Source: Burkholderiales bacterium (GTDB lineage: Bacteria > Pseudomonadota > Gammaproteobacteria > Burkholderiales > Casimicrobiaceae). From it: 64,000 bases of DNA. The position numbers and the translations under genes are program-made. The stretch is taken from NCBI GenBank assembly GCA_031260355.1, contig JAIRJZ010000043.1, forward strand, positions 62,001-126,000, in the 5' to 3' direction. Positions 1-64,000 of this stretch are shown piece after piece (within the stretch, counting starts at the first letter, position 1; each line of letters starts with the position of its first letter). The notes beneath the pieces were generated by a model. That model did not search any database, was not told the origin of the DNA, and saw nothing but the letters and a program-made list of their open reading frames with translations.

Positions 1-10
1 AGGCAAGGTC

Positions 11-880
11 ATGATAGTAGTCCCTGTAATGTCCACCAAAGGCGGGGTCGGAAAGTCCACTACTGCCGCCAATTTGGGCGCTTTTTGCGCCGATACCGGC
101 AAGCGCGTTCTCCTGATCGACCTGGACGCTCAGCCCACCCTTTCGAGCTATTTCCGTCTTGAACACGAGGCGCCGGGGGGGATCTACGAGCTGGTCGGAA
201 CCAATGAAATTCGGCTGGATCGGATTGTCTCCCGTACCGGCATCCGCAATCTCGACATCATAGTTTCAAATGATAGCAAAGGGCAGCTTGATAACTTGCT
301 GTTAAATGCAGCCGATGGTCGTCTCCGGCTGCTCAACCTTCTACCGGTATTCAAAGATCAGTATGACCTGGTGTTGATCGACACCAAGGGTACCCGCTGC
401 ATCACCCTGGAGATGGCGATGCTGGCGGCGGATCGAGCCATATCTCCGATCGTGCCGGAGATTCTGGCAGCTCGGGAATTCCAGCGCGGAACACTTGAGC
501 TTTATTCGGAGCTGCAAGCCTTTGCGCGCCTTGGAATTCGGCTGCCAAATATCAAGCTCATGGTCAACCGAGCAGAATATGTTTCGACCGACGCACGGAT
601 GATCACAGAGGGGTTGAGGCGGTCTTTTGGGAACGATCCCGTTGTCCAGGTGCTTGAAACTGCCATTCCCCATATCGCCTCATACCGCAAGGCGGCGCTG
701 CACGGGATGCCGGCCCATCGCTATGAGACAAGACGCCCCGCCGGCAGGAAAGCGCCGCCGTGTTTCGACACCATGCGATCGCTGGCCATCGAAGTGTTTC
801 CCGAATGGGAGGAGGATCTTGAGAGGCTTTCGCCTAACGATCTTCCACCTTCACCGGCGCCCGAAGAGGATCAGATATGA
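11..880 (+). CDS. parA: ParA-family partition ATPase of the ICE
   Basis: A 289-residue ParA/Soj-type ATPase. A deviant Walker A, KGGVGKST, is at residues 10-17 and the A' motif DLDAQPT follows near 37-43. The C-terminus is acidic and proline-rich. In ICEs of the PFGI-1/SPI-7 group parA opens the maintenance module and stabilises the excised or replicating element together with ParB, here encoded 2.8 kb downstream. The stop overlaps the start of the dnaB-like gene (4 bp), indicating translational coupling. Upstream sequence is cut by the window edge, so the promoter and any preceding alpA/xis gene are not visible. Family call is firm; the precise role is inferred from synteny. Confidence 0.93.
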   Translation: MIVVPVMSTKGGVGKSTTAANLGAFCADTGKRVLLIDLDAQPTLSSYFRLEHEAPGGIYELVGTNEIRLDRIVSRTGIRNLDIIVSNDSKGQLDNLLLNAADGRLRLLNLLPVFKDQYDLVLIDTKGTRCITLEMAMLAADRAISPIVPEILAAREFQRGTLELYSELQAFARLGIRLPNIKLMVNRAEYVSTDARMITEGLRRSFGNDPVVQVLETAIPHIASYRKAALHGMPAHRYETRRPAGRKAPPCFDTMRSLAIEVFPEWEEDLERLSPNDLPPSPAPEEDQI

Positions 881-2241
881 GCGCCCATCCTCTATTTGAG
901 CTTGAGCAGCCCTATTCCCCCGAGGCCGAGCAAGCCGTTCTCGGCGGGTTGATGATCGACAACGATACTTGGGATAGCGAAATAGCCGAAAAGCTCTCGG
1001 AAAATGACTTTTACACTCTGGATCACAGAGTGATTTTCCGGGCGATAGCGCACTTGGCGAGAGAGAACAAGCCGATTGATGTCGTCACAGTGACGGAGCG
1101 CGTCAAGGCGCTGTCGTCCGATGCAAACCCCGATCTCGCCTATATTGGGGCGCTGGCTCAAAACGTGCCGACAGCAGCCAATATCAGCCATTACGCAGAT
1201 ATTGTCAGGGAACGGGCGAACCTTCGCTGTTTGGTAAAAATCGGCTTCGACTGCACCCGTAACGCTGCCGGGAAACTGGCAAAAAGCGGCGATGTTCAGG
1301 AAGCCGTTGAACAGGCGCTTTTTGCCCTAAGCCAGCATCGGTTAGGTCGTGATTTTGCCGATGTCCGGCAGGGCTTGTGCGACGTTATTGACACCATTGA
1401 GAAGCACTACGAGAGCGGCGATCCGGTCACCGGTGTGACCACCAGCCTGACCGATCTCGACAAGATGACGTCGGGCCTCCAGCCGTCTGACCTGATCATC
1501 GTCGCAGCTCGTCCATCAATGGGGAAGACAGGTCTTGCGATAGGGTTGGTCAGGTCAGTTCTGGACAAATACCAAGAAGGCAGTGTCCAGTTTTACAGCC
1601 TGGAGATGACTGATCAGCAGATCCTTTTCAGGCTGCTCTCACATTATTCACACATCCCCGTCCAAAATCTCATGAAGGGGGAACTCCAAGAGGATGATTG
1701 GGAGCGACTAACCGGGGCTATAGGAAGAATTCACCAGGCGTCTGACCGGCTGGCACTGGATGACTCGCCGGCATTGACTCCGACTGCTCTACGAGCCAAA
1801 GCGCGTCGGGCAGCACGGAAATTCGGCGCGCCCAAGCTGATCGTGGTCGATTACCTCCAGTTGATGCGTACCGACGGGAAAGCAGAGACGCGAAACCTGG
1901 AAATCACGGAAATAACTGCGTCTCTCAAGGCTTTGGCCAAAGAGATGAAGTGTCCGGTGGTGGCGTTATCGCAACTGAACCGTGGTTTAGAGCAACGCGC
2001 CAATAAGCGCCCCGTCCTTTCGGATCTGCGCGACTCCGGCGCGATCGAGCAAGACGCCGACCTCATCGCCTTCATCTACAGGGATGAATTCTACAACCCT
2101 GCATCGCAGGAGAGCGGTACTGCCGAGATCATTATCGGGAAGCAGCGGAACGGGCCGACGGGCGTTGTTCGCACAGCCTTCCTTTCCGATCAGGCGCGGT
2201 TCGACAACTTCACACAGGATTATTGGAGGGGGCGGTCATGA
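877..2241 (+). CDS. dnaB: DnaB-like replicative helicase
   Basis: A 454-residue DnaB helicase. The N-terminal interaction domain covers roughly residues 10-105. The RecA-like domain carries ARPSMGKT (Walker A, about residues 211-218) and IVVDYLQLM (Walker B), then an LSQLNRGLE motif near 370. Length matches bacterial DnaB, about 450-470. A self-encoded replicative helicase is typical of this ICE family and supports theta-type replication of the excised circle. It overlaps parA by 4 bp and overlaps the next start as ATGA. The host presumably has its own DnaB, so this copy should act at the ICE origin, possibly the iteron region in the STY4528-type gene. Confidence 0.95.
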   Translation: MSAHPLFELEQPYSPEAEQAVLGGLMIDNDTWDSEIAEKLSENDFYTLDHRVIFRAIAHLARENKPIDVVTVTERVKALSSDANPDLAYIGALAQNVPTAANISHYADIVRERANLRCLVKIGFDCTRNAAGKLAKSGDVQEAVEQALFALSQHRLGRDFADVRQGLCDVIDTIEKHYESGDPVTGVTTSLTDLDKMTSGLQPSDLIIVAARPSMGKTGLAIGLVRSVLDKYQEGSVQFYSLEMTDQQILFRLLSHYSHIPVQNLMKGELQEDDWERLTGAIGRIHQASDRLALDDSPALTPTALRAKARRAARKFGAPKLIVVDYLQLMRTDGKAETRNLEITEITASLKALAKEMKCPVVALSQLNRGLEQRANKRPVLSDLRDSGAIEQDADLIAFIYRDEFYNPASQESGTAEIIIGKQRNGPTGVVRTAFLSDQARFDNFTQDYWRGRS

Positions 2242-2825
2242 ACACGACAGTAGCGATAAGCCGAGAGCAGTGCATCTCTATGCTGCGCCGTGTAATCAGA
2301 GAAAAGATAGACTTTGACGGCCATCCTGACGACCTTGTTGCTTGGATGACTTACTCAGAGCAATTGTATGTAAACTTGCCAAGATTGCTTCATCTCCTTG
2401 AAGAAGGCATTCGGGAGACCTTTGAGCACTCGGTTAAATGCGATCTTGAATTGCTCATTGAGTATGGGCTTCTGGTTCGTGCGAGCATCGTTCGTGTACA
2501 TCAAAACGGAAACCTAAGCGCGATCCTTGATCCTATAGGAGAAATCCATCCGAGCCTTATTTGGGACGAAGGTGAAAAACGTCCTTCCCGCTGGATTCTC
2601 AGAACACCGCCGAACAAATTCTTCAGAAAGCATCAAGACGTTCTGGGTGTTCACCCCATATTTCAAGACTGGCCGAAGCATGCTCTGCTTCTGGAGAGCT
2701 ATCCCACACCTTCTGCGCATCTTCCGGTAGGGTCAGGTGGTTTAGCTCGTCATGTAGTGCTAACCATTTATCCCTCAGAGACAGAGATCTCACATCTTCA
2801 ATTTGCCAGGAGAACTTTGAAATGA
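2238..2825 (+). CDS. Hypothetical ICE cargo protein, MNT-start
   Basis: A 195-residue protein of unknown function. The start is ATG 2238, overlapping the dnaB stop and preceded by GGAGGG at 2225-2230. The first ~130 residues look globular (helical, Leu-rich, then a tryptophan-containing segment). The last ~65 residues are encoded antisense to the minus-strand gene 2623-3039, so the true C-terminus may have been altered when that gene arrived. It begins with Met-Asn-Thr, as do the genes at 3133 and 3727, all from ATGAACAC; see the duplicated-leader finding. No family recognised. Confidence 0.6.
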   Translation: MNTTVAISREQCISMLRRVIREKIDFDGHPDDLVAWMTYSEQLYVNLPRLLHLLEEGIRETFEHSVKCDLELLIEYGLLVRASIVRVHQNGNLSAILDPIGEIHPSLIWDEGEKRPSRWILRTPPNKFFRKHQDVLGVHPIFQDWPKHALLLESYPTPSAHLPVGSGGLARHVVLTIYPSETEISHLQFARRTLK

Positions 2826-3039
2826 TTGCGTATTCAATTGCATCCATTCCCCAAAGCCTCCAGCCCTTTTCCTGGGCAAGCGCATTACCCAGAGCGAAGA
2901 TGACGAACCTCTTGGCGATGGCATCGTTGATTTCAAAAAAAGGCGTTGGGATGAGCTTTTCCCGCTTTGCAAGTTCCTCGACTTCTGTGCGGAGGTCTTT
3001 CATTAACACCTCGTATCTGTACCTTTCTTTTGTTTCCAT
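2623..3039 (-). CDS. Hypothetical cargo protein, METK-start
   Basis: A 138-residue, charged, mostly helical soluble protein beginning METKERYRYE, with conserved-looking tryptophans in the middle. No family recognised. The start at 3039 is chosen because it is preceded by AAAGGAG in a leader shared almost exactly with the gene starting at 3637. A longer reading frame extends upstream but runs through that leader and is unlikely to be translated. It converges on and overlaps the plus-strand gene 2238-2825 by ~200 bp, an arrangement that suggests recent insertion. Confidence 0.6.
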   Translation of the reverse strand: METKERYRYEVLMKDLRTEVEELAKREKLIPTPFFEINDAIAKRFVIFALGNALAQEKGWRLWGMDAIEYAIISKFSWQIEDVRSLSLRDKWLALHDELNHLTLPEDAQKVWDSSPEAEHASASLEIWGEHPERLDAF

Positions 3040-3135
3040 TGTCAGGACTCCTTTCGGTTTGGTTGATAACGGTTGTGGAAAACCACAATTATACCGATTG
3101 GATGTCCTGGCACCCTTTTGTAGGGAGGCAGTATG
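3037..3135. promoter_or_regulatory. Bidirectional leader, copy A
   Basis: Region between divergent start codons 3039 (minus) and 3133 (plus). It shares with copy B (3635-3729) the blocks CAGGACTCCTTT next to the minus start and ATTATACCGAT then GGATGTCCTGGCACCC next to the plus start. CAGGAC and GTCCTG are complementary and can close a long stem. On the minus strand the block reads TATAAT, a perfect -10 hexamer, without an obvious -35. Centre and spacing differ between copies. Confidence 0.6.
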
Positions 3136-3444
3136 AACACGAACAACAAGCGCAATCAGACCCTGGGACTGCTCAACGCTGTAGCAGATCAAGGACGCGG
3201 ATACGATCCCGACTATTCGAGAAAGCTGGGGGCGTATCAGTGGCTGCGGTCTTACGCAAGAGATGAGCAACGCCTGAACCGCCCTCTTACGAGAAGCGAT
3301 TCAGTACTTGCTAATGAACTCTTCAAGGATGTTGTTCTGGCGTTAGAGATTCTGGGGATCACTCCGCAGGAAGTTTATCTTCGCTTAAAAACAGACGGAT
3401 TACGTGAAGAGGTGTGTCGGATTGAGAGGTTATTTCATGAATAA
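3133..3444 (+). CDS. Hypothetical ICE cargo protein
   Basis: A 103-residue predicted soluble helical protein starting MNTNNKRNQT, with SD GGGAGG at 3123-3128. No family recognised. It lies between two copies of the same bidirectional leader and converges with the minus-strand gene 3359-3637, overlapping it by 86 bp. Its first codons resemble those of the parB gene (ATGAACAC), consistent with duplication of the parB 5' region during cassette insertion. Confidence 0.6.
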   Translation: MNTNNKRNQTLGLLNAVADQGRGYDPDYSRKLGAYQWLRSYARDEQRLNRPLTRSDSVLANELFKDVVLALEILGITPQEVYLRLKTDGLREEVCRIERLFHE

Positions 3445-3637
3445 CATCTTCCACCACCCATACCTTCTCTCCGCCTACGTCAAAGTTCTTTCCGTAAAGA
3501 GCTACCAATTCGCCGATCCTAGGAATCAAAGGCGGTGTGGAATAGGTGAGGTGCGGGAATCCATCTGGCAGATCTATCGCTTCCTCTGCGCCATTTTCGT
3601 CAATGCAGCAAAAAAATACCAGGTACTTGGTTTCCAT
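3359..3637 (-). CDS. Hypothetical cargo protein, METK-start
   Basis: A 92-residue protein, METKYLVFFCC at the N-terminus, rich in Val/Phe strands with acidic loops (ENGAEEAIDLPDG), probably a small beta-rich fold. No family recognised. The start at 3637 is preceded by AAAGGAG, which overlaps the GTCCTGGC arm of the leader (copy B), so ribosome access may depend on leader folding. It converges with the gene at 3133-3444. Confidence 0.6.
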   Translation of the reverse strand: METKYLVFFCCIDENGAEEAIDLPDGFPHLTYSTPPLIPRIGELVALYGKNFDVGGEKVWVVEDVIHEITSQSDTPLHVIRLFLSEDKLPAE

Positions 3638-3729
3638 GCCAGGACTCCTTTGGGGATTAATAGGGTGATTGTGGAATCCCCATTATACCGATCGGATGTC
3701 CTGGCACCCTTTTCAGGGGAGGTTGCATG
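3635..3729. promoter_or_regulatory. Bidirectional leader, copy B (upstream of parB)
   Basis: Between divergent starts 3637 (minus) and 3727 (parB, plus). Block order as in copy A. Here the outer complementary pair is exact (GCCAGGAC with GTCCTGGC, 8 bp) and an inner pair GGGGATT/AATCCCC (7 bp) replaces the different inner segment of copy A. TATAAT on the minus strand is conserved. The function may be a shared promoter/operator or an RNA leader; the sequence does not decide this. Confidence 0.6.
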
Positions 3730-5397
3730 AACACCCTTGCTAAACACAAAACCATCGACAAGACCATCACGCCAAGCCTCATAGATGCGCGGCTGAACCA
3801 GCGTGGCTTCAAGCCGAAAAACCATCTCGACCAGTTGAGCGATCCTATCGCTGTGACACAGATGGTTGTCACCCTTGATCAACTACGACCATACGACAAC
3901 AACCCCCGTACTACGCGCAACTCGGCTTTCGATGAAATCAAGGAGTCGATCCGCGCGCGCGGACTGGATAACCCGCCGCCGATTACCCGGCGTCCAGGTG
4001 AAGAGCACTACATCATTCGCAATGGTGGAAACACTCGTTTGGAGATCCTGCGGGAACTCTACAAGGAAACCCGCGATGATCGGTATTTCAAGATCAACTG
4101 CTTTTTTCACCCTTGGGAATCCGAGTCTTCAGTTCTCGTTGGCCACCTAATCGAAAACGAAATGCGTGGCAACCTGTACTTTATAGAGAAGGCCGTAGGT
4201 ATTCAGAAACTGAAGGACATGCTTGAGGCCGATGGCGATGGAAAGAAGCTTACTCAGAACGAACTTTCAAAGCGTCTCAAAGATAGAGGCTATCAAGTGT
4301 CTCGAACGCACATCAGCAGGATGCTTGAGTGTGTGAACAGTCTCCTACCTGCCATTCCCCAGACGCTTTACGCAGGTCTTGGAAAGCCGCCAATCGAAAA
4401 GCTTCTGCGTCTTCGCAGTGGCCTTCAAGGCATCTACATTGACCACGGTGGAGGGACGGAAGAAGCATTCAAGGAATTCTGGCTATCTACGCTTTCCGGC
4501 TTCGACATTCGACCGGAAGAGTTCAAATACAATCGCGTCGAAGACGAAATGATCGGCAGAATGAGCGAACGCATCGGACGTGATTTCCGAATGATTCAAC
4601 TCGATCTGCACCAGATAAATCCTGAGCCTGAATCAGAACAGGACGGTGGCGAAGAACCCCCAACAGTTGAACAGAGAAACCCTCAGTCAACCGCGCCGGC
4701 AGCGCAGGCGAGTGGAGGGAAAGCCAAGTCGCAAAAACAGAAGCTCCTGGAAAAATTCGCTCCTGAACCAGGAAATTCTGAATCGGAAGAGTTGGCTCGG
4801 GCGCTTAAAGAGTCTCCACGGAAGAAGACATCACACGCCCCGGTAATACTGCCGAACCAGAAGGATTACCTTGGCACCAGCGAAGCTTTGGTGACTGCGC
4901 TGCACATGCCATCACCGGACATAGAGGATGACTGGATACTCGATGGCGCCGGTGGCGGCAAGTCATTACTTGGCATGCGCATCCAAAGCTGGATGTCAGC
5001 CAACGAAATCGCCAAATGGGGCGGCAATAACAAGATGGCTGTAAAGACGGAACGTGATGGTATCGGATTTACGGTGAATCCACACGCATTTCCCGAAGAA
5101 GAGGAATACAAAGAGAAAGCTGACACAGTGATGTTCGTGCTGATGTCGCTGATACATTGCTACGACAACGACCCAGAGGAAACCCGTGCAGATCTGCACG
5201 GCGGGGTGTGGTCGCAGGTGTTGTTTGGGGGTTACGAAATTAAGGTCGGATTGATGAGTGCTCAGAAGGTGCGCTTCGCGTGCTTACCGGATGAAGTGCT
5301 TTTTCATTTCTTCCGCCTGGTTCGATTTGCTCGCCAAATAGTCAAGCTGCAAAGAGCGGTCGATGATCAGGAGGATAACCAACTGAATCGAGGTTAA
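3727..5397 (+). CDS. parB: ParB-family partition protein (ICE PFGI-1 type)
   Basis: A 556-residue protein matching the ICE ParB family (TIGR03764 type). The N-terminal ParB/Srx-like domain (about residues 45-150) has the variant box NGGNTRLEILREL in place of the usual GERR box. A helix-turn-helix follows near 175-205 (LTQNELSKRLKDRGYQVSRT). A disordered Gln/Glu/Pro/Ser-rich linker runs about 295-370, then a C-terminal globular domain. It is expected to bind a parS-like site and partner the ParA at 11-880. The SD is GGGGAGG just before ATG 3727. Cargo genes now separate it from parA and dnaB. Confidence 0.9.
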   Translation: MNTLAKHKTIDKTITPSLIDARLNQRGFKPKNHLDQLSDPIAVTQMVVTLDQLRPYDNNPRTTRNSAFDEIKESIRARGLDNPPPITRRPGEEHYIIRNGGNTRLEILRELYKETRDDRYFKINCFFHPWESESSVLVGHLIENEMRGNLYFIEKAVGIQKLKDMLEADGDGKKLTQNELSKRLKDRGYQVSRTHISRMLECVNSLLPAIPQTLYAGLGKPPIEKLLRLRSGLQGIYIDHGGGTEEAFKEFWLSTLSGFDIRPEEFKYNRVEDEMIGRMSERIGRDFRMIQLDLHQINPEPESEQDGGEEPPTVEQRNPQSTAPAAQASGGKAKSQKQKLLEKFAPEPGNSESEELARALKESPRKKTSHAPVILPNQKDYLGTSEALVTALHMPSPDIEDDWILDGAGGGKSLLGMRIQSWMSANEIAKWGGNNKMAVKTERDGIGFTVNPHAFPEEEEYKEKADTVMFVLMSLIHCYDNDPEETRADLHGGVWSQVLFGGYEIKVGLMSAQKVRFACLPDEVLFHFFRLVRFARQIVKLQRAVDDQEDNQLNRG

Positions 5398-5399
5398 AC

Positions 5400-5969
5400 A
5401 TGAAGCCCTCAACCATCGCGCTCAATGAGGCGATCCTGCATCACGTCATTCATCAGATACATGAGGGTAACTTCAATGCTTGTAAGGCAATGGGGTTCAA
5501 CGAAGATCAGATTGCCAAGCTTCTGGGAATGTCACCTAAAGAACTGAGCAGACTGGCCTACAGCCGCGTCACTTGGGGAAATGTTGTTTTGAACCCAGTC
5601 TTTGATCGCTTACTCAATGGGCTGGATGATAACCGCGATCTGATCATAAATCGGGCGGTGCGGCTCGGCGCATCAAGCACGATGATGATGGATGTCTTCG
5701 GCCTTAACAATGGCGAGACCGCACAGCGCCGGCGGATACTTGGTATTCCTAGCCGCAAAGGCAGACCGACGGAGCTGACGGACAATCAGAAGGCCGACAT
5801 CTGGCATCGCTGGAAGGCGCTGGTCGCCGAGGCTGAAAGGCCTGTCTCCCAACTCTCCGTTCAGGAGAAGCTCGATTTGGCGATGGTGATCGCCGAGGAA
5901 CAGAACACAGTCCTGGCTAATGTATGGCAGGAAATCAATTCCTACCCTGGGGCCGCAAATGTCTGTTGA
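5400..5969 (+). CDS. DUF2857 family ICE protein
   Basis: A 189-residue protein with the DUF2857 (STY4526-like) pattern. It has an N-terminal helical region, a SPKELSRLAYSRVTWG motif and a C-terminal putative HTH (LTDNQKADIWHRWKAL). This gene always sits between parB and the STY4528-like gene in SPI-7/PFGI-1 elements. The role is unknown; sigma/HTH-like regulation has been suggested by the fold. It is 2 bp from the parB stop, and its end overlaps the start of the next gene. Confidence 0.82.
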   Translation: MKPSTIALNEAILHHVIHQIHEGNFNACKAMGFNEDQIAKLLGMSPKELSRLAYSRVTWGNVVLNPVFDRLLNGLDDNRDLIINRAVRLGASSTMMMDVFGLNNGETAQRRRILGIPSRKGRPTELTDNQKADIWHRWKALVAEAERPVSQLSVQEKLDLAMVIAEEQNTVLANVWQEINSYPGAANVC

Positions 5970-7308
5970 CGACGCAAGACGGCGCGTGAGCCGCCTCATG
6001 GAGAGCGCAGCTACCAAGCTGTCCAAAGCCAGTGGCTCCTGGTCAGCGGTTGGGGCGGTAGATGCGCCGGAGCCGGAGGGCAAGAGCGCGGTGCAGTTCG
6101 CGGGGGTGCAACATAACACTTTTCCGATAAAGCTGATGACCGACAATCGGCTCACACCGCTCGATCGCAACGCATGGCTGGTCTTCCGGCTCATGATGGA
6201 TCAAAGCGGCTTCGCCGGCCCCAACTATCATGAGTTACGGCAGTATCTGCCGACGATCGCTTACGGCAAGCTGGCATCGAAGGAAACCGTCGCCAGGGTC
6301 ATCACGATCTTGCGGTTGAGCCGCTGGGTCACGCTGGTGTCCCGCAAGCGGGATGAAATCACCGGCCAGATGGAAGGCTGCCTATACATAGTCTATGACG
6401 AACCGGTTACAGTCGCCGAAACCAGTGAGTTGGACGCAGAGTATGCCAAATTTGTGGCCGCTTGCCTGTCGCACCCAAACAAGTCGGTTCGCCTGGTCGC
6501 GGCTGGCGCCATGGACGACATCGAAACGTCTGATGGCCGCTTGCCGACCCGCTTGGAAGTGATCGCCAGCCGGGTCGCCGAGCGCAGCCGAAGGAATCAG
6601 AACCAGGTCGATCGGCATCGAATTCCAGTGAGTTCGGAATCCGAACCAAGGCAAAAACCGCTGGGTTTGGAATCCGAACCCGGCCAAAAATCACTGAGTT
6701 CGGAATCCGTACTTGGGGTAAGAAACCCGAGTTCGGAATCCGAACCGGGCGACAAACCCACTAAAACCGATAGAGTTCGGAATCCGAACCAGGCGCAGTA
6801 CAGTACAGTACTTAGTACAAATACAAGTACAAAACGTACTGTACTGTACGACGGGCAAGATTTCGATTTGTACTGGCCGAACGCGGTAAGGCTTACCGAA
6901 ACCGAAAACCGGGAGATTCTCAAAGCCCTGTCCGGGCTTTCGCCGGATGTTCAGCAGATGGTGCTTGATGAGGCCGGTAGCAGAATAGCCGCCGGCGGCA
7001 TCCGAAACCATAACGGGTATCTTTTCAGCTTGGTCAGTAAAGCCAAGGCGGGGACGTTCAAGTTGTGGGCAGCGAGTCAGAGGTTGGAAAGTGTCCCCAC
7101 TGGGGACAGTCACGTCTCCACTGGAGACGGATATTGTGCCAGTGGCACACAACAACAGCATAAACCAAACCAAGGCGCTCCGCCTGTTATCAACGGCGTC
7201 GGTCCACCTGCTGTTTCATCAGAACCCCGAGGTCCGAGGCCGGTCTCCGATACCGTTCGCCGGTTACAGGAGGAGATTAGGGCTTCGATTTCCAGGAGGT
7301 CAGGATGA
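5959..7308 (+). CDS. STY4528-family pathogenicity-island replication protein
   Basis: A 449-residue protein if started at ATG 5959, which overlaps the previous stop; ATG 5920 in frame would add 13 residues. Residues ~40-190 form the conserved STY4528-like winged-helix/replication domain. A low-complexity Ser/Glu/Pro linker follows (about residues 215-290), whose DNA contains five palindromic iterons and a GTAC inverted repeat. The C-terminal third is a DnaD/DnaT-like helical region and a disordered tail. Position after parA-dnaB-parB and the embedded iterons suggest an initiator with its own origin inside the coding region. Confidence 0.82.
   Translation: MSVDDARRRVSRLMESAATKLSKASGSWSAVGAVDAPEPEGKSAVQFAGVQHNTFPIKLMTDNRLTPLDRNAWLVFRLMMDQSGFAGPNYHELRQYLPTIAYGKLASKETVARVITILRLSRWVTLVSRKRDEITGQMEGCLYIVYDEPVTVAETSELDAEYAKFVAACLSHPNKSVRLVAAGAMDDIETSDGRLPTRLEVIASRVAERSRRNQNQVDRHRIPVSSESEPRQKPLGLESEPGQKSLSSESVLGVRNPSSESEPGDKPTKTDRVRNPNQAQYSTVLSTNTSTKRTVLYDGQDFDLYWPNAVRLTETENREILKALSGLSPDVQQMVLDEAGSRIAAGGIRNHNGYLFSLVSKAKAGTFKLWAASQRLESVPTGDSHVSTGDGYCASGTQQQHKPNQGAPPVINGVGPPAVSSEPRGPRPVSDTVRRLQEEIRASISRRSG
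6632..6789. repeat. Five palindromic iterons, candidate oriV
   Basis: Five copies of the 15-bp palindrome GTTCGGAATCCGAAC at 6632, 6665 (one change), 6698 (one change), 6731 and 6775. Spacings are 33, 33, 33 and 44 bp, all multiples of 11, so every copy faces the same side of the helix. The first four encode SSESEP-like peptides, while the fifth lies in another reading frame (VRNPN). The DNA, not the peptide, is therefore conserved. They lie inside the replication gene's linker. Probable binding sites for the initiator or another ICE DNA-binding protein. Confidence 0.75.
6798..6849. repeat. GTAC-rich inverted repeat beside the iterons
   Basis: GTACAGTACAGTAC (6798-6811) and GTACTGTACTGTAC (6836-6849) are perfect 14-bp inverted arms around a 24-nt A+T-rich spacer that itself holds two further GTAC motifs. 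It could extrude as a hairpin (single-strand initiation or unwinding element) next to the iteron array. It is coding sequence of the same gene. Confidence 0.7.
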
Positions 7309-7325
7309 TAATTGGACGGGTGCCG

Positions 7326-7751
7326 TCACCTGATTCTTTTCGTGAGCGTCCAGAGGCGGTCAATTGCTTCTTCGACCGCTTCCGGGTTTCTGTAGGTCAC
7401 TCCTGGCTTGTGTATTCCTTTTGCTGCGCTGTAATTGCATGCAGCGTAATGGAAGCGGAGGCGGCGAAACCAGCCGATCTGGACAGAGCGCAGCTCCCTG
7501 AGTTGGGTGCTGCTCAACCCTTCGGTGGCGAGAGGCAATTGAACGCTTTCAGCGAGAAGGGCTTCACGAACTTGAAAGGCAACAGCGTTGTACTCGCGAC
7601 GCAGTTCCAGCTTCAAGTTGAGACGGTAGGAGATATAGGCAAAGAGAGCACTGGCAACGAAAGGAGCGATGAGGGTTGCGACCAATCCCGGGTTACCAGA
7701 AATTGCGACCAAAAGCTCGTTTACCAACGATTCAAGTGTCAAGGGTTCCAT
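7326..7751 (-). CDS. Hypothetical membrane-anchored protein
   Basis: A 141-residue protein with one N-terminal hydrophobic helix (residues ~20-42, VATLIAPFVASALFAYISY) and a basic, helical cytoplasmic tail. The pattern (short outside segment, one TM, soluble tail) resembles small membrane proteins often carried as ICE cargo. It is antisense to the general direction of the module and abuts the end of the STY4528-like gene. No family recognised. Confidence 0.6.
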   Translation of the reverse strand: MEPLTLESLVNELLVAISGNPGLVATLIAPFVASALFAYISYRLNLKLELRREYNAVAFQVREALLAESVQLPLATEGLSSTQLRELRSVQIGWFRRLRFHYAACNYSAAKGIHKPGVTYRNPEAVEEAIDRLWTLTKRIR

Positions 7752-7769
7752 CCGGTTAAAGCGGCTGCT

Positions 7770-7994
7770 ATGTCGATAGCTTTTTATTCTACCTTAACCC
7801 TTATTTCTCCCATCATTCCGTTTCTTCTCGGTGCGGGGCTGTTCTGGACGCTCTTACGACTTTATCAAAAACTCCGGCGACGGTTCTTGCCGGAAGACTT
7901 TGACTCTACTCTGGTTGCCTACAACTTGATCGAGAGAGTCAGGAGAAGGTTTAAGCCGAAAAACCGAAATGACGAAAATCAGTTTATTGGCTGA
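7770..7994 (+). CDS. Small putative membrane protein
   Basis: A 74-residue frame from ATG 7770 with a hydrophobic segment (residues ~8-28) followed by a basic tail (RLYQKLRRRFLPED). The start lies just upstream of the divergent gene 7326-7751. No good Shine-Dalgarno sequence is seen. The reading frame also runs upstream antisense to that gene, which is probably spurious. It may be a real partner of the divergent membrane protein; weak call. Confidence 0.35.
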   Translation: MSIAFYSTLTLISPIIPFLLGAGLFWTLLRLYQKLRRRFLPEDFDSTLVAYNLIERVRRRFKPKNRNDENQFIG

Positions 7995-8050
7995 AACAAA
8001 GCCGAGTTTCGTACATATTGTCACAACGGATTTTATGAAAGGAATGGCTC

Positions 8051-8929
8051 ATGACTGAAAGAGTCCAAAGCGGAACTGACAGGATCACCCTGAATATAGG
8101 TTCCCTGCAAAGCCAGATCGACCTGGAACTGCATACTTATCATGCTGCCCGTCTCTGGAATGGTCGGAAGCCCAAAACTCCCGAAAAGAACCAGGGTGTG
8201 CCTGGGTTGACCGACTTTCTGCGAATAACCAACAACATCAATATTGCCGCAGCGCAAGACGATCCATACGCAGACTGGATGATCATTACGATCGAAGAAC
8301 GGATTTTGAAAGCCAAGGAAAAGCTTGCCGCAATCAAAGAGCAGGTGAAGCAGGTCTTTGAAAGCATTCCGAAGCAACTCTCTATTTCGGAGAACCTGAA
8401 TATCAGTCCGGCCAGAATGCCTTTGTTCGTGTTCTCGCCTCTTGGCTTCCAGGGCGTGTATCTGCTGGTCGAATTTGATGAGCTTGCCCGCGATCTGCTG
8501 TTGGCAAAGCACATCGGTTTGCTTGGGCGCGATCAGATGGAAGGCATGCTGGATCAAGCAGGGCACCAGATCCGCAGCACCTTTGCGTTGACTCAGAACT
8601 ATCGCCACACCGGTGTCTCCCGTGACGACGTGGCGGCCAACAACGCCCGTGCCAGGGAGGCTATCGAAAAGTTCGGGCTGCCGCCGCAGGATATTCTGGA
8701 AAGACAACGGCGGTCGGCGTTGGCGCCGCAGATTCACAGGAAATCGGGAGCTGTGCCAGAACAGGAGGTCGTGACCGCGGATGATTCGGATGTTGCTTCA
8801 ACTGTTCGAGGAAACGGGGCTGGATCAACTCATTTATCGGACGCCGGCGCTGCGGCAATTCCTGAGACGACGGTAAAACCGGTTCGTAAAACCCGAGCAA
8901 AAGCGGCTGAACAGCCGACTGTCGAATAA
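8051..8929 (+). CDS. PFL_4669-family ICE protein (TIGR03761 type)
   Basis: A 292-residue protein with the family's signature pattern: LHTYHAARLWNGRK near the N-terminus and the central MPLFVFSPLGFQGVYLLVEFD. The C-terminus is disordered and ends in a basic stretch. The family is restricted to ICEs of this type and lies upstream of DUF3158 and ssb, so a role in element replication or single-strand processing is likely but not demonstrated. The spacing of 12 bp to the next gene implies one operon. Confidence 0.85.
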   Translation: MTERVQSGTDRITLNIGSLQSQIDLELHTYHAARLWNGRKPKTPEKNQGVPGLTDFLRITNNINIAAAQDDPYADWMIITIEERILKAKEKLAAIKEQVKQVFESIPKQLSISENLNISPARMPLFVFSPLGFQGVYLLVEFDELARDLLLAKHIGLLGRDQMEGMLDQAGHQIRSTFALTQNYRHTGVSRDDVAANNARAREAIEKFGLPPQDILERQRRSALAPQIHRKSGAVPEQEVVTADDSDVASTVRGNGAGSTHLSDAGAAAIPETTVKPVRKTRAKAAEQPTVE

Positions 8930-8941
8930 AACGCCTATCGT

Positions 8942-9424
8942 ATGACTGATCATAACCCCTATAAATCGTTGGAACATAGCGCCTCGCTAAAAGGCTTTTT
9001 AAAGCCTTTTAAGGGTAAGGGAGACTATGAACTGCTGCAACTACAGGCGAGGGACATCAAGCGAGATATTTTGTCGCTGATGACCGATCTGACGGCGAGG
9101 GTGAATCGTCCGCCATATTCGTTGCTGAACCTGCTTCTGTGGATTCAACAATCGAAGAGTGAAACGTGGCACTGCCGCTGGCGAGACAAGTGTGCTACCG
9201 AGATGGGGGTACGTCTTTGGATTGCAGCAGTCCAGGACAAGCGGACGCCGGAGGCGCTTTTGCCGGCGTTGCTGGAGTTCGAGCAAGAGCGGATCACATT
9301 GAACGCGCAGATGAGCATCGTGCAGCACATGCTCAGACAAGCGCGGGAATGTGCCGGGAAGTTTGAAGAAGCAGAGCAGGTGATTCAAAAATCATTGAGA
9401 CGAAAGGGAAAGGAGCAGTCATGA
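8942..9424 (+). CDS. DUF3158 family ICE protein
   Basis: A 160-residue, mostly helical protein between the PFL_4669-like gene and ssb, matching DUF3158 in size and position. It carries a conserved-looking WHCRWRDKCATEMGVRLW segment in the middle. Its stop overlaps the ssb start (ATGA). Function unknown; coupling with ssb suggests a role in single-strand DNA metabolism during transfer or replication. Confidence 0.75.
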   Translation: MTDHNPYKSLEHSASLKGFLKPFKGKGDYELLQLQARDIKRDILSLMTDLTARVNRPPYSLLNLLLWIQQSKSETWHCRWRDKCATEMGVRLWIAAVQDKRTPEALLPALLEFEQERITLNAQMSIVQHMLRQARECAGKFEEAEQVIQKSLRRKGKEQS

Positions 9425-9867
9425 GTAATCAATTTTTGGGTGAGGGTAACATCGGGAAAGAGCCGGAGGTTAAGCAGTTTCAGAGCGGAAACAATGAGCC
9501 ACGATTTCTGTTGCGGTTCCCCGTTTACTTCGACAATCCGGTGAAGGGTAAAGACGGGAAGTTTGAAGACAAAGGTGGTTTCTGGGCCAATGTCGAGCTT
9601 TGGATGGGTGAGGAAGCAAATCGGTTAGCCGATCTTTACCAGAAAGGTCAGCGGGTTCAGGTTCAGGGCAGAATGATTCGTGACACTTGGAAGGATGAGG
9701 AAACTGATGAGGAAAAATCAGCATTCAAGATCCGCGCTCGACGAGTTGGCATCCTGCCTTTCCGTGTAGAGGAAGTTGTGATGCGCCAGAGCAGCGGCGC
9801 GAAGGAAGAGCGTTCCGAACGTTCCGAACAGTACAGGGATGATTTTGACGACGATATTCCGTTTTGA
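9421..9867 (+). CDS. ssb: Single-stranded DNA-binding protein
   Basis: A 148-residue SSB. The OB fold spans residues 1-115, with a GFWANVELW strand and a GQRVQVQGRMIRDTW strand. A short linker and the acidic tip DDFDDDIPF follow; this tip recruits partner proteins. The OB fold carries an insertion compared with E. coli SSB (VKGKDGKFEDKGG). It is expected to coat ssDNA during conjugative entry. It overlaps the DUF3158 gene by 4 bp and is followed by a large stem-loop at 9876-9943. Confidence 0.93.
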   Translation: MSNQFLGEGNIGKEPEVKQFQSGNNEPRFLLRFPVYFDNPVKGKDGKFEDKGGFWANVELWMGEEANRLADLYQKGQRVQVQGRMIRDTWKDEETDEEKSAFKIRARRVGILPFRVEEVVMRQSSGAKEERSERSEQYRDDFDDDIPF

Positions 9868-9875
9868 GCGGTTGA

Positions 9876-9943
9876 GGACGGGGTGCACCAGACCGTAAGG
9901 CTGGCGGACTAACATTTTAGGTGTGGTCTTTGCCGCCCCGTCC
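9876..9943 (+). other. Large interrupted stem-loop after ssb
   Basis: GGACGGGG (9876-9883) pairs with CCCCGTCC (9936-9943). Inside, GCA/TGC and AGACC/GGTCT continue the stem with small internal loops, leaving a ~30-nt terminal loop. No uridine tract follows, so it is not a standard terminator. It could stabilise the upstream mRNA 3' end, control the zinc-finger gene that starts at 9987, or be a structured RNA. Confidence 0.55.
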
Positions 9944-9986
9944 GTCTTAATAACACACTGTCTGAGAAAGAAAGGTGTGCGTAAAC

Positions 9987-10298
9987 ATGGCGAAGCATGG
10001 AACTATTACGTTTGGTACAGGGCGGCAGATAACTACTGTTGAGGTCTCTGCTGGCCATCACGTTGTTGTCCCCTCACCAGAAAAAGGGAAAATTGTTGAC
10101 TTCTCCGTTTGTGTAGGGTGTGGATGTGATGATTTCCACGCCTGTCAACCAGAAGGGTGTTCTTGGCTGCGAGTAGATCGCAAGGTGAAAATCGGCGTCT
10201 GTAGCTCATGTGAGCATCTTGTCTCAGTATGGGATCGAGGCGAAAGGTTGGCTCAACGCTTTGATAAGGTTGGTAGAGAAAGCGAGGAGAATAAATGA
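9987..10298 (+). CDS. Small cysteine-rich (zinc-binding-like) protein
   Basis: A 103-residue protein. The start ATG 9987 is preceded by AAAGG; a GTG at 9975 would add four residues. The centre has the spaced Cys pattern CVGCGCDDFHACQPEGCSW followed by CSSC, a motif seen in many small phage and plasmid proteins and likely to bind zinc or a metal cluster. Function unknown. It is in A+T-richer DNA than its neighbours, consistent with cargo. Confidence 0.65.
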   Translation: MAKHGTITFGTGRQITTVEVSAGHHVVVPSPEKGKIVDFSVCVGCGCDDFHACQPEGCSWLRVDRKVKIGVCSSCEHLVSVWDRGERLAQRFDKVGRESEENK

Positions 10299-10329
10299 CT
10301 TTACTTCATGGTTATTTTGAGAGGAATGG

Positions 10330-11064
10330 GTGAAGTACGCTACGGATTTCTCTTTCGTTCAGAAGCACCTTGCTGACCCTCCCTACTGGAGCAGCGAGAG
10401 GATTTTGTCTTGGAGTGATGTGTACAACCGAACCGCTGAGAGCTTTATATCGCACTCCTACTGGACGGAAACCGGGTCGCTGAATGTTTTTCGGGTCGTT
10501 GGTACTGACCATCCGGACTATATCGGAAAGACCTGGCTGGAGTTTCTACAAAAAGGAAAGCGGATGTCGAATAATCTGCGACTTCTTGAAAAGAACCCAG
10601 ATTACTACCTTGAGCCGTATAAGAGAAATCCCAGGATGGTGTTCACAACGCTCGATGGCCTTAACTATTATGTAAGCTCCGACGGCATCCATAGAACGTG
10701 TCTTGCACGCTTCTTCCTGTTTGAACGTGATATGAGCCAGTTGCACGATCTGACGATCTCGCACTACAAGGTTGATGAACTTTTTCTTGAAACATACTTA
10801 CGGCTTTTCGAGCTTGTCCGTAGCTTAAGACTTCATGTTGATTTAAGCCCTGAAAAAACGGCATTATCGCGTGAGGACACAGCCGGCTGGAAAATTGACA
10901 GTTTTGAAACCTGTCTCGTTTGGAGAGACGATAACGGCGTTTCAAGATTTTCAAAAGATGATGCAGTAGAGAAGCGCCTTGAACTGGAAATCAAGGCTCT
11001 CGACGCCGGCGATAAAGCAAGCAGGATTAGAAACTACTTTTTAAGACAGGAAGAACCATCATGA
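10330..11064 (+). CDS. Hypothetical protein, possible ParB/Srx-like fold
   Basis: A 244-residue protein starting at GTG 10330 behind AGAGGA. A central segment, YYVSSDGIHRTCLARFFLFE, resembles the DGxHR box of ParB/sulfiredoxin-fold proteins, which bind nucleotide. The rest is helical and gives no family match by eye. It is linked to the next gene by a 4-bp overlap. The ParB-like reading rests on one short motif and is tentative. Confidence 0.6.
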   Translation: MKYATDFSFVQKHLADPPYWSSERILSWSDVYNRTAESFISHSYWTETGSLNVFRVVGTDHPDYIGKTWLEFLQKGKRMSNNLRLLEKNPDYYLEPYKRNPRMVFTTLDGLNYYVSSDGIHRTCLARFFLFERDMSQLHDLTISHYKVDELFLETYLRLFELVRSLRLHVDLSPEKTALSREDTAGWKIDSFETCLVWRDDNGVSRFSKDDAVEKRLELEIKALDAGDKASRIRNYFLRQEEPS

Positions 11065-11333
11065 AGAAAACTGTTCACGAAAAGCGAAATGTAAACAGAG
11101 CCAGGCTTGCGAATGATGTGCCGACCGAAGGCAACGGCCTGTGCTGCGATAACCATCTGCTGTTTGCGATGAAGGACAACTACCATGAGTTCACGTTGGG
11201 AATTACGACGGTGCTGGAATGCCTGGCAATAGCTGAAAAATCGGGAGCCGTACCCGAGCTTCCTTCTGAGTGGTGGATTCAAATAGTGAGACACTATTCG
11301 TTGAATCGCTCCGGATTATCAAGAAAGATGTGA
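11061..11333 (+). CDS. Hypothetical cargo protein
   Basis: A 90-residue basic-N-terminal protein (MKKTVHEKRNVNRARLAND) with a Cys-Cys pair and a helical middle. It starts at the ATGA overlap with the previous gene, so the two are probably co-translated. It converges with the minus-strand gene ending at 11319, overlapping by 15 bp. No family recognised. Confidence 0.6.
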   Translation: MKKTVHEKRNVNRARLANDVPTEGNGLCCDNHLLFAMKDNYHEFTLGITTVLECLAIAEKSGAVPELPSEWWIQIVRHYSLNRSGLSRKM

Positions 11334-12209
11334 ACCTCCGAGAACCTCCCTTGCTAGGTCTATCTGGATTTGATTTCTCTCGTAACCGTCCCAATTTTTG
11401 ATATTCTGGAAATGGTCGTGATCAAAAAGAACTCTTTTCTGGTAGATGGTCTTTTCGTCCGAGCTGACAACTAGGGACATCATCTCGGTGAATGATTCTT
11501 CGTAGCTCGTTTTGTGGTGAATGAAGCAGAAATTCAGAGGATAAAACTTTATTACCCCTTGTCGCTTAATTACTTGTCCGCTTTCCGTAACTGTCAAGTC
11601 TTTGCACTTCTCTTTGATCGCAGTGATCAAATCCTCGTTCGTCAGGTATTGCATATAAAGCGACTTGGAATTCGTCATGTAAGCGAACATCCAAGGAATG
11701 TTAATCAAGGTTGCACCGTAGTAACAATGGCCTCTCATGCCCCGATAGTCGGTAAGCATCTGACGTAACAAGTTTTGCGAATAGTTAATGCCCGTAGATT
11801 TTCTTAGCAGGTACACCACGCGGTCGAATTCCTCGATCAGAATACGAAGAATACTCGCCGCCAGCTCATCTATTGTCCTTTTCACGCTTTCTTTACTGCG
11901 CGTTTTGTTAGGGTTGTATAAAGGGCAATATTCTCTGGTTTCAACATTAAGTAAAGCAACGCCGTGAGCGCTCGATTCCGAGTGCCTACCGAACGGAGAG
12001 CGATCCTTCAAAGAACGATAGAGGCCAACAATGGTAATAGGATTATTGCAAGCGGGACAAACAGCGTATTGCACATCTTTCCAGCGATCAGGCTGCTCTG
12101 GTTTTATTTCAGGGTACCACGGCGGTCTGCGTTCTGTATCAGACTCAAAGTTTTCGAGTGTCAGCCGCTTGAATTCCCTGTCAGTAGCTCTTAGCTTGTA
12201 GATGTCCAT
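11319..12209 (-). CDS. Hypothetical cargo protein with CxxC motif
   Basis: A 296-residue protein. The start ATG 12209 is supported by GGAGG seven bases upstream. It begins MDIYKLRATDREFKR and carries CPACNNPI near residue 50, likely half of a zinc site. Tyr- and Asn-rich stretches follow (GMRGHCYYGATLINIPWMFAYMT), then a charged C-terminal domain. It is low in G+C compared with the flanking core genes and lies opposite to them, suggesting acquired cargo between the ssb and topB core genes. No family recognised. Confidence 0.65.
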   Translation of the reverse strand: MDIYKLRATDREFKRLTLENFESDTERRPPWYPEIKPEQPDRWKDVQYAVCPACNNPITIVGLYRSLKDRSPFGRHSESSAHGVALLNVETREYCPLYNPNKTRSKESVKRTIDELAASILRILIEEFDRVVYLLRKSTGINYSQNLLRQMLTDYRGMRGHCYYGATLINIPWMFAYMTNSKSLYMQYLTNEDLITAIKEKCKDLTVTESGQVIKRQGVIKFYPLNFCFIHHKTSYEESFTEMMSLVVSSDEKTIYQKRVLFDHDHFQNIKNWDGYERNQIQIDLAREVLGGSHLS

Positions 12210-12348
12210 AAGCGCCTCCACATATGACAATATAGCATAACGCCTCACTGCTGTTACCGCAAAGCCGAAGGCGGGTATTTCGGGTTTACGGTTGTAACGG
12301 CTTTCTCTTTTGACGATCCTGCTCTTAATATTTTCAGGAGACAGGATC

Positions 12349-14406
12349 ATGCGTCTATTTCTTTGCGAAAAACCCTCACAGGGCAGAGACATCGCCAAAG
12401 TGCTTGGCGCTTCAAAACGAGGCGATGGCTACCTCACCGGTGACGGATGGACTGTCACATGGGCTGTTGGACATCTACTGGAGCAAGCGGCGCCTGATGC
12501 TTACGATCCCGCCTATAAGTCCTGGAAGTTGGAACACCTGCCTATCCTTCCCGAGTCGTGGAAGATGGGCGTTAAGGGAACGAGCGCCGATCAGTTCAAA
12601 GCGGTCAAAGGACTATTGAAGCAAGCCAAGGAACTGGTCATTGCGACGGACGCCGATCGTGAGGGTGAAATGATCGCGCGCGAGGTTCTGGAGCACTGCG
12701 GCTATCGTGGCCCGGTCAAGCGACTCTGGTTATCGGCTCTGAACGAGGCTTCGGTCAAAAAAGCCCTGATGGCGTTGAAAGACGGTAAGGAGACGTTCCC
12801 TCTTTATCATTCGGCGCTGGCGCGTTCCCGTGCCGACTGGCTGGTCGGTATGAACCTGTCCCGTCTGTTCACGCTGCTGGCAAAACAGAGCGGTTACGAT
12901 GGTGTGGTTTCGATCGGTCGGGTTCAAACACCGACTCTCAAGCTGGTGGTAGATCGAGAAAGAGCCGTTCGAGAATTCGTCCCTGTACCCTACTGGACGG
13001 TTGATGTTTCTCTCGAATGCGGAGGTATCTCGGAAAGTGCACATAGAGGCTTCAAAGCCTTTTTCAAGGCTGCTTGGCAGGTTCCCGACGATCAGGCTGA
13101 TGAGCACGGGCGATGCGCCAGTCAGGCTCTTGCTGAGCATGCGGCGAAGGCATGCCGTTCTTCTCCGTCTGCCAAGGTCGTTTCGGTAGAGACAAAGCGG
13201 GTTAAGCAAAGCCCTCCCCTTCCTTTTGAATTGAGTGAGTTGCAGAAGGTGTGTTCGGCACAGTTCGGGTTTGGCGCTCAGGAGACGCTCGATATTGCTC
13301 AATCTCTCTATGAGAAGCACAAAGCAACGTCGTATCCCAGGACGGATTGCGGCTACCTGCCTGAGTCGATGTTCTCCGACGTATCGAAGATTGTCCAAGC
13401 GGTTCTCAAGACTGATCCTTCAAATACGCAGTTGAAACAATGTGTCGGGGGTCTCGATCTCAGGCTCAAGTCCCGCGCATGGAACGAAGAGAAGGTCAGC
13501 GAGGCGGCACACCACGGGATTATCCCGACAGATGAGTGTGCCGATATTTCGGCAATGAGCGAAAACGAGCGGCTGTTGTACCAATCCATTCGCAGCCGCT
13601 TCTTGGCGCAATTCGCGCCAGCGCACGAATACGATCAGACTGAGGCAATTCTGATTTGTGGTGGGCAGGAATTGAAGGCTGCTGGACGCAAGATCGTTGT
13701 GAAGGGATGGAAGGATGTTGTGTCGGTCGATGATGAGGAACCGGCAGCAGAACGAAGCCAGGAGCTTCCCGAATTGCGCAAGGACATGAGCTGCGCCGTC
13801 AATGATGTTACCGTGAATGCGCAGAAGACTTCACCACCAGCTCTTTTCACGGAAGGTACGCTCATTGAGGCAATGAAAAGTGTCGCCAAACTGGTGACCG
13901 ATCCTCGGTTGAAGCAAAAGCTCAAGGAAACGACAGGGATTGGAACGAACGCAACCCGCGCCGGCATCATCAAGGGATTGATCGACCGCGGATTCGTTGT
14001 CAAGAAAGGACGTTCCCTGGTTGCGTCGGACGCGGCACGGGCGCTGATCGGCATGGTGCCGCCGGCGATCTCCGATCCCGGAACCACAGCGATCTGGGAG
14101 CATGCGCTGGACTCGATCGAGTCCGGGCAGTTGACGCTGGAAGGCTTTGTTGAGAAGCAGGGGATATGGATTACGGGAATGGTTGAGAAGTATCGTGGTG
14201 CGGCAGCCACGATCAAGTTGCCCCCGGCTGCCGATGTACCGGCATGTCCGTTGTGCAAGTCGCCCATGCGCCGTCGCACCGGCGCTAACGGAGCATTCTG
14301 GTCGTGTTCCCGCTATCCTGACTGCAAGGGTGTCCAGAACGACGGTAAAGGCGCTGGAGGCGCTAAAAAGCCCCGGAAACGGGTGGTGCGGAAGGCTGCG
14401 AATTGA
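12349..14406 (+). CDS. topB: DNA topoisomerase III (plasmid/ICE TopB type)
   Basis: A 685-residue type IA topoisomerase. The TOPRIM domain starts at the N-terminus (MRLFLCEKPSQGRDIA, acidic triad TDADREGEM). The catalytic tyrosine lies in the TSYPRTD motif near residue 328. A C-terminal zinc ribbon, CPLCK then CSRYPDC, spans about 635-665, followed by a basic tail. ATG 12349 follows AGGAG. TopB homologues are a fixed part of ICEs of this family and help decatenate or process transfer intermediates. Confidence 0.95.
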   Translation: MRLFLCEKPSQGRDIAKVLGASKRGDGYLTGDGWTVTWAVGHLLEQAAPDAYDPAYKSWKLEHLPILPESWKMGVKGTSADQFKAVKGLLKQAKELVIATDADREGEMIAREVLEHCGYRGPVKRLWLSALNEASVKKALMALKDGKETFPLYHSALARSRADWLVGMNLSRLFTLLAKQSGYDGVVSIGRVQTPTLKLVVDRERAVREFVPVPYWTVDVSLECGGISESAHRGFKAFFKAAWQVPDDQADEHGRCASQALAEHAAKACRSSPSAKVVSVETKRVKQSPPLPFELSELQKVCSAQFGFGAQETLDIAQSLYEKHKATSYPRTDCGYLPESMFSDVSKIVQAVLKTDPSNTQLKQCVGGLDLRLKSRAWNEEKVSEAAHHGIIPTDECADISAMSENERLLYQSIRSRFLAQFAPAHEYDQTEAILICGGQELKAAGRKIVVKGWKDVVSVDDEEPAAERSQELPELRKDMSCAVNDVTVNAQKTSPPALFTEGTLIEAMKSVAKLVTDPRLKQKLKETTGIGTNATRAGIIKGLIDRGFVVKKGRSLVASDAARALIGMVPPAISDPGTTAIWEHALDSIESGQLTLEGFVEKQGIWITGMVEKYRGAAATIKLPPAADVPACPLCKSPMRRRTGANGAFWSCSRYPDCKGVQNDGKGAGGAKKPRKRVVRKAAN

Positions 14407-14412
14407 TAATGC

Positions 14413-14441
14413 TTGCCAATCGGGGTGGGTTTTACCATAAT
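14413..14441 (+). promoter_or_regulatory. Promoter of the stand-alone leader RNA
   Basis: TTGCCA (14413-14418), 17-bp spacer, CATAAT (14436-14441). It directly follows the topB stop and precedes the first pseudoknot RNA. Expected transcription start near 14448. Confidence 0.6.
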
Positions 14442-14447
14442 CCTAAA

Positions 14448-14643
14448 TAGACCCCGTTTGGCTTCGTGACGGTCATCATGAAGTACCCTGCCAGGACGCG
14501 ACTGTGACCTTGCCTCCCTGGCAACCCGAAGGCCCGTATCGCTCCAGGAGGGCGGGCTGGACACGGAAAAGACCTCTATGCACCTTTTCCGATGTTTGGA
14601 GCTTACCTAATCAGTGGCATCCTAGGCACAGGATGCCTTTTTC
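14448..14643 (+). ncRNA. Stand-alone pseudoknot leader-type RNA
   Basis: Between its own promoter and a terminator lies the first copy of the ICE pseudoknot motif. TGCCAGG/CCTGGCA (14489/14517) forms P1 and GCCCG/CGGGC (14532/14553) forms P2. CTCCA (14542) can pair with TGGAG (14597) as the pseudoknot. The lateral hairpin GGAAAAG/CTTTTCC (14565/14584) replaces the GNRA hairpin of the other copies. No start codon with SD follows before the terminator, so this copy looks like a free ~195-nt RNA. Confidence 0.6.
14616..14643 (+). terminator. Rho-independent terminator
   Basis: GGCATCC (14616) pairs with GGATGCC (14631), followed by five T. It ends the stand-alone RNA. Confidence 0.75.
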
Positions 14644-14950
14644 TCCGCTTTTCAGTGCCGTGAAGGCGTCTGATCCATGCCTGCGCCGGTGGGCATAGAT
14701 CAGACGCCTATGGCGGTCGTTATCAACGCCATGCTCGATGGTGAAAAACCGAGTACCGTTTGTGTGCGCTTTTGCGTACGCCGGGTGGTAGTGCCGATCC
14801 AGGTCACGAGAGGATCGGGGTAGTGTTGTTTCTGTGTTGACGATCTTGCGAGGGGTTGAATGCACAGTTGGCAGCGTTCACCAGGTGACCTTGTTATACC
14901 GCGCCCGGGCGCTGTTGCGCTCGGGCATGTTTAATGGGTTATTGTCCATT
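14644..14950. other. Structured non-coding region
   Basis: No credible gene: possible short frames on both strands lack SD sequences and protein-like composition. It holds the 11-bp inverted repeat GGCGTCTGATC/GATCAGACGCC (14665/14698) with an inner ATGCC/GGCAT pair. It also holds CCGATCC/GGATCGG (14803-14819) and a G+C-rich hairpin near 14903-14926 (GCCCG-GCGC with GCGC-CGGGC). Candidates are oriT, a second structured RNA, or a partition/recombination site. Confidence 0.5.
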
Positions 14951-14985
14951 GAAAAAGACGTGTTGATACTTGACACGTCTTTTTC
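14951..14985. terminator. Bidirectional terminator
   Basis: GAAAAAGACGTGT pairs with ACACGTCTTTTTC (13-bp stem, ~9-nt loop) with T tracts in both directions. Its right arm contains the -35 hexamer of the following promoter. Confidence 0.8.
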
Positions 14986-14998
14986 TATAGGCTAATAA
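14970..14998 (+). promoter_or_regulatory. Promoter of the DUF3577 leader
   Basis: TTGACA (14970-14975), 17-bp spacer, TAATAA (14993-14998). The -35 is inside the terminator's right arm. Transcription is expected to start at about 15004, just before the leader's first hairpin. Confidence 0.75.
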
Positions 14999-15003
14999 TG
15001 TCG

Positions 15004-15202
15004 CATGGATCGCGCGTCTTCGATGCGCACCTGCCCAGCAGTCGTAAGACTGCGAACCCAAAGACCCGTTCACTCCAGGAAGCCGGGTCGGACTCGAAAG
15101 AGTTTGGAGTTTCAATCCTACTTTTTTACCCATCGGGGAAACACTCTTTCCCCTTGGGGATGGTGTTTCTCCTTTTTTTACTTCGTCTTAAGGAGAAATA
15201 CC
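15004..15202 (+). ncRNA. Pseudoknot leader plus SD switch, DUF3577 gene
   Basis: The 5' hairpin is GCGCGTC/GATGCGC (15012/15022). P1 is GCAGTC-gtaa-GACTGC (15038-15053) and P2 is GACCCG/CGGGTC (15063/15084). P3 is ACTC-gaaa-GAGT (15092-15103), and the pseudoknot is CTCCA/TGGAG (15073/15105). Then comes a nested hairpin GGGGAAA/TTTCCCC (15135/15147). The segment ATGGTGTTTCTCC (15160-15172) pairs over 13 bp with the SD and start codon region 15192-15204. It can instead pair with GGGGAAACAC (15135-15144). Confidence 0.7.
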
Positions 15203-15706
15203 ATGAACCAAGCTCAAACCACCAAATACTTCGATCTGCATTTGAAGGGTATCGGTTACCTCAACCGTATCCGTGAAGTCAAACCGAAGAAAGGCGATTC
15301 TTTCTGGGCATGCTCAATCGCGGCATTGCGTGGCAATTCCGATAAACCCGAGTACACAAATCTCGACTGCCACATCAACGGCGCAGAAGCTTTAAAGCAG
15401 ATTCGCCGTTGTGTTAATGCTGTTGAAGCCGATAAGAAAGTTCTGATCGGCTTCACGGTAGGCGATATTTACCCTGAAACGTTCGAGTTCAAGAACGGCG
15501 CGAGGAAAGGCGAAGAAGGAATTTGCAACAAAGGTCGTCTGCTTTTCGTGAAGTTCATCATGATCGACGGCAAGGAAGTGTACAGGGCACAGCGTGAAGA
15601 GAACTCTGCTGACAACACTGATGCTCCGGCACCAGCGCAGGCGGAAGCCCAACCGGAGAAAGAAGCGGAGGAAACCGCTGCTGCTGATTCGGAAGAATCT
15701 TTCTAA
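15203..15706 (+). CDS. STY4534-like ICE replication protein, DUF3577
   Basis: A 167-residue DUF3577 protein (MNQAQTTKYFDLHLKGIGYLNRIREV), with a compact beta-rich domain to about residue 130 and an acidic Ala/Glu-rich tail. The family occurs in SPI-7/PFGI-1 ICEs and is often annotated as a replication protein; biochemical function is not known. ATG 15203 follows AAGGAG, which the leader can sequester. A hairpin terminator follows 18 bp after the stop. Confidence 0.85.
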   Translation: MNQAQTTKYFDLHLKGIGYLNRIREVKPKKGDSFWACSIAALRGNSDKPEYTNLDCHINGAEALKQIRRCVNAVEADKKVLIGFTVGDIYPETFEFKNGARKGEEGICNKGRLLFVKFIMIDGKEVYRAQREENSADNTDAPAPAQAEAQPEKEAEETAAADSEESF

Positions 15707-15724
15707 TCGCAAATGTCCGCATGG

Positions 15725-15750
15725 AAAAGACCTCTTATGAGGTCTTTTCT
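15725..15750 (+). terminator. Terminator/attenuator after DUF3577 gene
   Basis: AAAAGACCTC-TTAT-GAGGTCTTTT, a perfect 10-bp stem ending in a T tract. It lies before the next leader, so readthrough may be required for the following gene. Confidence 0.75.
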
Positions 15751-15752
15751 TT

Positions 15753-15815
15753 TCAACCCACCGGGGAATGCTTTCCCGATGGGGGTGGTGTTTCCCAGTT
15801 TTCAGGAGAAGCATC
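15753..15815 (+). promoter_or_regulatory. Nested-hairpin SD-switch leader, S1
   Basis: CGGGGAA/TTTCCCG hairpin (15762-15778) inside CCC/GGG. The segment GGTGTTTCCC (15787-15796) can pair with GGAGAAGCATCAT (SD plus start) with one bulge, or with upstream GGGGAATGC. Same design as the DUF3577 leader without the pseudoknot part. Confidence 0.6.
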
Positions 15816-16214
15816 ATGTCAAACAAAGCAGTTTTAGATTTAATCAACAGCCAACCTTTCGAGGAACTCTCAATAGCCGAGCTTGCTCACGCATATCTGA
15901 TGCGCTGTGGCTCGATGTGCAGGAGATGGGAACTCAAACTGGCCGGACGCAAAACGGTGTCAGATCTACCTAACAAAGCCAAGGCGGAAGGAGCATATCT
16001 GTTTTCGCTGGATGCAATCAAGGGGAGATGGCCGGAAGCGGAAAAGCTCATTGCTCGGTATCCCTCTGTTGCGCTTAGCTATGCGTATTACGTTATCAAA
16101 GACAGATGGCCGGAGGCGGAGGAAACCATCGCTCAAAGCCCGATCTGGAACAACTGTTATCAGAACTTCCTTGAGGATCTCAGTAAGGTTTCTGAGGCGG
16201 TTGACTCGATGTAG
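15816..16214 (+). CDS. Hypothetical protein with RWPEAE repeats
   Basis: A 132-residue helical protein. ATG 15816 is preceded by CAGGAG. It has two close repeats around GRWPEAEKLIARYPSVALSY and DRWPEAEETIAQSP, a motif of ~25-residue helical repeats found in several phage and mobile-element proteins. Function unknown. It is the last gene before a terminator and the transfer operon. Confidence 0.7.
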   Translation: MSNKAVLDLINSQPFEELSIAELAHAYLMRCGSMCRRWELKLAGRKTVSDLPNKAKAEGAYLFSLDAIKGRWPEAEKLIARYPSVALSYAYYVIKDRWPEAEETIAQSPIWNNCYQNFLEDLSKVSEAVDSM

Positions 16215-16225
16215 TTCTGTTTCTC

Positions 16226-16270
16226 AACGGCAAGCTCTTCCATCGGAGGCGCTTGCCGTTTTCTTTTTCG
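16226..16270 (+). terminator. Terminator before the transfer operon
   Basis: AACGGCAAGC (16226) pairs with GCTTGCCGTT (16251), followed by TTTTCTTTTT. Confidence 0.8.
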
Positions 16271-16345
16271 GGGCACAAAACCCTTAATGCATAAATAAAC
16301 CGAAAGGAGCAATTTCAGTTTTTTTGTTGGCCTCGCGTGTGTGTT

Positions 16346-16362
16346 TTGTCATCGTATGACAA
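16346..16362. promoter_or_regulatory. Operator-like inverted repeat upstream of pilL
   Basis: TTGTCAT-cgt-ATGACAA, perfect 7-bp arms, 22 bp before the first transfer gene. A dyad in this position suits a dimeric regulator of the transfer operon. No other copy was noticed in the window. Confidence 0.55.
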
Positions 16363-16383
16363 CGTTACCGCAAAGGGGTACCT

Positions 16384-16896
16384 ATGAAGCCTATTTATCT
16401 CGCGCTGATTGCTGTCCTGATTTCGGCATGTGCGCAGCAGCCGGTTGTTGAACCGGAACCAAATCCGATCGTGAGTCCCGTCGTCGAAAACCCGACGGTC
16501 AGGTATAGCCGGTACACCTTGGTTGCAGCCACACCGTCAATGGATCAGGTCGATCTGCTCTCACAGATCGTCGATACACGGATTCCGGCAAGCATGACGC
16601 CGAGTATCAAGGAAGCGTTGGGTCATGTGCTTTTGCACACCGGCTACGGCTTGTGCCCGCCGCCGAATCCCGAAGTCGAAACCCTCTATTCACGCCCGTT
16701 GCCGGCGGCGCACTACCGGATCGGCCCGATGCCGTTGCGTAGCGCACTGATGCTCGTGGCCGGGCCGGCGTACCAGGTCATGAGCAATGACATCACTCGG
16801 ACGGTCTGTTTTACCGCCAAACCAGACTATCTGACAACGGCGCCGGCAGTGACCGATGTTGGGGAAACTGCGAATGCAAAGGAGGAAATCAAATGA
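16384..16896 (+). CDS. pilL: PilL-like ICE lipoprotein (TIGR03748 type)
   Basis: A 170-residue lipoprotein with a signal peptide ending in LISAC (lipobox). The family pattern follows: RYSRYTLVAATPSMDQVDLL, GYGLCPPP, RPLPAAHYRIGPMPL and VCFTAKP. This is the N-terminal PilL_N/PFGI-1 PilL region, which opens the transfer region of these ICEs and is related to proteins of type IV pilus/secretin assembly. SD AAAGGGG precedes ATG 16384. Its stop overlaps the next start. Confidence 0.85.
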   Translation: MKPIYLALIAVLISACAQQPVVEPEPNPIVSPVVENPTVRYSRYTLVAATPSMDQVDLLSQIVDTRIPASMTPSIKEALGHVLLHTGYGLCPPPNPEVETLYSRPLPAAHYRIGPMPLRSALMLVAGPAYQVMSNDITRTVCFTAKPDYLTTAPAVTDVGETANAKEEIK

Positions 16897-17525
16897 ATCC
16901 TCGCTTTCACTGGCCGATGGTTTTTCTGGTGTTCTTGCTGGCCGGATGCTTCGGCGGCGGCGAAGAACAGAAAGATGCTGCAAGTATCAAGTCACAGATC
17001 GGGGATCAGTCTTCACGCATTCAGTCGATTCAGACCGATATAGACGACATCAAAGCCAAGTCAAATGTTGACGACAAGACATTGGCCGTACTTGCTGAAT
17101 ATATAGATTTGGTCAAGACGGATCTTCAAAGCTTGTCTGATTCGCAGGATGCGACGAAAGCGGACAGAACGGAACTCACCTCGCTGAACGAAAAGATTGA
17201 AGGCATTGCTGCTCAAGTTTTGAGGCTCACAGAACAGGTCAATACCCGGAGAGCCGAGTCGGCGCCGGCGCAGCCACGGGCGGCTGCCCCTGCTGTTGTC
17301 AGAGAGAAGAAAAAACCCGAACCGCCCTTCGTGCTTGTCGGAATTGAATACCGGGGACAGGAGCCGTTCCTGGCGGTGGTGGCCAAGGGGGGGAAGAATC
17401 TATCCGAGGTGAAGTTGCTGCAACCATTGGATTTCGCGGCTGAAGATTGGCGTTTGAGATCGTTTGACGCCAGTCAGGCGACCTTCTTCGTTGACGGCCA
17501 GGACATAACAATCGCGCTGCCATGA
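16893..17525 (+). CDS. Coiled-coil lipoprotein of the transfer operon
   Basis: A 210-residue protein with signal peptide and lipobox (LLAGC), a helical coiled-coil segment about residues 30-115, a Pro/Ala linker, and a C-terminal beta domain (PFVLVGIEYRGQEPFLAV). The layout resembles PilP/TraP-like periplasmic lipoproteins. It overlaps both neighbours by 4 bp. The name is uncertain; location in the periplasm is well supported. Confidence 0.7.
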   Translation: MNPRFHWPMVFLVFLLAGCFGGGEEQKDAASIKSQIGDQSSRIQSIQTDIDDIKAKSNVDDKTLAVLAEYIDLVKTDLQSLSDSQDATKADRTELTSLNEKIEGIAAQVLRLTEQVNTRRAESAPAQPRAAAPAVVREKKKPEPPFVLVGIEYRGQEPFLAVVAKGGKNLSEVKLLQPLDFAAEDWRLRSFDASQATFFVDGQDITIALP

Positions 17526-18316
17526 AAACATCCGCGAGCCTTCTTTTTCTTTGGCTGGTCTTGCTGGTGTCAACCGGCGCCCTGGCGCAGAAATCTGATC
17601 TGACGCCGAATTCCATGAATTCGCAGATTCGATTTCTGCCGTCTCTTGTGACGAAACCGTTGCCTGAGCAGGATCGGCTTGTCGAGGAAGATTCGCAGTC
17701 ACGGGCGACACAAATCCGACGATGGGAAGAACAGTCAAAGCGATGGAGTCTGACTTCCGAAGATTGGGCGCGGTACGAGGAAATCATGAAGGGGCCGAGG
17801 GGGTACTGGTCGCCGAATCTCGATCCTCTTACGGCGCTCGGCGTTGAAGCTCGGAGCGAGAACGAACGTGTCCGTCTTGCTCAAATACAGGTGAGGATGG
17901 AGGCAGAACGCGCCGAGCGCGAACTCTCTTACCAGAAAACCTACGACGCGGTTTTCAAGAAAGTGTATGGCAACTTGCTTCCGTTTGCTCCCATGCCGGC
18001 GCAAGCGCCTAAAGGCCCCCCTCGGGTGGCTTTGTTCGTCAAAACGAATTGCCCTGAGTGCGATAAGAAAGCGAAGCTGCTGCAAGATTCAAAAACACCG
18101 TTTGACGTTTATATGGTTGGCAGCGGTGGCAAAGACGCGGTGATACGGGATTGGGCAAAAAATGCTGGAATCAGTCCGGCTCTGGTCAAGGACAAAACGA
18201 TCACGTTGAATCACGACAACGGGACGTTGGTTTCGGTTGGAGGCAACGAGAAAGACAAGTTTCCGTTTGTCTATCAGATGATCGAGGGAACCGGGCAATG
18301 GGTGCGTACAGAATGA
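17522..18316 (+). CDS. PFL_4693-family transfer protein (TIGR03759 type)
   Basis: A 264-residue protein with a signal peptide (cleavage after ALAQ), a conserved central region (RWSLTSEDWARYEEIMKGPRG) and a C-terminal thioredoxin-like segment with CPEC near residue 180. Family members are periplasmic proteins of type G mating systems; the CxxC suggests a disulfide role. It sits between the coiled-coil lipoprotein and the transglycosylase, with overlapping starts. Confidence 0.85.
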   Translation: MKTSASLLFLWLVLLVSTGALAQKSDLTPNSMNSQIRFLPSLVTKPLPEQDRLVEEDSQSRATQIRRWEEQSKRWSLTSEDWARYEEIMKGPRGYWSPNLDPLTALGVEARSENERVRLAQIQVRMEAERAERELSYQKTYDAVFKKVYGNLLPFAPMPAQAPKGPPRVALFVKTNCPECDKKAKLLQDSKTPFDVYMVGSGGKDAVIRDWAKNAGISPALVKDKTITLNHDNGTLVSVGGNEKDKFPFVYQMIEGTGQWVRTE

Positions 18317-18861
18317 TTCTGTTGCTGCTGTTGTCGGCGCCGGTGCTTGCTACAGCACCGGTAGAACCGCCTCACGCTTACTGCGTTGCGGCCACGAAAG
18401 CGCAAGTGCCACCGAAGGTGCTTTACGCCTTGGCGTTGCAGGAGTCCAGGGCGGCGCTGCCGAGCGGCGTGAAGCCATGGCCATGGACGTTGAACATCGC
18501 CGGCGAACCATGGCGATTTACGGACAGAGACAAGGCTTGCAGGGCGCTATCCCTGGCGGTCGAGGTGGTCGATCCCAAGCGGATCGACGCTGGTCTGGGG
18601 CAAGTCAACATCGGTTGGAACGGCAGCAGGTTCGGGTCGCTCTGCGAGGCGCTCGATCCCCAGAAAAACTTGTTGGTCAGCGCACAAATCCTGCGCGAAC
18701 ACTACGAGAGCACCGGCGATTGGGTCGCGGCTGCGGGACGGTATCACCGTCCCGCCGGGGGCGAACCGGCTGCTCGTTATCGCTCGGAATTCAAGGTACA
18801 CGCTGCGCGGGTTCTCCGGGTGTCGGTGAACGACGTGCCGACAGCCCTGGGCGCTTTGTGA
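18313..18861 (+). CDS. Lytic transglycosylase of the transfer system
   Basis: A 182-residue SLT-domain protein. A short hydrophobic signal sequence is followed by AKVQPKVLY-like helix with the catalytic Glu in LALQESR (about residue 50). GLGQVNIGWN and AAAGRYHRPAGG follow, the usual ES, GLMQ and AY-type motifs. It cleaves peptidoglycan locally to let the secretion channel through the wall. The start ATG 18313 forms an ATGA overlap with the previous gene; ATG 18298 in frame is an alternative. Confidence 0.88.
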   Translation: MILLLLLSAPVLATAPVEPPHAYCVAATKAQVPPKVLYALALQESRAALPSGVKPWPWTLNIAGEPWRFTDRDKACRALSLAVEVVDPKRIDAGLGQVNIGWNGSRFGSLCEALDPQKNLLVSAQILREHYESTGDWVAAAGRYHRPAGGEPAARYRSEFKVHAARVLRVSVNDVPTALGAL

Positions 18862-18870
18862 GGTGACTGT

Positions 18871-19446
18871 ATGAAGCTTTGGAAATCTCTTTTGTTGGCA
18901 GTTTCGCTTTTCGGGCTGGCCGGTTGCGCTCATCACATTGAGTACGGCGGAAAGTGCTTAACCTGCATCAACGATCCGATCACCGGCGATCCGGTCAACT
19001 ACGACCCTGAAAAGATCGGAAACAAGCCGGTTCCTAGCAACGATGTCTCGAAGACGGTCAGGGACACTTCCACCAAGACCGAGACGGGCACGGTGGTGTT
19101 GTCGTCACCGGTGAATGTCGATTCCGCGTTCGCGGCGATCAAGCCGGAATTCGGTTTTCAATCGCCTGAGGAGATCAGGCGGCAGTACGGCACAACGTCT
19201 GAGTGGATTTTTCTCTCGGCGGAATACGGCTACGACGTTAATCCTGGCGCGTATTACATGATGCGCCGCACATTGAATCACGTCAGTGACGGTGTGACTT
19301 ACAGGGATGTCGTGATCGAGTGCCACATCCAGAAGGAAGGCTCCGGGTCGAAGATCACGATGACCTGGTGGAAGGACGGCATTCTGAACGGTAAAGCTTT
19401 TACCGACAGCTTGCTGCGGCGGACGGAGAAGGTGCTGCAGCGATGA
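18871..19446 (+). CDS. Hypothetical lipoprotein of the transfer operon
   Basis: A 191-residue lipoprotein (signal peptide, lipobox LAGC near residue 19), then CLTC, a Thr/Ser-rich linker and a C-terminal beta-rich domain ending in a basic helix. No family recognised. It is not usually found at this position between the transglycosylase and the PFL_4695 gene, so it may be element-specific. SD GAGG lies before ATG 18871. Confidence 0.7.
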   Translation: MKLWKSLLLAVSLFGLAGCAHHIEYGGKCLTCINDPITGDPVNYDPEKIGNKPVPSNDVSKTVRDTSTKTETGTVVLSSPVNVDSAFAAIKPEFGFQSPEEIRRQYGTTSEWIFLSAEYGYDVNPGAYYMMRRTLNHVSDGVTYRDVVIECHIQKEGSGSKITMTWWKDGILNGKAFTDSLLRRTEKVLQR

Positions 19447-20282
19447 AAAACTATCATGTCGTGTTTATAGATCCTACTATAAAAGCTATCAAAGTACTTG
19501 GCCGCTTCAATGAAGAGTGGTTCACTTGTTTTTCCTTTGTCTTTTGTGAGATTGCCAGCGCAATTTTTAAGACTGCTTTGTTCGTTTGCGCTCTACGTTT
19601 GCTGTTTCTTTGTTACCAGGAAGACGCAACCTTTGAACATTTACTCGATTTCATTGGTGGAGGGAAAATGTTATTCCTTACCGCGTTACTTTTCCCTTTT
19701 GCGTATGTTCTTGACCCGGCAAATAAAACACCAACTGTCATCTTCTTTTTGAAGTTGGCTTGTAGCATAGTTTTTTCCATCTGTATTCTCCTTCTTATTC
19801 TCTTTGGTGGAAGTGCCAAGGCTGCGTCTCTGACCGTAGTAGAAGATCACGGCGGAGTTTCGGCGCTTCCCTATTACGAGAGGCTACAGCCGAATCCGCA
19901 AAATTCTAACATCAGGGAAGCGAAACCGATTGTTCAACAGGGACCGGTGACAGAGGCGCAAATGCTTCCTGTTGTGAGCAGGAAACTCTCACCAGGTCGC
20001 TTTGCGGCTCGTACCAACAACGCCGGCGGGTTGATTCAACCGCTGTTTCTTGTCGGCACGGATGAATTGTCCGTTGCGTGGCTTAAGCAGAGAGGAGCCG
20101 CTTTGCGAGAGATTGGAGCGGTTGGCCTGGTGGTGAATGTTTCTGATGCCAGCAGCCTTGCTGCGCTCCGAAAGGTTGCTGATGGTCTGACGTTGATTCC
20201 GGCCAGCGGTGACGACATCGCTGGATTACTGAATATTGATCACTACCCGGTTCTGATTACCAGAACCGGTATCGAGCAATAA
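19443..20282 (+). CDS. PFL_4695-family transfer protein with extra membrane domain
   Basis: A 279-residue protein. Residues ~128-279 (AASLTVVEDHGG onward) match the PFL_4695/TIGR03765 family, with NNAGGLIQPLFLVGTD and HYPVLITRTGIEQ at the end. The first ~127 residues are unusual: three to four hydrophobic helices encoded in clearly A+T-richer DNA, where family members normally have only a signal peptide. It looks like an in-frame fusion or insertion; the original signal peptide may be the last hydrophobic segment before AASLTV. Confidence 0.8.
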   Translation: MKNYHVVFIDPTIKAIKVLGRFNEEWFTCFSFVFCEIASAIFKTALFVCALRLLFLCYQEDATFEHLLDFIGGGKMLFLTALLFPFAYVLDPANKTPTVIFFLKLACSIVFSICILLLILFGGSAKAASLTVVEDHGGVSALPYYERLQPNPQNSNIREAKPIVQQGPVTEAQMLPVVSRKLSPGRFAARTNNAGGLIQPLFLVGTDELSVAWLKQRGAALREIGAVGLVVNVSDASSLAALRKVADGLTLIPASGDDIAGLLNIDHYPVLITRTGIEQ

Positions 20283-20303
20283 AACGATTGCGAGGGAAAA
20301 GGC

Positions 20304-22535
20304 ATGTCGCACATCCTTGCAACGAAGTTAAGACCGCCGGTGGAGTTCTACACCGCTGCGGTGTGTGCTGCTGCGGTGTTGTTGTGCATTCAAGCGCCAT
20401 GGGCGTTGGCGCTGACGCCGACGGTCGGCATGGCTGCTGCTGTCGTCTTCGGGGTGTTCGGGCTGTATCGCGGCAAGCAGGGATGGGATGTTTTACGCTA
20501 CCAGCGCAATCTTCGCCGGCTGACGCGGTTTGAGATGACCGCTAAGGACATACCAGTCAGCCGGCAGTATTTATGGTTGGGCAAGGGGTTTCAGTGGACA
20601 AGAATCCATACCCAAAGGCTAACTGACGCAACCGATCCAATGGTTGCCAAGTATGTGGAGCCGGGAGAGGTTTACAAGCTGGCTCGCTCGCTCGAAAAGT
20701 CGCTGGAACACAGCTTTGTCCTTGGGTGGCTGCCGAAGCTGACCATGATCGACAGTCCATGGAACCCGGTTCGGCCTCTGCCGCCGGTCGGCGGCTCGAC
20801 CATCATTCACGGCGTCGAACCGAGCGAGGTCGATGTCACGCTGCCACTGGCCGATCGGGTCGGCCACACGATCGTGTTTGGCACGACACGGGTGGGCAAG
20901 ACCCGGTTGTGCGAGGTGTACGTCACTCAAGACATTCACCGGGGCGACGTGGTGATCGTTTTCGACCCGAAAGGTGACGCTGATCTCCTGAAGCGCATCT
21001 TTCTTGAGGCCAAACGCGCTGGACGGGACAAAGAGTTTTACGTTTTTCACCTCGGTTATCCCGACCTGTCGGCGCGGTACAACGCGATCGGACGGTTTTC
21101 CAGGTTGACGGAGATCCCGACGCGGGTTGCTGGCCAGCTCTCCGGTGAAGGCAATAGCGCCGCATTCAAGCAGTTTGCTTGGCGGTTCGTCAATATCATT
21201 TCCCGGGCGCTGGTTACACTTGGCCAGCGCCCGGATTACACGCTGATTTCGCGGTATGTGGTCAATATCGACAATCTGTTTATCGAGTACGCCCATGCTT
21301 TGTTCAAAGAGAAGTATCCGAATGCTTGGGATCGCATTACCGAAATCGAAGGCAAGCTCAACGACAAGAACATTCCGATCAATATGCGCGGACGCGAGAA
21401 GCGCGTCGTTGCGATTGAGCAGTATGTGACCGAGGTAAAAATCTACGATGTTGTGCTTGACGGGTTGCGGTCGGCGGTACGGTATGACCGCACCTACTTC
21501 GACAAGATCGTGGCGTCGTTGCTGCCGTTGCTGGAAAAACTGACCACCGGCAAAACATCGCAACTGCTGGCGCCGAATTACACCGATATGTCTGACCCGC
21601 GTCCGATCTTTGAATGGATGCAGATCATCAGGAAACGCGGGATCGTCTATGTAGGACTCGATGCTTTGGCCGATGCCGACGTGGCCGGCGCCGTTGGCAA
21701 CTCGATGTTTGCCGATCTGGTGTCCGTGGCCGGTCACATCTATAAGCACGGGATCGAAAGTGACCTGCCCGGCGGTAGCGAAACGACCAAGGTGCCGATC
21801 AATATCCACGCCGATGAATTCAATGAGCTAATGGGCGACGAATTCATCCCGATGGTCAACAAAGGCGGTGGCGCCGGTTATCAGGTGACGGCGTACACCC
21901 AGACTTTATCCGACATCGAGGCGCGAATTCAGAATAAGGCGAAGTCCGGTCAAGTAATCGGCAACTTCAACACCTTGCAGATGTTGCGCGTACGCGAAAC
22001 GACCAGCGCCGAGTTGCTGACCAAGCAGCTCCCGAAGGTCAACATCCTGACAAAAACGCTGGTTTCTGGCGCTTCGGATGTTTCCGATCCTCATGCCGCG
22101 ACCGACTTCACCAGCAGCAACCAAGATCGGATCAGTGCGACCTCAGTGCCGATGATCGAACCAGCGCATATCGTCAAATTGCCTAAGGGGCAGATGTTCT
22201 CTTTGCAGGAAGGCGGAAATCTTTGGAAGGTACGGATGCCGCTACCGAAGCTGGATTCCGACGACGTGCTGCCGAAAGATCTGCAAGAACTGGCGTCACT
22301 GATGCGCAAGGACTACCGCTCAGAGGGGCAATGGTGGGCAACATCGAGTGGTTGGGCCACCGCCATCGACGCTCTGAGAGATGCCTTGCCGGATGCACCG
22401 GGATACCGAGATACGGAAGTCATGGACGATGTAGCTCTACCGGGCTTCGAGATGGACGAAGAGACGGAAGCTTCTGGTGACGAACAGAGCGATTATGAGG
22501 CAGCCGACGTGACCACTGACGATGAGGATTTCTGA
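20304..22535 (+). CDS. traD: TraD-type coupling protein (SXT TraD family)
   Basis: A 743-residue type IV coupling protein. Two N-terminal hydrophobic segments (about 18-35 and 38-55) are followed by a P-loop TTRVGKTR near residue 195. A Walker B-like VFDPKGDAD comes next, then motifs HADEFNELMGDEF and YTQTLSDIEARI. The C-terminus is acidic. The length is typical for SXT-type TraD. It brings the relaxosome to the channel and energises DNA export. The closest downstream start overlaps its end region. Confidence 0.95.
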   Translation: MSHILATKLRPPVEFYTAAVCAAAVLLCIQAPWALALTPTVGMAAAVVFGVFGLYRGKQGWDVLRYQRNLRRLTRFEMTAKDIPVSRQYLWLGKGFQWTRIHTQRLTDATDPMVAKYVEPGEVYKLARSLEKSLEHSFVLGWLPKLTMIDSPWNPVRPLPPVGGSTIIHGVEPSEVDVTLPLADRVGHTIVFGTTRVGKTRLCEVYVTQDIHRGDVVIVFDPKGDADLLKRIFLEAKRAGRDKEFYVFHLGYPDLSARYNAIGRFSRLTEIPTRVAGQLSGEGNSAAFKQFAWRFVNIISRALVTLGQRPDYTLISRYVVNIDNLFIEYAHALFKEKYPNAWDRITEIEGKLNDKNIPINMRGREKRVVAIEQYVTEVKIYDVVLDGLRSAVRYDRTYFDKIVASLLPLLEKLTTGKTSQLLAPNYTDMSDPRPIFEWMQIIRKRGIVYVGLDALADADVAGAVGNSMFADLVSVAGHIYKHGIESDLPGGSETTKVPINIHADEFNELMGDEFIPMVNKGGGAGYQVTAYTQTLSDIEARIQNKAKSGQVIGNFNTLQMLRVRETTSAELLTKQLPKVNILTKTLVSGASDVSDPHAATDFTSSNQDRISATSVPMIEPAHIVKLPKGQMFSLQEGGNLWKVRMPLPKLDSDDVLPKDLQELASLMRKDYRSEGQWWATSSGWATAIDALRDALPDAPGYRDTEVMDDVALPGFEMDEETEASGDEQSDYEAADVTTDDEDF

Positions 22536-22536
22536 T

Positions 22537-22815
22537 ATGGATAAATCATTATCGTCGCTGGCAACAAGGACGACTATCGGCCTTGTCTATGTCGAGGGAA
22601 GCAGCGTCAACAATGCTTCACAACTGTTGCAGAAGGTTTTGAGCAACGCTATCCAATACGATACGGCGTACCTTCTTTTCAGCGAACTGCAAACGCTTGG
22701 CTTCTCGCCGGCGGGGGTGATGGTCAACGAGGACACGGCCTCGGCGATCATCGTCGATCCGAACATCGGTCAGGTTCGCATTTGCTGCCATCACATCAAG
22801 GTCATGGTGCACTGA
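22537..22815 (+). CDS. Small hypothetical protein of the transfer operon
   Basis: A 92-residue protein, MDKSLSSLATRTTIG, with a central VNEDTASAIIVDPNIGQ. No signal peptide or membrane segment; no family recognised. It starts right after the traD stop and ends 1 bp before the DUF4400 gene, so it is co-transcribed and probably translationally coupled. It may be cargo lodged in the operon. Confidence 0.6.
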   Translation: MDKSLSSLATRTTIGLVYVEGSSVNNASQLLQKVLSNAIQYDTAYLLFSELQTLGFSPAGVMVNEDTASAIIVDPNIGQVRICCHHIKVMVH

Positions 22816-22816
22816 G

Positions 22817-23554
22817 ATGGCCGAAAACACGCAAAGCAGACCCGTTGAGAGGCCGCCAGAGCAGCGCAAGGGGCTGATAGCCTTCGTTCTGTCGTTGCCG
22901 TTCAAGATTCTCGGGTTGCTGCTCGGATCGTTGATCTTGAGCTTCATCTTGGAGTACATCGGGCTTGCTTTCTTCTGGAAAGAAGAAGGCTGGCATCACT
23001 CTCACAGGATGTTCAATAACGAGCTGGCTTGGCTGTCGGACAACTTCAAGGCGTCCCTGATCTTTCAAGAGCCAGGGAAAACGATCGCATGGATCTTGGG
23101 GCTGGTTTACGAGTGGTGCTTCGTTAAAAGCGGTTTCATCGCCTTCACGCAAAGCGCGGAGATCAACAGCCAAGGGCAAAGCATGCTTGGCTACGCTTCC
23201 CGAATCTATTTGTGGATGCAGGACTACGCGCTGGCGTCGGTTTATGTGGTGCTGACCTTCGTTGTCAGGTTGATGGTCTTGGTTCTTTCGATCCCTCTGT
23301 TCATTCTAGCGGTGCTGATTGGAGCAACAGATGGTCTGGTGCGCCGCGATCTGCGCCGTTTCGGCGCCGGACGTGAGTCGTCGTTTATCTACCATCGCGC
23401 CAAACAACTGGTGATTCCGTTGACGGTGGCGCCCTGGGTCATTTATCTGGCCATGCCTGTCACGGTTCATCCGGTGCTGGTGCTGATTCCGTGCGCGGTC
23501 GCGCTCGGTCTGGCCGTCCTGGTGACGGCGGCGACTTTCAAGAAGTATCTGTGA
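22817..23554 (+). CDS. PFL_4697/TIGR03747 membrane protein (DUF4400)
   Basis: A 245-residue protein with four or five hydrophobic helices (about 20-50, 95-110, 145-172, 195-215, 218-238) and the conserved FWKEEGWHHSHRMFNNEL segment. DUF4400 proteins directly follow TraD in these ICEs. The role is unknown; an inner-membrane partner of the coupling protein is a reasonable inference. Confidence 0.85.
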   Translation: MAENTQSRPVERPPEQRKGLIAFVLSLPFKILGLLLGSLILSFILEYIGLAFFWKEEGWHHSHRMFNNELAWLSDNFKASLIFQEPGKTIAWILGLVYEWCFVKSGFIAFTQSAEINSQGQSMLGYASRIYLWMQDYALASVYVVLTFVVRLMVLVLSIPLFILAVLIGATDGLVRRDLRRFGAGRESSFIYHRAKQLVIPLTVAPWVIYLAMPVTVHPVLVLIPCAVALGLAVLVTAATFKKYL

Positions 23555-23556
23555 CG

Positions 23557-23865
23557 ATGCGCTACGAGCACAAAACCTCATACCTCCGCGTCTCCTATGT
23601 GGTGCAGGAGACCGGTTTCCTGTGGTTCAAGGACAAAACACTACCGCTGGAACCGGATGTTGAACTTTTCCTGAACTCCGAAGCGGCGCAAAAGCACTTT
23701 CGGAAATACGAGGCAGAGGGATACGGGATCGTATCGGTTCAGCCGTTGTTGAAAGCGGTCGTCCAGCAGAGCAAGGAACACGGGCCGCAGCCGCACGGGA
23801 TCGCCTATCCGCTGACGGCGGGTTTCGTCTTTTTTTGGCAGCGAATTATCGGGAGTGATGAATGA
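23557..23865 (+). CDS. Small hypothetical protein of the transfer operon
   Basis: A 102-residue protein from ATG 23557, 2 bp after the previous stop. It has beta-rich N-terminal strands, FRKYEAEGYGIVSVQPLLKAV in the middle and a C-terminal hydrophobic stretch. No family recognised. It overlaps the RAQPRD gene by 4 bp. Confidence 0.6.
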   Translation: MRYEHKTSYLRVSYVVQETGFLWFKDKTLPLEPDVELFLNSEAAQKHFRKYEAEGYGIVSVQPLLKAVVQQSKEHGPQPHGIAYPLTAGFVFFWQRIIGSDE

Positions 23866-24185
23866 AAAGAATAGTCTTGTTTTGCGTGGCGACCCTGCTT
23901 GCCGGTACGGCATTGGCTCAATCCGATTACGAGCGCGAACAGATCCGTCTGATGTTGCTCCAGTTGCAGAACATCGAGGCGCTTGGTAAGCAAATGGAAA
24001 GCAACACCAGAACGCTCGATTCCGATCGCTACCGGTTCGATCATTCCAGGTTCGATAAAGACCTTAAAGCGGTTCGGGCCGGCCTTGAACACTATCTGAC
24101 CCCTTCACGGGCGCAGCCGCGTGATGTTGCCGACCTGAACGGCCAGTACCAGAAAGAGCGAGGAACGAAGCATGGCAATGACTAG
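23862..24185 (+). CDS. RAQPRD-family transfer protein
   Basis: A 107-residue secreted protein with a signal peptide ending ALAQS and the family hallmark SRAQPRDVADLNGQY at residues ~84-98 (TIGR01690/PFL_4699). The function in the type G channel is not known; periplasmic location is expected. It overlaps the next gene by 14 bp. Confidence 0.9.
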   Translation: MKRIVLFCVATLLAGTALAQSDYEREQIRLMLLQLQNIEALGKQMESNTRTLDSDRYRFDHSRFDKDLKAVRAGLEHYLTPSRAQPRDVADLNGQYQKERGTKHGND

Positions 24186-24414
24186 CGCCCAGAGGTCTGC
24201 TTTTGAGGCCGCATCCGGCGACACGATTCTCGGCCACCACCATCTTTGGGTTGGGGGGCTTTTTATGATCCTTTTCCTTTGGGCGGCATGGTCATTGTTG
24301 ACGGCCTACAAAGGCTGGGTTGACGGCAGCGTAACGGCGAAAGCATTGGGCGGCGCGAGTTTCAGGTTACTTCTGATGATTTTGTTGGCAATGGCGTTTT
24401 TTTTGAGGTTTTGA
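24172..24414 (+). CDS. TIGR03758/DUF3262 small membrane protein
   Basis: An 80-residue protein with two hydrophobic helices (about 24-43 and 62-79) connected by a short polar loop. Size, topology and position between the RAQPRD gene and the pilin-like gene match the PFL_4701 family. Likely inner-membrane component of the mating channel. Confidence 0.82.
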   Translation: MAMTSAQRSAFEAASGDTILGHHHLWVGGLFMILFLWAAWSLLTAYKGWVDGSVTAKALGGASFRLLLMILLAMAFFLRF

Positions 24415-24434
24415 TTTTTTTAAGGAGTTGAAAA

Positions 24435-24785
24435 ATGAAATTCGCAAATTGGATGAAACAGATTCTTGCATCCTTTGGGGCAATGGTTTTTGCAAGTGCT
24501 GTGATGGCTCAAGGGTCTCTTCCTACGGTGGAAGATCCATCTCGCGGTACTGGTAGCGGAATCCGGCAGACCATGCAGAACCATATGTACGATTGGGGGG
24601 TTATTGCCGGATTGGCAATTGCAGCCATTGCTTTCATAGTGGTTGCCTATTACGCCATCCAAGTTTTCACAGAAGTTCAGAACCAGAAAAAAAAATGGGC
24701 CGACTTTGGGATGGTCTTAGTCGTAGGTTTCCTGTTGTTGGTTTTGATCATTTGGCTGCTCACAAAAGCTGCTGAAATCCTGTAA
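24435..24785 (+). CDS. Pilin-like TIGR03745 protein (DUF2976)
   Basis: A 116-residue protein with a signal peptide cleaved after VMAQ near residue 25. Two hydrophobic helices follow (about 55-76 and 90-110) separated by a short basic loop (NQKKKW). This is the VirB2/TraA pilin topology, and DUF2976 is the presumed pilin of type G systems. SD AAGGAG precedes ATG 24435. Confidence 0.85.
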   Translation: MKFANWMKQILASFGAMVFASAVMAQGSLPTVEDPSRGTGSGIRQTMQNHMYDWGVIAGLAIAAIAFIVVAYYAIQVFTEVQNQKKKWADFGMVLVVGFLLLVLIIWLLTKAAEIL

Positions 24786-24788
24786 GCC

Positions 24789-25202
24789 ATGACCGCGAAC
24801 CTGATTTCAGCCGAAGACGGCACAGTTGCCTTTCTGCCTGAACGGTTGAACCGCGCCCCGATTGTGCTGCGAGGCATGACCAACGATGAGATGTTCATTG
24901 TGGGGGGGCTGGGAGCTGCCCTTGGGCTAGTTCTTGGCCTCATCGGTTGGGTCATGACCGGCTACATCGCCATGGTCCCGACCATGATTGTCTTCGTCGC
25001 TTTCGCCGTTATTTTTTTCGGTAGCGCCATTCTTCGTAGGATGAAACGAGGCAAACCGGAGACCTGGCTTTACCGGCGCTTGCAGTGGCAATCGTTAAAG
25101 CGGCTAGGACTATCTTTTGGGGGCGGACGCATCACGATTCGCACCGGCTTCTGGGCGGTGCGTCGTGAAAGACGTGTATTTGAAGCGCAGGTGAAAAAAT
25201 GA
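24789..25202 (+). CDS. TIGR03750/DUF3487 VirB3/TraL-like protein
   Basis: A 137-residue protein with conserved FLPERLNRAPIVLRGMTNDE at the N-terminus and two adjacent membrane helices (about 36-58 and 60-80). A basic C-terminal tail follows (MKRGKPETWLYRRLQW). The organisation resembles VirB3/TraL inner-membrane proteins. It overlaps the next gene by 4 bp. Confidence 0.85.
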   Translation: MTANLISAEDGTVAFLPERLNRAPIVLRGMTNDEMFIVGGLGAALGLVLGLIGWVMTGYIAMVPTMIVFVAFAVIFFGSAILRRMKRGKPETWLYRRLQWQSLKRLGLSFGGGRITIRTGFWAVRRERRVFEAQVKK

Positions 25203-25846
25203 GTCAGTTCAAATCCCTAGTTGATGCGCAAAAGGCCCATATCAAGACGTTGAGGCTGGCTTTGCTGATCTTGGCCGTGTTCACCGGAGCGATGTGGTTT
25301 GGCTGGAAGCGGTCTCCCGAGTACATGACGGTGCATGTCCCGCCCGATCTTCGCGCCGGCAGTACGAGGCTATGGTGGGATATTCCCCCGGAAAATGTTT
25401 ACGGCTTTGGGCTGTACATTTTCGGGCAGCTACACCGCTGGCCTACCAACGGTGAGGTGGACATGCCGAGAAATCTACACCGGCTACAACACTTCATCAC
25501 GCCGAATTGCAAGGCGACGCTGGAAAAGGAGATCGAGTCCCGCCGCATCGCCGGCGAGCTGCGCAATCGCGTCAGGGGAGTTTACGAGATACTGGGACGG
25601 GGCTACGCCGATAACCCGACCGAGCGGGTGCGACAGATCGACAAGGACAGTTGGCAGGTGAATCTCGACATCACTGCCGACGAGTACTACATGTCCGAAC
25701 CGGTCAAACGCGCACTTGTGCATTACCCGTTGCGTATCGTTCGGTACGACATCAACCCGGAACTAAACCCATGGGGTTTGGGGTTCGACTGCTACACAGG
25801 CATTCCAAAACGTCTCGAAATTGAAGCGAAGGAGACCAAGCAATGA
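25199..25846 (+). CDS. TIGR03746/DUF2895 TraE/VirB8-like protein
   Basis: A 215-residue bitopic protein: cytoplasmic N-terminus, one membrane helix (about 18-37) and a periplasmic domain with YMTVHVPPDLRAGS and VYGFGLYIFGQLHRWP motifs. It matches the PFL_4703 family, which takes the place of TraE/VirB8 in the inner-membrane complex. It overlaps both neighbours by 4 bp. Confidence 0.88.
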   Translation: MSQFKSLVDAQKAHIKTLRLALLILAVFTGAMWFGWKRSPEYMTVHVPPDLRAGSTRLWWDIPPENVYGFGLYIFGQLHRWPTNGEVDMPRNLHRLQHFITPNCKATLEKEIESRRIAGELRNRVRGVYEILGRGYADNPTERVRQIDKDSWQVNLDITADEYYMSEPVKRALVHYPLRIVRYDINPELNPWGLGFDCYTGIPKRLEIEAKETKQ

Positions 25847-26727
25847 AGCATCCGGTTCTAAAAACCCTTGTTGTTCTGGGCGCAGCTTTGCTGTCGTCGT
25901 TCGCCTGGGCGATCGAGATCATCAAATGGGAGCGAATGCCGCTGTCTGTTCCGCTACGGATTGACGAAGAACGAGCGATTTTTCTCGACAAGAACGTCCG
26001 GGTAGGAATGGAGCGCCCGGCTTACGATCGGCTCCGTATCCAATCGGCGGGTGGTGTTGTGTATCTGAAGGCCACCGCCGAGTTGCCGCCGTCCAGGCTT
26101 CAGATTCAAGTGATAGAGACTGGCGAACTCATCCTGATCGACGTGCATACCGTTGATCAGGACTCCCAGATCGAGACCGCCGAGGCTGTCAGGATCGTGG
26201 ATGGGCGAGCTGCGGCTGCGGACGACCCCGAAGCATCGGACAGCTATGCCGCCAAAGTCGCCGAGTCCCTCAAGATTCCGGCCCCCGTCGCGCTGACGCG
26301 CTATGCCTCCCAAAGCCTTTATGGGCCGTTGCGGACGCTGGAGCCGGTTACCGGACTGCGTAAGGTCAGCTTGCGCGTTAACGACCGTTTGCGGCTTATA
26401 CCGACCGAAGCTATCGACGGCTATCCGTTAGTCGCTTACAAGCTCGGAAATTTCACGGTGTCTGCCGTGAAGTTGGTCAACCGGAGCAAAACGCGGGTCG
26501 AACTCGACCCCAGGAAGGTTCAAGGGGATTTCTACTCAGTCACCTTCCAGCATGGTTGGATGGGTAGCGCCGGTACCCCCGAAGACACGACCGTGCTTTA
26601 TCTGGTCACCAAGGATCGTGGCCTCGATCAGGCGCTTCTTCCTCATGCCTATGTTACGGATGCGAAGGGGAAAGATAAGGACAAAAACAAAAAGACACCC
26701 GCTTCCTCCAAGAAGGAGAACGGCTGA
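25843..26727 (+). CDS. TIGR03749/DUF3438 TraK/VirB9-like protein
   Basis: A 294-residue secreted protein: signal peptide (cleavage after FAWA), an N-terminal beta domain (IIKWERMPLSVPLRIDEERAIF), a flexible middle and a second beta domain with DFYSVTFQHGWMG. It ends in a Lys-rich tail. It corresponds to TraK/VirB9 of the outer-membrane core. The stop overlaps the next start by one base. Confidence 0.88.
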   Translation: MKHPVLKTLVVLGAALLSSFAWAIEIIKWERMPLSVPLRIDEERAIFLDKNVRVGMERPAYDRLRIQSAGGVVYLKATAELPPSRLQIQVIETGELILIDVHTVDQDSQIETAEAVRIVDGRAAAADDPEASDSYAAKVAESLKIPAPVALTRYASQSLYGPLRTLEPVTGLRKVSLRVNDRLRLIPTEAIDGYPLVAYKLGNFTVSAVKLVNRSKTRVELDPRKVQGDFYSVTFQHGWMGSAGTPEDTTVLYLVTKDRGLDQALLPHAYVTDAKGKDKDKNKKTPASSKKENG

Positions 26728-28304
26728 TGAACTCGAACAAGCTGCTTTATATTGCGGTGCCGTTGCTGATTGTTTTCGTGGCTTGGGTTGTTTGGGGGCC
26801 GAAGGGAAAACAGACAGTACAAAACCCTGGGCAGTCTGATCTGACAATCAGCGCACAGGAGGCAAAGCAACTGGGTGTTGAAGGCGACACGCCCAGGGAT
26901 ACATTGGCGACACTTGTCGGCCAAATGAGGGCTGTGAACAAGTCGATCGAGGATGTAAAGAAGCAAAACGATGATCTCGCCAGGGAAAACGAGCGTTTGC
27001 GTGGACGTGAAGCGGCCAGCGACGCCAAGGTAGATCAGGCGATCAAGAAAGTCTTGTCGTCGTTCCAGGGGGAATTTGATAAGGTCACGGACGACGCCAG
27101 GGGTCAGATCGAGGATCTGAAAGGACAGTTCAATCAGATCGGTTCGGAGCCTTCTGCGGCAACCGAAGACCTTCCCGTGGGGCTTGGCTTCAAGCCCGGA
27201 GACAGCAAGGTTTTTGGGGCACCTTTCGATTTTCCGAACTTGCCTTTTGGTCGCGCTCGGCAGCCCGGCAACACCGGGAGCACCGAAAGCGGGAGCGTTA
27301 CCGACTTCCAGGTAGGTGTGGGTGGTAGCGGAGCCGCTACTTTTGGCGGAGCGCCTGGGATCGTCTGGGTCGATCCTTCGGACGGCATCGCGCTCGATCC
27401 GAAGACAGGAAAGCTCAAAACGTCTGATTTCACTTTCCCGAATGCGTTTGGCAGCGGACCGTTGGATGGTCTTTCGGATGCACAAAAGAAATACCGTGAA
27501 GTCGCCAAGGGCGAGAAAGACCTCGACAAGAAGAAGCGCAGTGAAGGCACCAAAGAGCATTTCACCATCGCCGAGAACTCGACGCTGATGGGATCGAAAG
27601 TCATGACCGCCTTGATCGGTCGCGTACCGATCGACGGCACCGTCAATGATCCCTATCCTTTCAAGGTGCTGCTGGGCAAGGACAACCTGGCGGCTAACGG
27701 GATCGACCTTCCCGATGTTCAGGGTGCTGTGATGACCGGCACGGCCACCGGTGACTGGACGCTGTCTTGTGTGCGCGGACAGATCGAGTCGATCACCTTC
27801 ATCTTTGAGGACGGGACGATTCGCACCGTGCCGGAGCCGGAGGCCACCGTCAGGCGCGGCCAGTCGAACAACTCGACGGCAAGCCTCAACAACATCCGGG
27901 GCGGGCTTGGGTATATCTCCGATCCACAGGGCATTCCCTGTGTTTCGGGAATCCAGCGATCGAATGCACAGGAATACCTTACCACTCAGTCGTTGGTGAC
28001 CGCCGCCGGCGCCGCGATCGCGTCGGTATTCAGCAAGGACGGTACCAGCGTGGCCAGCGTCGCAGGTGGCGGATACGTTATGAGCGATCGGAATCAAGCG
28101 ATGAACACGATTCTAACTGGAGGGGTGCGCGACATCAGTAATTGGGTCAATAAATTGTACGGTCAGGCTTTTGCGGCTATCTATGTTCCACCACACGCGG
28201 ATATTGCCGTACACATCGACCGCGAAATTACCATCGACTACGAACCCCATGGACGGAGGGTGAATTACCATGCACAAAGCAATTCTATTACTGAGCTTCC
28301 TTAG
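26727..28304 (+). CDS. TIGR03752 TraB/VirB10-like core protein
   Basis: A 525-residue protein with one N-terminal membrane helix (about 6-24) and a predicted coiled coil around residues 65-115 (MRAVNKSIEDVKKQNDDLAR). A Gly/Pro-rich stretch and a C-terminal beta-barrel domain follow (FTIAENSTLMGSKVMTALIG, GYISDPQGIPCVSG). This is the PFL_4705 family, the VirB10/TraB scaffold spanning both membranes. It overlaps the downstream lipoprotein gene by 35 bp. Confidence 0.9.
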   Translation: MNSNKLLYIAVPLLIVFVAWVVWGPKGKQTVQNPGQSDLTISAQEAKQLGVEGDTPRDTLATLVGQMRAVNKSIEDVKKQNDDLARENERLRGREAASDAKVDQAIKKVLSSFQGEFDKVTDDARGQIEDLKGQFNQIGSEPSAATEDLPVGLGFKPGDSKVFGAPFDFPNLPFGRARQPGNTGSTESGSVTDFQVGVGGSGAATFGGAPGIVWVDPSDGIALDPKTGKLKTSDFTFPNAFGSGPLDGLSDAQKKYREVAKGEKDLDKKKRSEGTKEHFTIAENSTLMGSKVMTALIGRVPIDGTVNDPYPFKVLLGKDNLAANGIDLPDVQGAVMTGTATGDWTLSCVRGQIESITFIFEDGTIRTVPEPEATVRRGQSNNSTASLNNIRGGLGYISDPQGIPCVSGIQRSNAQEYLTTQSLVTAAGAAIASVFSKDGTSVASVAGGGYVMSDRNQAMNTILTGGVRDISNWVNKLYGQAFAAIYVPPHADIAVHIDREITIDYEPHGRRVNYHAQSNSITELP

Positions 28305-28668
28305 TGTGTCGCTTTTGCTGGCCGGGTGTTCGACCAGCAAAAAGGAGATGTTTCCGCACGACGATAGCCAGACCATGATGGACATCTGGCGGCTTTCGGG
28401 AGGCGGCAACCAGGAACTCATTGACGCCCGAGCGCAGTTGCGCCGACCGCTCGACGATGCGGCGGACATTCAGACGCCGTACAGCCGCAATTCGTTCAAC
28501 GAAATCAAAAGCCAGTTCGTCCGGCTACCGAACCCCGACCTGGTGATGTATGTGTTTCCGCATCTCGCCGGAACCGACCCGGTGCCGGTACCGGGATACA
28601 CGACGATTTTTCCGATGTACAACAAGGTCACGTACGCAATGCCTGGTGAGCGGACGGAGGATTACTGA
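28270..28668 (+). CDS. TIGR03751 transfer-region lipoprotein (TraV/VirB7-like)
   Basis: A 132-residue lipoprotein with lipobox LLAGC at about residues 16-20. The conserved SGGGNQELIDARAQLRRPLDD and PVPGYTTIFPMYNKVTYA segments follow. It would anchor the core complex in the outer membrane. The start lies inside the previous gene, and the stop shares a base with traC. Confidence 0.88.
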   Translation: MHKAILLLSFLSVSLLLAGCSTSKKEMFPHDDSQTMMDIWRLSGGGNQELIDARAQLRRPLDDAADIQTPYSRNSFNEIKSQFVRLPNPDLVMYVFPHLAGTDPVPVPGYTTIFPMYNKVTYAMPGERTEDY

Positions 28669-31547
28669 TGTCTGAAGCGTTGATTCAGGCGTTGAAGGGC
28701 TTACCGTCCGATGCCTGGAACAGTCTGACAGGGAAAACCGTCAGGGCGGAGACGGCAAAGGCTCCGCCATCGCCGCCAGAGCGACCGCATTGGCGTAGTC
28801 CTAACCAGCCTCGGGCGACCAAGGCTGACCAGGCGAAAATCAATGAGCACCATCCGGGGTTCTGCGACTTTCTGCCTTGGGTTGAATACCTGCCTGAGTC
28901 TCAGTGCTTCCTGTTGGAAGACAACCGCTCGGTAGGGGCGGTGTTTGAACTGATTCCGATCGGCACCGAAGGACGCGAAGCGGACTGGTTGATGGGTATT
29001 CGTGACGTCATCGAAAACGCGCTACAAGACGCTTTCGATGAATTTGAAGAAGCCCCCTGGATCTTGCAGTTCTTCTGTCAGGACGACTCTGATTTTGCCG
29101 TGTATATGCGAAATCTGAACGAGTACGTCAAGTCGTCTGCCAAAAAGTCGGATTTCACGGAGGAATTCCTTAATCTGACCAACCATCACATGCGGGCTAT
29201 CGCTAAACCCGGTGGTTTGTTCCGCGACGCCAGGGTGACAAAACAGCCATGGCGCGGCCAGAACCGCCGTGTACGGATGGTCTTGTACCGCCGATTAAGC
29301 GATCGCACCAAACTCGATCTATCACCAGAACAGGAACTGAATCACGCCTGTGAACGCATCGTCGGTTCGCTCAGGGGCGCCGGTGTTGAGATTGATCGGG
29401 TGGATGGCAGAGGCTTCTACGAGTGGATGCTTCCATGGTTCAACCCGAAACCGACTATGACCGGTGACAAGCCGATAGATTTCTATCCGAAAGTCCCCTA
29501 TTGGGACGACGACGGCGCCGGAACCGATTTGCCGTTGCCGTTCTCTCACGATTTTTCCGAGAGGCTTTTTTTCTCGGAGCCAAGATCGGATGTCGAGAAA
29601 GGAACCTGGTACTTCGACGGTATGGCGCACAAGGTCGTCGTCGTCGATAAGCTGCGCCGAGCGCCGAAGATCGGCCATACCACCGGCGAGATCAAAAAGG
29701 GCGATGCCTTCAACGCCATGTTCGATCGCTTGCCGGAAGACACAGTAATGGTGATCACGATGGTGATCAAACCGCAAGACATCCTGGAGGGCCATCTCTT
29801 ACGACTCAAAAAGAAATCCATCGGGGAAAACGAGGATTCAAAGCGAACCATCGAAGATGCGGAAGTGGCTCAATCGTTATTGGGGCGATCGCATAAGCTG
29901 TACAGGGGTACCATCGCGTTTTTCTTGCGCGGCAGGAACGAAGAAGAGTTGCACGATAAGCATGTGGCGCTCTCCAACGTGCTGTTGGGAGAAGAATTGC
30001 AGCCCGTCCAGGAAGGCGAGGAAATCGCCGCATGCAACAGCTACTTGCGCTGGCTGCCGATGTGCTACAACCCGCTGGACGACCCGAAGGAGTGGTACAC
30101 CTCATTCCTTTTTGCCCAACATGTCGCCAATTTGGCGCCGGTATGGGGACGCGCCATCGGCACTGGCCGTCCTGGTTTGTCGTTTTTCAACAGGGGCGGT
30201 TCACCTATAACCTTCGATCCGCTCTCAAAACACGACCGGGCGATGAACGCTCATATGCTGCTGTTCGGCCCCACCGGTGCCGGCAAGAGCGCAACGCTGG
30301 TCACGCTCATGTGTCAGATGATGGGGATTTACCGGCCACGGCTCTTTATCGTCGAGGCAGGTAATTCATTCGGCTTGTTGGCGCAGTATTTTTCCAAACT
30401 CGGGTTGTCGGTCAACCAGGTATCCATCAAACCGGGGGTGGACATCACCCTGGCGCCCTTCGCAGACGCCAAACTCTTGATCGAGTCCACCGACAAGATC
30501 GAGAAGTTGGTCGTCGAAGAAGAACTCTTGCCTGGGAAAGACTCTCTTTCGGAGGATGATAGCGAGAAGCGCGACGTTCTTGGTGAGCTGGAAATCATCG
30601 CTAGGTTGATGATCACCGGCGGCGAGGCCAAAGAAGACGATAGGCTGACCCGAGCAGACCGCTCTGTAATACGCAAGGGTATCGTCAGTGCGGCAGAACT
30701 CTGTGTTAAGGAAGGCCGAACGGTCATGACGCGCGACATCATCGCGGCACTGCGCCGCGCCGGCCAAGACAAGGAGCTGAAGGAAAGCCGCGCTACGCGC
30801 ATCATCGAGATGTCCGAAGCGATGGAACTGTACACCCAGGGCTTCGACGGCCTGATGTTCGACCGGGAAGGAACGTCCTGGCTGGAGTCGGACGTAACGC
30901 TGGTCGATCTCGGACACTATGCCCGCGAGGGCAATGAAGCCCAGATGTCGATCGCTTACATCAGCCTCATTAACACGGTCAATAACATCGCCGAGCGCGA
31001 TCAGTATTTGGGGCGGCCCATCATCATGGTTACCGATGAAGGTCACATCATCACGAAGAATCCGTTGGTGGCTCCCTATGCCGTAAAAATTACCAAGATG
31101 TGGCGTAAGCTAGGCGCCTGGTTCTGGTTGGCGACACAGAACATGGCTGACCTGCCTGGTTCGGCGGCGACGTTACTCAACATGATCGAGTGGTGGATCA
31201 ACCTGGTGATGCCTCAGGCTGAAATTGAAGAGATCGCTCGTTTCAAACGGTTGAGCAGTGCTCAGAAAACGTTGCTGCTCTCAGCCAGCAAGGAAACCGC
31301 CAAGTACACCGAAGGCGTCGTTCTTTCGAAGAACCATGAATTCCTGTTCCGGGCAGTGCCGCCAAGCCTTTACCTGGCGCTGGCTATGACCGAGCCGGAG
31401 GAAAAGCTGGAGCGCGCCGAGATCATGAGGGAGAAACAGTGCTCTGAACTTGAGGCGGCATTCTGGGTCGCCGAAAAGCTCGATCGAGCGCGAGGCATAG
31501 AACCGATGCCCTGGCGGCATCTCTTTGAGCGGGGTATAGCCGCATGA
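28668..31547 (+). CDS. traC: TraC/VirB4-type conjugation ATPase
   Basis: A 959-residue ATPase of the PFL_4706/TIGR03744 family. The N-terminal half is the TraC/VirB4 domain. The C-terminal RecA-like domain has FGPTGAGKSA (Walker A, about residues 531-540), IMVTDEGHIITKNPL (Walker B) and WLATQNMADLPG. Length agrees with the family. It energises channel assembly and pilus function. Downstream, cargo genes separate it from the rest of the operon. Confidence 0.95.
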   Translation: MSEALIQALKGLPSDAWNSLTGKTVRAETAKAPPSPPERPHWRSPNQPRATKADQAKINEHHPGFCDFLPWVEYLPESQCFLLEDNRSVGAVFELIPIGTEGREADWLMGIRDVIENALQDAFDEFEEAPWILQFFCQDDSDFAVYMRNLNEYVKSSAKKSDFTEEFLNLTNHHMRAIAKPGGLFRDARVTKQPWRGQNRRVRMVLYRRLSDRTKLDLSPEQELNHACERIVGSLRGAGVEIDRVDGRGFYEWMLPWFNPKPTMTGDKPIDFYPKVPYWDDDGAGTDLPLPFSHDFSERLFFSEPRSDVEKGTWYFDGMAHKVVVVDKLRRAPKIGHTTGEIKKGDAFNAMFDRLPEDTVMVITMVIKPQDILEGHLLRLKKKSIGENEDSKRTIEDAEVAQSLLGRSHKLYRGTIAFFLRGRNEEELHDKHVALSNVLLGEELQPVQEGEEIAACNSYLRWLPMCYNPLDDPKEWYTSFLFAQHVANLAPVWGRAIGTGRPGLSFFNRGGSPITFDPLSKHDRAMNAHMLLFGPTGAGKSATLVTLMCQMMGIYRPRLFIVEAGNSFGLLAQYFSKLGLSVNQVSIKPGVDITLAPFADAKLLIESTDKIEKLVVEEELLPGKDSLSEDDSEKRDVLGELEIIARLMITGGEAKEDDRLTRADRSVIRKGIVSAAELCVKEGRTVMTRDIIAALRRAGQDKELKESRATRIIEMSEAMELYTQGFDGLMFDREGTSWLESDVTLVDLGHYAREGNEAQMSIAYISLINTVNNIAERDQYLGRPIIMVTDEGHIITKNPLVAPYAVKITKMWRKLGAWFWLATQNMADLPGSAATLLNMIEWWINLVMPQAEIEEIARFKRLSSAQKTLLLSASKETAKYTEGVVLSKNHEFLFRAVPPSLYLALAMTEPEEKLERAEIMREKQCSELEAAFWVAEKLDRARGIEPMPWRHLFERGIAA

Positions 31548-31942
31548 ACAATTGTCCGAAACTTACTCTTTTTTTGGCTGATCCGATCGGGGGCGCTTCA
31601 ATTGCCGACGACTGGCGTAACCCTTTGGGTAAGTTTTGTGGTTCGCTCAAAGATCATCTGGGAGAGAGGCCGAAATATCGTTTCTGGTTTTACAGAAACA
31701 ACTACACGGGCTTCTATGCGCTTGATCTGGAGGGTGAAAAGGACGATTGCGCCTTGACATTCATTGAAACGAATGATTTGAAATCAGAGAAGAAAGTGTT
31801 TTCTATTGGTGAGTGCATGGTTTTCGATGCCGTCGATGCTGTGTATCTGGCGTCGTATCTTGTTGCCGCTCTCGATGCTCAACCTAAAGCACCGCGATCT
31901 GGAGAGCGAAATTTGACGCTTCAGATGAGGAACGTTAAATGA
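31544..31942 (+). CDS. Hypothetical protein after traC
   Basis: A 132-residue soluble protein (FWFYRNNYTGFYALDLEGEKD), coupled to traC by a 4-bp overlap, no signal peptide. No family recognised. Its end overlaps the convergent minus-strand gene by ~20 bp. It is probably cargo in the gap between traC and the DUF1525 gene. Confidence 0.65.
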   Translation: MNNCPKLTLFLADPIGGASIADDWRNPLGKFCGSLKDHLGERPKYRFWFYRNNYTGFYALDLEGEKDDCALTFIETNDLKSEKKVFSIGECMVFDAVDAVYLASYLVAALDAQPKAPRSGERNLTLQMRNVK

Positions 31943-32838
31943 TGCAGATCGTTAATTACGATGCTGATACTTTTCCCGGTAGGCGATACGGTAAAGAAAC
32001 CGAGCGCGTAAGTTTCGAAGCTTGCTTTCTTGGACGCTTCGTCAAGCATTCCTTGAAGGTAATCCTTGTGTTTGTACTTTTGAAGCGCTTCGCTAGAAAC
32101 ATACAAAAATACAGGAAGATTGTTCACCTTTTCGGAAAACAACAACCTGAAGCCTATTCCAAATCTCTTCTCAAGCCGAGCCTTGCCAAAATAGACCTTT
32201 TTCTCACCGTCAAGAATGGCTTTAGACATAGGCTTGAAGTACTCGCACAGCAAAACGTCACCTGTTCCAACAAGATGGATTTTTTTAGTAAAGAATTCCT
32301 CTTTGGGAAGCACTTGCTTGGCTTCCTCGTATGTGTCAACGAGTTTGTCAAGAAAAATTGTTCGGGTCAAGTTTTCATTTTGACATCCGCTTCCGGGAGA
32401 GTCATCTTCCGCTTCGTCCTCATCAGAAGCGGTGTTGATTGTGGTTTTACTCGGGTTTACTGCTCTCTGCCGCTCGTTACTAGGTCTGGGGTCGAATATA
32501 TCGACAAGATCAGTTTCCTTTTTTCTACGTCGCTTTCCTTTTCCCTGCTCTTGTTGGTGATCGTTGCTTTCGTTGTCTGGGACATAGTAGCAACAGCCTA
32601 TAACATGGTCATCCCATCTTCTAAAATATGTGGTGACAAATTTTTTTCCTTCGGCGGCAAAGTTTTTGTAGTTTGCACAAGTAATTCTGACGCTCGTTCC
32701 CTGAGACTTGCAAGCCTCGCTACTACAAAAAAAGTGAAATTCCTCTGGCCGGTTCCTCAGAGAGAGGAACTCGCGCCTAGCCTCGTCAGCAGTTACGGGG
32801 CGCTTCAGTTCCGCGCAATAGGCTCTACGAATTCTCAT
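31921..32838 (-). CDS. Hypothetical cargo protein with Cys-rich N-terminus
   Basis: A 305-residue protein, strongly charged. The first ~85 residues contain CAEL, CSSEAC, CANY and CCYY, a likely zinc-binding arrangement. A basic/acidic disordered linker follows (about 90-150), then a C-terminal alpha/beta domain (KKIHLVGTGDVLLCEYFKPM). Its DNA is A+T-rich and opposes the transfer operon. No family recognised. An overlapping plus-strand frame of similar length is Phe/Leu-rich and cysteine-scattered and looks like a shadow. Confidence 0.7.
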   Translation of the reverse strand: MRIRRAYCAELKRPVTADEARREFLSLRNRPEEFHFFCSSEACKSQGTSVRITCANYKNFAAEGKKFVTTYFRRWDDHVIGCCYYVPDNESNDHQQEQGKGKRRRKKETDLVDIFDPRPSNERQRAVNPSKTTINTASDEDEAEDDSPGSGCQNENLTRTIFLDKLVDTYEEAKQVLPKEEFFTKKIHLVGTGDVLLCEYFKPMSKAILDGEKKVYFGKARLEKRFGIGFRLLFSEKVNNLPVFLYVSSEALQKYKHKDYLQGMLDEASKKASFETYALGFFTVSPTGKSISIVINDLHHLTFLI

Positions 32839-32894
32839 AGGGGTCAGCGGCTAAAAAAGGGGATCTATAAAGCATATCACGGAAGGTGCTGGGC

Positions 32895-33062
32895 ATGAAC
32901 AAGCTCGATGATGCCGTCAGAAGCGAAATACAACGTCTGGAAGGCGCGGACGACAAGGAGACGATCAAGGAGGTGCTCAGGATCGTTGGGACTGACTACA
33001 AGCCCAAGAAGCCCGATGTCGGCGAAGAAAACCTTTGGCGCGACGACCCTGACTTTGACTAG
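32895..33062 (+). CDS. Small hypothetical protein
   Basis: A 55-residue acidic protein (MNKLDDAVRSEIQRLEG, ending RDDPDFD), nine bases upstream of the DUF1525 gene and in the same direction. SD GAAGG precedes ATG 32895. Codon composition resembles the G+C-richer core genes rather than the cargo beside it, so it probably belongs to the transfer operon. Function unknown. Confidence 0.6.
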   Translation: MNKLDDAVRSEIQRLEGADDKETIKEVLRIVGTDYKPKKPDVGEENLWRDDPDFD

Positions 33063-33071
33063 GAGCCAACA

Positions 33072-33539
33072 ATGATGCGAGGACTGCTGTTGATCATGGG
33101 ACTGGTGCTTTCCAGTGCGGCGCCGGCGGAAGTTCTGGTGTTTACCGACAGCGCACACCCGGTAAGGAACACCGGGGAGGCCAAGGTGTTTGTCCTTGAT
33201 CGTGTCGTTCAGATCGAAAGGGAGATGTCGATAGGCTTGCCGGCAAACATCGACGAAGCGGAGAAGATAGCAAGAGCGCAGCTTGAAAGTCCTGAAGGCG
33301 TGAAGAGGATCGAGGAGCTTTCCCATGCGTATCAAGGACTAATGATGGCTTGGCAGTTGGGGGTTAGCAAGATCCCCGCAGTCGTGGTTGATGGTCAATA
33401 TGTCGTTTATGGTCAGCCGGATGTAATGCTGGCGGTTCGGCGAATAGCCGATAAGCGAAACCAGCCGGGCGGGTACGAGTTGCCTACCCACACCAGACCA
33501 TCGGTCACCTTCAAACCGTTGCCCGAGAGGCTGCCATGA
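33072..33539 (+). CDS. TIGR03757/DUF1525 transfer protein
   Basis: A 155-residue secreted protein with a signal peptide cleaved near APAE, VLVFTDSAHPV at the mature N-terminus and a thioredoxin-like C-terminal part with KIPAVVVDGQYVVYG (TraF/TrbC-like). This is the PFL_4709 family. It overlaps the TraU-like gene by 4 bp. Confidence 0.88.
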   Translation: MMRGLLLIMGLVLSSAAPAEVLVFTDSAHPVRNTGEAKVFVLDRVVQIEREMSIGLPANIDEAEKIARAQLESPEGVKRIEELSHAYQGLMMAWQLGVSKIPAVVVDGQYVVYGQPDVMLAVRRIADKRNQPGGYELPTHTRPSVTFKPLPERLP

Positions 33540-34462
33540 AGTCGATAAAACGTCGTGCATTGATTCTGCTGGCCGCGCTGCTGCCGTTTACCAACGCAGG
33601 AGCCGTCACGACTCCTGAAATTGTCGCCTCGACGTTGAATTATGGATGTGTGCAATGGCGCCTTGATGGTATCTGTATTTGGCTGACGTGTACCCCATAT
33701 GGGTGTTCCACATCGACTTCGATGAAGGTTTCGCACTACAACCCGGAGACCGTCGTTTCTGGGTATGGGCACACCGGGTTTAACCCTTGGCGCGAAGTGA
33801 TGTTCTACAGCCAAGCCACCCCGACAGCAGACGGGATGGGCTATTTGACCGCCCAAAACAAACGCCGGAACAATCTGGCCAATTTCAAAAACGCCGACGT
33901 GATTGGTCATCCTGGATCAATTTCCGATATGGGGTTTTCGATGTTGTGCGATCGCACAACGACATCGTTTCAACCGTACTTCTTGAGCACTCTGGACTAC
34001 TACGCTTGGCGCTGGGGCATCACCGAACAGATTTACCCGGCCTCGTACATACGAGGATTGCGTGAAATGGCGCCGTATATTACCGGCAATAATTGGGGCA
34101 ACATTTTTCCCCGTCAGGGTTATTTGGTGCAGCCCGACGATTACAAGGTGGGCGCTGTCATCGCCCAAAGAGCCGCAGACATCACAAGCAATATCGCATC
34201 GCCTCATGTGTACCAGACAACTCAAGGGGCTGGTTATCAGGGCTACTGGCCTCCTGGGCCGGTCATGGAAATGAATCCGCTCAATCATAAGTGGCAAGGG
34301 CTTCACCCGTACGTCGAGCCTTTTTGCTACATCTTCCCTACGGCTCTTAGCGGAACTGTCGAGGAAAATCACGGCTACGCATGGGCGCTGTGGCGTCCTT
34401 ACTCTTGCTGCCAACAGGCTGGGCAACGCCTGATTTATTTCTCGCCTCACGCTTATTTCTAA
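33536..34462 (+). CDS. TIGR03756/DUF1527 TraU-like transfer protein
   Basis: A 308-residue secreted protein: signal peptide followed by VTTPEIVASTLNYGCVQWRLDGICIWLTC, several conserved cysteines and a C-terminal WALWRPYSCC motif. It matches PFL_4710, the type G counterpart of TraU, a periplasmic protein needed for DNA transfer. The next gene starts 12 bp downstream behind AAGGAG. Confidence 0.9.
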   Translation: MKSIKRRALILLAALLPFTNAGAVTTPEIVASTLNYGCVQWRLDGICIWLTCTPYGCSTSTSMKVSHYNPETVVSGYGHTGFNPWREVMFYSQATPTADGMGYLTAQNKRRNNLANFKNADVIGHPGSISDMGFSMLCDRTTTSFQPYFLSTLDYYAWRWGITEQIYPASYIRGLREMAPYITGNNWGNIFPRQGYLVQPDDYKVGAVIAQRAADITSNIASPHVYQTTQGAGYQGYWPPGPVMEMNPLNHKWQGLHPYVEPFCYIFPTALSGTVEENHGYAWALWRPYSCCQQAGQRLIYFSPHAYF

Positions 34463-34474
34463 AAGGAGTTCCCC

Positions 34475-35842
34475 ATGAAAACGCTAAAGCGTTCCTTCGT
34501 TTTGTTGTTGGTGACAACGGTGTTCACAACGCAAGCACTAGCGATAGAAAGTGCCTACCGGCTCAACCAGTCCGGTGAGATCGTTGACGATCGGGTGATG
34601 TATTCGATCGGCGGCGGCAGTGTTATTGGAGCGCCGGTCACGTCCTTGAGACCCTGGAGCTATGGGGTTGGGGCAAGTTGGAACTCCAACTTCATGTGCG
34701 GGAATTTCGACCTTCAAATGACCATAAGAAACCAGCTTAATGGCTTGGTTGACGGTTTCAAAGACATCATGAGCGGCATCATGAGCGCCGCAACGGGCGC
34801 GGTTGCCAGCTTGCCGGCGATGATTCTCCAGAGAGCCAACCCAGGGCTGTACGAGCTGATCAGCAACGGCATCATGCAAGCGCGCATTGATTTCGACCGT
34901 TCCAAGCTCACCTGCGAAAACATGGCCAAAGCGTTGACTGACGCCGCGACCAGCTCCGAGTGGGGGGATATTTCTTCCGGCCAGTATTTCCAGGATATAG
35001 TCAAATGGGGCAACGTTGATGCTATCTCCACCACGAAAAATGCAGAAGCCAATAAAGGTCAAACTGGTATTGAGTGGATGGACGGACAACGCAAAGGCGG
35101 TGCCGGACAGGAACGTATAAAAATTGTCGAAGATGTCGTAAAGGCCGGTTATAACTCTCTGCACCGGCGGTCACTTACCGATAACGGAACTGTCTCCACA
35201 TCGTCCTGCGATGGCGGATCAGTCTGCACAACATGGCCGACGCCGGCAAGCGCGACTCAGTGGGCAAAGCGAGTACTCGGAGAAAACGAGATCGCCACTT
35301 GCCAAAACTGTCAGTCTCTGTTTTCTGTTCCTGGCGAGGGTCTGACGACCCTCATACAAGACACCTATGTCGATAAGCTCAAGAACATCGAGGGCTTGTT
35401 GTCCGGGTCACTACAGACCAATCCGACCAACCTGAAAAACGCCAGCAGCGGGATGTTGCCGGTTTCGCGTCGAGTGATCGAGGCGCTGCGAGACGATCCT
35501 GATCGTCAAGTACTGTCGCGCCGGCTGGCGTCAGAGGTGGCCATGTCTGACGTGCTCGAAAAGGCGCTGATGCTCCAGCGGATGCTGCAAGCCGGTTCAC
35601 GCGCTCCAGCCGTCGAATCGGCGAAGCCCGCGCAAGAAGCGGTCAACAAGCAACTGAAAAACTTGAGCGATGAAATCGCCTCGTTGAAGCTGGAGATGGA
35701 GATCCGGCAGGGACTGGCGATGAATACCGCCAGCGCCGTGCTGAGGCGGCAAGAGGCGGGGTTCAGCCGGTCGAGAATCATCGAGTCCGGCGACCCGGAT
35801 CGTGACCGCGTATTGAGGATGCAGCAGCCGGTAGGGCCGTAA
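34475..35842 (+). CDS. TIGR03755 (PFL_4711) transfer protein
   Basis: A 455-residue secreted protein: signal peptide (cleavage after ALA), SYGVGASWNSNFMCGNFD, an amphipathic middle around 85-125 and a long C-terminal coiled coil (AVNKQLKNLSDEIASLKLEME). PFL_4711 proteins stand in the place of TraH in type G systems. It lies between the TraU-like and TraG-like genes. Confidence 0.87.
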   Translation: MKTLKRSFVLLLVTTVFTTQALAIESAYRLNQSGEIVDDRVMYSIGGGSVIGAPVTSLRPWSYGVGASWNSNFMCGNFDLQMTIRNQLNGLVDGFKDIMSGIMSAATGAVASLPAMILQRANPGLYELISNGIMQARIDFDRSKLTCENMAKALTDAATSSEWGDISSGQYFQDIVKWGNVDAISTTKNAEANKGQTGIEWMDGQRKGGAGQERIKIVEDVVKAGYNSLHRRSLTDNGTVSTSSCDGGSVCTTWPTPASATQWAKRVLGENEIATCQNCQSLFSVPGEGLTTLIQDTYVDKLKNIEGLLSGSLQTNPTNLKNASSGMLPVSRRVIEALRDDPDRQVLSRRLASEVAMSDVLEKALMLQRMLQAGSRAPAVESAKPAQEAVNKQLKNLSDEIASLKLEMEIRQGLAMNTASAVLRRQEAGFSRSRIIESGDPDRDRVLRMQQPVGP

Positions 35843-35845
35843 GCC

Positions 35846-36169
35846 ATGCTGATGAAAAAGCTTCTGAAGTATCTGTTTGCTTCGATGGCGGGACTCATCG
35901 CCACGATGCTCATCGTTGCCGTCCTGGTCTCCATGGTCGGCACCTGGGCGCACGGCGGAACAGAGCAATGGATGGCAGCCTTGAAATCGGCAGCGCCCTA
36001 TCTGCTGATCTGGCGGATCATCGTTTACGCGATCGCTGCCGGCTTCTGGTACAGCGCGTATCGAATGTACGAAGCCAGGGGCGATACCTTGGCAGTGGGC
36101 AGGATGAAGCGCATTGGAGGCTTTTTCCTCCTGCTGATCCTGTTTCTCGAAGTCCCCAAATACCTGTAG
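35846..36169 (+). CDS. Small inner-membrane protein of the transfer operon
   Basis: A 107-residue protein with three hydrophobic helices (about 14-35, 50-70, 90-105). It lies 3 bp after the PFL_4711-like gene and ends where the TraG-like gene begins. Position and topology match the small membrane gene usually found here in related ICEs. Function not known. Confidence 0.75.
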   Translation: MLMKKLLKYLFASMAGLIATMLIVAVLVSMVGTWAHGGTEQWMAALKSAAPYLLIWRIIVYAIAAGFWYSAYRMYEARGDTLAVGRMKRIGGFFLLLILFLEVPKYL

Positions 36170-37720
36170 GTGCCCAACATGTTATCGACCTATAGCTATC
36201 TCGAATACTACCTGACCCTCTTGGCGTGGGTGATCAACAATGGCCTTTGGTATGCAATGGCTGAAACCAGCCTTGCAGCATGGCCGTTCCTAGCCATTAT
36301 TATTCAGGAATGGCTGCGCGCACGCGGCGAGGGTGCCGATGAAGGCAACAAAGGGATTCTCTCGATCTACCGAGTCGAGAACAGAGTCTATGTCGGGTTT
36401 CTTGTTGTTCTATTTGCTTGTGTGCCGATTGTGAATCTGACAATCGCTCAGATGAAGTTCGACAAAGAAGCGAGTCTTCGTTGCGGAGTTACCACCCCCG
36501 ACCCCTCGGCGACAGGATGGGGAGCAGGGTTCGAGACAAGCATCGGCGGCAAAACCGCTCAGATTCCTCTCTGGTGGGCACTGATGCACACGATCAGTAA
36601 GGGTGTAACAGCGGCAACTGTCGCTGCTATACCTTGCTCTCCCGATATTCGGCAGATCATGATCGTGCTGGATGAGGCCAGGATTAACGACAAGGTACTG
36701 TTGCAGGAAGTGGCCGATTTCTCTCACGAATGTTACGGCGCCGCTCGTTACCGATTCAACAACAACATGCCTAATATAGACAAAAGCGTTGACTACGATG
36801 TGGGCTGGATAGGGTCATCGTATTTTTTGAATACTGCCGGGTACTACAACACACTGCGCAGCCATAAGCCGCGCGTGGATTTTCCGTACAACTCGACACG
36901 GGACGCCGGACTGGCCAATGTGGCCGGTGGCGGCGGCTACCCGACGTGCAAAGAATGGTGGGAGGCTGGCAGCAAGGGACTACGGGCGAAGCTGCTCACC
37001 AACATCAGCCCTTCGCTGATGACCAGTCTCCAAGGCTGGCTTACCGGTAGAACTCATGCTGAGATCGCCGATGCCGCCGTCCGTCGGTTGGTCAGCCCTG
37101 AACAACAAGCCCGGACGATGCGACCGGGCGAGGTGTATCAGGAGTACGGTTACAGCAGCCGCAACGAGAGCGGAAATGAGTTCAACAACATTGCTACGAA
37201 CGTTGGCCTGGGTTTTGGGTACATCAAGTACATGCCGACGCTCAATGCCCTGAAAACCGCCTTGCCGATGGTTCAGGCGTTTCTGCTTATGGCGGTGGTC
37301 ATCTGCATCCCGCTTTTACTACCGATCAGCACTTACGACCTGAAAGTCCTGATGACCATCACTTTCGGGCTTTTTGCCTTGCACTTCTGTACCTTCTGGT
37401 GGGAGCTGGCGAGGTGGATAGACAGCTCGATGTTGAATGCGCTCTACGGTGATGTTGGGGCGGGTTACAAATTCGCCTTGTCTCTACCGACCGCTTTCGC
37501 AAACGATGCGAGTGTTACTCATATGGTGATGCTGTTCGTTATTGGAGCATTGTTCTTGTTGTTGCCGATGATCTTTTTCAGTGTGATGGCGTGGGCTGGG
37601 TTCAACGTTGGAGCCGGTATTGGCACAATGATGCAAAACTCGACAAAAGGTGCTGCAACCGCTGGAGGGGAGGCAGCAGGCAAAGGGGTTGATAACGTGA
37701 AAAGCAAATTGGGGATATAA
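36170..37720 (+). CDS. traG: TraG-like N-terminal domain membrane protein
   Basis: A 516-residue polytopic protein. Two helices lie near the N-terminus (about 25-48 and 75-95), a long periplasmic region follows, and then C-terminal helices (about 365-385, 390-412, 440-480). The start may be GTG 36170 or ATG 36179. TraG N-terminal proteins stabilise mating pairs. This is the last gene of the transfer operon; a strong terminator follows. Confidence 0.88.
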   Translation: MPNMLSTYSYLEYYLTLLAWVINNGLWYAMAETSLAAWPFLAIIIQEWLRARGEGADEGNKGILSIYRVENRVYVGFLVVLFACVPIVNLTIAQMKFDKEASLRCGVTTPDPSATGWGAGFETSIGGKTAQIPLWWALMHTISKGVTAATVAAIPCSPDIRQIMIVLDEARINDKVLLQEVADFSHECYGAARYRFNNNMPNIDKSVDYDVGWIGSSYFLNTAGYYNTLRSHKPRVDFPYNSTRDAGLANVAGGGGYPTCKEWWEAGSKGLRAKLLTNISPSLMTSLQGWLTGRTHAEIADAAVRRLVSPEQQARTMRPGEVYQEYGYSSRNESGNEFNNIATNVGLGFGYIKYMPTLNALKTALPMVQAFLLMAVVICIPLLLPISTYDLKVLMTITFGLFALHFCTFWWELARWIDSSMLNALYGDVGAGYKFALSLPTAFANDASVTHMVMLFVIGALFLLLPMIFFSVMAWAGFNVGAGIGTMMQNSTKGAATAGGEAAGKGVDNVKSKLGI

Positions 37721-37751
37721 GCCGGAGCTTCAAATTGATGAAGCGACAATA

Positions 37752-37784
37752 AACAAGGGCTGAGAATTCAGCCCTTGTTATTGT
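37752..37784. terminator. Bidirectional terminator of the transfer operon
   Basis: AACAAGGGCTGA-gaat-TCAGCCCTTGTT, 12-bp perfect stem followed by ATTGTT. It is flanked by convergent genes 36170-37720 (+) and 37807-38181 (-). Confidence 0.8.
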
Positions 37785-37806
37785 TAGAAATGATTCTTGT
37801 TGTCGT

Positions 37807-38181
37807 CTAGTCGTCTAAGCGGCAATACTCTTCCCCATAGGAACTAGTACCATATCCGCTAAAATCGGTGTACTCATTTTCGAACCCCTCATTTTTGTCT
37901 GAAGCGTAGGAATCAGAGCCTAAGCGTGTCATCAAAAAGAGAATGAACAAGAGCATGAGTACGCAGAGAATGAACCAAACCGAGGCAATAACCAATATCG
38001 CAACCACCGCGATCTTCAGCAGCAGAAGGGCAATCCGAGCTGCTCTGAACCCGAACGACGGGAACGCGGCGCCGACACGACGCGCAACACCCATCTCAAA
38101 CTTTTTGAGACGATCCAAACCACGGCGCACCGCTCTGCCGAGCCGTTGGCCAAGTCTGGGAGTGTGGGTAGTGGCGTTCAT
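37807..38181 (-). CDS. DUF3742 family membrane protein
   Basis: A 124-residue protein: basic N-terminal region (LGQRLGRAVRRGLDRLKKFE), two adjacent hydrophobic helices (about 55-95) and an acidic Tyr-rich tail. It matches DUF3742, which in these ICEs lies convergent to TraG. SD AGAGGA precedes the start at 38181. Role unknown; ICE-specific. Confidence 0.8.
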   Translation of the reverse strand: MNATTHTPRLGQRLGRAVRRGLDRLKKFEMGVARRVGAAFPSFGFRAARIALLLLKIAVVAILVIASVWFILCVLMLLFILFLMTRLGSDSYASDKNEGFENEYTDFSGYGTSSYGEEYCRLDD

Positions 38182-38247
38182 TTCTGTATCCTCTGTGTCC
38201 TTTTTAACATAATGCTGGCGGGAAGGGCAAGCGTTTTTTGTCAGGGG

Positions 38248-38276
38248 TTGGCATTCTTTGCCATAAATACTACACT
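38248..38276 (+). promoter_or_regulatory. parDE promoter
   Basis: TTGGCA (38248-38253), 17-bp spacer, TACACT (38271-38276). TGGCA and TGCCA form a small dyad over the -35, a plausible antitoxin operator. Transcription would start at about 38283, the first ATG, so the mRNA may be nearly leaderless. Confidence 0.5.
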
Positions 38277-38282
38277 GTGGCC

Positions 38283-38525
38283 ATGACTACTATGAACATA
38301 TCCCTCCCCGAGACCATGAAAACCTTTATCGATCGACAGGTCGAGCAAGGCGGGTACAGTACGAGCAGCGAATATATGCGAGATCTTATCCGGAAGGAGC
38401 AGGAACGCGCCAAACTACGCGAAGCTCTGCTGATAGGCGCTTCTTCGGAGCTGCTTGGCCCGATGGACGAAAAATACTTCGATGAGATGCGGAAATCCAT
38501 CCGCCGGAGAGCTGCTGGACGATGA
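38283..38525 (+). CDS. parD: ParD-like antitoxin
   Basis: An 80-residue ParD/CC2985-type antitoxin. The ribbon-helix-helix segment is at residues ~4-40 (MNISLPETMKTFIDRQV, STSSEYMRDLIRKEQ), with a toxin-binding C-terminal tail. ATG 38292 is an alternative start. It overlaps the toxin gene by 4 bp. It is expected to neutralise ParE and repress the operon, stabilising the ICE. Confidence 0.9.
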   Translation: MTTMNISLPETMKTFIDRQVEQGGYSTSSEYMRDLIRKEQERAKLREALLIGASSELLGPMDEKYFDEMRKSIRRRAAGR

Positions 38526-38848
38526 GGAACAAGCCCGTTTTTCGGCGCCGAGCCGCTGAAAACGACATTCAGGACATCTTGGACTACTACTGCCGGGAAG
38601 ACTCTCCTGAGACAGCATCCCGTTTTTGGGACGCCTTGGAACTGGCCATCGGCCTGATAAGTCGGCAGCCGGCAGCAGGATCTCCCCGGTACGCTCAAGA
38701 GTTGAACCTGCCGGGGCTTCGGTATCGCTTGGTTCCTCGATTCCCATACTTGATTTTCTACACGGCAACTTCTGACGGCGTAGATATATGGCGGGTTTTC
38801 CACGCCCAACGAGACATTCCAGCTTCGATGAGCGATACAAACTCATGA
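38522..38848 (+). CDS. parE: ParE-like toxin
   Basis: A 108-residue ParE/RelE-superfamily toxin: two N-terminal helices (FRRRAAENDIQDILDYYCRED), central PRYAQELNLPGLRYRLVPRFPYLIFY and the terminal VDIWRVFHAQRDIP motif. ParE toxins act on DNA gyrase. It is encoded in the canonical antitoxin-toxin order with a 4-bp overlap. Confidence 0.9.
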   Translation: MRNKPVFRRRAAENDIQDILDYYCREDSPETASRFWDALELAIGLISRQPAAGSPRYAQELNLPGLRYRLVPRFPYLIFYTATSDGVDIWRVFHAQRDIPASMSDTNS

Positions 38849-38920
38849 TCACAGCCAAAGGCACTGTGTCTGATGGGCAAGTCGATTTTCCGGGGTATCC
38901 AGATACCTTCCAAATCGCCC

Positions 38921-38979
38921 TGAGCCGTTTTAGCGGGTCGGTTTTCCGGCTCAGACCGCTGAAAACGCCCTTTCGGGCG
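38921..38979 (+). other. Competing hairpins downstream of parE
   Basis: TGAGCCG (38921) can pair with CGGCTCA (38947). Alternatively TTTTAGCGG-TC can pair with GACCGCT-AAAA (38954 onward). The arms interleave, so the two folds exclude each other. A third hairpin CGCCC/GGGCG follows at 38966-38979. There is no T tract. It may act as a 3' end or as part of the next leader's promoter region. Confidence 0.4.
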
Positions 38980-39004
38980 ACTTCAGGATAAAAACGCAAG
39001 GGGT

Positions 39005-39033
39005 TTGACATTTTCCCCAAGGGGGTGAAAAAT
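39005..39033 (+). promoter_or_regulatory. Promoter of the accessory gene cluster
   Basis: TTGACA (39005-39010), 17-bp spacer, AAAAAT (39028-39033). The -10 is weak. Transcription would start near 39040 and enter the pseudoknot leader. It probably serves 39211-46752. Confidence 0.55.
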
Positions 39034-39039
39034 ACCAGT

Positions 39040-39210
39040 CAGGAACGTCGTCGCTGACGACACCTGCCCAGCAGTTGAAAGACTGCGAACCCCAAGACCC
39101 GAATCGCTCCAGGTAGCCGGGTCGGACTCGCAAGAGTTTGGAGCTTGATCTACACCCTCGTTGGGAGGCTTCCCAACAGGGAACCTCCCTTTTTCTTTTA
39201 GGAGGTTCTC
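39040..39210 (+). ncRNA. Pseudoknot leader plus SD switch, coiled-coil gene
   Basis: Hairpins GTCGTC/GACGAC (39047/39056) and GCAGTT-gaaa-GACTGC (39071-39086); P2 GACCCG/CGGGTC (39096/39118); P3 ACTC-gcaa-GAGT (39126-39137); pseudoknot CTCCA/TGGAG (39107/39139). A hairpin GTTGGGA/TCCCAAC follows. GAACCTCC (39181-39188) is perfectly complementary to the SD segment GGAGGTTC (39201-39208), and also largely to GGGAGG (39163-39168) upstream. Confidence 0.7.
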
Positions 39211-39687
39211 ATGGGAACACCAGCGGTAGAGTTATCCACGCAAAGCTTGGTCAAAGCAGGTTTCAAATACGAACAAGCTGACGCATTGGTAAGACTGATG
39301 GATCTGAAAATGACAAATCTTTTAACGCAGGAATATCTCGATTTGGCGCTTGGCCGGTTTGCCGACCAAGTAGCGAATAGTATTTCTGCGGCTCGGAAAG
39401 AAATTGTCGATCTTCGTACCGAAGTGAAGCAAGAGATTGCCGAGCTTCGTACCGAAGTAAAGGATTTGAAGCGGGAACTCAAGGACGACATCAAAGATGT
39501 CCGAAATGAGATGAAAGACCTGAAGCAAGAACTCAAAGACGACATCAAGGATGTCCGAAATGAGCTTGCTCTTGGGTTTGCTAATATCAAACTGGATGTT
39601 TCGGAACGCCATAACAAGCAATTGCTATGGATGGCCGGAATTATCGGTCTGGCGTTGGCGGCTGCCCGTTTGCTTTTCTCCTTCTAA
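39211..39687 (+). CDS. Coiled-coil protein with C-terminal membrane anchor
   Basis: A 158-residue protein resembling DUF1640/CCDC90-like proteins. A short globular N-terminus (KAGFKYEQADALVRLMDLK) leads into a long charged coiled coil (about residues 60-130) built of near-repeats such as LRTEVKQEIAELRTEVKDL. One membrane helix lies at the end (about 138-156). The DNA repeats reflect the protein repeats. Function unknown; first gene of the accessory cluster. Confidence 0.78.
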   Translation: MGTPAVELSTQSLVKAGFKYEQADALVRLMDLKMTNLLTQEYLDLALGRFADQVANSISAARKEIVDLRTEVKQEIAELRTEVKDLKRELKDDIKDVRNEMKDLKQELKDDIKDVRNELALGFANIKLDVSERHNKQLLWMAGIIGLALAAARLLFSF

Positions 39688-39705
39688 CCAGTAGCCTTAC
39701 TCATC

Positions 39706-39776
39706 CACCCTGACGGGGAAATACTTCCTCGTTACGGGGCAAGTGTTTCTCCGTCGCTTTTCTTTGGAGAAACACA
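39706..39776 (+). promoter_or_regulatory. Nested-hairpin SD-switch leader, S2
   Basis: Hairpin CGGGGAA/TTCCTCG inside CCC/GGG. GTGTTTCTCC (39743-39752) is a perfect 10-bp complement of GGAGAAACAC (39766-39775), which is the SD and the bases up to the start codon. It also pairs, with two G-U, to GGGGAAATAC (39715-39724). Confidence 0.7.
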
Positions 39777-40163
39777 ATGTCCACCACGTTTACACCCGCT
39801 CGGCCTTCGGTCGTCGGCGCGTTTTTGCATACCTCCGGGTTTCTGTTCGGAAGGATGTGCAGATTCACATTCGACTTTTTACGTGAGACAACCCGTAGCC
39901 GACGTTATGTAGGTCAGGAGTTGAATTCACAGATACAAAAGCTGCGTCCCGCACCACAGCCAAAACCGAGAAAACACTACTCGATAGAGGAAATGGAGCA
40001 GACACCAGCGGTTCTGCGTCTGACTGGACAGAGCCAGGAAGACTGGTACAGGATTAACGTCCTGGAGCCGGAAGCTCACCGTCTTGCAGCGAAGCAAGCT
40101 GACGATGACGAATATTTCAGTTTGATTTTCACCGAACCAGAGGAAGGAGAGCATCATGTCTGA
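39777..40163 (+). CDS. Hypothetical ICE accessory protein
   Basis: A 128-residue protein: N-terminal hydrophobic/aromatic segment (VGAFLHTSGFLFGRMCRFTF), basic middle, and a C-terminal domain with TGQSQEDWYRINVLEPEAHRLAAKQ. No family recognised. It overlaps the next gene by 8 bp. Confidence 0.6.
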   Translation: MSTTFTPARPSVVGAFLHTSGFLFGRMCRFTFDFLRETTRSRRYVGQELNSQIQKLRPAPQPKPRKHYSIEEMEQTPAVLRLTGQSQEDWYRINVLEPEAHRLAAKQADDDEYFSLIFTEPEEGEHHV

Positions 40164-40398
40164 TGCGCAGATTGATCGTCTTGATGCACTTGTTCCTGAT
40201 GTTGCCAAGAATAAAAGCACTGTCGGGTATTTAAGCACTGGCGAAAAGCTGTACGTCTATCTAGCAGCCAATCGTATAGATTTGCTTGAGACAGAAGGCT
40301 ACACCATTGCCGAGGCGTTAGTGCGCATTGGCGATTCATGGGTAATCGAACTCCTTTCTCGATGGCGATACGCCGGCAACCCTAAAAATTTCGGCTGA
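40156..40398 (+). CDS. Small hypothetical ICE accessory protein
   Basis: An 80-residue protein (MSDAQIDRLDALVPDVAKNK), acidic, with GEKLYVYLAANRIDLLETEGYTI in the middle. No family recognised. It has no leader of its own and overlaps the previous gene, implying translational coupling. Confidence 0.6.
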   Translation: MSDAQIDRLDALVPDVAKNKSTVGYLSTGEKLYVYLAANRIDLLETEGYTIAEALVRIGDSWVIELLSRWRYAGNPKNFG

Positions 40399-40418
40399 AA
40401 AGCCATTTTTCATCCCTC

Positions 40419-40466
40419 AACCCTGACCCTCCTGGTCGGGGTTTTCTTTTTCTTAGGAGAAACACC
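40419..40466 (+). promoter_or_regulatory. Nested-hairpin leader, S3
   Basis: CCCTGACC-ctcct-GGTCGGGG (40421-40441) forms one continuous stem, followed by a T-rich stretch, then the SD segment AGGAGAAACACC typical of the family. The explicit anti-SD segment seen in other copies is missing. It could act as a terminator or attenuator. Confidence 0.55.
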
Positions 40467-41057
40467 ATGATTCAACTTAATGGTCACTTGGCCATACGCA
40501 CCATTTCCGGTCGCAACGGCGACTTTAACGTCGGTAGGCTGACGACCTCGATCGGGGAGTTTGTGATCAAGGACGCCATGCTCGATCAGAACAAAGAAGG
40601 CAAGTATCAAGGCAATTTTGTCATTACTGAGATCAGCCCTTCCTACTATACCTACGGTGGTCGTCTGGTAGTCGAGATCCGTGCCAAGCTGGACAGCATG
40701 CAACTGGACGACGTGGACGATCTGACCTTCGAGGAAGCCGAGCGCATCGAGAGCAAAGAACGCGATCCGATCGAAGAGGAACGGCAGCAGCGTCCCTCGC
40801 GGAAGGCAACTTCTGAAATCCCCGACGACGAAAAACCGTTCGGGATGGAGACCGAAGAGGCTGAGGCAACTACTGAGGAAGCCGATGAAGATCCAGACAA
40901 GGTTCTTTTCGGGATTCTCTGGCCTCTGAGCGAATCTGTGCGGCTCGATGTTACCGTTGACCGTCAAACGCTTCGTGCGCAAACCAAGAGATTGGAGCAA
41001 TTGGGTTATGAACTGGATTTCAAGACTCAGAGCTGGAACACTCTCAGAAGTTTTTAA
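40467..41057 (+). CDS. DUF3275 family ICE protein
   Basis: A 196-residue DUF3275 protein. The conserved N-terminal domain (MIQLNGHLAIRTISGRNGDFNVGRL) and GKYQGNFVITEISPSYYTYGG lie within about 100 residues. An acidic linker and a C-terminal helix-rich part follow. The family is confined to ICEs of this group and integrative plasmids. Function is not known; the OB-like beta pattern may indicate nucleic-acid binding (inference). Confidence 0.83.
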   Translation: MIQLNGHLAIRTISGRNGDFNVGRLTTSIGEFVIKDAMLDQNKEGKYQGNFVITEISPSYYTYGGRLVVEIRAKLDSMQLDDVDDLTFEEAERIESKERDPIEEERQQRPSRKATSEIPDDEKPFGMETEEAEATTEEADEDPDKVLFGILWPLSESVRLDVTVDRQTLRAQTKRLEQLGYELDFKTQSWNTLRSF

Positions 41058-41083
41058 CTTAATGTTATGAAAGGACTAAACCT

Positions 41084-41371
41084 ATGAGCACCTATCTCAC
41101 AATCGTAGTTCGGATGCCAAGCGACGAAGGCGCAAAGACCAGCATCAACGAAGCTATAAGGATGCTTGATCCATTCTGCACCGCTATGTCTTTGGAAGAC
41201 GAAATAACTGTCCTCGAAATGATCGAGCAGCATGAGGACTTCTCGGATCACATCGCCGACGACGCACGAATAAAAGCCAGAGAGCTTCATGAAGCAAATG
41301 AATCCCTGGCCACTATGACTGCCCTTTGTAAGAAAGAACTCGGCGAGAAATCGAATTCTTCCTTTGATTGA
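41084..41371 (+). CDS. Small hypothetical ICE accessory protein
   Basis: A 95-residue protein (MSTYLTIVVRMPSDEGAKTS) with beta-rich start and acidic helical end. SD AAGGA precedes ATG 41084. It lacks the shared structured leader. No family recognised. Confidence 0.6.
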   Translation: MSTYLTIVVRMPSDEGAKTSINEAIRMLDPFCTAMSLEDEITVLEMIEQHEDFSDHIADDARIKARELHEANESLATMTALCKKELGEKSNSSFD

Positions 41372-41384
41372 TTTTTTTACTTTT

Positions 41385-41444
41385 CCAACCCTGCCGGGTT
41401 TTTCCCGTCAGGGGGAAGTCCGGCTATTTCATATGGAGAACATC
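41385..41444 (+). promoter_or_regulatory. Nested-hairpin leader, S4
   Basis: CCCTG (41389) pairs with CAGGG (41409), enclosing CGGG/CCCG (41395/41404), the same nested form as the other copies. The anti-SD pairing is weak here. The start codon chosen downstream is ATG 41445. Confidence 0.5.
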
Positions 41445-41825
41445 ATGGGATGGCTTTATTTTGCAAAAACAAAGGAACAACTGATCGACGAACTTACCTC
41501 CTCAGAGGAGAACTCAGAGAGACGGTTGGATGTTCTGGAATATGAACTCAACGGCGACGGCGATACCTTGTGGACAGTTACCAAACTGACCTGCAAAGGC
41601 AGCGCCGAGGAACCCAAAACGTTTATCACTTGTTTTCTGCTGGATGCTTCACAAGGCAAATGGGGATACAAGGATATGGATGAAGGTTGTGGCCCTTATT
41701 ACTACGATTGCCCTTTGCGATTCCTCGACATGGCTCAGCACTACACCTGCGAGAAAAGGCGAAATCTTGTCAGGGAATGGCACCGTAAATACGGGGTAGC
41801 CAATCCTGCCGGCGCAGTCGCGTAG
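41445..41825 (+). CDS. Hypothetical ICE accessory protein
   Basis: A 126-residue protein from ATG 41445 (SD GGAG seven bases upstream); ATG 41433 is in frame but overlaps the leader. It begins MGWLYFAKTKEQLIDELTS and contains YYYDCPLRFLDMA and KRRNLVREWHRKYG. The GWLYF start and overall pattern resemble a small DUF family of antirestriction-associated or plasmid proteins; I cannot name it with certainty. Confidence 0.65.
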   Translation: MGWLYFAKTKEQLIDELTSSEENSERRLDVLEYELNGDGDTLWTVTKLTCKGSAEEPKTFITCFLLDASQGKWGYKDMDEGCGPYYYDCPLRFLDMAQHYTCEKRRNLVREWHRKYGVANPAGAVA

Positions 41826-41834
41826 GCTCTTTTT

Positions 41835-41896
41835 TTCACCCCGTGGGGCGTGTTTTGCCCCAGGGCAAAACCGCCTCTTTCATTTTGGAGACTGTT
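41835..41896 (+). promoter_or_regulatory. Hairpin leader, S5
   Basis: GGGGC/GCCCC can form the family's nested hairpin. Alternatively GTTTTGCCC pairs with GGGCAAAAC extended by GGCG/CGCC. The two folds are mutually exclusive. No clear anti-SD. Confidence 0.5.
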
Positions 41897-42505
41897 ATGC
41901 CCAATCAACAACTGGCATGTTCTGTCATTGAACTGCCCGATCTGGTCGTCGATGCTTGCATCACCGACCATTCCTGTAACCTGATTTTCGGCTCATTCTG
42001 GGGACGGGACACCGCCATCCAGGAATTGCTGGCCAGAATCACCCTGAACCCGTCCGAGTCGCTGGCGCTGACAAGCATCACGCTCGATGGAGCCGGGATT
42101 CACTCACCGGTGTTCTTTCACAAGGATCTGCTCGAAAAGAAAATTGGCCGGAGCTATCCGGGCACCCTTTTCGGGAGCATGACCCACCTGTGGCTGCTCG
42201 ATAGGCGCGCCCTGGAACCTGACTATGCCAATCATTCGGCGTACCTGCTCTACGGTGCGGACGAAGAGGCATTAGCAAAGACATGGCCGTTGATCTGCGA
42301 TCTGGCGCCATACCCTTTACAGGAGCACTGGAAGCCCGAAACGCTCAGGGTCATTGCTTTGAACGACATGATGGTTTCCATGAAAACCATCCTCGGCAAA
42401 GTGACCTGTTTTCAGATCAGTCTCAACGTCGAAATATTGCAGCAATCGCTCAGTCAGTCGATTCGTTCTGGAAAGCTGTCAGCTCTGCCGGAACCGGCAG
42501 CCTGA
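41897..42505 (+). CDS. Hypothetical ICE accessory protein
   Basis: A 202-residue protein starting at ATG 41897 behind TTGGAG. It has IELPDLVVDACITDHSCNLIFGSFWGRDTA at the N-terminus and an alpha/beta pattern throughout. Found beside DUF6094 methylase genes in related ICEs as far as I recall, but I do not recognise a family. Its end contains a CTGCCGG/CCGGCAG hairpin. Confidence 0.6.
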   Translation: MPNQQLACSVIELPDLVVDACITDHSCNLIFGSFWGRDTAIQELLARITLNPSESLALTSITLDGAGIHSPVFFHKDLLEKKIGRSYPGTLFGSMTHLWLLDRRALEPDYANHSAYLLYGADEEALAKTWPLICDLAPYPLQEHWKPETLRVIALNDMMVSMKTILGKVTCFQISLNVEILQQSLSQSIRSGKLSALPEPAA

Positions 42506-42516
42506 CCCTCTACACC

Positions 42517-42536
42517 ACGCCGGCGATCGCCGGCGT
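42517..42536. repeat. 20-bp perfect palindrome before the methylase gene (leader S6)
   Basis: ACGCCGGCGATCGCCGGCGT, exactly palindromic, 30 bp upstream of ATG 42566. In RNA it folds as a hairpin in the place of the shared leader structure; in DNA it could be an operator. It contains GATC and GCGATCGC. Confidence 0.65.
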
Positions 42537-42565
42537 TCAACCTTTCACTTTAAGGAGAGAAATCC

Positions 42566-44071
42566 ATGGCCCTGATGTTTCCGCGCCTGGCGCGCAATTT
42601 CGCCAGAAACGGGTATTACCCGACCGATGAGGTCACACTTTCACGCACACTCCAAGCGATCGCGCCGGCAGACGCCGGCATGATCCGGGTGCTTGATCCC
42701 TGCGCCGGCGAAGGCGTGGCCATTGCCGAGTGCGCTCATGCGCTCGGACGTGGCCGCGTCGAAGCCTTCGCCGTCGAGTACGACTACGAACGGGCAGAAC
42801 ATGCCCGGACGTTGCTGGACAGGACGCTCAGGAGCGACCTGATCGACACCGTGATCACACGGCAGTCCTTCGGGCTGCTTTGGCTGAATCCACCCTACGG
42901 CGACCTGCCGAGCACCCTGGACGGCGATGCCTACCAGGGAACCGGAAGGAAGCGGCTGGAGAAGCTTTTTTACCAGCGCAGTCTCCCGCTCTTGCAGTAC
43001 GGCGGGGTTCTGGTGTTCATCATCCCCAACTACACGCTCGATACCGAGCTGAGTAGTTGGATCTCTAACCACTTTTCCGACGTGCGCGTTTACGCGGCGC
43101 CGGAAGATCAGTTCAAACAGGTCGTCATCCTGGGTATCCGAACCAGGCGCAACGACCGGGCTTCCGCTGCGGATGCGAAAACCACCCGCGACAAGCTCCT
43201 GGCGGTCGGCAGCGATCGCTCAGTAGCCGAAGAACTGCCGGAAGAATGGCCGTTCGAGGCTTACACCGTTCCTGCCGCCCAAAAGGAGGTGGAACACTTC
43301 TACCGAATTTCCCTGGAGCCTGAGCAGTTTTCCTCGGAAATGCAGCGGCTCGGCGGCCTCTGGCCGGAGTTCGATCTTCACTTCCAACGAGCCGGCAGAC
43401 AGCCGCGCCAGCCCGCCAGGGCGTTATCACCCTGGCACCTGGCACTGAGTCTGGCGGCAGGGGCGATTTCCGGCGTAGTCACTTCCCGATCTGGCAAAAC
43501 CCTGATCGTGAAGGGCAACACCTACAAGGAGAAAGCCTCAAAGGTCGAATTCACCGAGGACGAAGACGGCAATATCACCGAAACGCGGACGCTGGTGGAC
43601 AAGTTTGTTCCGGTCATCAAAGCCTGGGACATGACCCCTACCTCTGAAACGTATGGATGTGTATTGACGATCAGTTCAACCGCAGCTCTGCCGCCACAAG
43701 CGGCAGAAGCACCTACAGATGATGTGTCTGCCGAGGTGAACATGCCGATGGTTGTGCAGTTGCCGGCCAAGCCGCTTTTTCCACCAGGGCAAGTGGTGAT
43801 GACCGATGGCGTCAGCCAACACGTTGAATGCGGGGAATTTAACCCAAGCTCTTTTCTCGCCAGACACTTCGTCGGCGATTGGGGAGATCTCTGTCCAAGC
43901 GACAAGAAGCAGAACGATCGCGCTTTGAAGTCTGGGGAGGACAGGCTGTTTTCTTCCTACAACCTTGATAAAGGGTACGAGGATAGACATGGTCTTCCTG
44001 CCGATAAGCTCTGGATCATCACCGAGTGGGATCGCAGTGTGACGACGTTGCTGTTTCCGTCTGAATATTGA
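42566..44071 (+). CDS. DUF6094-type DNA methylase
   Basis: A 501-residue protein. The SAM-binding motif VLDPCAGEGVAIAE is near residues 39-53 and the catalytic NPPYGD motif of adenine-specific DNA methylases is near 110. Then comes DTELSSWISNHFSDVRVYAAPEDQFKQVV. The C-terminal half is ICE-specific. The family belongs to the conserved accessory cluster with the following helicase and may protect or mark transferred DNA (inference). Confidence 0.85.
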   Translation: MALMFPRLARNFARNGYYPTDEVTLSRTLQAIAPADAGMIRVLDPCAGEGVAIAECAHALGRGRVEAFAVEYDYERAEHARTLLDRTLRSDLIDTVITRQSFGLLWLNPPYGDLPSTLDGDAYQGTGRKRLEKLFYQRSLPLLQYGGVLVFIIPNYTLDTELSSWISNHFSDVRVYAAPEDQFKQVVILGIRTRRNDRASAADAKTTRDKLLAVGSDRSVAEELPEEWPFEAYTVPAAQKEVEHFYRISLEPEQFSSEMQRLGGLWPEFDLHFQRAGRQPRQPARALSPWHLALSLAAGAISGVVTSRSGKTLIVKGNTYKEKASKVEFTEDEDGNITETRTLVDKFVPVIKAWDMTPTSETYGCVLTISSTAALPPQAAEAPTDDVSAEVNMPMVVQLPAKPLFPPGQVVMTDGVSQHVECGEFNPSSFLARHFVGDWGDLCPSDKKQNDRALKSGEDRLFSSYNLDKGYEDRHGLPADKLWIITEWDRSVTTLLFPSEY

Positions 44072-44081
44072 GGAGGTGGCG

Positions 44082-44378
44082 ATGGAGCTTTTCTTGTACC
44101 ACGGACGTTACGATTCCAAGGCTGTTATGGACAGTTGGGGTTTCGATGGGCCGAGACTGAAAGGCGTGACTGGTCTCAGATACACCTATACCAACCTTGA
44201 ACTCTGGTTTGAATCACCCGAGGCAGCGCAGGAAGCCAAGAAGCTCACGGATTGGGCGGATGGGGCTTTCGAGAAATCGCTGGAGATAACTGAAAGCCAC
44301 GGAATGGTTGTGTGCCATCTCACCGATGAAAACGGCGCTACCCGCGCTGCTTACTTTGGCGACTGGATTTTAGAGTAG
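44082..44378 (+). CDS. Small hypothetical protein
   Basis: A 98-residue protein (MELFLYHGRYDSKAVMDSWGFDGPRL) starting at ATG 44082 behind AGGAGG. It lies between the methylase and helicase genes in one transcription unit. Small alpha/beta pattern with VCHLTDENGATRAAYFGDW at the end. No family recognised. Confidence 0.65.
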   Translation: MELFLYHGRYDSKAVMDSWGFDGPRLKGVTGLRYTYTNLELWFESPEAAQEAKKLTDWADGAFEKSLEITESHGMVVCHLTDENGATRAAYFGDWILE

Positions 44379-44397
44379 TTTTTCACCGCAGTTTTTT

Positions 44398-44466
44398 CAA
44401 CCCTCGCGGGCATGTACTTCCCGCAGGGGAGTTGCATGTCCGCTTTTTCTTTTTAGGAGATACGAC
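44398..44466 (+). promoter_or_regulatory. Nested-hairpin SD-switch leader, S7
   Basis: CCCT/AGGGG encloses GCGGG/CCCGC (44406/44420). TGCATGTCCGC (44433-44443) can pair over 11 bp (two G-U) with GCGGGCATGTA (44406-44416). Through CATGTC it can instead pair with GACATG (44464-44469), which holds the helicase start codon. The two pairings exclude each other. Confidence 0.65.
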
Positions 44467-46752
44467 ATGCAAACGATTGACACAACCGCCTTGGAAACAA
44501 TCAACAAGGCAAATTTCAACATCGGACTGACCCAGTTCATCGACGAATTCGGCGATGGGTTGATGGAGTCCCTCAACCGATCGAATCCACCCGTTTACAC
44601 GGGAATGACCGCGCCGGTGCATTACGCCCGACAAGCGGCCATGGGCAGCCTTAACCGTAAGCCTTTCCCCCCTCAAGCGGAGGTGGTGCAAACCGTTTTG
44701 TCTATCCTTTTGGACAAGGGCGAACGAGCTGCGATCATCAACGCCGAGATGGGAACCGGCAAGACCATCATGGCGATCGCGGCAGCGGCAGCAATGAGGT
44801 CTGCCGGCTACCGCCGCACACTGGTCATTGCGCCGCCGCATCTGGTGTACAAGTGGCGGCGCGAGATCCTCGAAACCATCCCGGATGCCAGGGTTTGGGT
44901 ACTCAATGGCCCGGACACGCTGGCAAAGCTGCTGAAGCTCCGGGCGGAACTCAACCTACCCTACGACAGCAAGCCGGAGTTCTTCATCCTTGGCCGGATC
45001 AGGATGAGAATGGGGTTTCACTGGCGGCTGGCGTACAACCGCCGGCGAGGCGAAGACGATGTATTCAATGTCGCTTGCCCGGACTGCGGAACATTGATCC
45101 GCGACAGCGAGGGCAACCCTGTACCTGAGCAGGTTTTTCTGGAAACGGAAAAACGCTGCAAGTGTCCCAAATGCAAAGGGGCACTGTGGACGCTGATGCG
45201 ACCGCGCCAAGTCGATACCAACGACCGACGGCGGACGCTGCTTAAATCCATGTGCCGGATTCCAACCATCGGTGAGGTCCGCGCCGGCAAACTGGTCGAT
45301 CAGTTCGGGGAGGATTTTCTTTCCTCGATGCTGGCCGATAACGTCCACGAGTTCATCAATCTGATGGACGCCAAGGGCAAGTTTGTCTTTACGGATCGGC
45401 AAGCCAAGCGGATGGAACGGGCGCTGGCGACACTGGAGTTCGGTTGGGGCGAAGGCGGCTACCAGCCGACCGAGTTCATCAAGCGGTATTTACCCGATGG
45501 CTTTTTCGACCTGCTGGTGGTCGATGAAGGCCATGAATATAAAAACTCCGGTTCTGCCCAGGGGCAGGCGATGGGGGTTCTGGCGGCAAAGACTCGCAAG
45601 ACGATTTTGCTGACAGGCACCCTGATGGGCGGCTACGCCGATGACCTGTTTTTCCTGTTGTTCCGCGTCCTGACCGATCGAATGATCGAAGACGGATTCA
45701 AACCCAGGAGAAACGGAAGCATGGCTTCCGCCGCGTCCGCCTTCATGGCAGAACACGGCGTCCTCAAGGACATCTATACCGAACGGAATGACGAATCGCA
45801 CCGAACCGCCAAAGGCAAGAAACTGTCCGTCAGGACGGTGAAAGCCCCCGGCTTCGGGCCGAAAGGCATCCACCGTTTTGTTTTGCCCTTCACGGTGTTT
45901 CTGAAGCTCAAGGACATTGGCGGCAATGTATTGCCGGCGTACACCGAAGAGTTCCGGGAAACTGCCATGTCGGACAAGCAAAGCGGAGCCTACAGGGGTT
46001 TGTCTATCAGATTGACCCAGGAGCTTAACGAGGCGCTGGCAAAGCGCGACACGACGCTTCTGGGCGTCGTGCTGAACGTTTTGCTGGCATGGCCGGACTG
46101 TTCTTTCCGACCGGAGGTCGTCAAGCATCCGCGTACCGGAGATCAGCTGGCTTCCGTGCCGGCGATTTTCGGGGATGAGGATCTGATGCCGAAGGAGAAG
46201 GAACTGATCGACATCTGCCTGGAAGAGAAGGCTCAAAACCGCAAGGTGCTGGCCTACTCGATCTACACTGGAACGCGGGATACCACGTCACGGCTCAAGA
46301 AGGCGCTGGAACAGGCCGGACTGAAGACGGCGGTGCTACGCAGCAGCGTGGAAACGTCCAAGCGTGAGGAGTGGATTCTCGACCAAGTGGACAGGGGAAT
46401 TGACGTACTGATCTGCAACCCCGAGCTGGTGAAAACCGGTCTGGATCTCCTGGATTTCCCAACCATCGTTTTCCTCCAGACGGGCTACAACGTCTATACG
46501 CTGCAACAGGCGTCTAGGCGGTCGTGGCGGATCGGTCAGACTCAACCGGTGAAGGTGATTTTTCTGGGGTATCAGGGCAGTTCGCAGATCACCTGCTTAC
46601 AACTGATGGCCAAGAAGATCGCGGTGTCGCAAAGCACTTCCGGCGACATCCCGGAGTCGGGTCTCGATTCACTCAACACCGATGGCGATAGCGTCGAGAT
46701 GGCGCTGGCCAGGCAGCTTGTCACTGATAAAAATTTGGCCAAAGCCGCGTAG
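44467..46752 (+). CDS. SNF2/DEAD-like helicase with zinc motif
   Basis: A 761-residue superfamily 2 helicase. Motif I AEMGTGKT is near residues 94-101 and motif Ia IAPPHLVYKWRREI follows. A zinc-like CPDCG then CKCPKCKG is inserted near 202-240. Motif II DEGH lies near 352 and motif III LLTGTLMGG near 380. The C-terminal RecA domain ends in QQASRRSWRIGQTQPVKV (motif VI). It is typical of the ICE accessory cluster next to the DUF6094 methylase; a defence or antirestriction-like role is possible but unproven. Confidence 0.9.
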   Translation: MQTIDTTALETINKANFNIGLTQFIDEFGDGLMESLNRSNPPVYTGMTAPVHYARQAAMGSLNRKPFPPQAEVVQTVLSILLDKGERAAIINAEMGTGKTIMAIAAAAAMRSAGYRRTLVIAPPHLVYKWRREILETIPDARVWVLNGPDTLAKLLKLRAELNLPYDSKPEFFILGRIRMRMGFHWRLAYNRRRGEDDVFNVACPDCGTLIRDSEGNPVPEQVFLETEKRCKCPKCKGALWTLMRPRQVDTNDRRRTLLKSMCRIPTIGEVRAGKLVDQFGEDFLSSMLADNVHEFINLMDAKGKFVFTDRQAKRMERALATLEFGWGEGGYQPTEFIKRYLPDGFFDLLVVDEGHEYKNSGSAQGQAMGVLAAKTRKTILLTGTLMGGYADDLFFLLFRVLTDRMIEDGFKPRRNGSMASAASAFMAEHGVLKDIYTERNDESHRTAKGKKLSVRTVKAPGFGPKGIHRFVLPFTVFLKLKDIGGNVLPAYTEEFRETAMSDKQSGAYRGLSIRLTQELNEALAKRDTTLLGVVLNVLLAWPDCSFRPEVVKHPRTGDQLASVPAIFGDEDLMPKEKELIDICLEEKAQNRKVLAYSIYTGTRDTTSRLKKALEQAGLKTAVLRSSVETSKREEWILDQVDRGIDVLICNPELVKTGLDLLDFPTIVFLQTGYNVYTLQQASRRSWRIGQTQPVKVIFLGYQGSSQITCLQLMAKKIAVSQSTSGDIPESGLDSLNTDGDSVEMALARQLVTDKNLAKAA

Positions 46753-46760
46753 TAACCTCA

Positions 46761-46790
46761 AAGCCCCGAGAAATCGGGGCTTTTTTCTTT
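46761..46790 (+). terminator. Terminator after the helicase gene
   Basis: AAGCCCCGA-gaaa-TCGGGGCTT followed by TTTTCTTTT. It closes the cluster that begins at 39211. Confidence 0.85.
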
Positions 46791-46880
46791 TCCCCAAGAT
46801 TTGTTCAAGGGGTTGTCCACAAAATCTGTGGATAGGTTTTTGACAGTGATGGTATCGCTATTGTTGACTGCCGCTGCATA

Positions 46881-47138
46881 TCAGTCACAGGGCAAGTGGG
46901 GTGGATGGATCTGTCGACCAAGAGGCATTTCATGGCGCCACTTGGCTCCATCCTTTTCGACCCATTCTGATAAGTTCTCTGCTGTGGGCTTGTGGCCAGC
47001 CTCAAGCATTCGTAAAAATGCGGCAGCACATTGATGGTAGCCCCTCCGGTACGCACCTTCCAAGTTTGCATCAGCCGGCCCCATATCAGCCAAAGATCCA
47101 AAAGGATCACCATCAATAAGATCATTTAGTGTAACCAT
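46881..47138 (-). CDS. Small hypothetical protein
   Basis: An 85-residue protein from ATG 47138, supported by GGAGG eight bases upstream. It reads MVTLNDLIDGDPFGSLADMG, then a helical GYHQCAAAFLRMLEAGHKPT segment, consistent with a small soluble helical protein. The unit is transcribed against the helicase gene and starts next to a 16-bp palindrome. No family recognised. Confidence 0.65.
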   Translation of the reverse strand: MVTLNDLIDGDPFGSLADMGPADANLEGAYRRGYHQCAAAFLRMLEAGHKPTAENLSEWVEKDGAKWRHEMPLGRQIHPPHLPCD

Positions 47139-47155
47139 CACAACCTCCAAAAATC

Positions 47156-47171
47156 GCATAAATATTTATGC
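47156..47171. promoter_or_regulatory. 16-bp palindrome upstream of the small minus-strand gene
   Basis: GCATAAATATTTATGC, perfect dyad, 18 bp upstream of the start at 47138 and overlapping the likely -10 region of its promoter. Candidate autoregulatory operator. Confidence 0.5.
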
Positions 47172-47299
47172 TACATCAATGCTAAGCGTTTGCCAAACAC
47201 AACCATACGGGGGGTCGCTTCAGAAAACGGAAAATATAGCACGTTAAGACGTTTGAATAGGCTGTAACGACTACTTGCTTTCCTTGGTCATCGAGCGTA

Positions 47300-47326
47300 T
47301 CTTGATAATTGTAACCGGTATCAAGA
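47300..47326. promoter_or_regulatory. Operator-like inverted repeat upstream of umuD
   Basis: TCTTGATA (47300-47307) and TATCAAGA (47319-47326), perfect 8-bp arms 11 bp apart, ending 10 bp before the umuD start. No canonical LexA box (CTGT-N8-ACAG) was found here, so control may be by a different repressor or by an unusual LexA. Confidence 0.5.
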
Positions 47327-47336
47327 GTGCGCGAAT

Positions 47337-47924
47337 ATGGATAAAACTCACGGTGGCGCCCGACTAGGCTCCGGTCGGAAACCTTCTCCCTACGAGACCG
47401 TCGTAAGGCGCGTCCCGCAGCCGATCACGCCGGCACTGGACGAGCTGATTGAGCGATTCCGGCAAGCCCAGGAACTGCCGGCAACCGCTCTCCGGCCAGC
47501 ACCGGCGCCGATACGGCTGGAACTACCCCTGTACGGCGAGGCTGTCCCAATGGGGTTCCCATCGCCAGCTCAAGGGTACATCGAAAAATACCTCGATCTC
47601 AACGAGTTCCTGGTCAGCAACCCGCCGGCAACCTTCTTTCTGGCAGCCGAGGGTGATTCCTTGGTCGATCTGGGAATCTTCGGCGGCGACATCCTGGTTG
47701 TCGATCGCTCGATCGAGCCGAAACACCGGCACCTCGTTATAGCGGCGGTCGATGGCGAATTTACCGCCAAAACTCTGTACCGACGCGGCGGCGTTTGCGA
47801 GCTGCGTCCCGCCAATGCCGCGAACCCTGATTACCGCCCCATACCGTTCCCGCAAGCCGAAGACGATCGAATCGTCGGCGTCATCGTCTGGGTGATCAAA
47901 AATGTACGCCCTGATCGACGGTAA
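47337..47924 (+). CDS. umuD: UmuD-like S24 peptidase with basic N-terminal extension
   Basis: A 195-residue UmuD homologue, ~55 residues longer than E. coli UmuD. The extension ([18 protein letters not shown]) resembles DNA-binding N-termini of plasmid proteins. The peptidase core keeps the catalytic Ser108 (EGDSLVD) and Lys145 (FTAKTL) with the same spacing as E. coli Ser60/Lys97. The expected cleavage site, Cys-Gly in E. coli, is Met72-Gly73 here. It overlaps umuC by 23 bp. Works with UmuC as polymerase V after RecA-stimulated self-cleavage. Confidence 0.92.
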
Positions 47925-49158
47925 CAGCTTCTTCGCTTCGTGCGAGAGGGTTTTCCGGCCAGACCTCTGGCGGACGCCAGTGGTCGTCCTTTCCAACAAC
48001 GACGGCTGTGTCGTCGCCCGGAGCGCCGAGACCAAGGCGCTCAAAATCCGAATGGGAGATCCGTACTTCAAAATCGCTGGATTGGCGCGCCGGCACGGCG
48101 TGGCCGTGTTCAGCTCGAACTACGAGCTTTACGGCGACCTGTCTGCCCGGATGATGCAGACGATCGCCAGCTTGGCACCAGCGATCGAGATTTACTCGAT
48201 CGACGAAGCCTTTGCCGATTTCACGGGAATCCAGAATCAAACCGGCCTCGGCACCGAGATCCGAAACCGGGTAATGCAATGGGTCGGGATACCCACCTGC
48301 GTTGGCATCGCCCCGACCAAAACCCTTGCCAAGTACGCGAACCACTTGGCCAAGAAGAACCCGGAATTCCAGGGCGTCTGCAACTGGCCGGACCTGTCCG
48401 AAACCGAAAGACGTACCAGGATGCGTCAGGAGGTTGTGACAGAACTCTGGGGTATCGGCTGGCGGCTCGGAGAGTCGCTTGCCAAACAGCGTATTTCCAC
48501 GATCTACGACCTGTATTGTGCCAACCCTTCAATGATCCGTTCCAAGTATGGCGTAACCGTCGAGAGGGTCATCCGTGAGATGCACGGGCACCCCTGCATC
48601 GAGCTGGAAGAAGTGACACCGCGACAAAAGCAGATCCTCCGCAGCAGATCGTTTTCTCAGATGGTGACCGGCAAGGACGAACTGAAAGCGGCGATCACCA
48701 TGCACCTACACAGCGCCGCCGCAACACTTCGGGAGCAGCACAGCACCGCTTCCAGTGTCGGCGTATTCATCTACAGCAACCGCTTCCGCGAGGACAAACC
48801 GCAATACTCCGGTTGGGACATCAAGCAGCTCCCCGTCCCGAGCTGTGACACCTTCGCGCTGGCCAGGGCTGCCTACAGGCTCCTGGATAGGATTTTTAGA
48901 CCGGGGATCGAGTACAAGAAAGCGGGGGTCGTTCTGTCAGACCTTTCTGACGACATCCCACAGCCCGACCTGTTCAGCGCCGGCGACTCCTGCCGGAGCC
49001 TTTCTCTGATGAAGGCACTGGATCAGATCAACGACCGCTATGGCCGGCGCTCGATCCGCAGTGCTGCCGAGATGGTTGGCCACCAGTGGCACATGCGTCG
49101 GGACAAATTGTCCCCTTGCTATACTACAAAGTGGACTGACCTGAGAGCAGTGTCCTGA
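47902..49158 (+). CDS. umuC: UmuC-like Y-family DNA polymerase
   Basis: A 418-residue polymerase V catalytic subunit. The first metal-binding Asp is in [11 protein letters not shown] (residue 6) and the SIDEAF motif (second Asp-Glu) is near residues 99-104. [18 protein letters not shown] and the little-finger domain follow, with a C-terminal UmuC tail. Length matches UmuC. It is translationally coupled to umuD. ICE- and plasmid-borne umuDC increases mutagenic bypass in recipients. Confidence 0.95.
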
Positions 49159-49821
49159 ATGTGCATCAATTTCCAATCCGTCCGGAAGAAAAACTTGATT
49201 GAAGACTTCGGCCTTCAAGTCCCCGGTGATTGGGACTGGCCGGAAGAAGTCTGGCAGGACATGATGGCTCCGATCATCGTCGATCGAGGAGATGGACCGG
49301 AACCTCTCCTGGCGTCTTACGGAATGATCCCCAAGAAGCGCCTGAAGCCCGGTGTCCGCATCTCAACCATGAATGCTCGGACAGAGACCGTGGAATCGAA
49401 ACCGTCTTTTCGGGAGGCGTGGAGCAAGTTTCAGTTCTGCCTTGTTCCTATGCTCGGCTTCTATGAACCGTGTTACGAGTCGGGAAGCGCCGAACGGATG
49501 AAAATCGGCGTCGCCGGCGGCGGGTCATTCGCCGTTGCCGGTCTCTACCGCTCATGGAGCGCACCGGATGATCCGATCGCCTATTCCTTCACGCAATTAA
49601 CCATCAATGCAGACAGCCACCCCCTGATGAGCAGAATGCACAGGCCAGGTGACGAGAAGCGCTCTCTGGTAATGCTCCCCGTGGAAAACTACATTGATTG
49701 GCTCAAATGCCGAAACGCAGGTATTGCGCGATCTCTGTTGTTTTTATCTAACGAGATACAGATGGATTGCACCAGTTTCGGGGGGTATAAAAAAACCACC
49801 CTGGTTTCCCAGGGTGGTTAG
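49159..49821 (+). CDS. SRAP-family (YedK/HMCES) abasic-site protein
   Basis: A 220-residue SOS-response-associated peptidase family protein. Cys2 after Met1 is the nucleophile that crosslinks abasic sites in ssDNA. Asn72 (MNARTE), Glu103 (FYEPC) and His161 (MHRPGDEKRS) fit the other active residues. It starts immediately at the umuC stop (TGAATG), so the three genes form one repair operon. The last residues are encoded by the terminator hairpin at 49794-49819. Confidence 0.93.
   Translation: MCINFQSVRKKNLIEDFGLQVPGDWDWPEEVWQDMMAPIIVDRGDGPEPLLASYGMIPKKRLKPGVRISTMNARTETVESKPSFREAWSKFQFCLVPMLGFYEPCYESGSAERMKIGVAGGGSFAVAGLYRSWSAPDDPIAYSFTQLTINADSHPLMSRMHRPGDEKRSLVMLPVENYIDWLKCRNAGIARSLLFLSNEIQMDCTSFGGYKKTTLVSQGG
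49794..49819 (-). terminator. Terminator between convergent genes
   Basis: AACCACCCTGG/CCAGGGTGGTT, 11-bp stem with 4-nt loop. The run of seven A on the plus-strand side gives a T tract for minus-strand transcripts, so it mainly ends the gene 49824-50315. Confidence 0.8.
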
Positions 49822-49823
49822 GT

Positions 49824-50315
49824 TTACTTCTTGAGAGCTTGCTGTTCTTCGACACGGGTAATCACGTTGCCTTCAATCCGAACGCGATCTCCCAACCGAA
49901 GCACTTGGTTCTGCGCTGGTTGTTCAGCAACAAGTTCAGCGCCGGAGTCGGTTCGTATCGTAACTGCAACACGATTCCGTTCAATAGCTTTCTGAGCCTC
50001 GTTCCCTGCAACAGCCCCGGCGACGGCGCCGGCGATAGTGAAGGCGGTTTTGCCTCTACCACCACCGAATTGATGTCCCAAGATGCCTCCGAGCGCACCA
50101 CCAACCACAGATCCCAAGCTGATAGGGTTTGAATTCTTGGCTTGAAGTATCTCTACCTTGTTCACTGTGCCATATTCGACGCGAGTGACTTTCTGGCTTT
50201 GAGGCTGATAGACATTAGGCGCTCTGACAGAGCCTTGAACCGGTACACACGTTGCACACCCGGAAATTCCGAGACATGCAAGCAGAATTGCACCAATGAT
50301 ATGGTGGTTTTTCAT
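49824..50315 (-). CDS. Glycine-zipper outer-membrane lipoprotein
   Basis: A 163-residue lipoprotein: signal peptide with lipobox ISGCA near residue 19, a linker, then a glycine-zipper segment (VVGGALGGILGHQFGGG and AGAVAGAVAGNEA, residues ~70-105). A C-terminal beta domain ends TRVEEQQALKK. It belongs to the SlyB/17-kDa antigen type. The start at 50315 is supported by GAAAGGAGGT, which the leader can mask. It is the only minus-strand gene with the pseudoknot leader. Confidence 0.85.
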   Translation of the reverse strand: MKNHHIIGAILLACLGISGCATCVPVQGSVRAPNVYQPQSQKVTRVEYGTVNKVEILQAKNSNPISLGSVVGGALGGILGHQFGGGRGKTAFTIAGAVAGAVAGNEAQKAIERNRVAVTIRTDSGAELVAEQPAQNQVLRLGDRVRIEGNVITRVEEQQALKK

Positions 50316-50506
50316 TGTGGACCTCCTTTCAAGAAAAAGACCCGAGAAAGGAGAACTCACCCCTGCGGGAGAAATCTCCCTGCAAGGGTCGGTGAGGAAC
50401 AAGCTCCAAATGCTTTCGCATCCGACCCGGCTTCCTGGAGCGATGCGGGTCTTTTGGTTCGCAGTCTTTCGACTGCTGGGCAGGTGTCGTCAACGACGAC
50501 AGTCCT
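50316..50506 (-). ncRNA. Pseudoknot leader plus SD switch, lipoprotein gene
   Basis: On the minus strand: hairpin GTCGTC/GACGAC (50486-50500), P1 GCAGTC-gaaa-GACTGC (50461-50476), P2 GACCCG/CGGGTC (50446-50451 with 50424-50429), P3 ATGC-gaaa-GCAT (50410-50421), pseudoknot CTCCA/TGGAG (50436-50440 with 50404-50408). Next is a hairpin GGGAGA/TCTCCC. CTCCTTTC (50344-50351 region) complements the SD segment GAAAGGAG. The P3 stem differs in sequence from the other copies but still pairs. Confidence 0.7.
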
Positions 50507-50512
50507 GCCAGC

Positions 50513-50542
50513 ATTATCAAGCTATCAATTGAATGGCGTCAA
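50513..50542 (-). promoter_or_regulatory. Promoter of the lipoprotein leader
   Basis: On the minus strand, TTGACG (50537-50542), 18-bp spacer, GATAAT (50513-50518). Transcription would start at about 50506, immediately before the first leader hairpin. Confidence 0.6.
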
Positions 50543-50550
50543 CTCTATGC

Positions 50551-50772
50551 TTACAACCCAAGCCGACAACCATAATCTATCCACCATTGGACAAGAAACG
50601 GAAATCTCTCTTTGGCTTCTTCCTCAGATCGGCAGGGCTTAAATGGGCCAGCAACAGGTTTTGATTCTCCGGTCACTGTATCTGTAACAATAATCCGGCA
50701 TTGCCACACCCCGTCCGCTTTGTAGCAATTCTCTTCGAGGATAAAGTTTTTGTGCCTGCGCCTTCTGCTCAT
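50551..50772 (-). CDS. Small hypothetical protein
   Basis: A 73-residue basic protein, MSRRRRHKNFILEENCYKADG, with a C-terminal EEAKERFPFLVQWWIDYG helix. ATG 50772 is preceded by AAAGGA; ATG 50787 is in frame. It sits just upstream of the lipoprotein gene's promoter and is transcribed in the same direction. No family recognised. Confidence 0.55.
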   Translation of the reverse strand: MSRRRRHKNFILEENCYKADGVWQCRIIVTDTVTGESKPVAGPFKPCRSEEEAKERFPFLVQWWIDYGCRLGL

Positions 50773-51047
50773 TTTGTTTCCTTTCATAATATTGGTTGAC
50801 GCAAGAATTCTGCGTATCGGCGCGCCGCTACCTTGTGGCGCTATTACCAATCGTGCCGTCACGACCGTAATTGCAGTTAAGGAACCGGTTGTTTTGTGCC
50901 AGTTCTGTGTTGACAAAGACACAAAAACGGCTGAAACGGCCATCAAAAGGCTTTAATGGAATGGGGCAATAAGGGGAAAGGCCCTACCCTGAAAAGGCTG
51001 GAGCTGCGCTCGAACCCCAAAAGGTTTGCGAGGAAAAAGGTGCCCGA

Positions 51048-51066
51048 GGCCGCTTTTCGCGGCCTC
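51048..51066 (-). terminator. Hairpin downstream of higA
   Basis: GAGGCCGC/GCGGCCTC, 8-bp perfect stem, 6 bp beyond the higA stop. A run of five T on the minus strand comes about eight bases later, so termination may be weak. Confidence 0.4.
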
Positions 51067-51071
51067 AAGGA

Positions 51072-51368
51072 TTATACGTGGGCTGAGGCCGAGCCAAGGG
51101 CGCGGACTGCGGGCTGCGGGTGTCGGCGAGCTTGCGCCAGATCGTAGTTAAGCTGCAAGGTAAGCCACATATCGGCGGTACTGACGCCAGCCTGCTCTAG
51201 CCGCAGGGCAAGATCGGGACTTACCGCTGCCCGACAATTCAAAACGCGGGACAGGGCTGTCCTGGACATGCCCAAGCGTTCGGCTACTTCTGTTACGGTC
51301 AAGCCTAGCTCTGCAATAACATCCTCGCGCAAAACTTCACCAGGATGAGTGGGGTTTTTCATAGTCAT
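51072..51368 (-). CDS. higA: HigA-like antitoxin
   Basis: A 98-residue HigA/VapI-type antitoxin: HPGEVLREDVIAELGLTVTEVAERLGMSRTALSRVLN holds the HTH (XRE) domain, followed by the typical VSPDLALRLEQAGVSTADMWL helix. It lies downstream of the toxin gene, as is normal for HigBA (toxin first). It should bind the operon promoter upstream of 51659. Confidence 0.92.
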   Translation of the reverse strand: MTMKNPTHPGEVLREDVIAELGLTVTEVAERLGMSRTALSRVLNCRAAVSPDLALRLEQAGVSTADMWLTLQLNYDLAQARRHPQPAVRALGSASAHV

Positions 51369-51380
51369 GATGCAATCCTT

Positions 51381-51659
51381 TCAATGGTAGTCCTGGTAAT
51401 CGACCAACTCAACATTAACGCCTACAAAGACGAACGTCACGCGCCAATTACCGTTCACCCAGACCGACCAATGGCCTTTCAATTCGCCTTTAAGAGGATG
51501 AAGACGAAATGAGGGGATGTTGACGCCTTCCGGGCTTTTCGCAGCATTCAGCACGTCAAGAATGCGGCTCAACTTCGCAACATGGGCGGACTGTATGCCT
51601 TTGGTCGCGCCAGTCTTGTAGAAGGCTTCAAGCCCTTTGTGTCGAAATCCAATAATCAT
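51381..51659 (-). CDS. higB: HigB-like toxin
   Basis: A 92-residue RelE-superfamily mRNA interferase. MIIGFRHKGLEAFYKTG leads into HVAKLSRILDVLNAA and the C-terminal GHWSVWVNGNWRVTFVF core typical of HigB. The start at 51659 was preferred over 51692, which would add 11 residues, by comparison with the family. It is encoded 12 bp upstream of higA on the same strand. Confidence 0.92.
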   Translation of the reverse strand: MIIGFRHKGLEAFYKTGATKGIQSAHVAKLSRILDVLNAAKSPEGVNIPSFRLHPLKGELKGHWSVWVNGNWRVTFVFVGVNVELVDYQDYH

Positions 51660-51935
51660 GGCCTCATTGTACTGCGTGGCGTTACGCGGCACAAGAAATT
51701 TTGTTCCGGTTGTCGGCTATTGCCTCTTTAAAAAAATCCACCGACGGAATTATTTGTGCTGCACCAGCCCAGTAACCATTAACCGTCGTCAGGAAATTCG
51801 CATTATTTGTTGCGATTATCTTGTTTGTGTCGCAATATCCGCATTGCATACAAAGAACGAGCCGTAAGGGTTGTGCCAACTTGCGCTTTTAGAGGGGGAG
51901 TTTGAGATCGTTGATAACTTCTTGAAAGGTGCCGT

Positions 51936-52775
51936 ATGAAATTGAAGATTAGCGTACTACTTTGTCTGATGCTCTCAGTCGTCCTTGGCGCCTGCGGCGG
52001 CGGGGGCGGCGGTGGCAGCAGTAGCGGTGATGGTGACGGTAGCGGAGCCGGTAACAAAAAACTTTTCGTCAAAGGAACCGCACAGGGACGGGTGCAGGAG
52101 AGCTACCGGTACGACAACCTGAACCGCGTCATCGAGCATGTGGCCGACCACACCGGTGTTCCGATAAGAACCAGGAAGGTCGAATACACCGGCGCTGATC
52201 CCCGGCCATCACTGGTGGCCAATGAAGGTATCGCCGGAATCGCCCCCTTCACTCAATACTCGTATGGTGAAGATACCTACAGAGGTGTGACCACTAAATA
52301 TTTTCAGACGCGGGATCTGGACTGGAACAAATACCCCATTTCAGATCATTTCTTCCGTGTTTATCTCGACTCGCAAAACAGAATGATTGCGATGGGGGTT
52401 TACTACTACGGTACTTTCACATCCAGCGGCCTATCCTTCAACTACGATAGCCGAGGCAACCTGACTAAAATTTTGCTTAACAGCGGTTCCGCAAACGAAG
52501 AGTCTTGGGAATTCACCTACGACAACAAAAACGGAGCGTATTCTGCGACTGAAACGCCCTTCTGGTGGTGGCAAGGTACGGTAGGCCCGAACAACGTGAC
52601 GAGCGCCGTGTACACAGCCCGAAGCAACTACGCTGTGGCCGTTCAGAAACGCCGTACCTACAGCTATACCTACGACAGCGCCGGTTATCCGATCCAGAAC
52701 TTCGGCAGCGGCGATGAAATGGTTGGGGACTACGGTGCTTACGAGGGGACGTTCGAGTACATTGCGGCTCATTGA
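51936..52775 (+). CDS. Lipoprotein with YD/RHS-like repeats
   Basis: A 279-residue lipoprotein: signal peptide with LGACGG lipobox (Cys ~20), an unusually long Gly/Ser linker, then repeats of the YRYDNLNRVIE, FNYDSRGNLTKI and YTYDSAGYPI type, as in RHS/YD-repeat proteins. Probably surface or periplasmic. SD GAAAGG precedes ATG 51936. It is isolated cargo between HigBA and a convergent gene, and ends at a strong terminator. Confidence 0.75.
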   Translation: MKLKISVLLCLMLSVVLGACGGGGGGGSSSGDGDGSGAGNKKLFVKGTAQGRVQESYRYDNLNRVIEHVADHTGVPIRTRKVEYTGADPRPSLVANEGIAGIAPFTQYSYGEDTYRGVTTKYFQTRDLDWNKYPISDHFFRVYLDSQNRMIAMGVYYYGTFTSSGLSFNYDSRGNLTKILLNSGSANEESWEFTYDNKNGAYSATETPFWWWQGTVGPNNVTSAVYTARSNYAVAVQKRRTYSYTYDSAGYPIQNFGSGDEMVGDYGAYEGTFEYIAAH

Positions 52776-52792
52776 GAGGGAGAAGTCAACAC

Positions 52793-52834
52793 GACAAAAA
52801 GCGGCGACAGAACATACTATCGCCGCTTTTTGTC
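52793..52834. terminator. Bidirectional terminator
   Basis: GACAAAAAGCGGCGA pairs with TCGCCGCTTTTTGTC (15-bp stem, 12-nt loop), T tracts both ways, between convergent genes. Confidence 0.88.
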
Positions 52835-53429
52835 AGTGCTTGATCTGAGAGTCATCCTCTTCTTGTATTTCAAAGATTCCCAAAGAGACCCCAGGTTTTT
52901 CAGGTAATACAGTGATACCGAATTCCGCCCGAAAAGGAAGATCACCGGATTTCTTTGCGAAAGTAAGAATTGCGTTGATGGATTCAGCAATATCGGTATT
53001 GCATTCCTCCAAAACTATTTGTGCCAGTTGTAGCGTTGACATCCGCCGGCGTATTTGCTCGAACCTTAGTGTAGTTGAGAGTTTACGTTTTTCGACCTCT
53101 TCGTCATTCAAGACTGTTCCTACCTCTTTACGCAGTTTGTTAAACCCAGCATGGACAGGCAAAGACTCCCCTTTGCTTGCATGTACTGTGTCACTCATTG
53201 CGTAAGTCGTATCTGGCTGCATAAAATCTGCCACATCCAAGAGATCGAAAGCCATTCTGATTAACTCCGCACGCCGAGCGCCGAAGTATCCATTGGCGCG
53301 TTTTCCTGGGCGACCTTTCTCATTGCGTTCTCGCAAACTAATATCGCAACGCTCAGCGCCATAACCTCCGATTCTGTCAACGGTTATCCAGTAGCCCATA
53401 AAGGGCACTTCCATAACTCTCTTGTTCAT
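52833..53429 (-). CDS. Hypothetical protein
   Basis: A 198-residue protein from ATG 53429 (AAAGGA upstream). The N-terminal half reads VPFMGYWITVDRIGGYGAERCDISLRERNEKG, then a helical C-terminal half (LQLAQIVLEECNTDIAESIN). No family recognised. The gene starts inside the last codons of the recombinase frame (53453), suggesting co-transcription. It may encode a recombination accessory factor, but this is only positional inference. Confidence 0.65.
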   Translation of the reverse strand: MNKRVMEVPFMGYWITVDRIGGYGAERCDISLRERNEKGRPGKRANGYFGARRAELIRMAFDLLDVADFMQPDTTYAMSDTVHASKGESLPVHAGFNKLRKEVGTVLNDEEVEKRKLSTTLRFEQIRRRMSTLQLAQIVLEECNTDIAESINAILTFAKKSGDLPFRAEFGITVLPEKPGVSLGIFEIQEEDDSQIKH

Positions 53430-53452
53430 TGAGATTTCCTTTCTTCGTTGTT

Positions 53453-55294
53453 TTATACTTCCAGTGACTGCACCGCCATCCACCGCTCATCATCACTGTC
53501 GTGCAGGTACACCGAAGTCGTTCTGAGGCTGGCGTGTCCCAGGTTCTTCTGAACAACGGTCACGTCAGCACCGGACTTCACCAGACGGCTACCGTAGGTA
53601 TGCCGCATCCAGTGTGCGCTGGCAGCACTGAACTGTTTGCGGTCATCACCGTCCAGAGAATCCGCAACACGCTGGAACAATTCCTTAACCACCCGCCCGA
53701 TTCTGGACGTGCTCATGCACTGCATTGGATCAACCACCTGCCAATCGCGGGGAATTGCAGCAATCAGAGGGGTTTCCGGTAGGCTATCAGCCGGCGCCGG
53801 TGACAGCCCCCGGCTGATCAGATAACGAGCCAGTTCGTCCACCGCCGTCGCCGGCACCGGCACGTCGCGCCGGCGCTGCCCCTTGCCAAGCACAGACAGC
53901 CATGTCTTGCCATCTCGGCGCCGAAGATCTCCGAGTCGCAGGGACGCATACTCTGCCAACCGAACGCCTGTCAGAATCCCGAACAACACGATGAAACGCT
54001 GCCTGGCAAGGCGTCTGGATTTGCCAAGATCACCCGTCTCGCGTTCCCATTTGTTGAGCAGCACGACAACCTTGCTGATCTGATCGGTAGAGAAGGCTCG
54101 GCTCACGTCGATCGGACAACCGTCTGCGGCCACAACAGTCAGAGGTCGGAGGTTCACCGGCGCCCAGGGGTTGGTCGCTAGATACTGAACCGAGACCAGC
54201 CACTCCATGCCGGCGCGAACGATCCGGCAAGCCCGCAACGCGCTTTGGCGAGACAGCGGTTGCTGGAATGGGCGCCAGTCCGAGTGCCAACGTGGCCGCA
54301 CTGGACCGCGCCAGCGGGAAGCCGGCTGCGGATCGAGCAACCAGTCGCGGTAGGCAGTGCAGTCGCTAACTCCTACCGATGAAAACGCTTTCTTGCGCTC
54401 TATGAGAGACCATGCCAGGAACCGTTCGATCTCCCGGCAGTACAACCGCCAGGTGTTGCTGGCTTCCGGGTGCTGTGAAAGCCATGCGCGGATCGCCGCA
54501 AGGTCATCAAGCGCCTCAATCTGACACAGCGCCTGTGGGGCGCGGTTTCTGCCGCTCCTGCCGGACAGGACAGGGTGCGGCGCGAACCGTTCCAGCGGCA
54601 CCGGCGCTGTACTGAGAATATCGCGGCGGATGACGCCCGATCGCCGCCACTGTTCGACAGCGGTCGGAGTGCGGGGTTTGACGGCATACGGTTCGATCTG
54701 GACGCCGAGTTCCTGCTGCCGCAAGGACAGCCAGGAAGCGATCTGGCGGGCTTGCGCGGTGCCCATACCGGACACCGGCTTCGCCCAGCCGCCGGAAAGC
54801 TCACGGTGCTTTTCGTGCCAGCGGATGCCGTACCTGTTCAGGGATTCGACGATCAGCGAGAGCGATGTGTACCCCGCCACTTCCAGCCGCGCAGCCACCC
54901 GCTGCTCGAGCCAGCAGCACGGGTGCTGGCCAATCCGCAGCTTTGGCGCCGGGTTCTGGCGATATAACCAGGTGATCACCGCCCAGGCTTCGGCAGTCCG
55001 GCCAGACCGTCGCGGATTCTTCCGCAGGATCTCCACGTCGCCAATAGCGCCGTGGCGCTCGGCGCGGCGGATCAGCTCGGCCAGAACCGCCCGGTAAACC
55101 CGACCGGCTTTCTGAGCCGTGATGCCGTGACGACCGGCCACGTCGGCCATCGACATGGTTGAAACCAGTGCATACGTCCGAAAGACCGCCCATTCAGATT
55201 CGCTGAAGGAGGCGGTTTCGTCAAAACGGATGGCCAGGAGTCTTCGAGGCATGGTCTTGGACGGCATCTGCCGTTTTTCTGTATCAAAAAGCAC
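53453..55294 (-). CDS. Large tyrosine recombinase with DUF3701-type N-terminus
   Basis: A 613-residue tyrosine recombinase. The N-terminal ~200 residues include a DUF3701-like HPCCWLEQRVAARLEVAGYTSLSLIVESLNRYG segment that may bind DNA. A core-binding domain (about 270-410) and a catalytic domain follow: ILTGVRLAEYASLRLGDL (Arg I), HWMRHTYGSRLV (His-x-x-Arg), NLGHASLRTTSVYLH (His, Tyr). The start may be GTG 55294, ATG 55267 or ATG 55252. It is distinct from the ICE integrase and lies in cargo; a 32-bp palindrome is just upstream. Confidence 0.88.
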   Translation of the reverse strand: MLFDTEKRQMPSKTMPRRLLAIRFDETASFSESEWAVFRTYALVSTMSMADVAGRHGITAQKAGRVYRAVLAELIRRAERHGAIGDVEILRKNPRRSGRTAEAWAVITWLYRQNPAPKLRIGQHPCCWLEQRVAARLEVAGYTSLSLIVESLNRYGIRWHEKHRELSGGWAKPVSGMGTAQARQIASWLSLRQQELGVQIEPYAVKPRTPTAVEQWRRSGVIRRDILSTAPVPLERFAPHPVLSGRSGRNRAPQALCQIEALDDLAAIRAWLSQHPEASNTWRLYCREIERFLAWSLIERKKAFSSVGVSDCTAYRDWLLDPQPASRWRGPVRPRWHSDWRPFQQPLSRQSALRACRIVRAGMEWLVSVQYLATNPWAPVNLRPLTVVAADGCPIDVSRAFSTDQISKVVVLLNKWERETGDLGKSRRLARQRFIVLFGILTGVRLAEYASLRLGDLRRRDGKTWLSVLGKGQRRRDVPVPATAVDELARYLISRGLSPAPADSLPETPLIAAIPRDWQVVDPMQCMSTSRIGRVVKELFQRVADSLDGDDRKQFSAASAHWMRHTYGSRLVKSGADVTVVQKNLGHASLRTTSVYLHDSDDERWMAVQSLEV

Positions 55295-55297
55295 CTC

Positions 55298-55329
55298 ATT
55301 AGCCTGATAACGGAAGTTATCAGGCTAAT
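55298..55329. other. 32-bp palindrome, candidate recombination core or operator
   Basis: Two 14-bp perfect arms, ATTAGCCTGATAAC and GTTATCAGGCTAAT, flank GGAA. Seen as a recombinase core it is 12-bp arms around a 6-bp spacer CGGAAG, similar in form to dif. It begins three bases before the GTG start of the recombinase gene, so it is also a good autoregulatory operator. Confidence 0.7.
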
Positions 55330-55392
55330 AAGATTTGGCCGAAAAAGCCGGTGTTGTGAAATTAAGGAGTCCCGGAACCGGGGTAAAGGGAT

Positions 55393-55417
55393 AAACCGAA
55401 AGCCGTGCGATCGGTTT
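55393..55417. repeat. AAACCGA stem-loop, copy 1
   Basis: AAACCGA-N11-TCGGTTT. The same arms with the same 11-nt spacing recur at 56368-56392, on the other side of the NYN gene. This copy is followed by further T and a GGGGATC array. Confidence 0.6.
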
Positions 55418-55419
55418 TT

Positions 55420-55454
55420 GGGGATCGGGGATCGGGGATCGGGGATCGGGGATC
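55420..55454. repeat. GGGGATC tandem array
   Basis: Five exact tandem copies of the heptamer GGGGATC. G4-N3 periodicity gives a potential G-quadruplex on the plus strand. Similar short GGGGATT/GGGGATC arrays are scattered in some proteobacterial genomes. It lies ~75 bp before the NYN gene. Confidence 0.85.
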
Positions 55455-55531
55455 GTTCGCGGGTCATGTTTTGGGTACAATGACGGAGGCAAAGTTACCA
55501 AAAGGTATTGAAAAGAGTATAGGCATCCGTT

Positions 55532-56335
55532 ATGATCAAACCAACATCCGCCCTTGCCAGTACGCCTTCTCTCATTGATCCAGAGACTGCCGAACCCAAG
55601 GGCATTCCTTTTTCTGGATCGCCCCAAAGCATCAGCACTGACGATCTAATGCACCACCTTTCTCCTATTGTGACGGCTGTTATGGTTGATGCTGAGTTCT
55701 TCCTCAGGCGCGTAAAGCGAATTTGTGGGGAACTATCACCAGAGGAAGCTGCATTAAAGCTACATGAGATGGCGTTACTCCATCTCAACGGGCGTCATCC
55801 CTCAAGGCTGTATCGCATCTTTGTTTACGATGCTCCACCCGCAGAAGGGAGGCACCACACCCCCCTGAATAAAAAGAGCATCGATTTTTCCAAGTCGGAT
55901 ATTGCAATATGGCGGCGCGCGTTTCATGAGAAACTACGAGGTTTGCGCAAGGTAGCGTTACGCATGGGGGAGATTCACAAAAACGATCCTTTTTGGCAAA
56001 TCAAACCAGAGGCGCTGAAGGAGCTACTCGACGGCGCGAAGCAGTGGGGCGATCTCAAGGACAGCGATTTTCGCCCAGATATACGTCAGAAGGGAGTTGA
56101 CATGCGTTTGGGGCTGGATATTGCCTCACTGGCATTTAAGCGGCAAGTCAACCAGATCATCTTAGTTTCGGGCGATGCTGACTTTGTTCCTGCCGCAAAA
56201 CTCGCACGTCGTGAGGGCGTTGACTTCGTTCTCGATCCAATGGGGGCGATAATCCGCCCCGACTTAAACGAGCACATTGATGGCTTGCGCTCCGTTCTTC
56301 GACCAAAGAAGAAGGCTGTTAAACCGCTCAACTGA
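55532..56335 (+). CDS. NYN-domain (LabA/PIN-like) nuclease
   Basis: A 267-residue NYN-domain protein. VMVDAEFF (first acidic residue, ~52), QKGVDMRLGLDIASLAF (~188-204) and ILVSGDADFVPAAKLARREGVDFVLDP (~210-236) are the expected metal-binding motifs of this PIN-like ribonuclease fold. The C-terminus is basic. NYN proteins act on RNA, and several are linked to defence or competition. It is isolated cargo between the recombinase and the relaxase, flanked by two identical-arm stem-loops. Confidence 0.88.
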   Translation: MIKPTSALASTPSLIDPETAEPKGIPFSGSPQSISTDDLMHHLSPIVTAVMVDAEFFLRRVKRICGELSPEEAALKLHEMALLHLNGRHPSRLYRIFVYDAPPAEGRHHTPLNKKSIDFSKSDIAIWRRAFHEKLRGLRKVALRMGEIHKNDPFWQIKPEALKELLDGAKQWGDLKDSDFRPDIRQKGVDMRLGLDIASLAFKRQVNQIILVSGDADFVPAAKLARREGVDFVLDPMGAIIRPDLNEHIDGLRSVLRPKKKAVKPLN

Positions 56336-56361
56336 TGTGTTTTTTGAGGTCTCAAACTGCA

Positions 56362-56396
56362 ACCTATAAACCGAAATACCCACAATCGGTTTAGGT
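56362..56396. repeat. AAACCGA stem-loop, copy 2, upstream of traI
   Basis: AAACCGA-N11-TCGGTTT, extended outward by ACC/GGT after a small bulge. It is 60 bp before the relaxase gene, so it is also a candidate nic-region hairpin; the repeat at 55393 argues for a cassette boundary instead. Confidence 0.6.
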
Positions 56397-56456
56397 ATTG
56401 AATAATTCTCCTGACATGCCTATCCTCTACGCTGGCGCGTATTGGAGGATGGTCTT

Positions 56457-58328
56457 TTGGCTAACTGGCGGCTTCCCTGGAAAAAGAGGAACGATGTCGG
56501 AGCGCCCGAGCGTTCGGCTTTCGTTAATAAGACCGGCTACACAGACCCGCAGCGAGCTGAAAAGCTGCTGCATACGGATCGTCGCCAATCATTGCTCGAT
56601 CTCATCTGGGAACAAACCTCGATGTCAAAGCCAATGTTTCAGAAGCTCTACTTGGCTCCGATCTATCGTTACGCAGAGTTTGTTCAGGAATTCCCCGCCT
56701 CAGAAAACCACCATCACGCCTACCCTGGAGGGATGCTCGATCACGGTCTGGAGCTGATGTACCACGGGCTGAAGCTGCGGCAAGGCTATCTGCTGCCTCC
56801 GGGCGCAGCACCGGAGGATCAGTCAAAGCAGACCGAAGCATGGAGCGCAGGAATTGCCTACGGTGGTTTGCTGCACGATGTCGGTAAAGTTGTTGTGGAC
56901 ATCGTGGTTGAGACTTCGGACGGCAAGCTGTGGCACCCATGGCAGGGAGCCATCGCCAAACCGTACCGCTTCCGATACATCAAAGGCCGCGATTACAAGC
57001 TGCACAGCGCGACCGCCGGGATGTTCGGACAACACATCCTAGGGCCGGAAGTCATGACCTGGCTTTCGGGGTTCCCTGAACTCTGGCAAGGCTTGCTATA
57101 CCTTCTCGCCGGCAACTATGAACAGGCCGGTGTGGTTGGAGAGATTGTCGGCAAAGCCGACCGGTTCTCAACGTCTCTGAACATTGGGGCAAACCCGGAT
57201 CGTATTCTTCAAGCGCCGGTTACGTCCCCGCAAAAACAGTGGCTTCTGGGGCTACAGACGCTGGTTAAAACAGCGCAGAGCCAGAGCCAGATCAATGTTC
57301 GTGGGCAGCCCTTCTGGCTGACGCAATCTGATCTCTGGTTGGTTAGCATGGTGACTGCGAACAGCCTCCGTGCTCACCTTCTGAAGCAAGGATTGGATGG
57401 CGTACCGCAGAACAACAACCGACTTTTCGATGAGTTGCAGAGTCACGGAATCCTTCAAGCTACGCCAGGGCAGAGAGCCATCTGGAAAATTCGCATCGAA
57501 GATGGCGACTGGACAGCGGATCTTACATGCGTGAAGATCAAGCCGTCGCTGATCTGGGGTAGTGAACAATACCCATCGCCGTTTGCCGGAAAAGTTACCG
57601 TTCTTGGCGACGGCGAAACGGCGGAAGGGGATGGTGAAACGGAAGGATCAATACCTAAAACGAAGCAAACCAAAGCCGAAACGAATACTACCACCCGAGA
57701 TGGGAAAGAAACCCCTGCTTCACCTGACGACGCTGACGACGGAGTAAGTGAACTACTGAAATTATTTTCTGACGACGCACCCGCGACTCCGGTGTCAACA
57801 GTTTCTTCTGGGGTATTGTCTCCTTCCATGACAGGCTCCAAAAAAGAAGTTGGTGAGGCCGGTGCGGAACCGGCTCCTTCAAGACCTCCTTCAAAACAGA
57901 AAGCCGAGAAGACGGAAAAACAGTTCCCCAAAAAGCTCGATGAGTTGGAGATGCAAGGCCGTAAGGCTCTTGCTGATGATTTTATATCATGGCTCACTGG
58001 AGGGTTGAGAGAACAGAGATTTCCCGTCAACGATACGAACGCAAAAATTCACATTGTAGATTCTCAACTTTTTCTAGTTACCCCTGGGATTTTTCAGCGG
58101 TTTTGTCTTGAGCAATCCGGCCAAGACGACGGATGGAAAAAAGTCCAACAAGGCTTTGAAAAATTGAAGCTACACAAGAAGCGCCCCGACGATCTCAATA
58201 TCTGGGCTTGTACCGTCAAGGGACCCCGAAAATCCGGGAAGAAAATCCAGGGCTATCTTCTGGACGCGGAGAAGGTTTCCTTGTCTGGTTCGCCGAACGA
58301 CAACCCATTCCTGACACTCATCGAGTAA
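56457..58328 (+). CDS. traI: TraI relaxase, MobH family (ICE TraI)
   Basis: A 623-residue MobH relaxase. The N-terminal TraI_2 domain has the metal-binding motif FPASENHHHAYPGGMLDHGLE (about residues 80-100) and the HD motif GLLHDVGK (~141-148). A middle domain (LRAHLLKQGLDG), a disordered Ser/Thr/Glu-rich linker (about 385-490) and a C-terminal helical domain follow. TTG 56457 behind GGAGG is the likely start; TTG 56442 in frame is an alternative. It nicks oriT and pilots the transferred strand. Confidence 0.92.
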   Translation: MANWRLPWKKRNDVGAPERSAFVNKTGYTDPQRAEKLLHTDRRQSLLDLIWEQTSMSKPMFQKLYLAPIYRYAEFVQEFPASENHHHAYPGGMLDHGLELMYHGLKLRQGYLLPPGAAPEDQSKQTEAWSAGIAYGGLLHDVGKVVVDIVVETSDGKLWHPWQGAIAKPYRFRYIKGRDYKLHSATAGMFGQHILGPEVMTWLSGFPELWQGLLYLLAGNYEQAGVVGEIVGKADRFSTSLNIGANPDRILQAPVTSPQKQWLLGLQTLVKTAQSQSQINVRGQPFWLTQSDLWLVSMVTANSLRAHLLKQGLDGVPQNNNRLFDELQSHGILQATPGQRAIWKIRIEDGDWTADLTCVKIKPSLIWGSEQYPSPFAGKVTVLGDGETAEGDGETEGSIPKTKQTKAETNTTTRDGKETPASPDDADDGVSELLKLFSDDAPATPVSTVSSGVLSPSMTGSKKEVGEAGAEPAPSRPPSKQKAEKTEKQFPKKLDELEMQGRKALADDFISWLTGGLREQRFPVNDTNAKIHIVDSQLFLVTPGIFQRFCLEQSGQDDGWKKVQQGFEKLKLHKKRPDDLNIWACTVKGPRKSGKKIQGYLLDAEKVSLSGSPNDNPFLTLIE

Positions 58329-58351
58329 CCGTAGGCAGAGTGTTTGTAGCC

Positions 58352-58373
58352 CCTTTTTGGCCCAGCAAAAAGG
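58352..58373 (+). promoter_or_regulatory. SD-masking hairpin before the integrase
   Basis: CCTTTTTG (58352-58359) pairs perfectly with CAAAAAGG (58366-58373), loop of six. The right arm contains most of the integrase SD (AAAAAGGAG), nine bases before ATG 58383. When folded, it should hold integrase translation down. Confidence 0.65.
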
Positions 58374-58382
58374 AGATGTGCC

Positions 58383-59363
58383 ATGTTTCGCAAGCACCAA
58401 GAGCTTCTTGAGGATTATTTGTTCCACCATGTAATAAGCCTGAAAACGGAAGAGAACTATCGGCTGTGTGTCGAGAAATTGCGGCGAGCCATCCATGCTG
58501 ATGTTGATAGTCTCGAATTTGGGCAACTACTCGAATGGAGAAGGCGAGAGTTGTCAGAGGGACTTTCGCCGACCAGTTGGAACACCTATATGCGCCATCT
58601 TAAGGCGTTGTTCAATCACGGGATTGAACAAGGAAAGCTACCGTACAAGGACAACTATTTTTCTCAGTTGATGGTTAAGGCGCCGGACAAGCTGAAAAAG
58701 CGATTGTCGGGCGAACAGATCGTCAAGATCAGAGAACTATTTGAAGCGCTCAAACGCGAGGAAGAAGAGACGGGAAACCATTTTGCTGGCTTTCACCCGG
58801 TCTGGTTTTGGAGGATTGTCATTGAGACCTTTTTCTATACAGGAATCAGGAGGAAGCAACTGCTTCACATCCAGATGAACGATATTGACCTTCGTTGTCT
58901 CGTTCTATACGTTAGGTTCGAGGGATCGAAGAATAAAAAGGAGCGGTTCTTGCCGATTCCTGATGATTTGGCACCTTGGCTTGAAAAGCTGCTCTGGGAA
59001 AACGCCAGAAAGAAGTTTCATCCTGAGGATCAGGCATTCAACGTCAATTGCTACAACCCGTTGAGCCGCCGCAAGGAAATGAGCCAATGTCAGGTCGTAG
59101 CTTGCTTCAGAGAGTTATCGTGGCGGCTCGGTTTCCAAGTTTCGACTCACAGGTTCAGGCATACGCTTGGCTGTACTCTTGCGAACAAGCCAACGGCAAA
59201 CCTCTTTCTCATTAAGGAGATCCTTGGTCATTCGAGCATTCGCTCCACGATGGAGTATATGGAGGCTGATTTGGCTGCGATGAGAGCCGTTTTGAACGAA
59301 CGGCAACCCGAAATACAACAGGGCTTGCTCAAATCCACAGGAATGCTTGACAGAGAACCGTAG
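58383..59363 (+). CDS. int: ICE integrase (tyrosine recombinase)
   Basis: A 326-residue integrase. A SAM-like core-binding domain covers ~1-100. The catalytic domain has Arg in FFYTGIRRKQLLHIQ (~158), THRFRHTLGC (His-x-x-Arg, ~260) and LGHSSIRSTMEYME (His and the nucleophilic Tyr). It lies at the very end of the element, next to the interrupted tRNA-Ser, where an ICE integrase is expected. It directs excision and integration at the tRNA anticodon region. Its SD is in a hairpin. Confidence 0.93.
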   Translation: MFRKHQELLEDYLFHHVISLKTEENYRLCVEKLRRAIHADVDSLEFGQLLEWRRRELSEGLSPTSWNTYMRHLKALFNHGIEQGKLPYKDNYFSQLMVKAPDKLKKRLSGEQIVKIRELFEALKREEEETGNHFAGFHPVWFWRIVIETFFYTGIRRKQLLHIQMNDIDLRCLVLYVRFEGSKNKKERFLPIPDDLAPWLEKLLWENARKKFHPEDQAFNVNCYNPLSRRKEMSQCQVVACFRELSWRLGFQVSTHRFRHTLGCTLANKPTANLFLIKEILGHSSIRSTMEYMEADLAAMRAVLNERQPEIQQGLLKSTGMLDREP

Positions 59364-59373
59364 GGGTTATAAT
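59347..59373 (+). promoter_or_regulatory. Outward promoter at the ICE end
   Basis: TTGACA (59347-59352), 15-bp spacer, TATAAT (59368-59373). Both hexamers are perfect, the spacing short. It overlaps the integrase 3' end and reads toward the attachment site. In the excised circle it would read into the left end of the ICE. Confidence 0.5.
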
Positions 59374-59452
59374 CTGGATGTGCATAGGTTGGAACGAATG
59401 TTGTTTTTTTCCAACTTTTCTCTTAGCCCCGCATCTTGCCGAAGGGTGGAAG

Positions 59453-59480
59453 CTCGAAAAAGTAAATCTGATTTCGAGTC
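59453..59480. other. Attachment site (att) at the right ICE end
   Basis: CTCGAAA (59453-59459) and TTTCGAG (59472-59478) form an inverted repeat 12 bp apart. The right arm is the anticodon loop of the tRNA-Ser, the left arm lies in ICE DNA. tRNA identity is lost between about 59466 and 59471, placing crossover in the anticodon stem-loop. Confidence 0.6.
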
Positions 59481-59510
59481 AGGTACCTTCAACCGCTCGG
59501 CCATCTCTCC
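59471..59510 (-). tRNA. tRNA-Ser(CGA), 5' half only, interrupted by the ICE
   Basis: On the minus strand GGAGAGATGGCCGAGCGGTT begins the gene at 59510: acceptor 5' strand GGAGAGA, D arm, anticodon stem and loop CTCGAAA with anticodon CGA. No variable arm, T arm (GGTTCGAATCC-like) or 3' TCTCTCC follows in the ICE side, so the 3' half is missing here. A TATAAT box lies 12 bp upstream (59522-59527). The 3' half is expected at the other ICE end. Confidence 0.7.
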
Positions 59511-59529
59511 GCGAGGGAGGGATTATAAC

Positions 59530-59864
59530 GGTAACCCTTGCCGAATAAAAGGGATTCATGGATTGCCAAGAGGAGATACATGGATTTATCAGAAACATAG
59601 CCGGTATTCTCAATCATAGATTAACGGAAAGCGGTTGAAAACCGGCGGGCTGACGGCCAAGACGATCTGTTTTGCATAAAACAAGGTGTCGGTGCCATAA
59701 GCAACAGACAGCCCAGGCAAGTCCGCGTATGCGGTTTTTTCTTCCGGCTTTGCCGGAAACGCTGGCGACAGCCAGTACGGTAAAGACGAAGCCAATGGCG
59801 GCAAAACGGCGTGACGCGCCTGTGTTAATCTTTGGGGCATTGTCGAATTGCTTCATAAAACGCC
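59530..59864. other. Intergenic region between tRNA-Ser and rph
   Basis: About 330 bp without a convincing gene. A minus-strand frame of 80 codons (start 59856) has a hydrophobic N-terminal stretch but no SD and unusual composition. Part may be a degraded gene. Confidence 0.5.
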
Positions 59865-60608
59865 ATGAACGAAAAAATGAATTGCGAAAGAACAGATGGC
59901 CGCGCTGCCGACGCGCTGCGTCCGCTGACGCTGGAGTTGGACTGGCTGCGTCATGCCGAAGGTTCGGTGTTGATCTCGCAAGGAAACACGCGCATCGTCT
60001 GCGCTGTCAGTGTCGAGGAAGGCGTGCCGTCGTTCCTCAAAGGGCAGGGGCAGGGTTGGCTGACGGCGGAGTACGGCATGTTGCCGCGTTCGACGCACAG
60101 CCGGATGCGCCGCGAAGCTGCCGATGGGAAACTGTCGGGACGCACGCAAGAGATTCAGCGCTTGATCGGGCGCAGTCTGCGCGCCGTCACCGATTTGACA
60201 AAGCTGGGTGAGCGCACTTTGCGGATCGATTGCGATGTGTTGCAAGCCGACGGCGGCACCCGCTGCGCGTCGATCACCGGCGCTTGGGTGGCGCTTGCCC
60301 GGGCGGTGCAAACCCTGCAACGCGATGGTGTGCTTGTTGAAACGCCGTTGCGCGACCATGTGGCAGCGGTTTCCGTCGGTATCGTCAATGACGCGGCGCG
60401 GCTCGACCTCGATTACGCCGAAGACAGCGGCTGCGATACCGACATGAATGTCGTGATGACCGGCAGCGGTCGTTTTGTTGAAGTTCAGGGAACAGCCGAA
60501 GGTGAACCGTTCTCCGACGCGGACATGCAACAACTGCTGGCCTTGGCGCGGCACGGCATCGGCCAATTGATCGCTGCGCAAAAAGCGGCGCTTGGTAGTG
60601 GAGTGTGA
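59865..60608 (+). CDS. rph: Ribonuclease PH
   Basis: A 247-residue RNase PH, phosphorolytic 3'-5' exoribonuclease trimming tRNA 3' ends. Motifs include [23 protein letters not shown] (N-terminal), [52 protein letters not shown] and [19 protein letters not shown] few extra residues precede the usual start. Chromosomal; the first gene right of the ICE. It overlaps the region where rdgB begins. Confidence 0.96.
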
Positions 60609-60609
60609 T

Positions 60610-61269
60610 GTGTGTAAACCCCATCCCCAATCGTTCCCTCCCCTTGAAGTGGAGGGAACAGGAAATGCAAAAACAAACACACTATTTCAAAAACTCGTTC
60701 TGGCGTCGAACAACGAAGGCAAGCGCCGCGAATTCGCGCAGTTGCTGGAGCCGCTTGCGATCGACATCGTCAGTCAGGCATCGCTCGGCGTAACCGAAGC
60801 CGATGAGCCTTACGCGACGTTCATCGAAAACGCGCTCGCCAAGGCGCGTCACGCCAGTCGTCACAGTGGATTGCCGGCATTGGCCGACGATTCGGGATTG
60901 TGCGTCGATGCTTTGGACGGCGCGCCCGGAGTCTTGTCGGCGCGCTATGCCGGAGAACCCAAATCAGACGCGCGCAACAACACGTATTTGGTAGCGCAGT
61001 TGCAGGGGGTGGCGAATCGTCGCGCCCGCTATATCTGTGCGCTGGTGCTGACCCGCCATGGTGACGATCCCGCCCCATTGGTTGCTTGCGGCGAGTGGTG
61101 CGGTGAGATCATCGACACGCCGCGCGGCACCAACGGGTTCGGTTACGACCCCTATTTTTTGCTGCCCGACGGACGCACGGTGGCCGAAATGGCGCCCGAA
61201 GAAAAAAACGCAGTGTCGCACCGCGGGATTGCGGCAAGAACTTTGATTGACTCGCTTAGAGGGGCTTAG
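60610..61269 (+). CDS. rdgB: RdgB-like dITP/XTP pyrophosphatase
   Basis: A 219-residue Ham1/RdgB protein hydrolysing dITP and XTP. LVLASNNEGKRREFAQLL starts the conserved domain, then ALADDSGLCVDALDGAPGVLSARYAG and TNGFGYDPYFLLPDGRT near the end. No ATG/GTG/TTG lies directly before LVLASNN. GTG 60610 with GGAG upstream is the best start and gives a ~33-residue extension encoded by a REP-like hairpin. Either the extension is real or a rare start codon is used. Confidence 0.88.
   Translation: MCKPHPQSFPPLEVEGTGNAKTNTLFQKLVLASNNEGKRREFAQLLEPLAIDIVSQASLGVTEADEPYATFIENALAKARHASRHSGLPALADDSGLCVDALDGAPGVLSARYAGEPKSDARNNTYLVAQLQGVANRRARYICALVLTRHGDDPAPLVACGEWCGEIIDTPRGTNGFGYDPYFLLPDGRTVAEMAPEEKNAVSHRGIAARTLIDSLRGA
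60633..60659. repeat. REP-like hairpin in the 5' part of rdgB
   Basis: GTTCCCTCC (60633-60641) pairs with GGAGGGAAC (60651-60659). The surrounding CCCCATCCCC and CCTCCCCTTGAAG resemble dispersed palindromes common in betaproteobacterial genomes. Confidence 0.6.
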
Positions 61270-61295
61270 GTCTAAGTGGACACCTTTCTGCAAGG

Positions 61296-61394
61296 ACGCG
61301 CCGCCATTGCCCCCTTTTCAAAGGGGGTGGCCGCCGAAGGCGGACGGGGGTTTGTATCGGCACTTTCTCCCGCAAGCGGGAGAGGGGATGAATT
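61296..61394. repeat. Dispersed-type palindromic repeats between rdgB and hemW
   Basis: CCCCCTTTTCAAAGGGGG (61310-61327), then a GGCCGCC/GGCGG stretch, then CTCCCGCAAGCGGGAG (61368-61383). No gene. Compact palindromes of this kind typically occur in many copies per genome. Confidence 0.65.
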
Positions 61395-61412
61395 GAGATA
61401 GGTTTTACAACC

Positions 61413-62618
61413 GTGCTGCCTTTGTCTCTCTACATTCATTTGCCTTGGTGCGTTCGCAAATGTCCTTATTGCGATTTTAATTCGCACGCACTGAACGGAA
61501 CTCCGCTGCCGGAGCACGAATACATCGACGCGCTGTTGAGCGATTTGGCGCATGCGGTTTCAAAGATATCCCCCCGTCCTTTGCGCTCGATTTTTATTGG
61601 CGGCGGCACACCGAATCTGTTTTCCGCCGCAGCCATCGGCCGCTTGCTCGACGGCATTGCTCGCCACCTTCCTCTGACATCCGACATCGAGATCACGCTG
61701 GAGGCGAACCCGGGTGCGGCCGAGGCGCAGCGTTTCGTCGAATACCGGAACGTCGGCATCAACCGGTTGTCGCTCGGCGTGCAAAGCCTCGACGATGGTT
61801 CGCTGCAAACACTGGGGCGCATTCATACCGCCGACGAAGCGCGGCAGGCGATCGCCGTTGCGCGCGATGTTTTTCCAAACGTCAATCTCGATTTCATGTT
61901 TGCGTTGCCCGGGCAAACGATGGACAGGCTGGACGACACACTGCGTGAAGTTTGCGGCTTCGGTGTTCCGCATTTGTCGCTCTACCAGCTGACGCTGGAA
62001 CCCCATACCCGTTTTCACCATGCCCCGCCGGAACGTTTGCCCGACGCCGATACGGCTGCCGCGATGCAGGAGCACATCGAGGAAGTTCTCGCGATTGCAG
62101 GCTATGCGCGTTATGAGGTGTCGGCCTATGCGCAGCCCGGCGCGATGTGCGCGCACAACCTCAATTACTGGCAGTTCGGCGATTATCTTGGCGTCGGCGC
62201 CGGCGCTCACGGCAAGCACTCTTTTTTTGACAAGGAAGGAAAAATCGTTCGTGTCGAGCGGACGGTCAAGCAGCCGCATCCGCGTCGCTACATGGAAAGC
62301 GCCCAAACGGCGCCGGAAACATTGACCGTGGAGTCGCGAATCGTCAGCCGCGATGAATTCGCTTTCGAGTTCATGCTTAACGCGCTGCGATTGAGAGGCG
62401 GCGTACCGCGTACTTTCTTTCCCGAGCGTACCGGTGTGCCGCTCGCCGACATCGCGTCGATGGTGCGAGACGCTATTGCGCGCGGGTTGCTTGAGTCTGA
62501 CGAAACAGTGTTTCGCACCACGGCGCCGGGCTGGCGCTTTCTGAACGATACCGTGCAGTGTTTTTTGGCGGACAGCGAGGAAAAGGGTAAAAAACGTTTA
62601 ACCGCAAAGAACGCATAG
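61413..62618 (+). CDS. hemW: HemW heme chaperone (radical SAM)
   Basis: A 401-residue HemW/HemN-like protein starting at GTG 61413. The radical SAM cluster motif is CVRKCPYC (Cys13, 17, 20), typical of HemW rather than HemN. IFIGGGTPNLFS and the HemW-type C-terminal domain follow. Length matches (380-405). The family binds heme and may deliver it to respiratory enzymes. In betaproteobacteria it commonly follows rdgB, as here. Confidence 0.94.
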   Translation: MLPLSLYIHLPWCVRKCPYCDFNSHALNGTPLPEHEYIDALLSDLAHAVSKISPRPLRSIFIGGGTPNLFSAAAIGRLLDGIARHLPLTSDIEITLEANPGAAEAQRFVEYRNVGINRLSLGVQSLDDGSLQTLGRIHTADEARQAIAVARDVFPNVNLDFMFALPGQTMDRLDDTLREVCGFGVPHLSLYQLTLEPHTRFHHAPPERLPDADTAAAMQEHIEEVLAIAGYARYEVSAYAQPGAMCAHNLNYWQFGDYLGVGAGAHGKHSFFDKEGKIVRVERTVKQPHPRRYMESAQTAPETLTVESRIVSRDEFAFEFMLNALRLRGGVPRTFFPERTGVPLADIASMVRDAIARGLLESDETVFRTTAPGWRFLNDTVQCFLADSEEKGKKRLTAKNA

Positions 62619-62660
62619 AGCACAAAAGCTTTTGTGTTTTTCTGACAAGGAAATATAAAG

Positions 62661-63764
62661 GTGAAAAAGCAGGATAGAGAAGCGATGGAACAAAAAGAGA
62701 CAAAAGGGAAAACCGACCTTATCGAACTACGAAAAGAAGCGGAGCAGGGTGACGCAGAGGCACAATTCAACCTCGGGGTTGTGTACGCCAATGGTGAAGA
62801 CGTTGAGCAGGATTGTGTGGAGGCTGTGAAGTGGTACAGAGCAGCAGCGAAGCAGAAAAATACAAGCGCACAACACAATCTTGGATGGATGTATAGCGAG
62901 GGTTTGGGGGTAACAAAGGATTGTGTGGAAGCTGTGAAATGGTACAGGAGAGCGGCGGACCAAGGAGACGCAGACGCGCAATTCAATCTTGGAGTGGCGT
63001 ATGCCAAAGGAGAAGGCGTTGTGCAAGACTATGTGGAGGCTGTGAAGTGGTACAGATTGGCGGCTGAACAGGGGCATGCAGAGGCACAGCACAACCTCGG
63101 GTGCAGGTACGCCAACGGTCAGGGTGTTGTGCAGGATGAAGCGGAGGCGGTGAGGTGGTTCAGTATGGCGGCAGAACAAGGAGATGCGCTTGCGCAAAAC
63201 CGCCTTGGTTTGGCGCACACTTTTGGCGAAGGGGTTACGGAAGATGCTGCGGAAGCCGTGAGGTGGTACAAACGGGCAGCGGAACAAGGGCACACGGGTG
63301 CACAGTGCGGCCTTGGCTGGGCGTATGCCTTCGGAGAAGGCATTGAGCAGGATCATACTGAAGCTGTGAAATGGTACAAAAGGGCGGCGAAGCGAGGAGA
63401 CGCAGTAGCGCAATACAATCTTGGAATTGCGTATGCCTTTGGAGAAGGCGTTGCGCAGGATCATTCGGAAGCTGTGAAATGGTATAAAAAGGCAGCGAAG
63501 CAGGGTGCCGCGAGCGCACAGTACAACCTTGGAATTGCGTACGACAGAGGTGAAGGGGTTGCACAGAATCATGCGGAAGCCGCAAAGTGGCACAGAAAAG
63601 CGGCGGAGCAAGGGAGCGTGAACGCGCAGTATTGTCTTGGGGTGGCATATGATCGGGGTGAAGGCGTGGTGCAGGATGAAACTGAAGCCGTTAAGTGGTA
63701 TAGATTGGCGGCGGAACAAGGGGACGAGGAAGCGCAGGCCGCTCTTCGGGAAATAGAAAAATAG
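62661..63764 (+). CDS. Sel1-repeat protein
   Basis: A 367-residue soluble protein from GTG 62661 (AAAGG upstream). After a charged N-terminus it has nine consecutive 36-residue Sel1 repeats (pattern AxAQxNLGxAYxxGEGVxQD and EAVKWYRxAAEQG), ending with a partial repeat. The DNA repeats every 108 bp. Sel1 proteins are alpha-solenoid adaptors in protein-protein interactions. No signal peptide is seen, so it is probably cytoplasmic. Confidence 0.92.
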   Translation: MKKQDREAMEQKETKGKTDLIELRKEAEQGDAEAQFNLGVVYANGEDVEQDCVEAVKWYRAAAKQKNTSAQHNLGWMYSEGLGVTKDCVEAVKWYRRAADQGDADAQFNLGVAYAKGEGVVQDYVEAVKWYRLAAEQGHAEAQHNLGCRYANGQGVVQDEAEAVRWFSMAAEQGDALAQNRLGLAHTFGEGVTEDAAEAVRWYKRAAEQGHTGAQCGLGWAYAFGEGIEQDHTEAVKWYKRAAKRGDAVAQYNLGIAYAFGEGVAQDHSEAVKWYKKAAKQGAASAQYNLGIAYDRGEGVAQNHAEAAKWHRKAAEQGSVNAQYCLGVAYDRGEGVVQDETEAVKWYRLAAEQGDEEAQAALREIEK

Positions 63765-63796
63765 AAAAGCGTAATCGTTTCAAAATCGAGTCGACC

Positions 63797-64000
63797 ATGA
63801 ATATTACCCTCCCCGAACCGGATGCCGCTGCCCGCGCCCACTCGGAAAAAGTCGCGGCGCATGTGTGCAGGCTGATCGACATCAACGGCGGCTGGCTGTC
63901 GTTGCACGATTACATGCAGGCGGTGTTGTACGCGCCGGGGTTGGGGTATTACATGGCGGGGACGCAGAAGTTCGGCAGCGACGGCGATTTCATCACTGCT
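63797..64000 (+). CDS. MidA/NDUFAF7-like SAM methyltransferase, N-terminal part
   Basis: Partial gene cut by the window end: 68 codons from ATG 63797. The N-terminus with HDYMQAVLYAPGLGYYMAGTQKFG and GDFITA matches the start of COG1565 SAM-dependent methyltransferases (MidA/NDUFAF7), whose motif continues as TAPE. The bulk of the domain lies outside the window. Confidence 0.75.
   Translation, partial: MNITLPEPDAAARAHSEKVAAHVCRLIDINGGWLSLHDYMQAVLYAPGLGYYMAGTQKFGSDGDFITA

Follow-up and report, generated by a model that had tools for sequence, protein, structure and literature searches.

Leaders and upstream RNAs of the accessory module

The window analysed here, a stretch of 64,000 nucleotides from a Burkholderiales bacterium (contig JAIRJZ010000043.1, positions 62,001 to 126,000), contains accessory genes of an ICE that are preceded by leaders of a common build (Table 1). 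In 5' to 3' order, these leaders consist of CCC1, GGG1 with its loop (segment A), CCC2, GGG2, an anti-SD segment (B), a U-rich tract, and the SD and start codon (C). The original prediction had placed a GC-rich hairpin, usually nested inside CCC/GGG, before ten genes; nine of these fit the common architecture, and 42566 is the exception. A covariance model trained on 32 leaders (R1) matched these nine leaders and no other site in the 2.1-Mb genome at E<=0.05, with five of the nine included in the training set and 40467, 41445, 41897, and 50315 left out of it. Each of the blocks CCC1, GGG1, CCC2, and GGG2 is 79 to 100% fixed and the unpaired A before CCC1 is conserved at.89, while B, C, and the loops vary from leader to leader. 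Judged as a riboswitch aptamer would be, only the pairing blocks and this one unpaired A are conserved.

Table 1. Positions of the leaders, radC-like RNAs, and promoter-like sequences in the window. Leaders are named after the start of their gene; blocks on the minus strand are given in the direction of reading.
Feature	Position	Strand	Gene or context	Blocks or sequence	Score
Sigma-70-like promoter	14970-14999	+	Directly upstream of radC-like RNA	TTGACA-18-AATAAT	11 of 12
radC-like RNA	15009-15115	+	5' of leader 15203	Paralogue of 39030-39147 by alignment	
Leader 15203	15129-15204	+	DUF3577/STY4534-family gene, ATG 15203	CCC1 15129-15132; A 15134-15146; GGG2 15155-15158; B 15160-15174; long (open) hairpin 15135-15172; U-tract 15173-15179; C (SD to start) 15190-15204	R1 52.2 bits
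Leader 15816	15757-15820	+	ORF 15816	CCC1 15757-15759; P1 15762-15778; GGG2 15780-15783; B about 15782-15797; SD 15804-15808	R1 54.4 bits
radC RNA, divergent	39030-39147	+	5' of leader 39211	Promoter-like 39005-39033	RF01754 25.8 bits, E=.008
Leader 39211	39155-39213	+	Coiled-coil ORF 39211	CCC1 39155-39157; long hairpin 39163-39189; B 39180-39190; U-tract 39190-39199; C 39201-39209	R1 24.7 bits
Leader 39777	39708-39779	+	ORF 39777	CCC1 39708-39710; P1 39713-39732; GGG2 39736-39739; B 39742-39753; long hairpin 39711-39756; U-tract 39758-39765; C 39765-39775	R1 47.3 bits
Leader 40467	40417-40472	+	DUF3275 gene	Short hairpin 40419-40443 and U-rich tail	R1 match
Leader 41445	41385-41450	+	ORF 41445	Long hairpin 41393-41424 and tail	R1 match
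Leader 41897	41835-41902	+	ORF 41897	Long hairpin about 41844-41877 and U-rich tail	R1 match
Leader 44467	44401-44472	+	SNF2/DEAD-type helicase gene 44467	CCC1 44401-44403; P1 44406-44424; GGG2 44426-44429; long hairpin 44406-44443; U-tract 44444-44454; B 44432-44441 pairs with start-codon context 44464-44472	R1 41.3 bits
Leader 50315	50322-50388	-	Glycine-zipper protein gene, start 50315	CCC1 50388-50383; P1 50380-50367; GGG2 50365-50360; B 50354-50346; C 50330-50322	R1 25.7 bits
radC-like RNA	50395-50500	-	5' of leader 50315	Promoter-like TTGACG-18-GATAAT at 50542-50513	

The leaders of 15203, 39211, and 50315 directly follow radC-like RNAs. At the gathering score of RF01754 there is no match in the window, the copy at 39030-39147 reaching only 25.8 of 40 bits; related radC elements in homologous ICEs score 75-132 bits. 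Of the 19 first leaders, 16 have a radC RNA immediately on their 5' side, at a median distance of about 8 nt, and the radC RNAs sit at promoters. The radC motif shares its mobile elements and its 5' UTRs with the leaders but is a larger RNA of about 150 nt, and the leader is a separate module that is also found before genes without a radC RNA. Neither these RNAs before first-gene leaders nor the terminator-like shape of the decoy fold, described below, formed part of the original prediction.

Alternative pairings of the anti-SD segment

Complementarity in the window was compared with dinucleotide shuffles of each leader. An anti-SD segment had been predicted in six leaders, and it exceeds chance in 15203 (p=.002), 15816 (p=.009), 39211 (p=.014), 39777 (p=.001), and 44467 (p=.044); the sixth, 50315, is recovered by the three-part scan, with p=.20 when taken as a single leader. 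In keeping with the original prediction, no significant anti-SD was found by the same comparison in 40467, 41445, 41897 (where it is weak), or 42566, and p<.05 was reached by only two of about 46 other genes of the window, which is the chance expectation. Since 40467, 41445, and 41897 keep the hairpin without an anti-SD, sequestration cannot be its sole function. The pairing of the same segment with the upstream hairpin arm, expected in most of the six, stood up in 15203 (p=.015), 39777 (p=.002), 44467 (p=.002), and 39211 (p=.015, with a paired stretch that begins outside the arm), and less so in 15816 (p=.077) and 50315 (p=.33).

Among 72 leaders selected only for their CCC/GGG hairpin, blind to B, own partners pair better than swapped ones, both for A:B (z -13.1) and for B:C (z -9.9), also when partners are swapped within one element (z -10.4 and -7.9, respectively) and when A:B is limited to the P1 loop (z -6.5). 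The control pairings A:C (z 0.0) and upstream flank with B (z -0.5) are null. B is complementary, beyond chance in both cases, to the SD and start as well as to an alternative partner upstream. A loss of complementarity in homologous leaders would have spoken against a switch; instead, the leaders of 20 DUF3577-gene orthologues keep B:C (z -6.2) as well as A:B (z -7.6), and a test confined to orthologues was passed for three genes. In one such pair (L067, TAAGCG, versus AAACAC in the window) the pairing is kept although A, B, and C all differ. The expectation that sequences change while complementarity persists is borne out by these tests, which likewise support an SD/anti-SD/decoy switch acting as a per-gene leader across the regulon. 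Pairing that is kept while the sequence differs between copies has the look of a repeated control switch, undescribed so far. Compensatory changes in B:C exceed those in all 500 shuffles and its covariation score lies above every slid register in alignment A1, counts that are supportive only, as this alignment holds leaders pre-selected for complementarity; the A:B register is there barely above its neighbours.

The full three-part leader stands before 41 of the 98 module genes but only 4 of the 109 others (Fisher p=8e-12) and is found in 4.2% of shuffled leaders, and all three parts are kept in only 41 of the 67 module genes that have the hairpin. A loose single-sequence scan of whole loci for the three parts gave many matches inside coding sequence and shuffled DNA; it was dropped for counting in favour of a restriction to gene starts and then of the covariance model.

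A proposed default-off lock and competing explanations

Two mutually exclusive folds follow from these pairings. The closed fold combines CCC1:GGG2, GGG1:CCC2, and B:C, and the open fold is one long hairpin in which A:B encloses CCC2:GGG2 (nested in this way in 40 of 41 leaders). By nearest-neighbour estimates, which leave out pseudoknots, proteins, and ribosomes, the folds are near-equal in nascent RNA that ends before C (open minus best fold, median 0.3 kcal/mol), with the open one favoured at this stage, and the closed fold is about 6 kcal/mol more stable once C is transcribed. With a swapped B the nascent difference rises to a median of 7.8 kcal/mol versus 0.3 for the own B (p=8e-15). The mean pairing probability of A:B is.74 at 6 nt past B, and that of B:C is.84 at the end of C. 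In most full leaders the ground state is the closed fold; for 44467, plain minimum-free-energy folding gives the open one. An H-type pseudoknot that keeps the P0/P1 stems while a loop pairs with B was considered and set aside, as the stems lie too few nucleotides apart and the same complementarity follows from the long nested hairpin.

We consider it probable, at about 0.6, that the leaders are bistable RNA locks, each acting in cis in front of a single gene, and a default-off bistable leader is well supported as a model. In the closed state, CCC1:GGG2 and GGG1:CCC2 would free B for C, so that the SD and start codon are hidden; in the open state, A:B and CCC2:GGG2 would keep B off C and leave the SD exposed. 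A relaxed mRNA would be poorly translated, and good translation would require an open hairpin that arises during transcription and is still in place, or has been stabilised, by the time the 30S subunit arrives. The open hairpin with its U-tract may also make RNA polymerase pause or, where the copy is U-rich as most are in the window, terminate in part. With the U-tract on the open hairpin, spurious transcription into the module would then give little protein.

The open hairpin resembles an intrinsic terminator because the U-tract adjoins it, starting exactly at its base, with U at.68,.60, and.72 in the first three positions. A terminator score is above 0 in 17 of 63 leaders of the annotated set, in 6 of the 8 plus-strand window leaders scored, and in 0% of shuffles. 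The leaders could then be mainly conditional intrinsic terminators before every gene, with CCC1:GGG2/GGG1:CCC2 as the antiterminator and the long hairpin with its U-tract as the terminator; processive antitermination, perhaps by the 5'-end radC RNA, would pass proper transcripts only, and B:C would silence the rest. Retention of the A:B hairpin in 41445 and 41897 despite the missing anti-SD favours such a role, as does the place of the radC RNAs at promoters directly before first leaders. Conjugative elements also offer precedents in conAn of pLS20 and canT of Tn916, in which processive antitermination overcomes terminators inside conjugation operons (PMC8955417; PMC11658703). The order of promoter, 5' RNA, and genes separated by terminator-like hairpins is the same here and is compatible with this type of control, but conAn and canT are Gram-positive and have no anti-SD lock, and antitermination by the radC RNA is only a proposal. 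Classical attenuators likewise have two exclusive hairpin sets, one with a U-tract, but in the leaders the segment that pairs with the SD belongs to the terminator stem; it is thus the "terminator" fold that leaves the SD exposed, and the "antiterminator" fold that hides it. In GC-rich hosts, however, most leaders carry a poor U-tract of about 3 U in 8 and fall below the terminator cut-off, termination alone has no need of a conserved B:C, and no NusG paralogue was found on the eight plasmids searched. Termination as the main function is possible but rather unlikely.

Tentatively, and with slightly lower expectation still, the leaders may be double locks in a Gram-negative counterpart of conAn and canT, in which the promoter-proximal radC RNA makes RNA polymerase resistant to terminators. 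The long hairpin would stop unmodified polymerase, and the alternative fold would hide the SD of transcripts that leak through in that other conformation. Full length and translatability would then be combined only in transcripts that start at the element's own promoters and are read through while the long hairpin stays intact.

The original proposal, a single trans factor or ligand that could open every leader at once, has so far found no support, and no trigger came to light. A protein, RNA, or small ligand that recognises the near-invariant CCC/GGG hairpin and switches the leaders open or closed in concert would explain why these blocks and the unpaired A are fixed and why the leaders cluster in one functional module, but fixed blocks are also explained by two partners per block in two folds. 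ProQ was found neither in the host genome (about 96% complete) nor on the related plasmids examined, which also lack a NusG paralogue, and leaders occur in genomes without a DUF3577 or DUF3275 match. A CsrA/RsmA regulon is not supported: no CsrA was found in the host genome, and only one of seven related plasmids carries it. One antisense RNA for all leaders is unlikely since A and B differ between them. A common trans factor is improbable overall.

We give a little less credence to static leaders, in which a GC hairpin and an SD-hiding hairpin merely lower leaky expression and the decoy match reflects no more than a likeness of A to C, left for example by an old duplication of the ribosome-binding site. 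The closed ground state agrees with this, but the evidence for A:B is stronger than that for B:C, A:B persists between orthologues that differ in all of A, B, and C, and swapping B abolishes the near-equality of the nascent folds. A function as single-stranded DNA in transfer (priming, single-strand promoters, or protein loading), suggested by the location near DNA-handling genes of a mobile element and by a similar role proposed for the STAXI motif (PMC2864571), is very improbable, since the elements follow gene orientation, including that of minus-strand 50315, end where the start codon lies, and show pairing that is specific to the SD and start of the gene they belong to.

Related systems and distribution

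Single-gene systems with comparable folds are known. Translation of repZ requires a pseudoknot formed by a loop pairing, and the system comprises one gene per plasmid, an antisense RNA, and a leader peptide. In the repZ leader of the IncI-alpha plasmid ColIb-P9, the strand by which the SD would otherwise be hidden can pair instead with a loop further upstream (PMC8383071). The logic of an SD-hiding strand paired alternatively by an upstream segment is shared with the leaders, which however precede about ten genes per element and whose open state is a nested hairpin with a U-tract instead of a pseudoknot. The type I toxin mRNAs timP and aapA3 rely in cis on folds that exclude each other or on metastable hairpins that hide the SD (PMC11228461; PMC6733600), so that cis folds set the timing of SD exposure as proposed for the leaders; they are, however, single toxin genes with antisense antitoxin RNAs and without regulon-wide repetition, and the proposed metastable state of aapA3 hides the SD, whereas the early state of the leaders would expose it.

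The leader matched no family in Rfam scans, no description of it was found in a literature search, and the ICEclc transcriptome paper makes no mention of hairpins or untranslated regions (PMC2892462). The silencing of dozens of genes in integrated ICEs of this family and their joint expression on activation are usually discussed at the promoter level only. With a gene-by-gene RNA lock, elements that spread resistance and catabolic genes would be under one further layer of control, the orphan radC RNA would gain a context open to testing, and more than 100 bistable switches of diverse sequence would be available as a natural library.

Homologues of the DUF3577 and DUF3275 proteins were obtained from a genome search and PLSDB; searches of genome contigs with the DUF3577 protein and of viral contigs with the DUF3275 protein gave no related locus. 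The leader is present in 19 of 19 sampled genomes with such a homologue versus 7 of 255 others (p=7e-24), a result that is only partly independent because the training set of R1 included some of the genomes tested. R1 leaders precede many genes of the replication/maintenance block in related ICEs and plasmids of gamma-, beta-, and alphaproteobacteria, and roughly 5 to 10% of the sampled proteobacterial genomes contain the leader.

Complementary segments in the leaders

The leaders comprise, in RNA order, the blocks CCC1, GGG1 with its loop (segment A), CCC2 and GGG2, an anti-SD segment (B), a U-rich tract and the SD and start region (C), and are named here by the start of their gene, taken from annotation or an SD-based choice. 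In leader 15203, segment B is complementary to both C and A. The original prediction named ten leaders with a GC-rich hairpin just before the SD, six of them with an anti-SD segment. A B:C match beyond dinucleotide shuffles was found for 15203, 15816, 39211, 39777 and 44467; that of 50315 was not significant individually, and none was significant for 40467, 41445, 41897 and 42566. Since only 2 of ~46 other genes in the window reached p<.05 in the same test, the predicted features are real, with 42566 as the sole named leader outside the group. Strong complementarity also precedes the gene start at 49159 (p=.006), without the CCC/GGG module, and is probably due to chance among the ~57 genes tested.

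Every related element collected, plasmid or integrated (PLSDB records and genomes of the same class), carries the same leader before many genes of the block, with differing letters. The named PLSDB records with this gene block come from Pseudomonas, Stutzerimonas, Enterobacter, Comamonas, Paraburkholderia, Vibrio and Tistrella. The three-part leader is complete in 41 of 98 block genes versus 4 of 109 other genes (shuffled leaders, 4.2%; p=8e-12). Pair counts from the leader alignment are not independent evidence, because its members were selected for complementarity. Own and swapped partners were compared in 72 non-redundant leaders chosen by the CCC/GGG hairpin only. Own partners paired more strongly than those of other leaders for both B:C (-11.8 vs -8.8 kcal/mol; z -9.9) and A:B (-10.9 vs -7.1 kcal/mol; z -13.1), also when permutation was restricted to one element (z -7.9 and -10.4) or, for A:B, when only the loop of the inner GGG1:CCC2 hairpin was used (z -6.5). 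Control pairings in the swap test were null for A:C (z 0.0) and for the upstream flank with B (-0.5) or C (0.5); the 3' arm of the inner hairpin gave a weak signal with C (z -3.1). Among orthologues only, z was -6.2 (B:C) and -7.6 (A:B) for DUF3577 (n=20), -3.6 and -6.5 for the helicase (n=15), and -2.1 and -4.2 for DUF6094 (n=15), so that homologous leaders do keep the complementarity, as the original prediction demanded.

Features of the window and of related elements
Feature	Position	Strand	Details
Leader 15203	CCC1 15129; GGGG 15155	+	CCC1, GGGGAAACACTC (A), TTTCCCC, GGGG, GGTGTTTCTCC (B), TTTTTTT, AAGGAGAAATACCATG (C)
Hairpin between DUF3577 gene and next leader, directly before the latter	15730-15756		Ordinary intrinsic-terminator-like; AAAAGACCTCTTATGAGGTCTTTTC, then TTTTC
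Divergent radC RNA (RF01754)	39030-39147		25.8 bits
Promoter + divergent radC RNA	14970-15115		
Promoter + divergent radC RNA	39005-39147		
Promoter + divergent radC RNA	50542-50395	-	
Vibrio leader	10718		A GGGAATAAT; B ATTGTTCCC; C GGAACAATC
Leader, related locus L066	4037		A GGGGGAAACGT; B ACGTTTCCTTC; C GAGGAAATGTC
Leader, related locus L067 (DUF3577 orthologue)	8096		A GGGTAAGCC; B GCGCTTGCTCC; C GGAGTAAGCGC

Alternative folds and their possible output

Across 150 aligned matches the four CCC/GGG blocks and an unpaired A before CCC1 are almost fixed, and the loop of A, B and C are variable. Each fixed block has two possible partners: the closed fold pairs CCC1:GGG2, GGG1:CCC2 and B:C, and the open fold, found in 40 of 41 leaders examined, is one long hairpin in which A:B encloses a nested CCC2:GGG2. 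By nearest-neighbour estimates, the closed fold is preferred by ~6 kcal/mol once C is present (pre-selected leaders). The folds are level in a transcript that has not yet reached C, with a median of 0.3 kcal/mol for the own B vs 7.8 for a swapped B (leaders not pre-selected). In a growing transcript the equilibrium probability of A:B is.74 once 6 nt beyond B have been made, and that of B:C is.84 with C complete. Together, these calculations make the leader look tuned for an open fold early on and a closed fold later. We favor, at a probability of about 60%, a default-off bistable leader that acts on the initiation of translation and additionally causes pausing or termination; the five readings rated here overlap in part.

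The base of the long hairpin runs without a gap into the U-rich tract (U.68,.60 and.72 at the first positions, then declining). By the d'Aubenton Carafa score, terminators are called for 17 of the 63 leaders that have A:B, for none of the shuffles, and for six of the eight plus-strand leaders scored in the window; in GC-rich hosts most leaders fail. The anti-SD is missing from leaders 41445 and 41897, which retain the hairpin and its U-tract; in 40467 a U-rich tail follows a simpler hairpin. The leaders may therefore also act by terminating or pausing transcription, and within the window this is perhaps their principal effect. That the leaders are primarily an array of transcriptional terminators is considerably less probable than the favored reading. 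A regulon under one trans factor or ligand, as originally proposed, is unlikely: neither CsrA nor ProQ was found in the host genome (~96% complete by estimate), and no NusG paralogue on the eight related plasmids searched. The joint lack of CsrA and ProQ is unusual for this class. A static insulator appears slightly less likely still, and a role as single-stranded DNA very improbable.

Distribution of the leader

A covariance model (72 positions, 18 pairs) was built from a MAFFT alignment of 32 leaders that is good around the blocks. With E-values that are rough, it gave 182 matches at E<=1 over 665 kb of collected loci, and zero in the controls, which comprised 100 kb of the own chromosome and 62 kb of the window's contig beyond the window; on the whole own genome its nine matches at E<=.05 coincide with all ten named leaders but 42566. 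Matches occur in 26 of 274 genomes of the class, comprising 19/19 with a DUF3577 or DUF3275 homologue vs 7/255 others (p=7e-24), where sensitivity, though not specificity, is partly circular because some positive genomes supplied training sequences. In genomes without these two families, leaders precede genes for RecT, a CbbQ-like AAA ATPase, DUF3150 and RadC. Phylum-wide, matches occur in 18 of 398 genomes, of which two belong to other classes. Rfam scans returned no family matching the leader.

Adjoining radC RNAs and genetic setting

The radC RNA at 39030-39147 has clear paralogues before 15203 and 50315, and a sigma-70-like promoter lies immediately before the start of all three copies; such a promoter directly precedes 9 of 24 radC RNAs vs 0.6% of random windows. 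The full-score radC RNAs of homologous elements stop shortly before a leader in 16 of 19 cases, at a median distance of ~8 nt, with two more in the related locus L058. The transcript thus begins with the radC RNA; the leader is a separate module adjoining the gene. The 5' end of the RF01754 model overlaps the -10 box; in GC-rich relatives the -35 region reads CCGATT instead, which may be an activator site. Gram-positive conjugative elements use RNA-based antitermination with internal terminators, conAn (PMC8955417) and canT (PMC11658703), and PMC8955417 states that, in Gram-negative conjugation operons, no processive antitermination other than RfaH was known. By analogy, we infer that radC RNA could act in antitermination.

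The window, part of contig 83 of a 2.1-Mb draft genome, holds a conjugative element with a PFGI/MPF_G type transfer system, whose ATPase at 28668 is a full-length match to TIGR03744 traC_PFL_4706. Genes behind the named leaders are of accessory or replication type, namely DUF3577 (STY4534-family ICE replication protein), DUF3275, DUF6094 methyltransferase, an SNF2/DEAD-type helicase, a glycine-zipper protein and ORFs of no assigned family. The element also carries a UmuD-like and UmuC-like gene pair (47337-49158, from a translation read by eye) that has no leader of this type. The Vibrio scophthalmi plasmid NZ_CP016416.1 has two separate leader clusters of near-identical copies (54941-58027 and both record ends), which lie close to opposite ends of the record as linearly listed. 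Pieces of group II introns occur inside the shared gene block in related elements (L061, 2568-4923; L058, 7403-7473).
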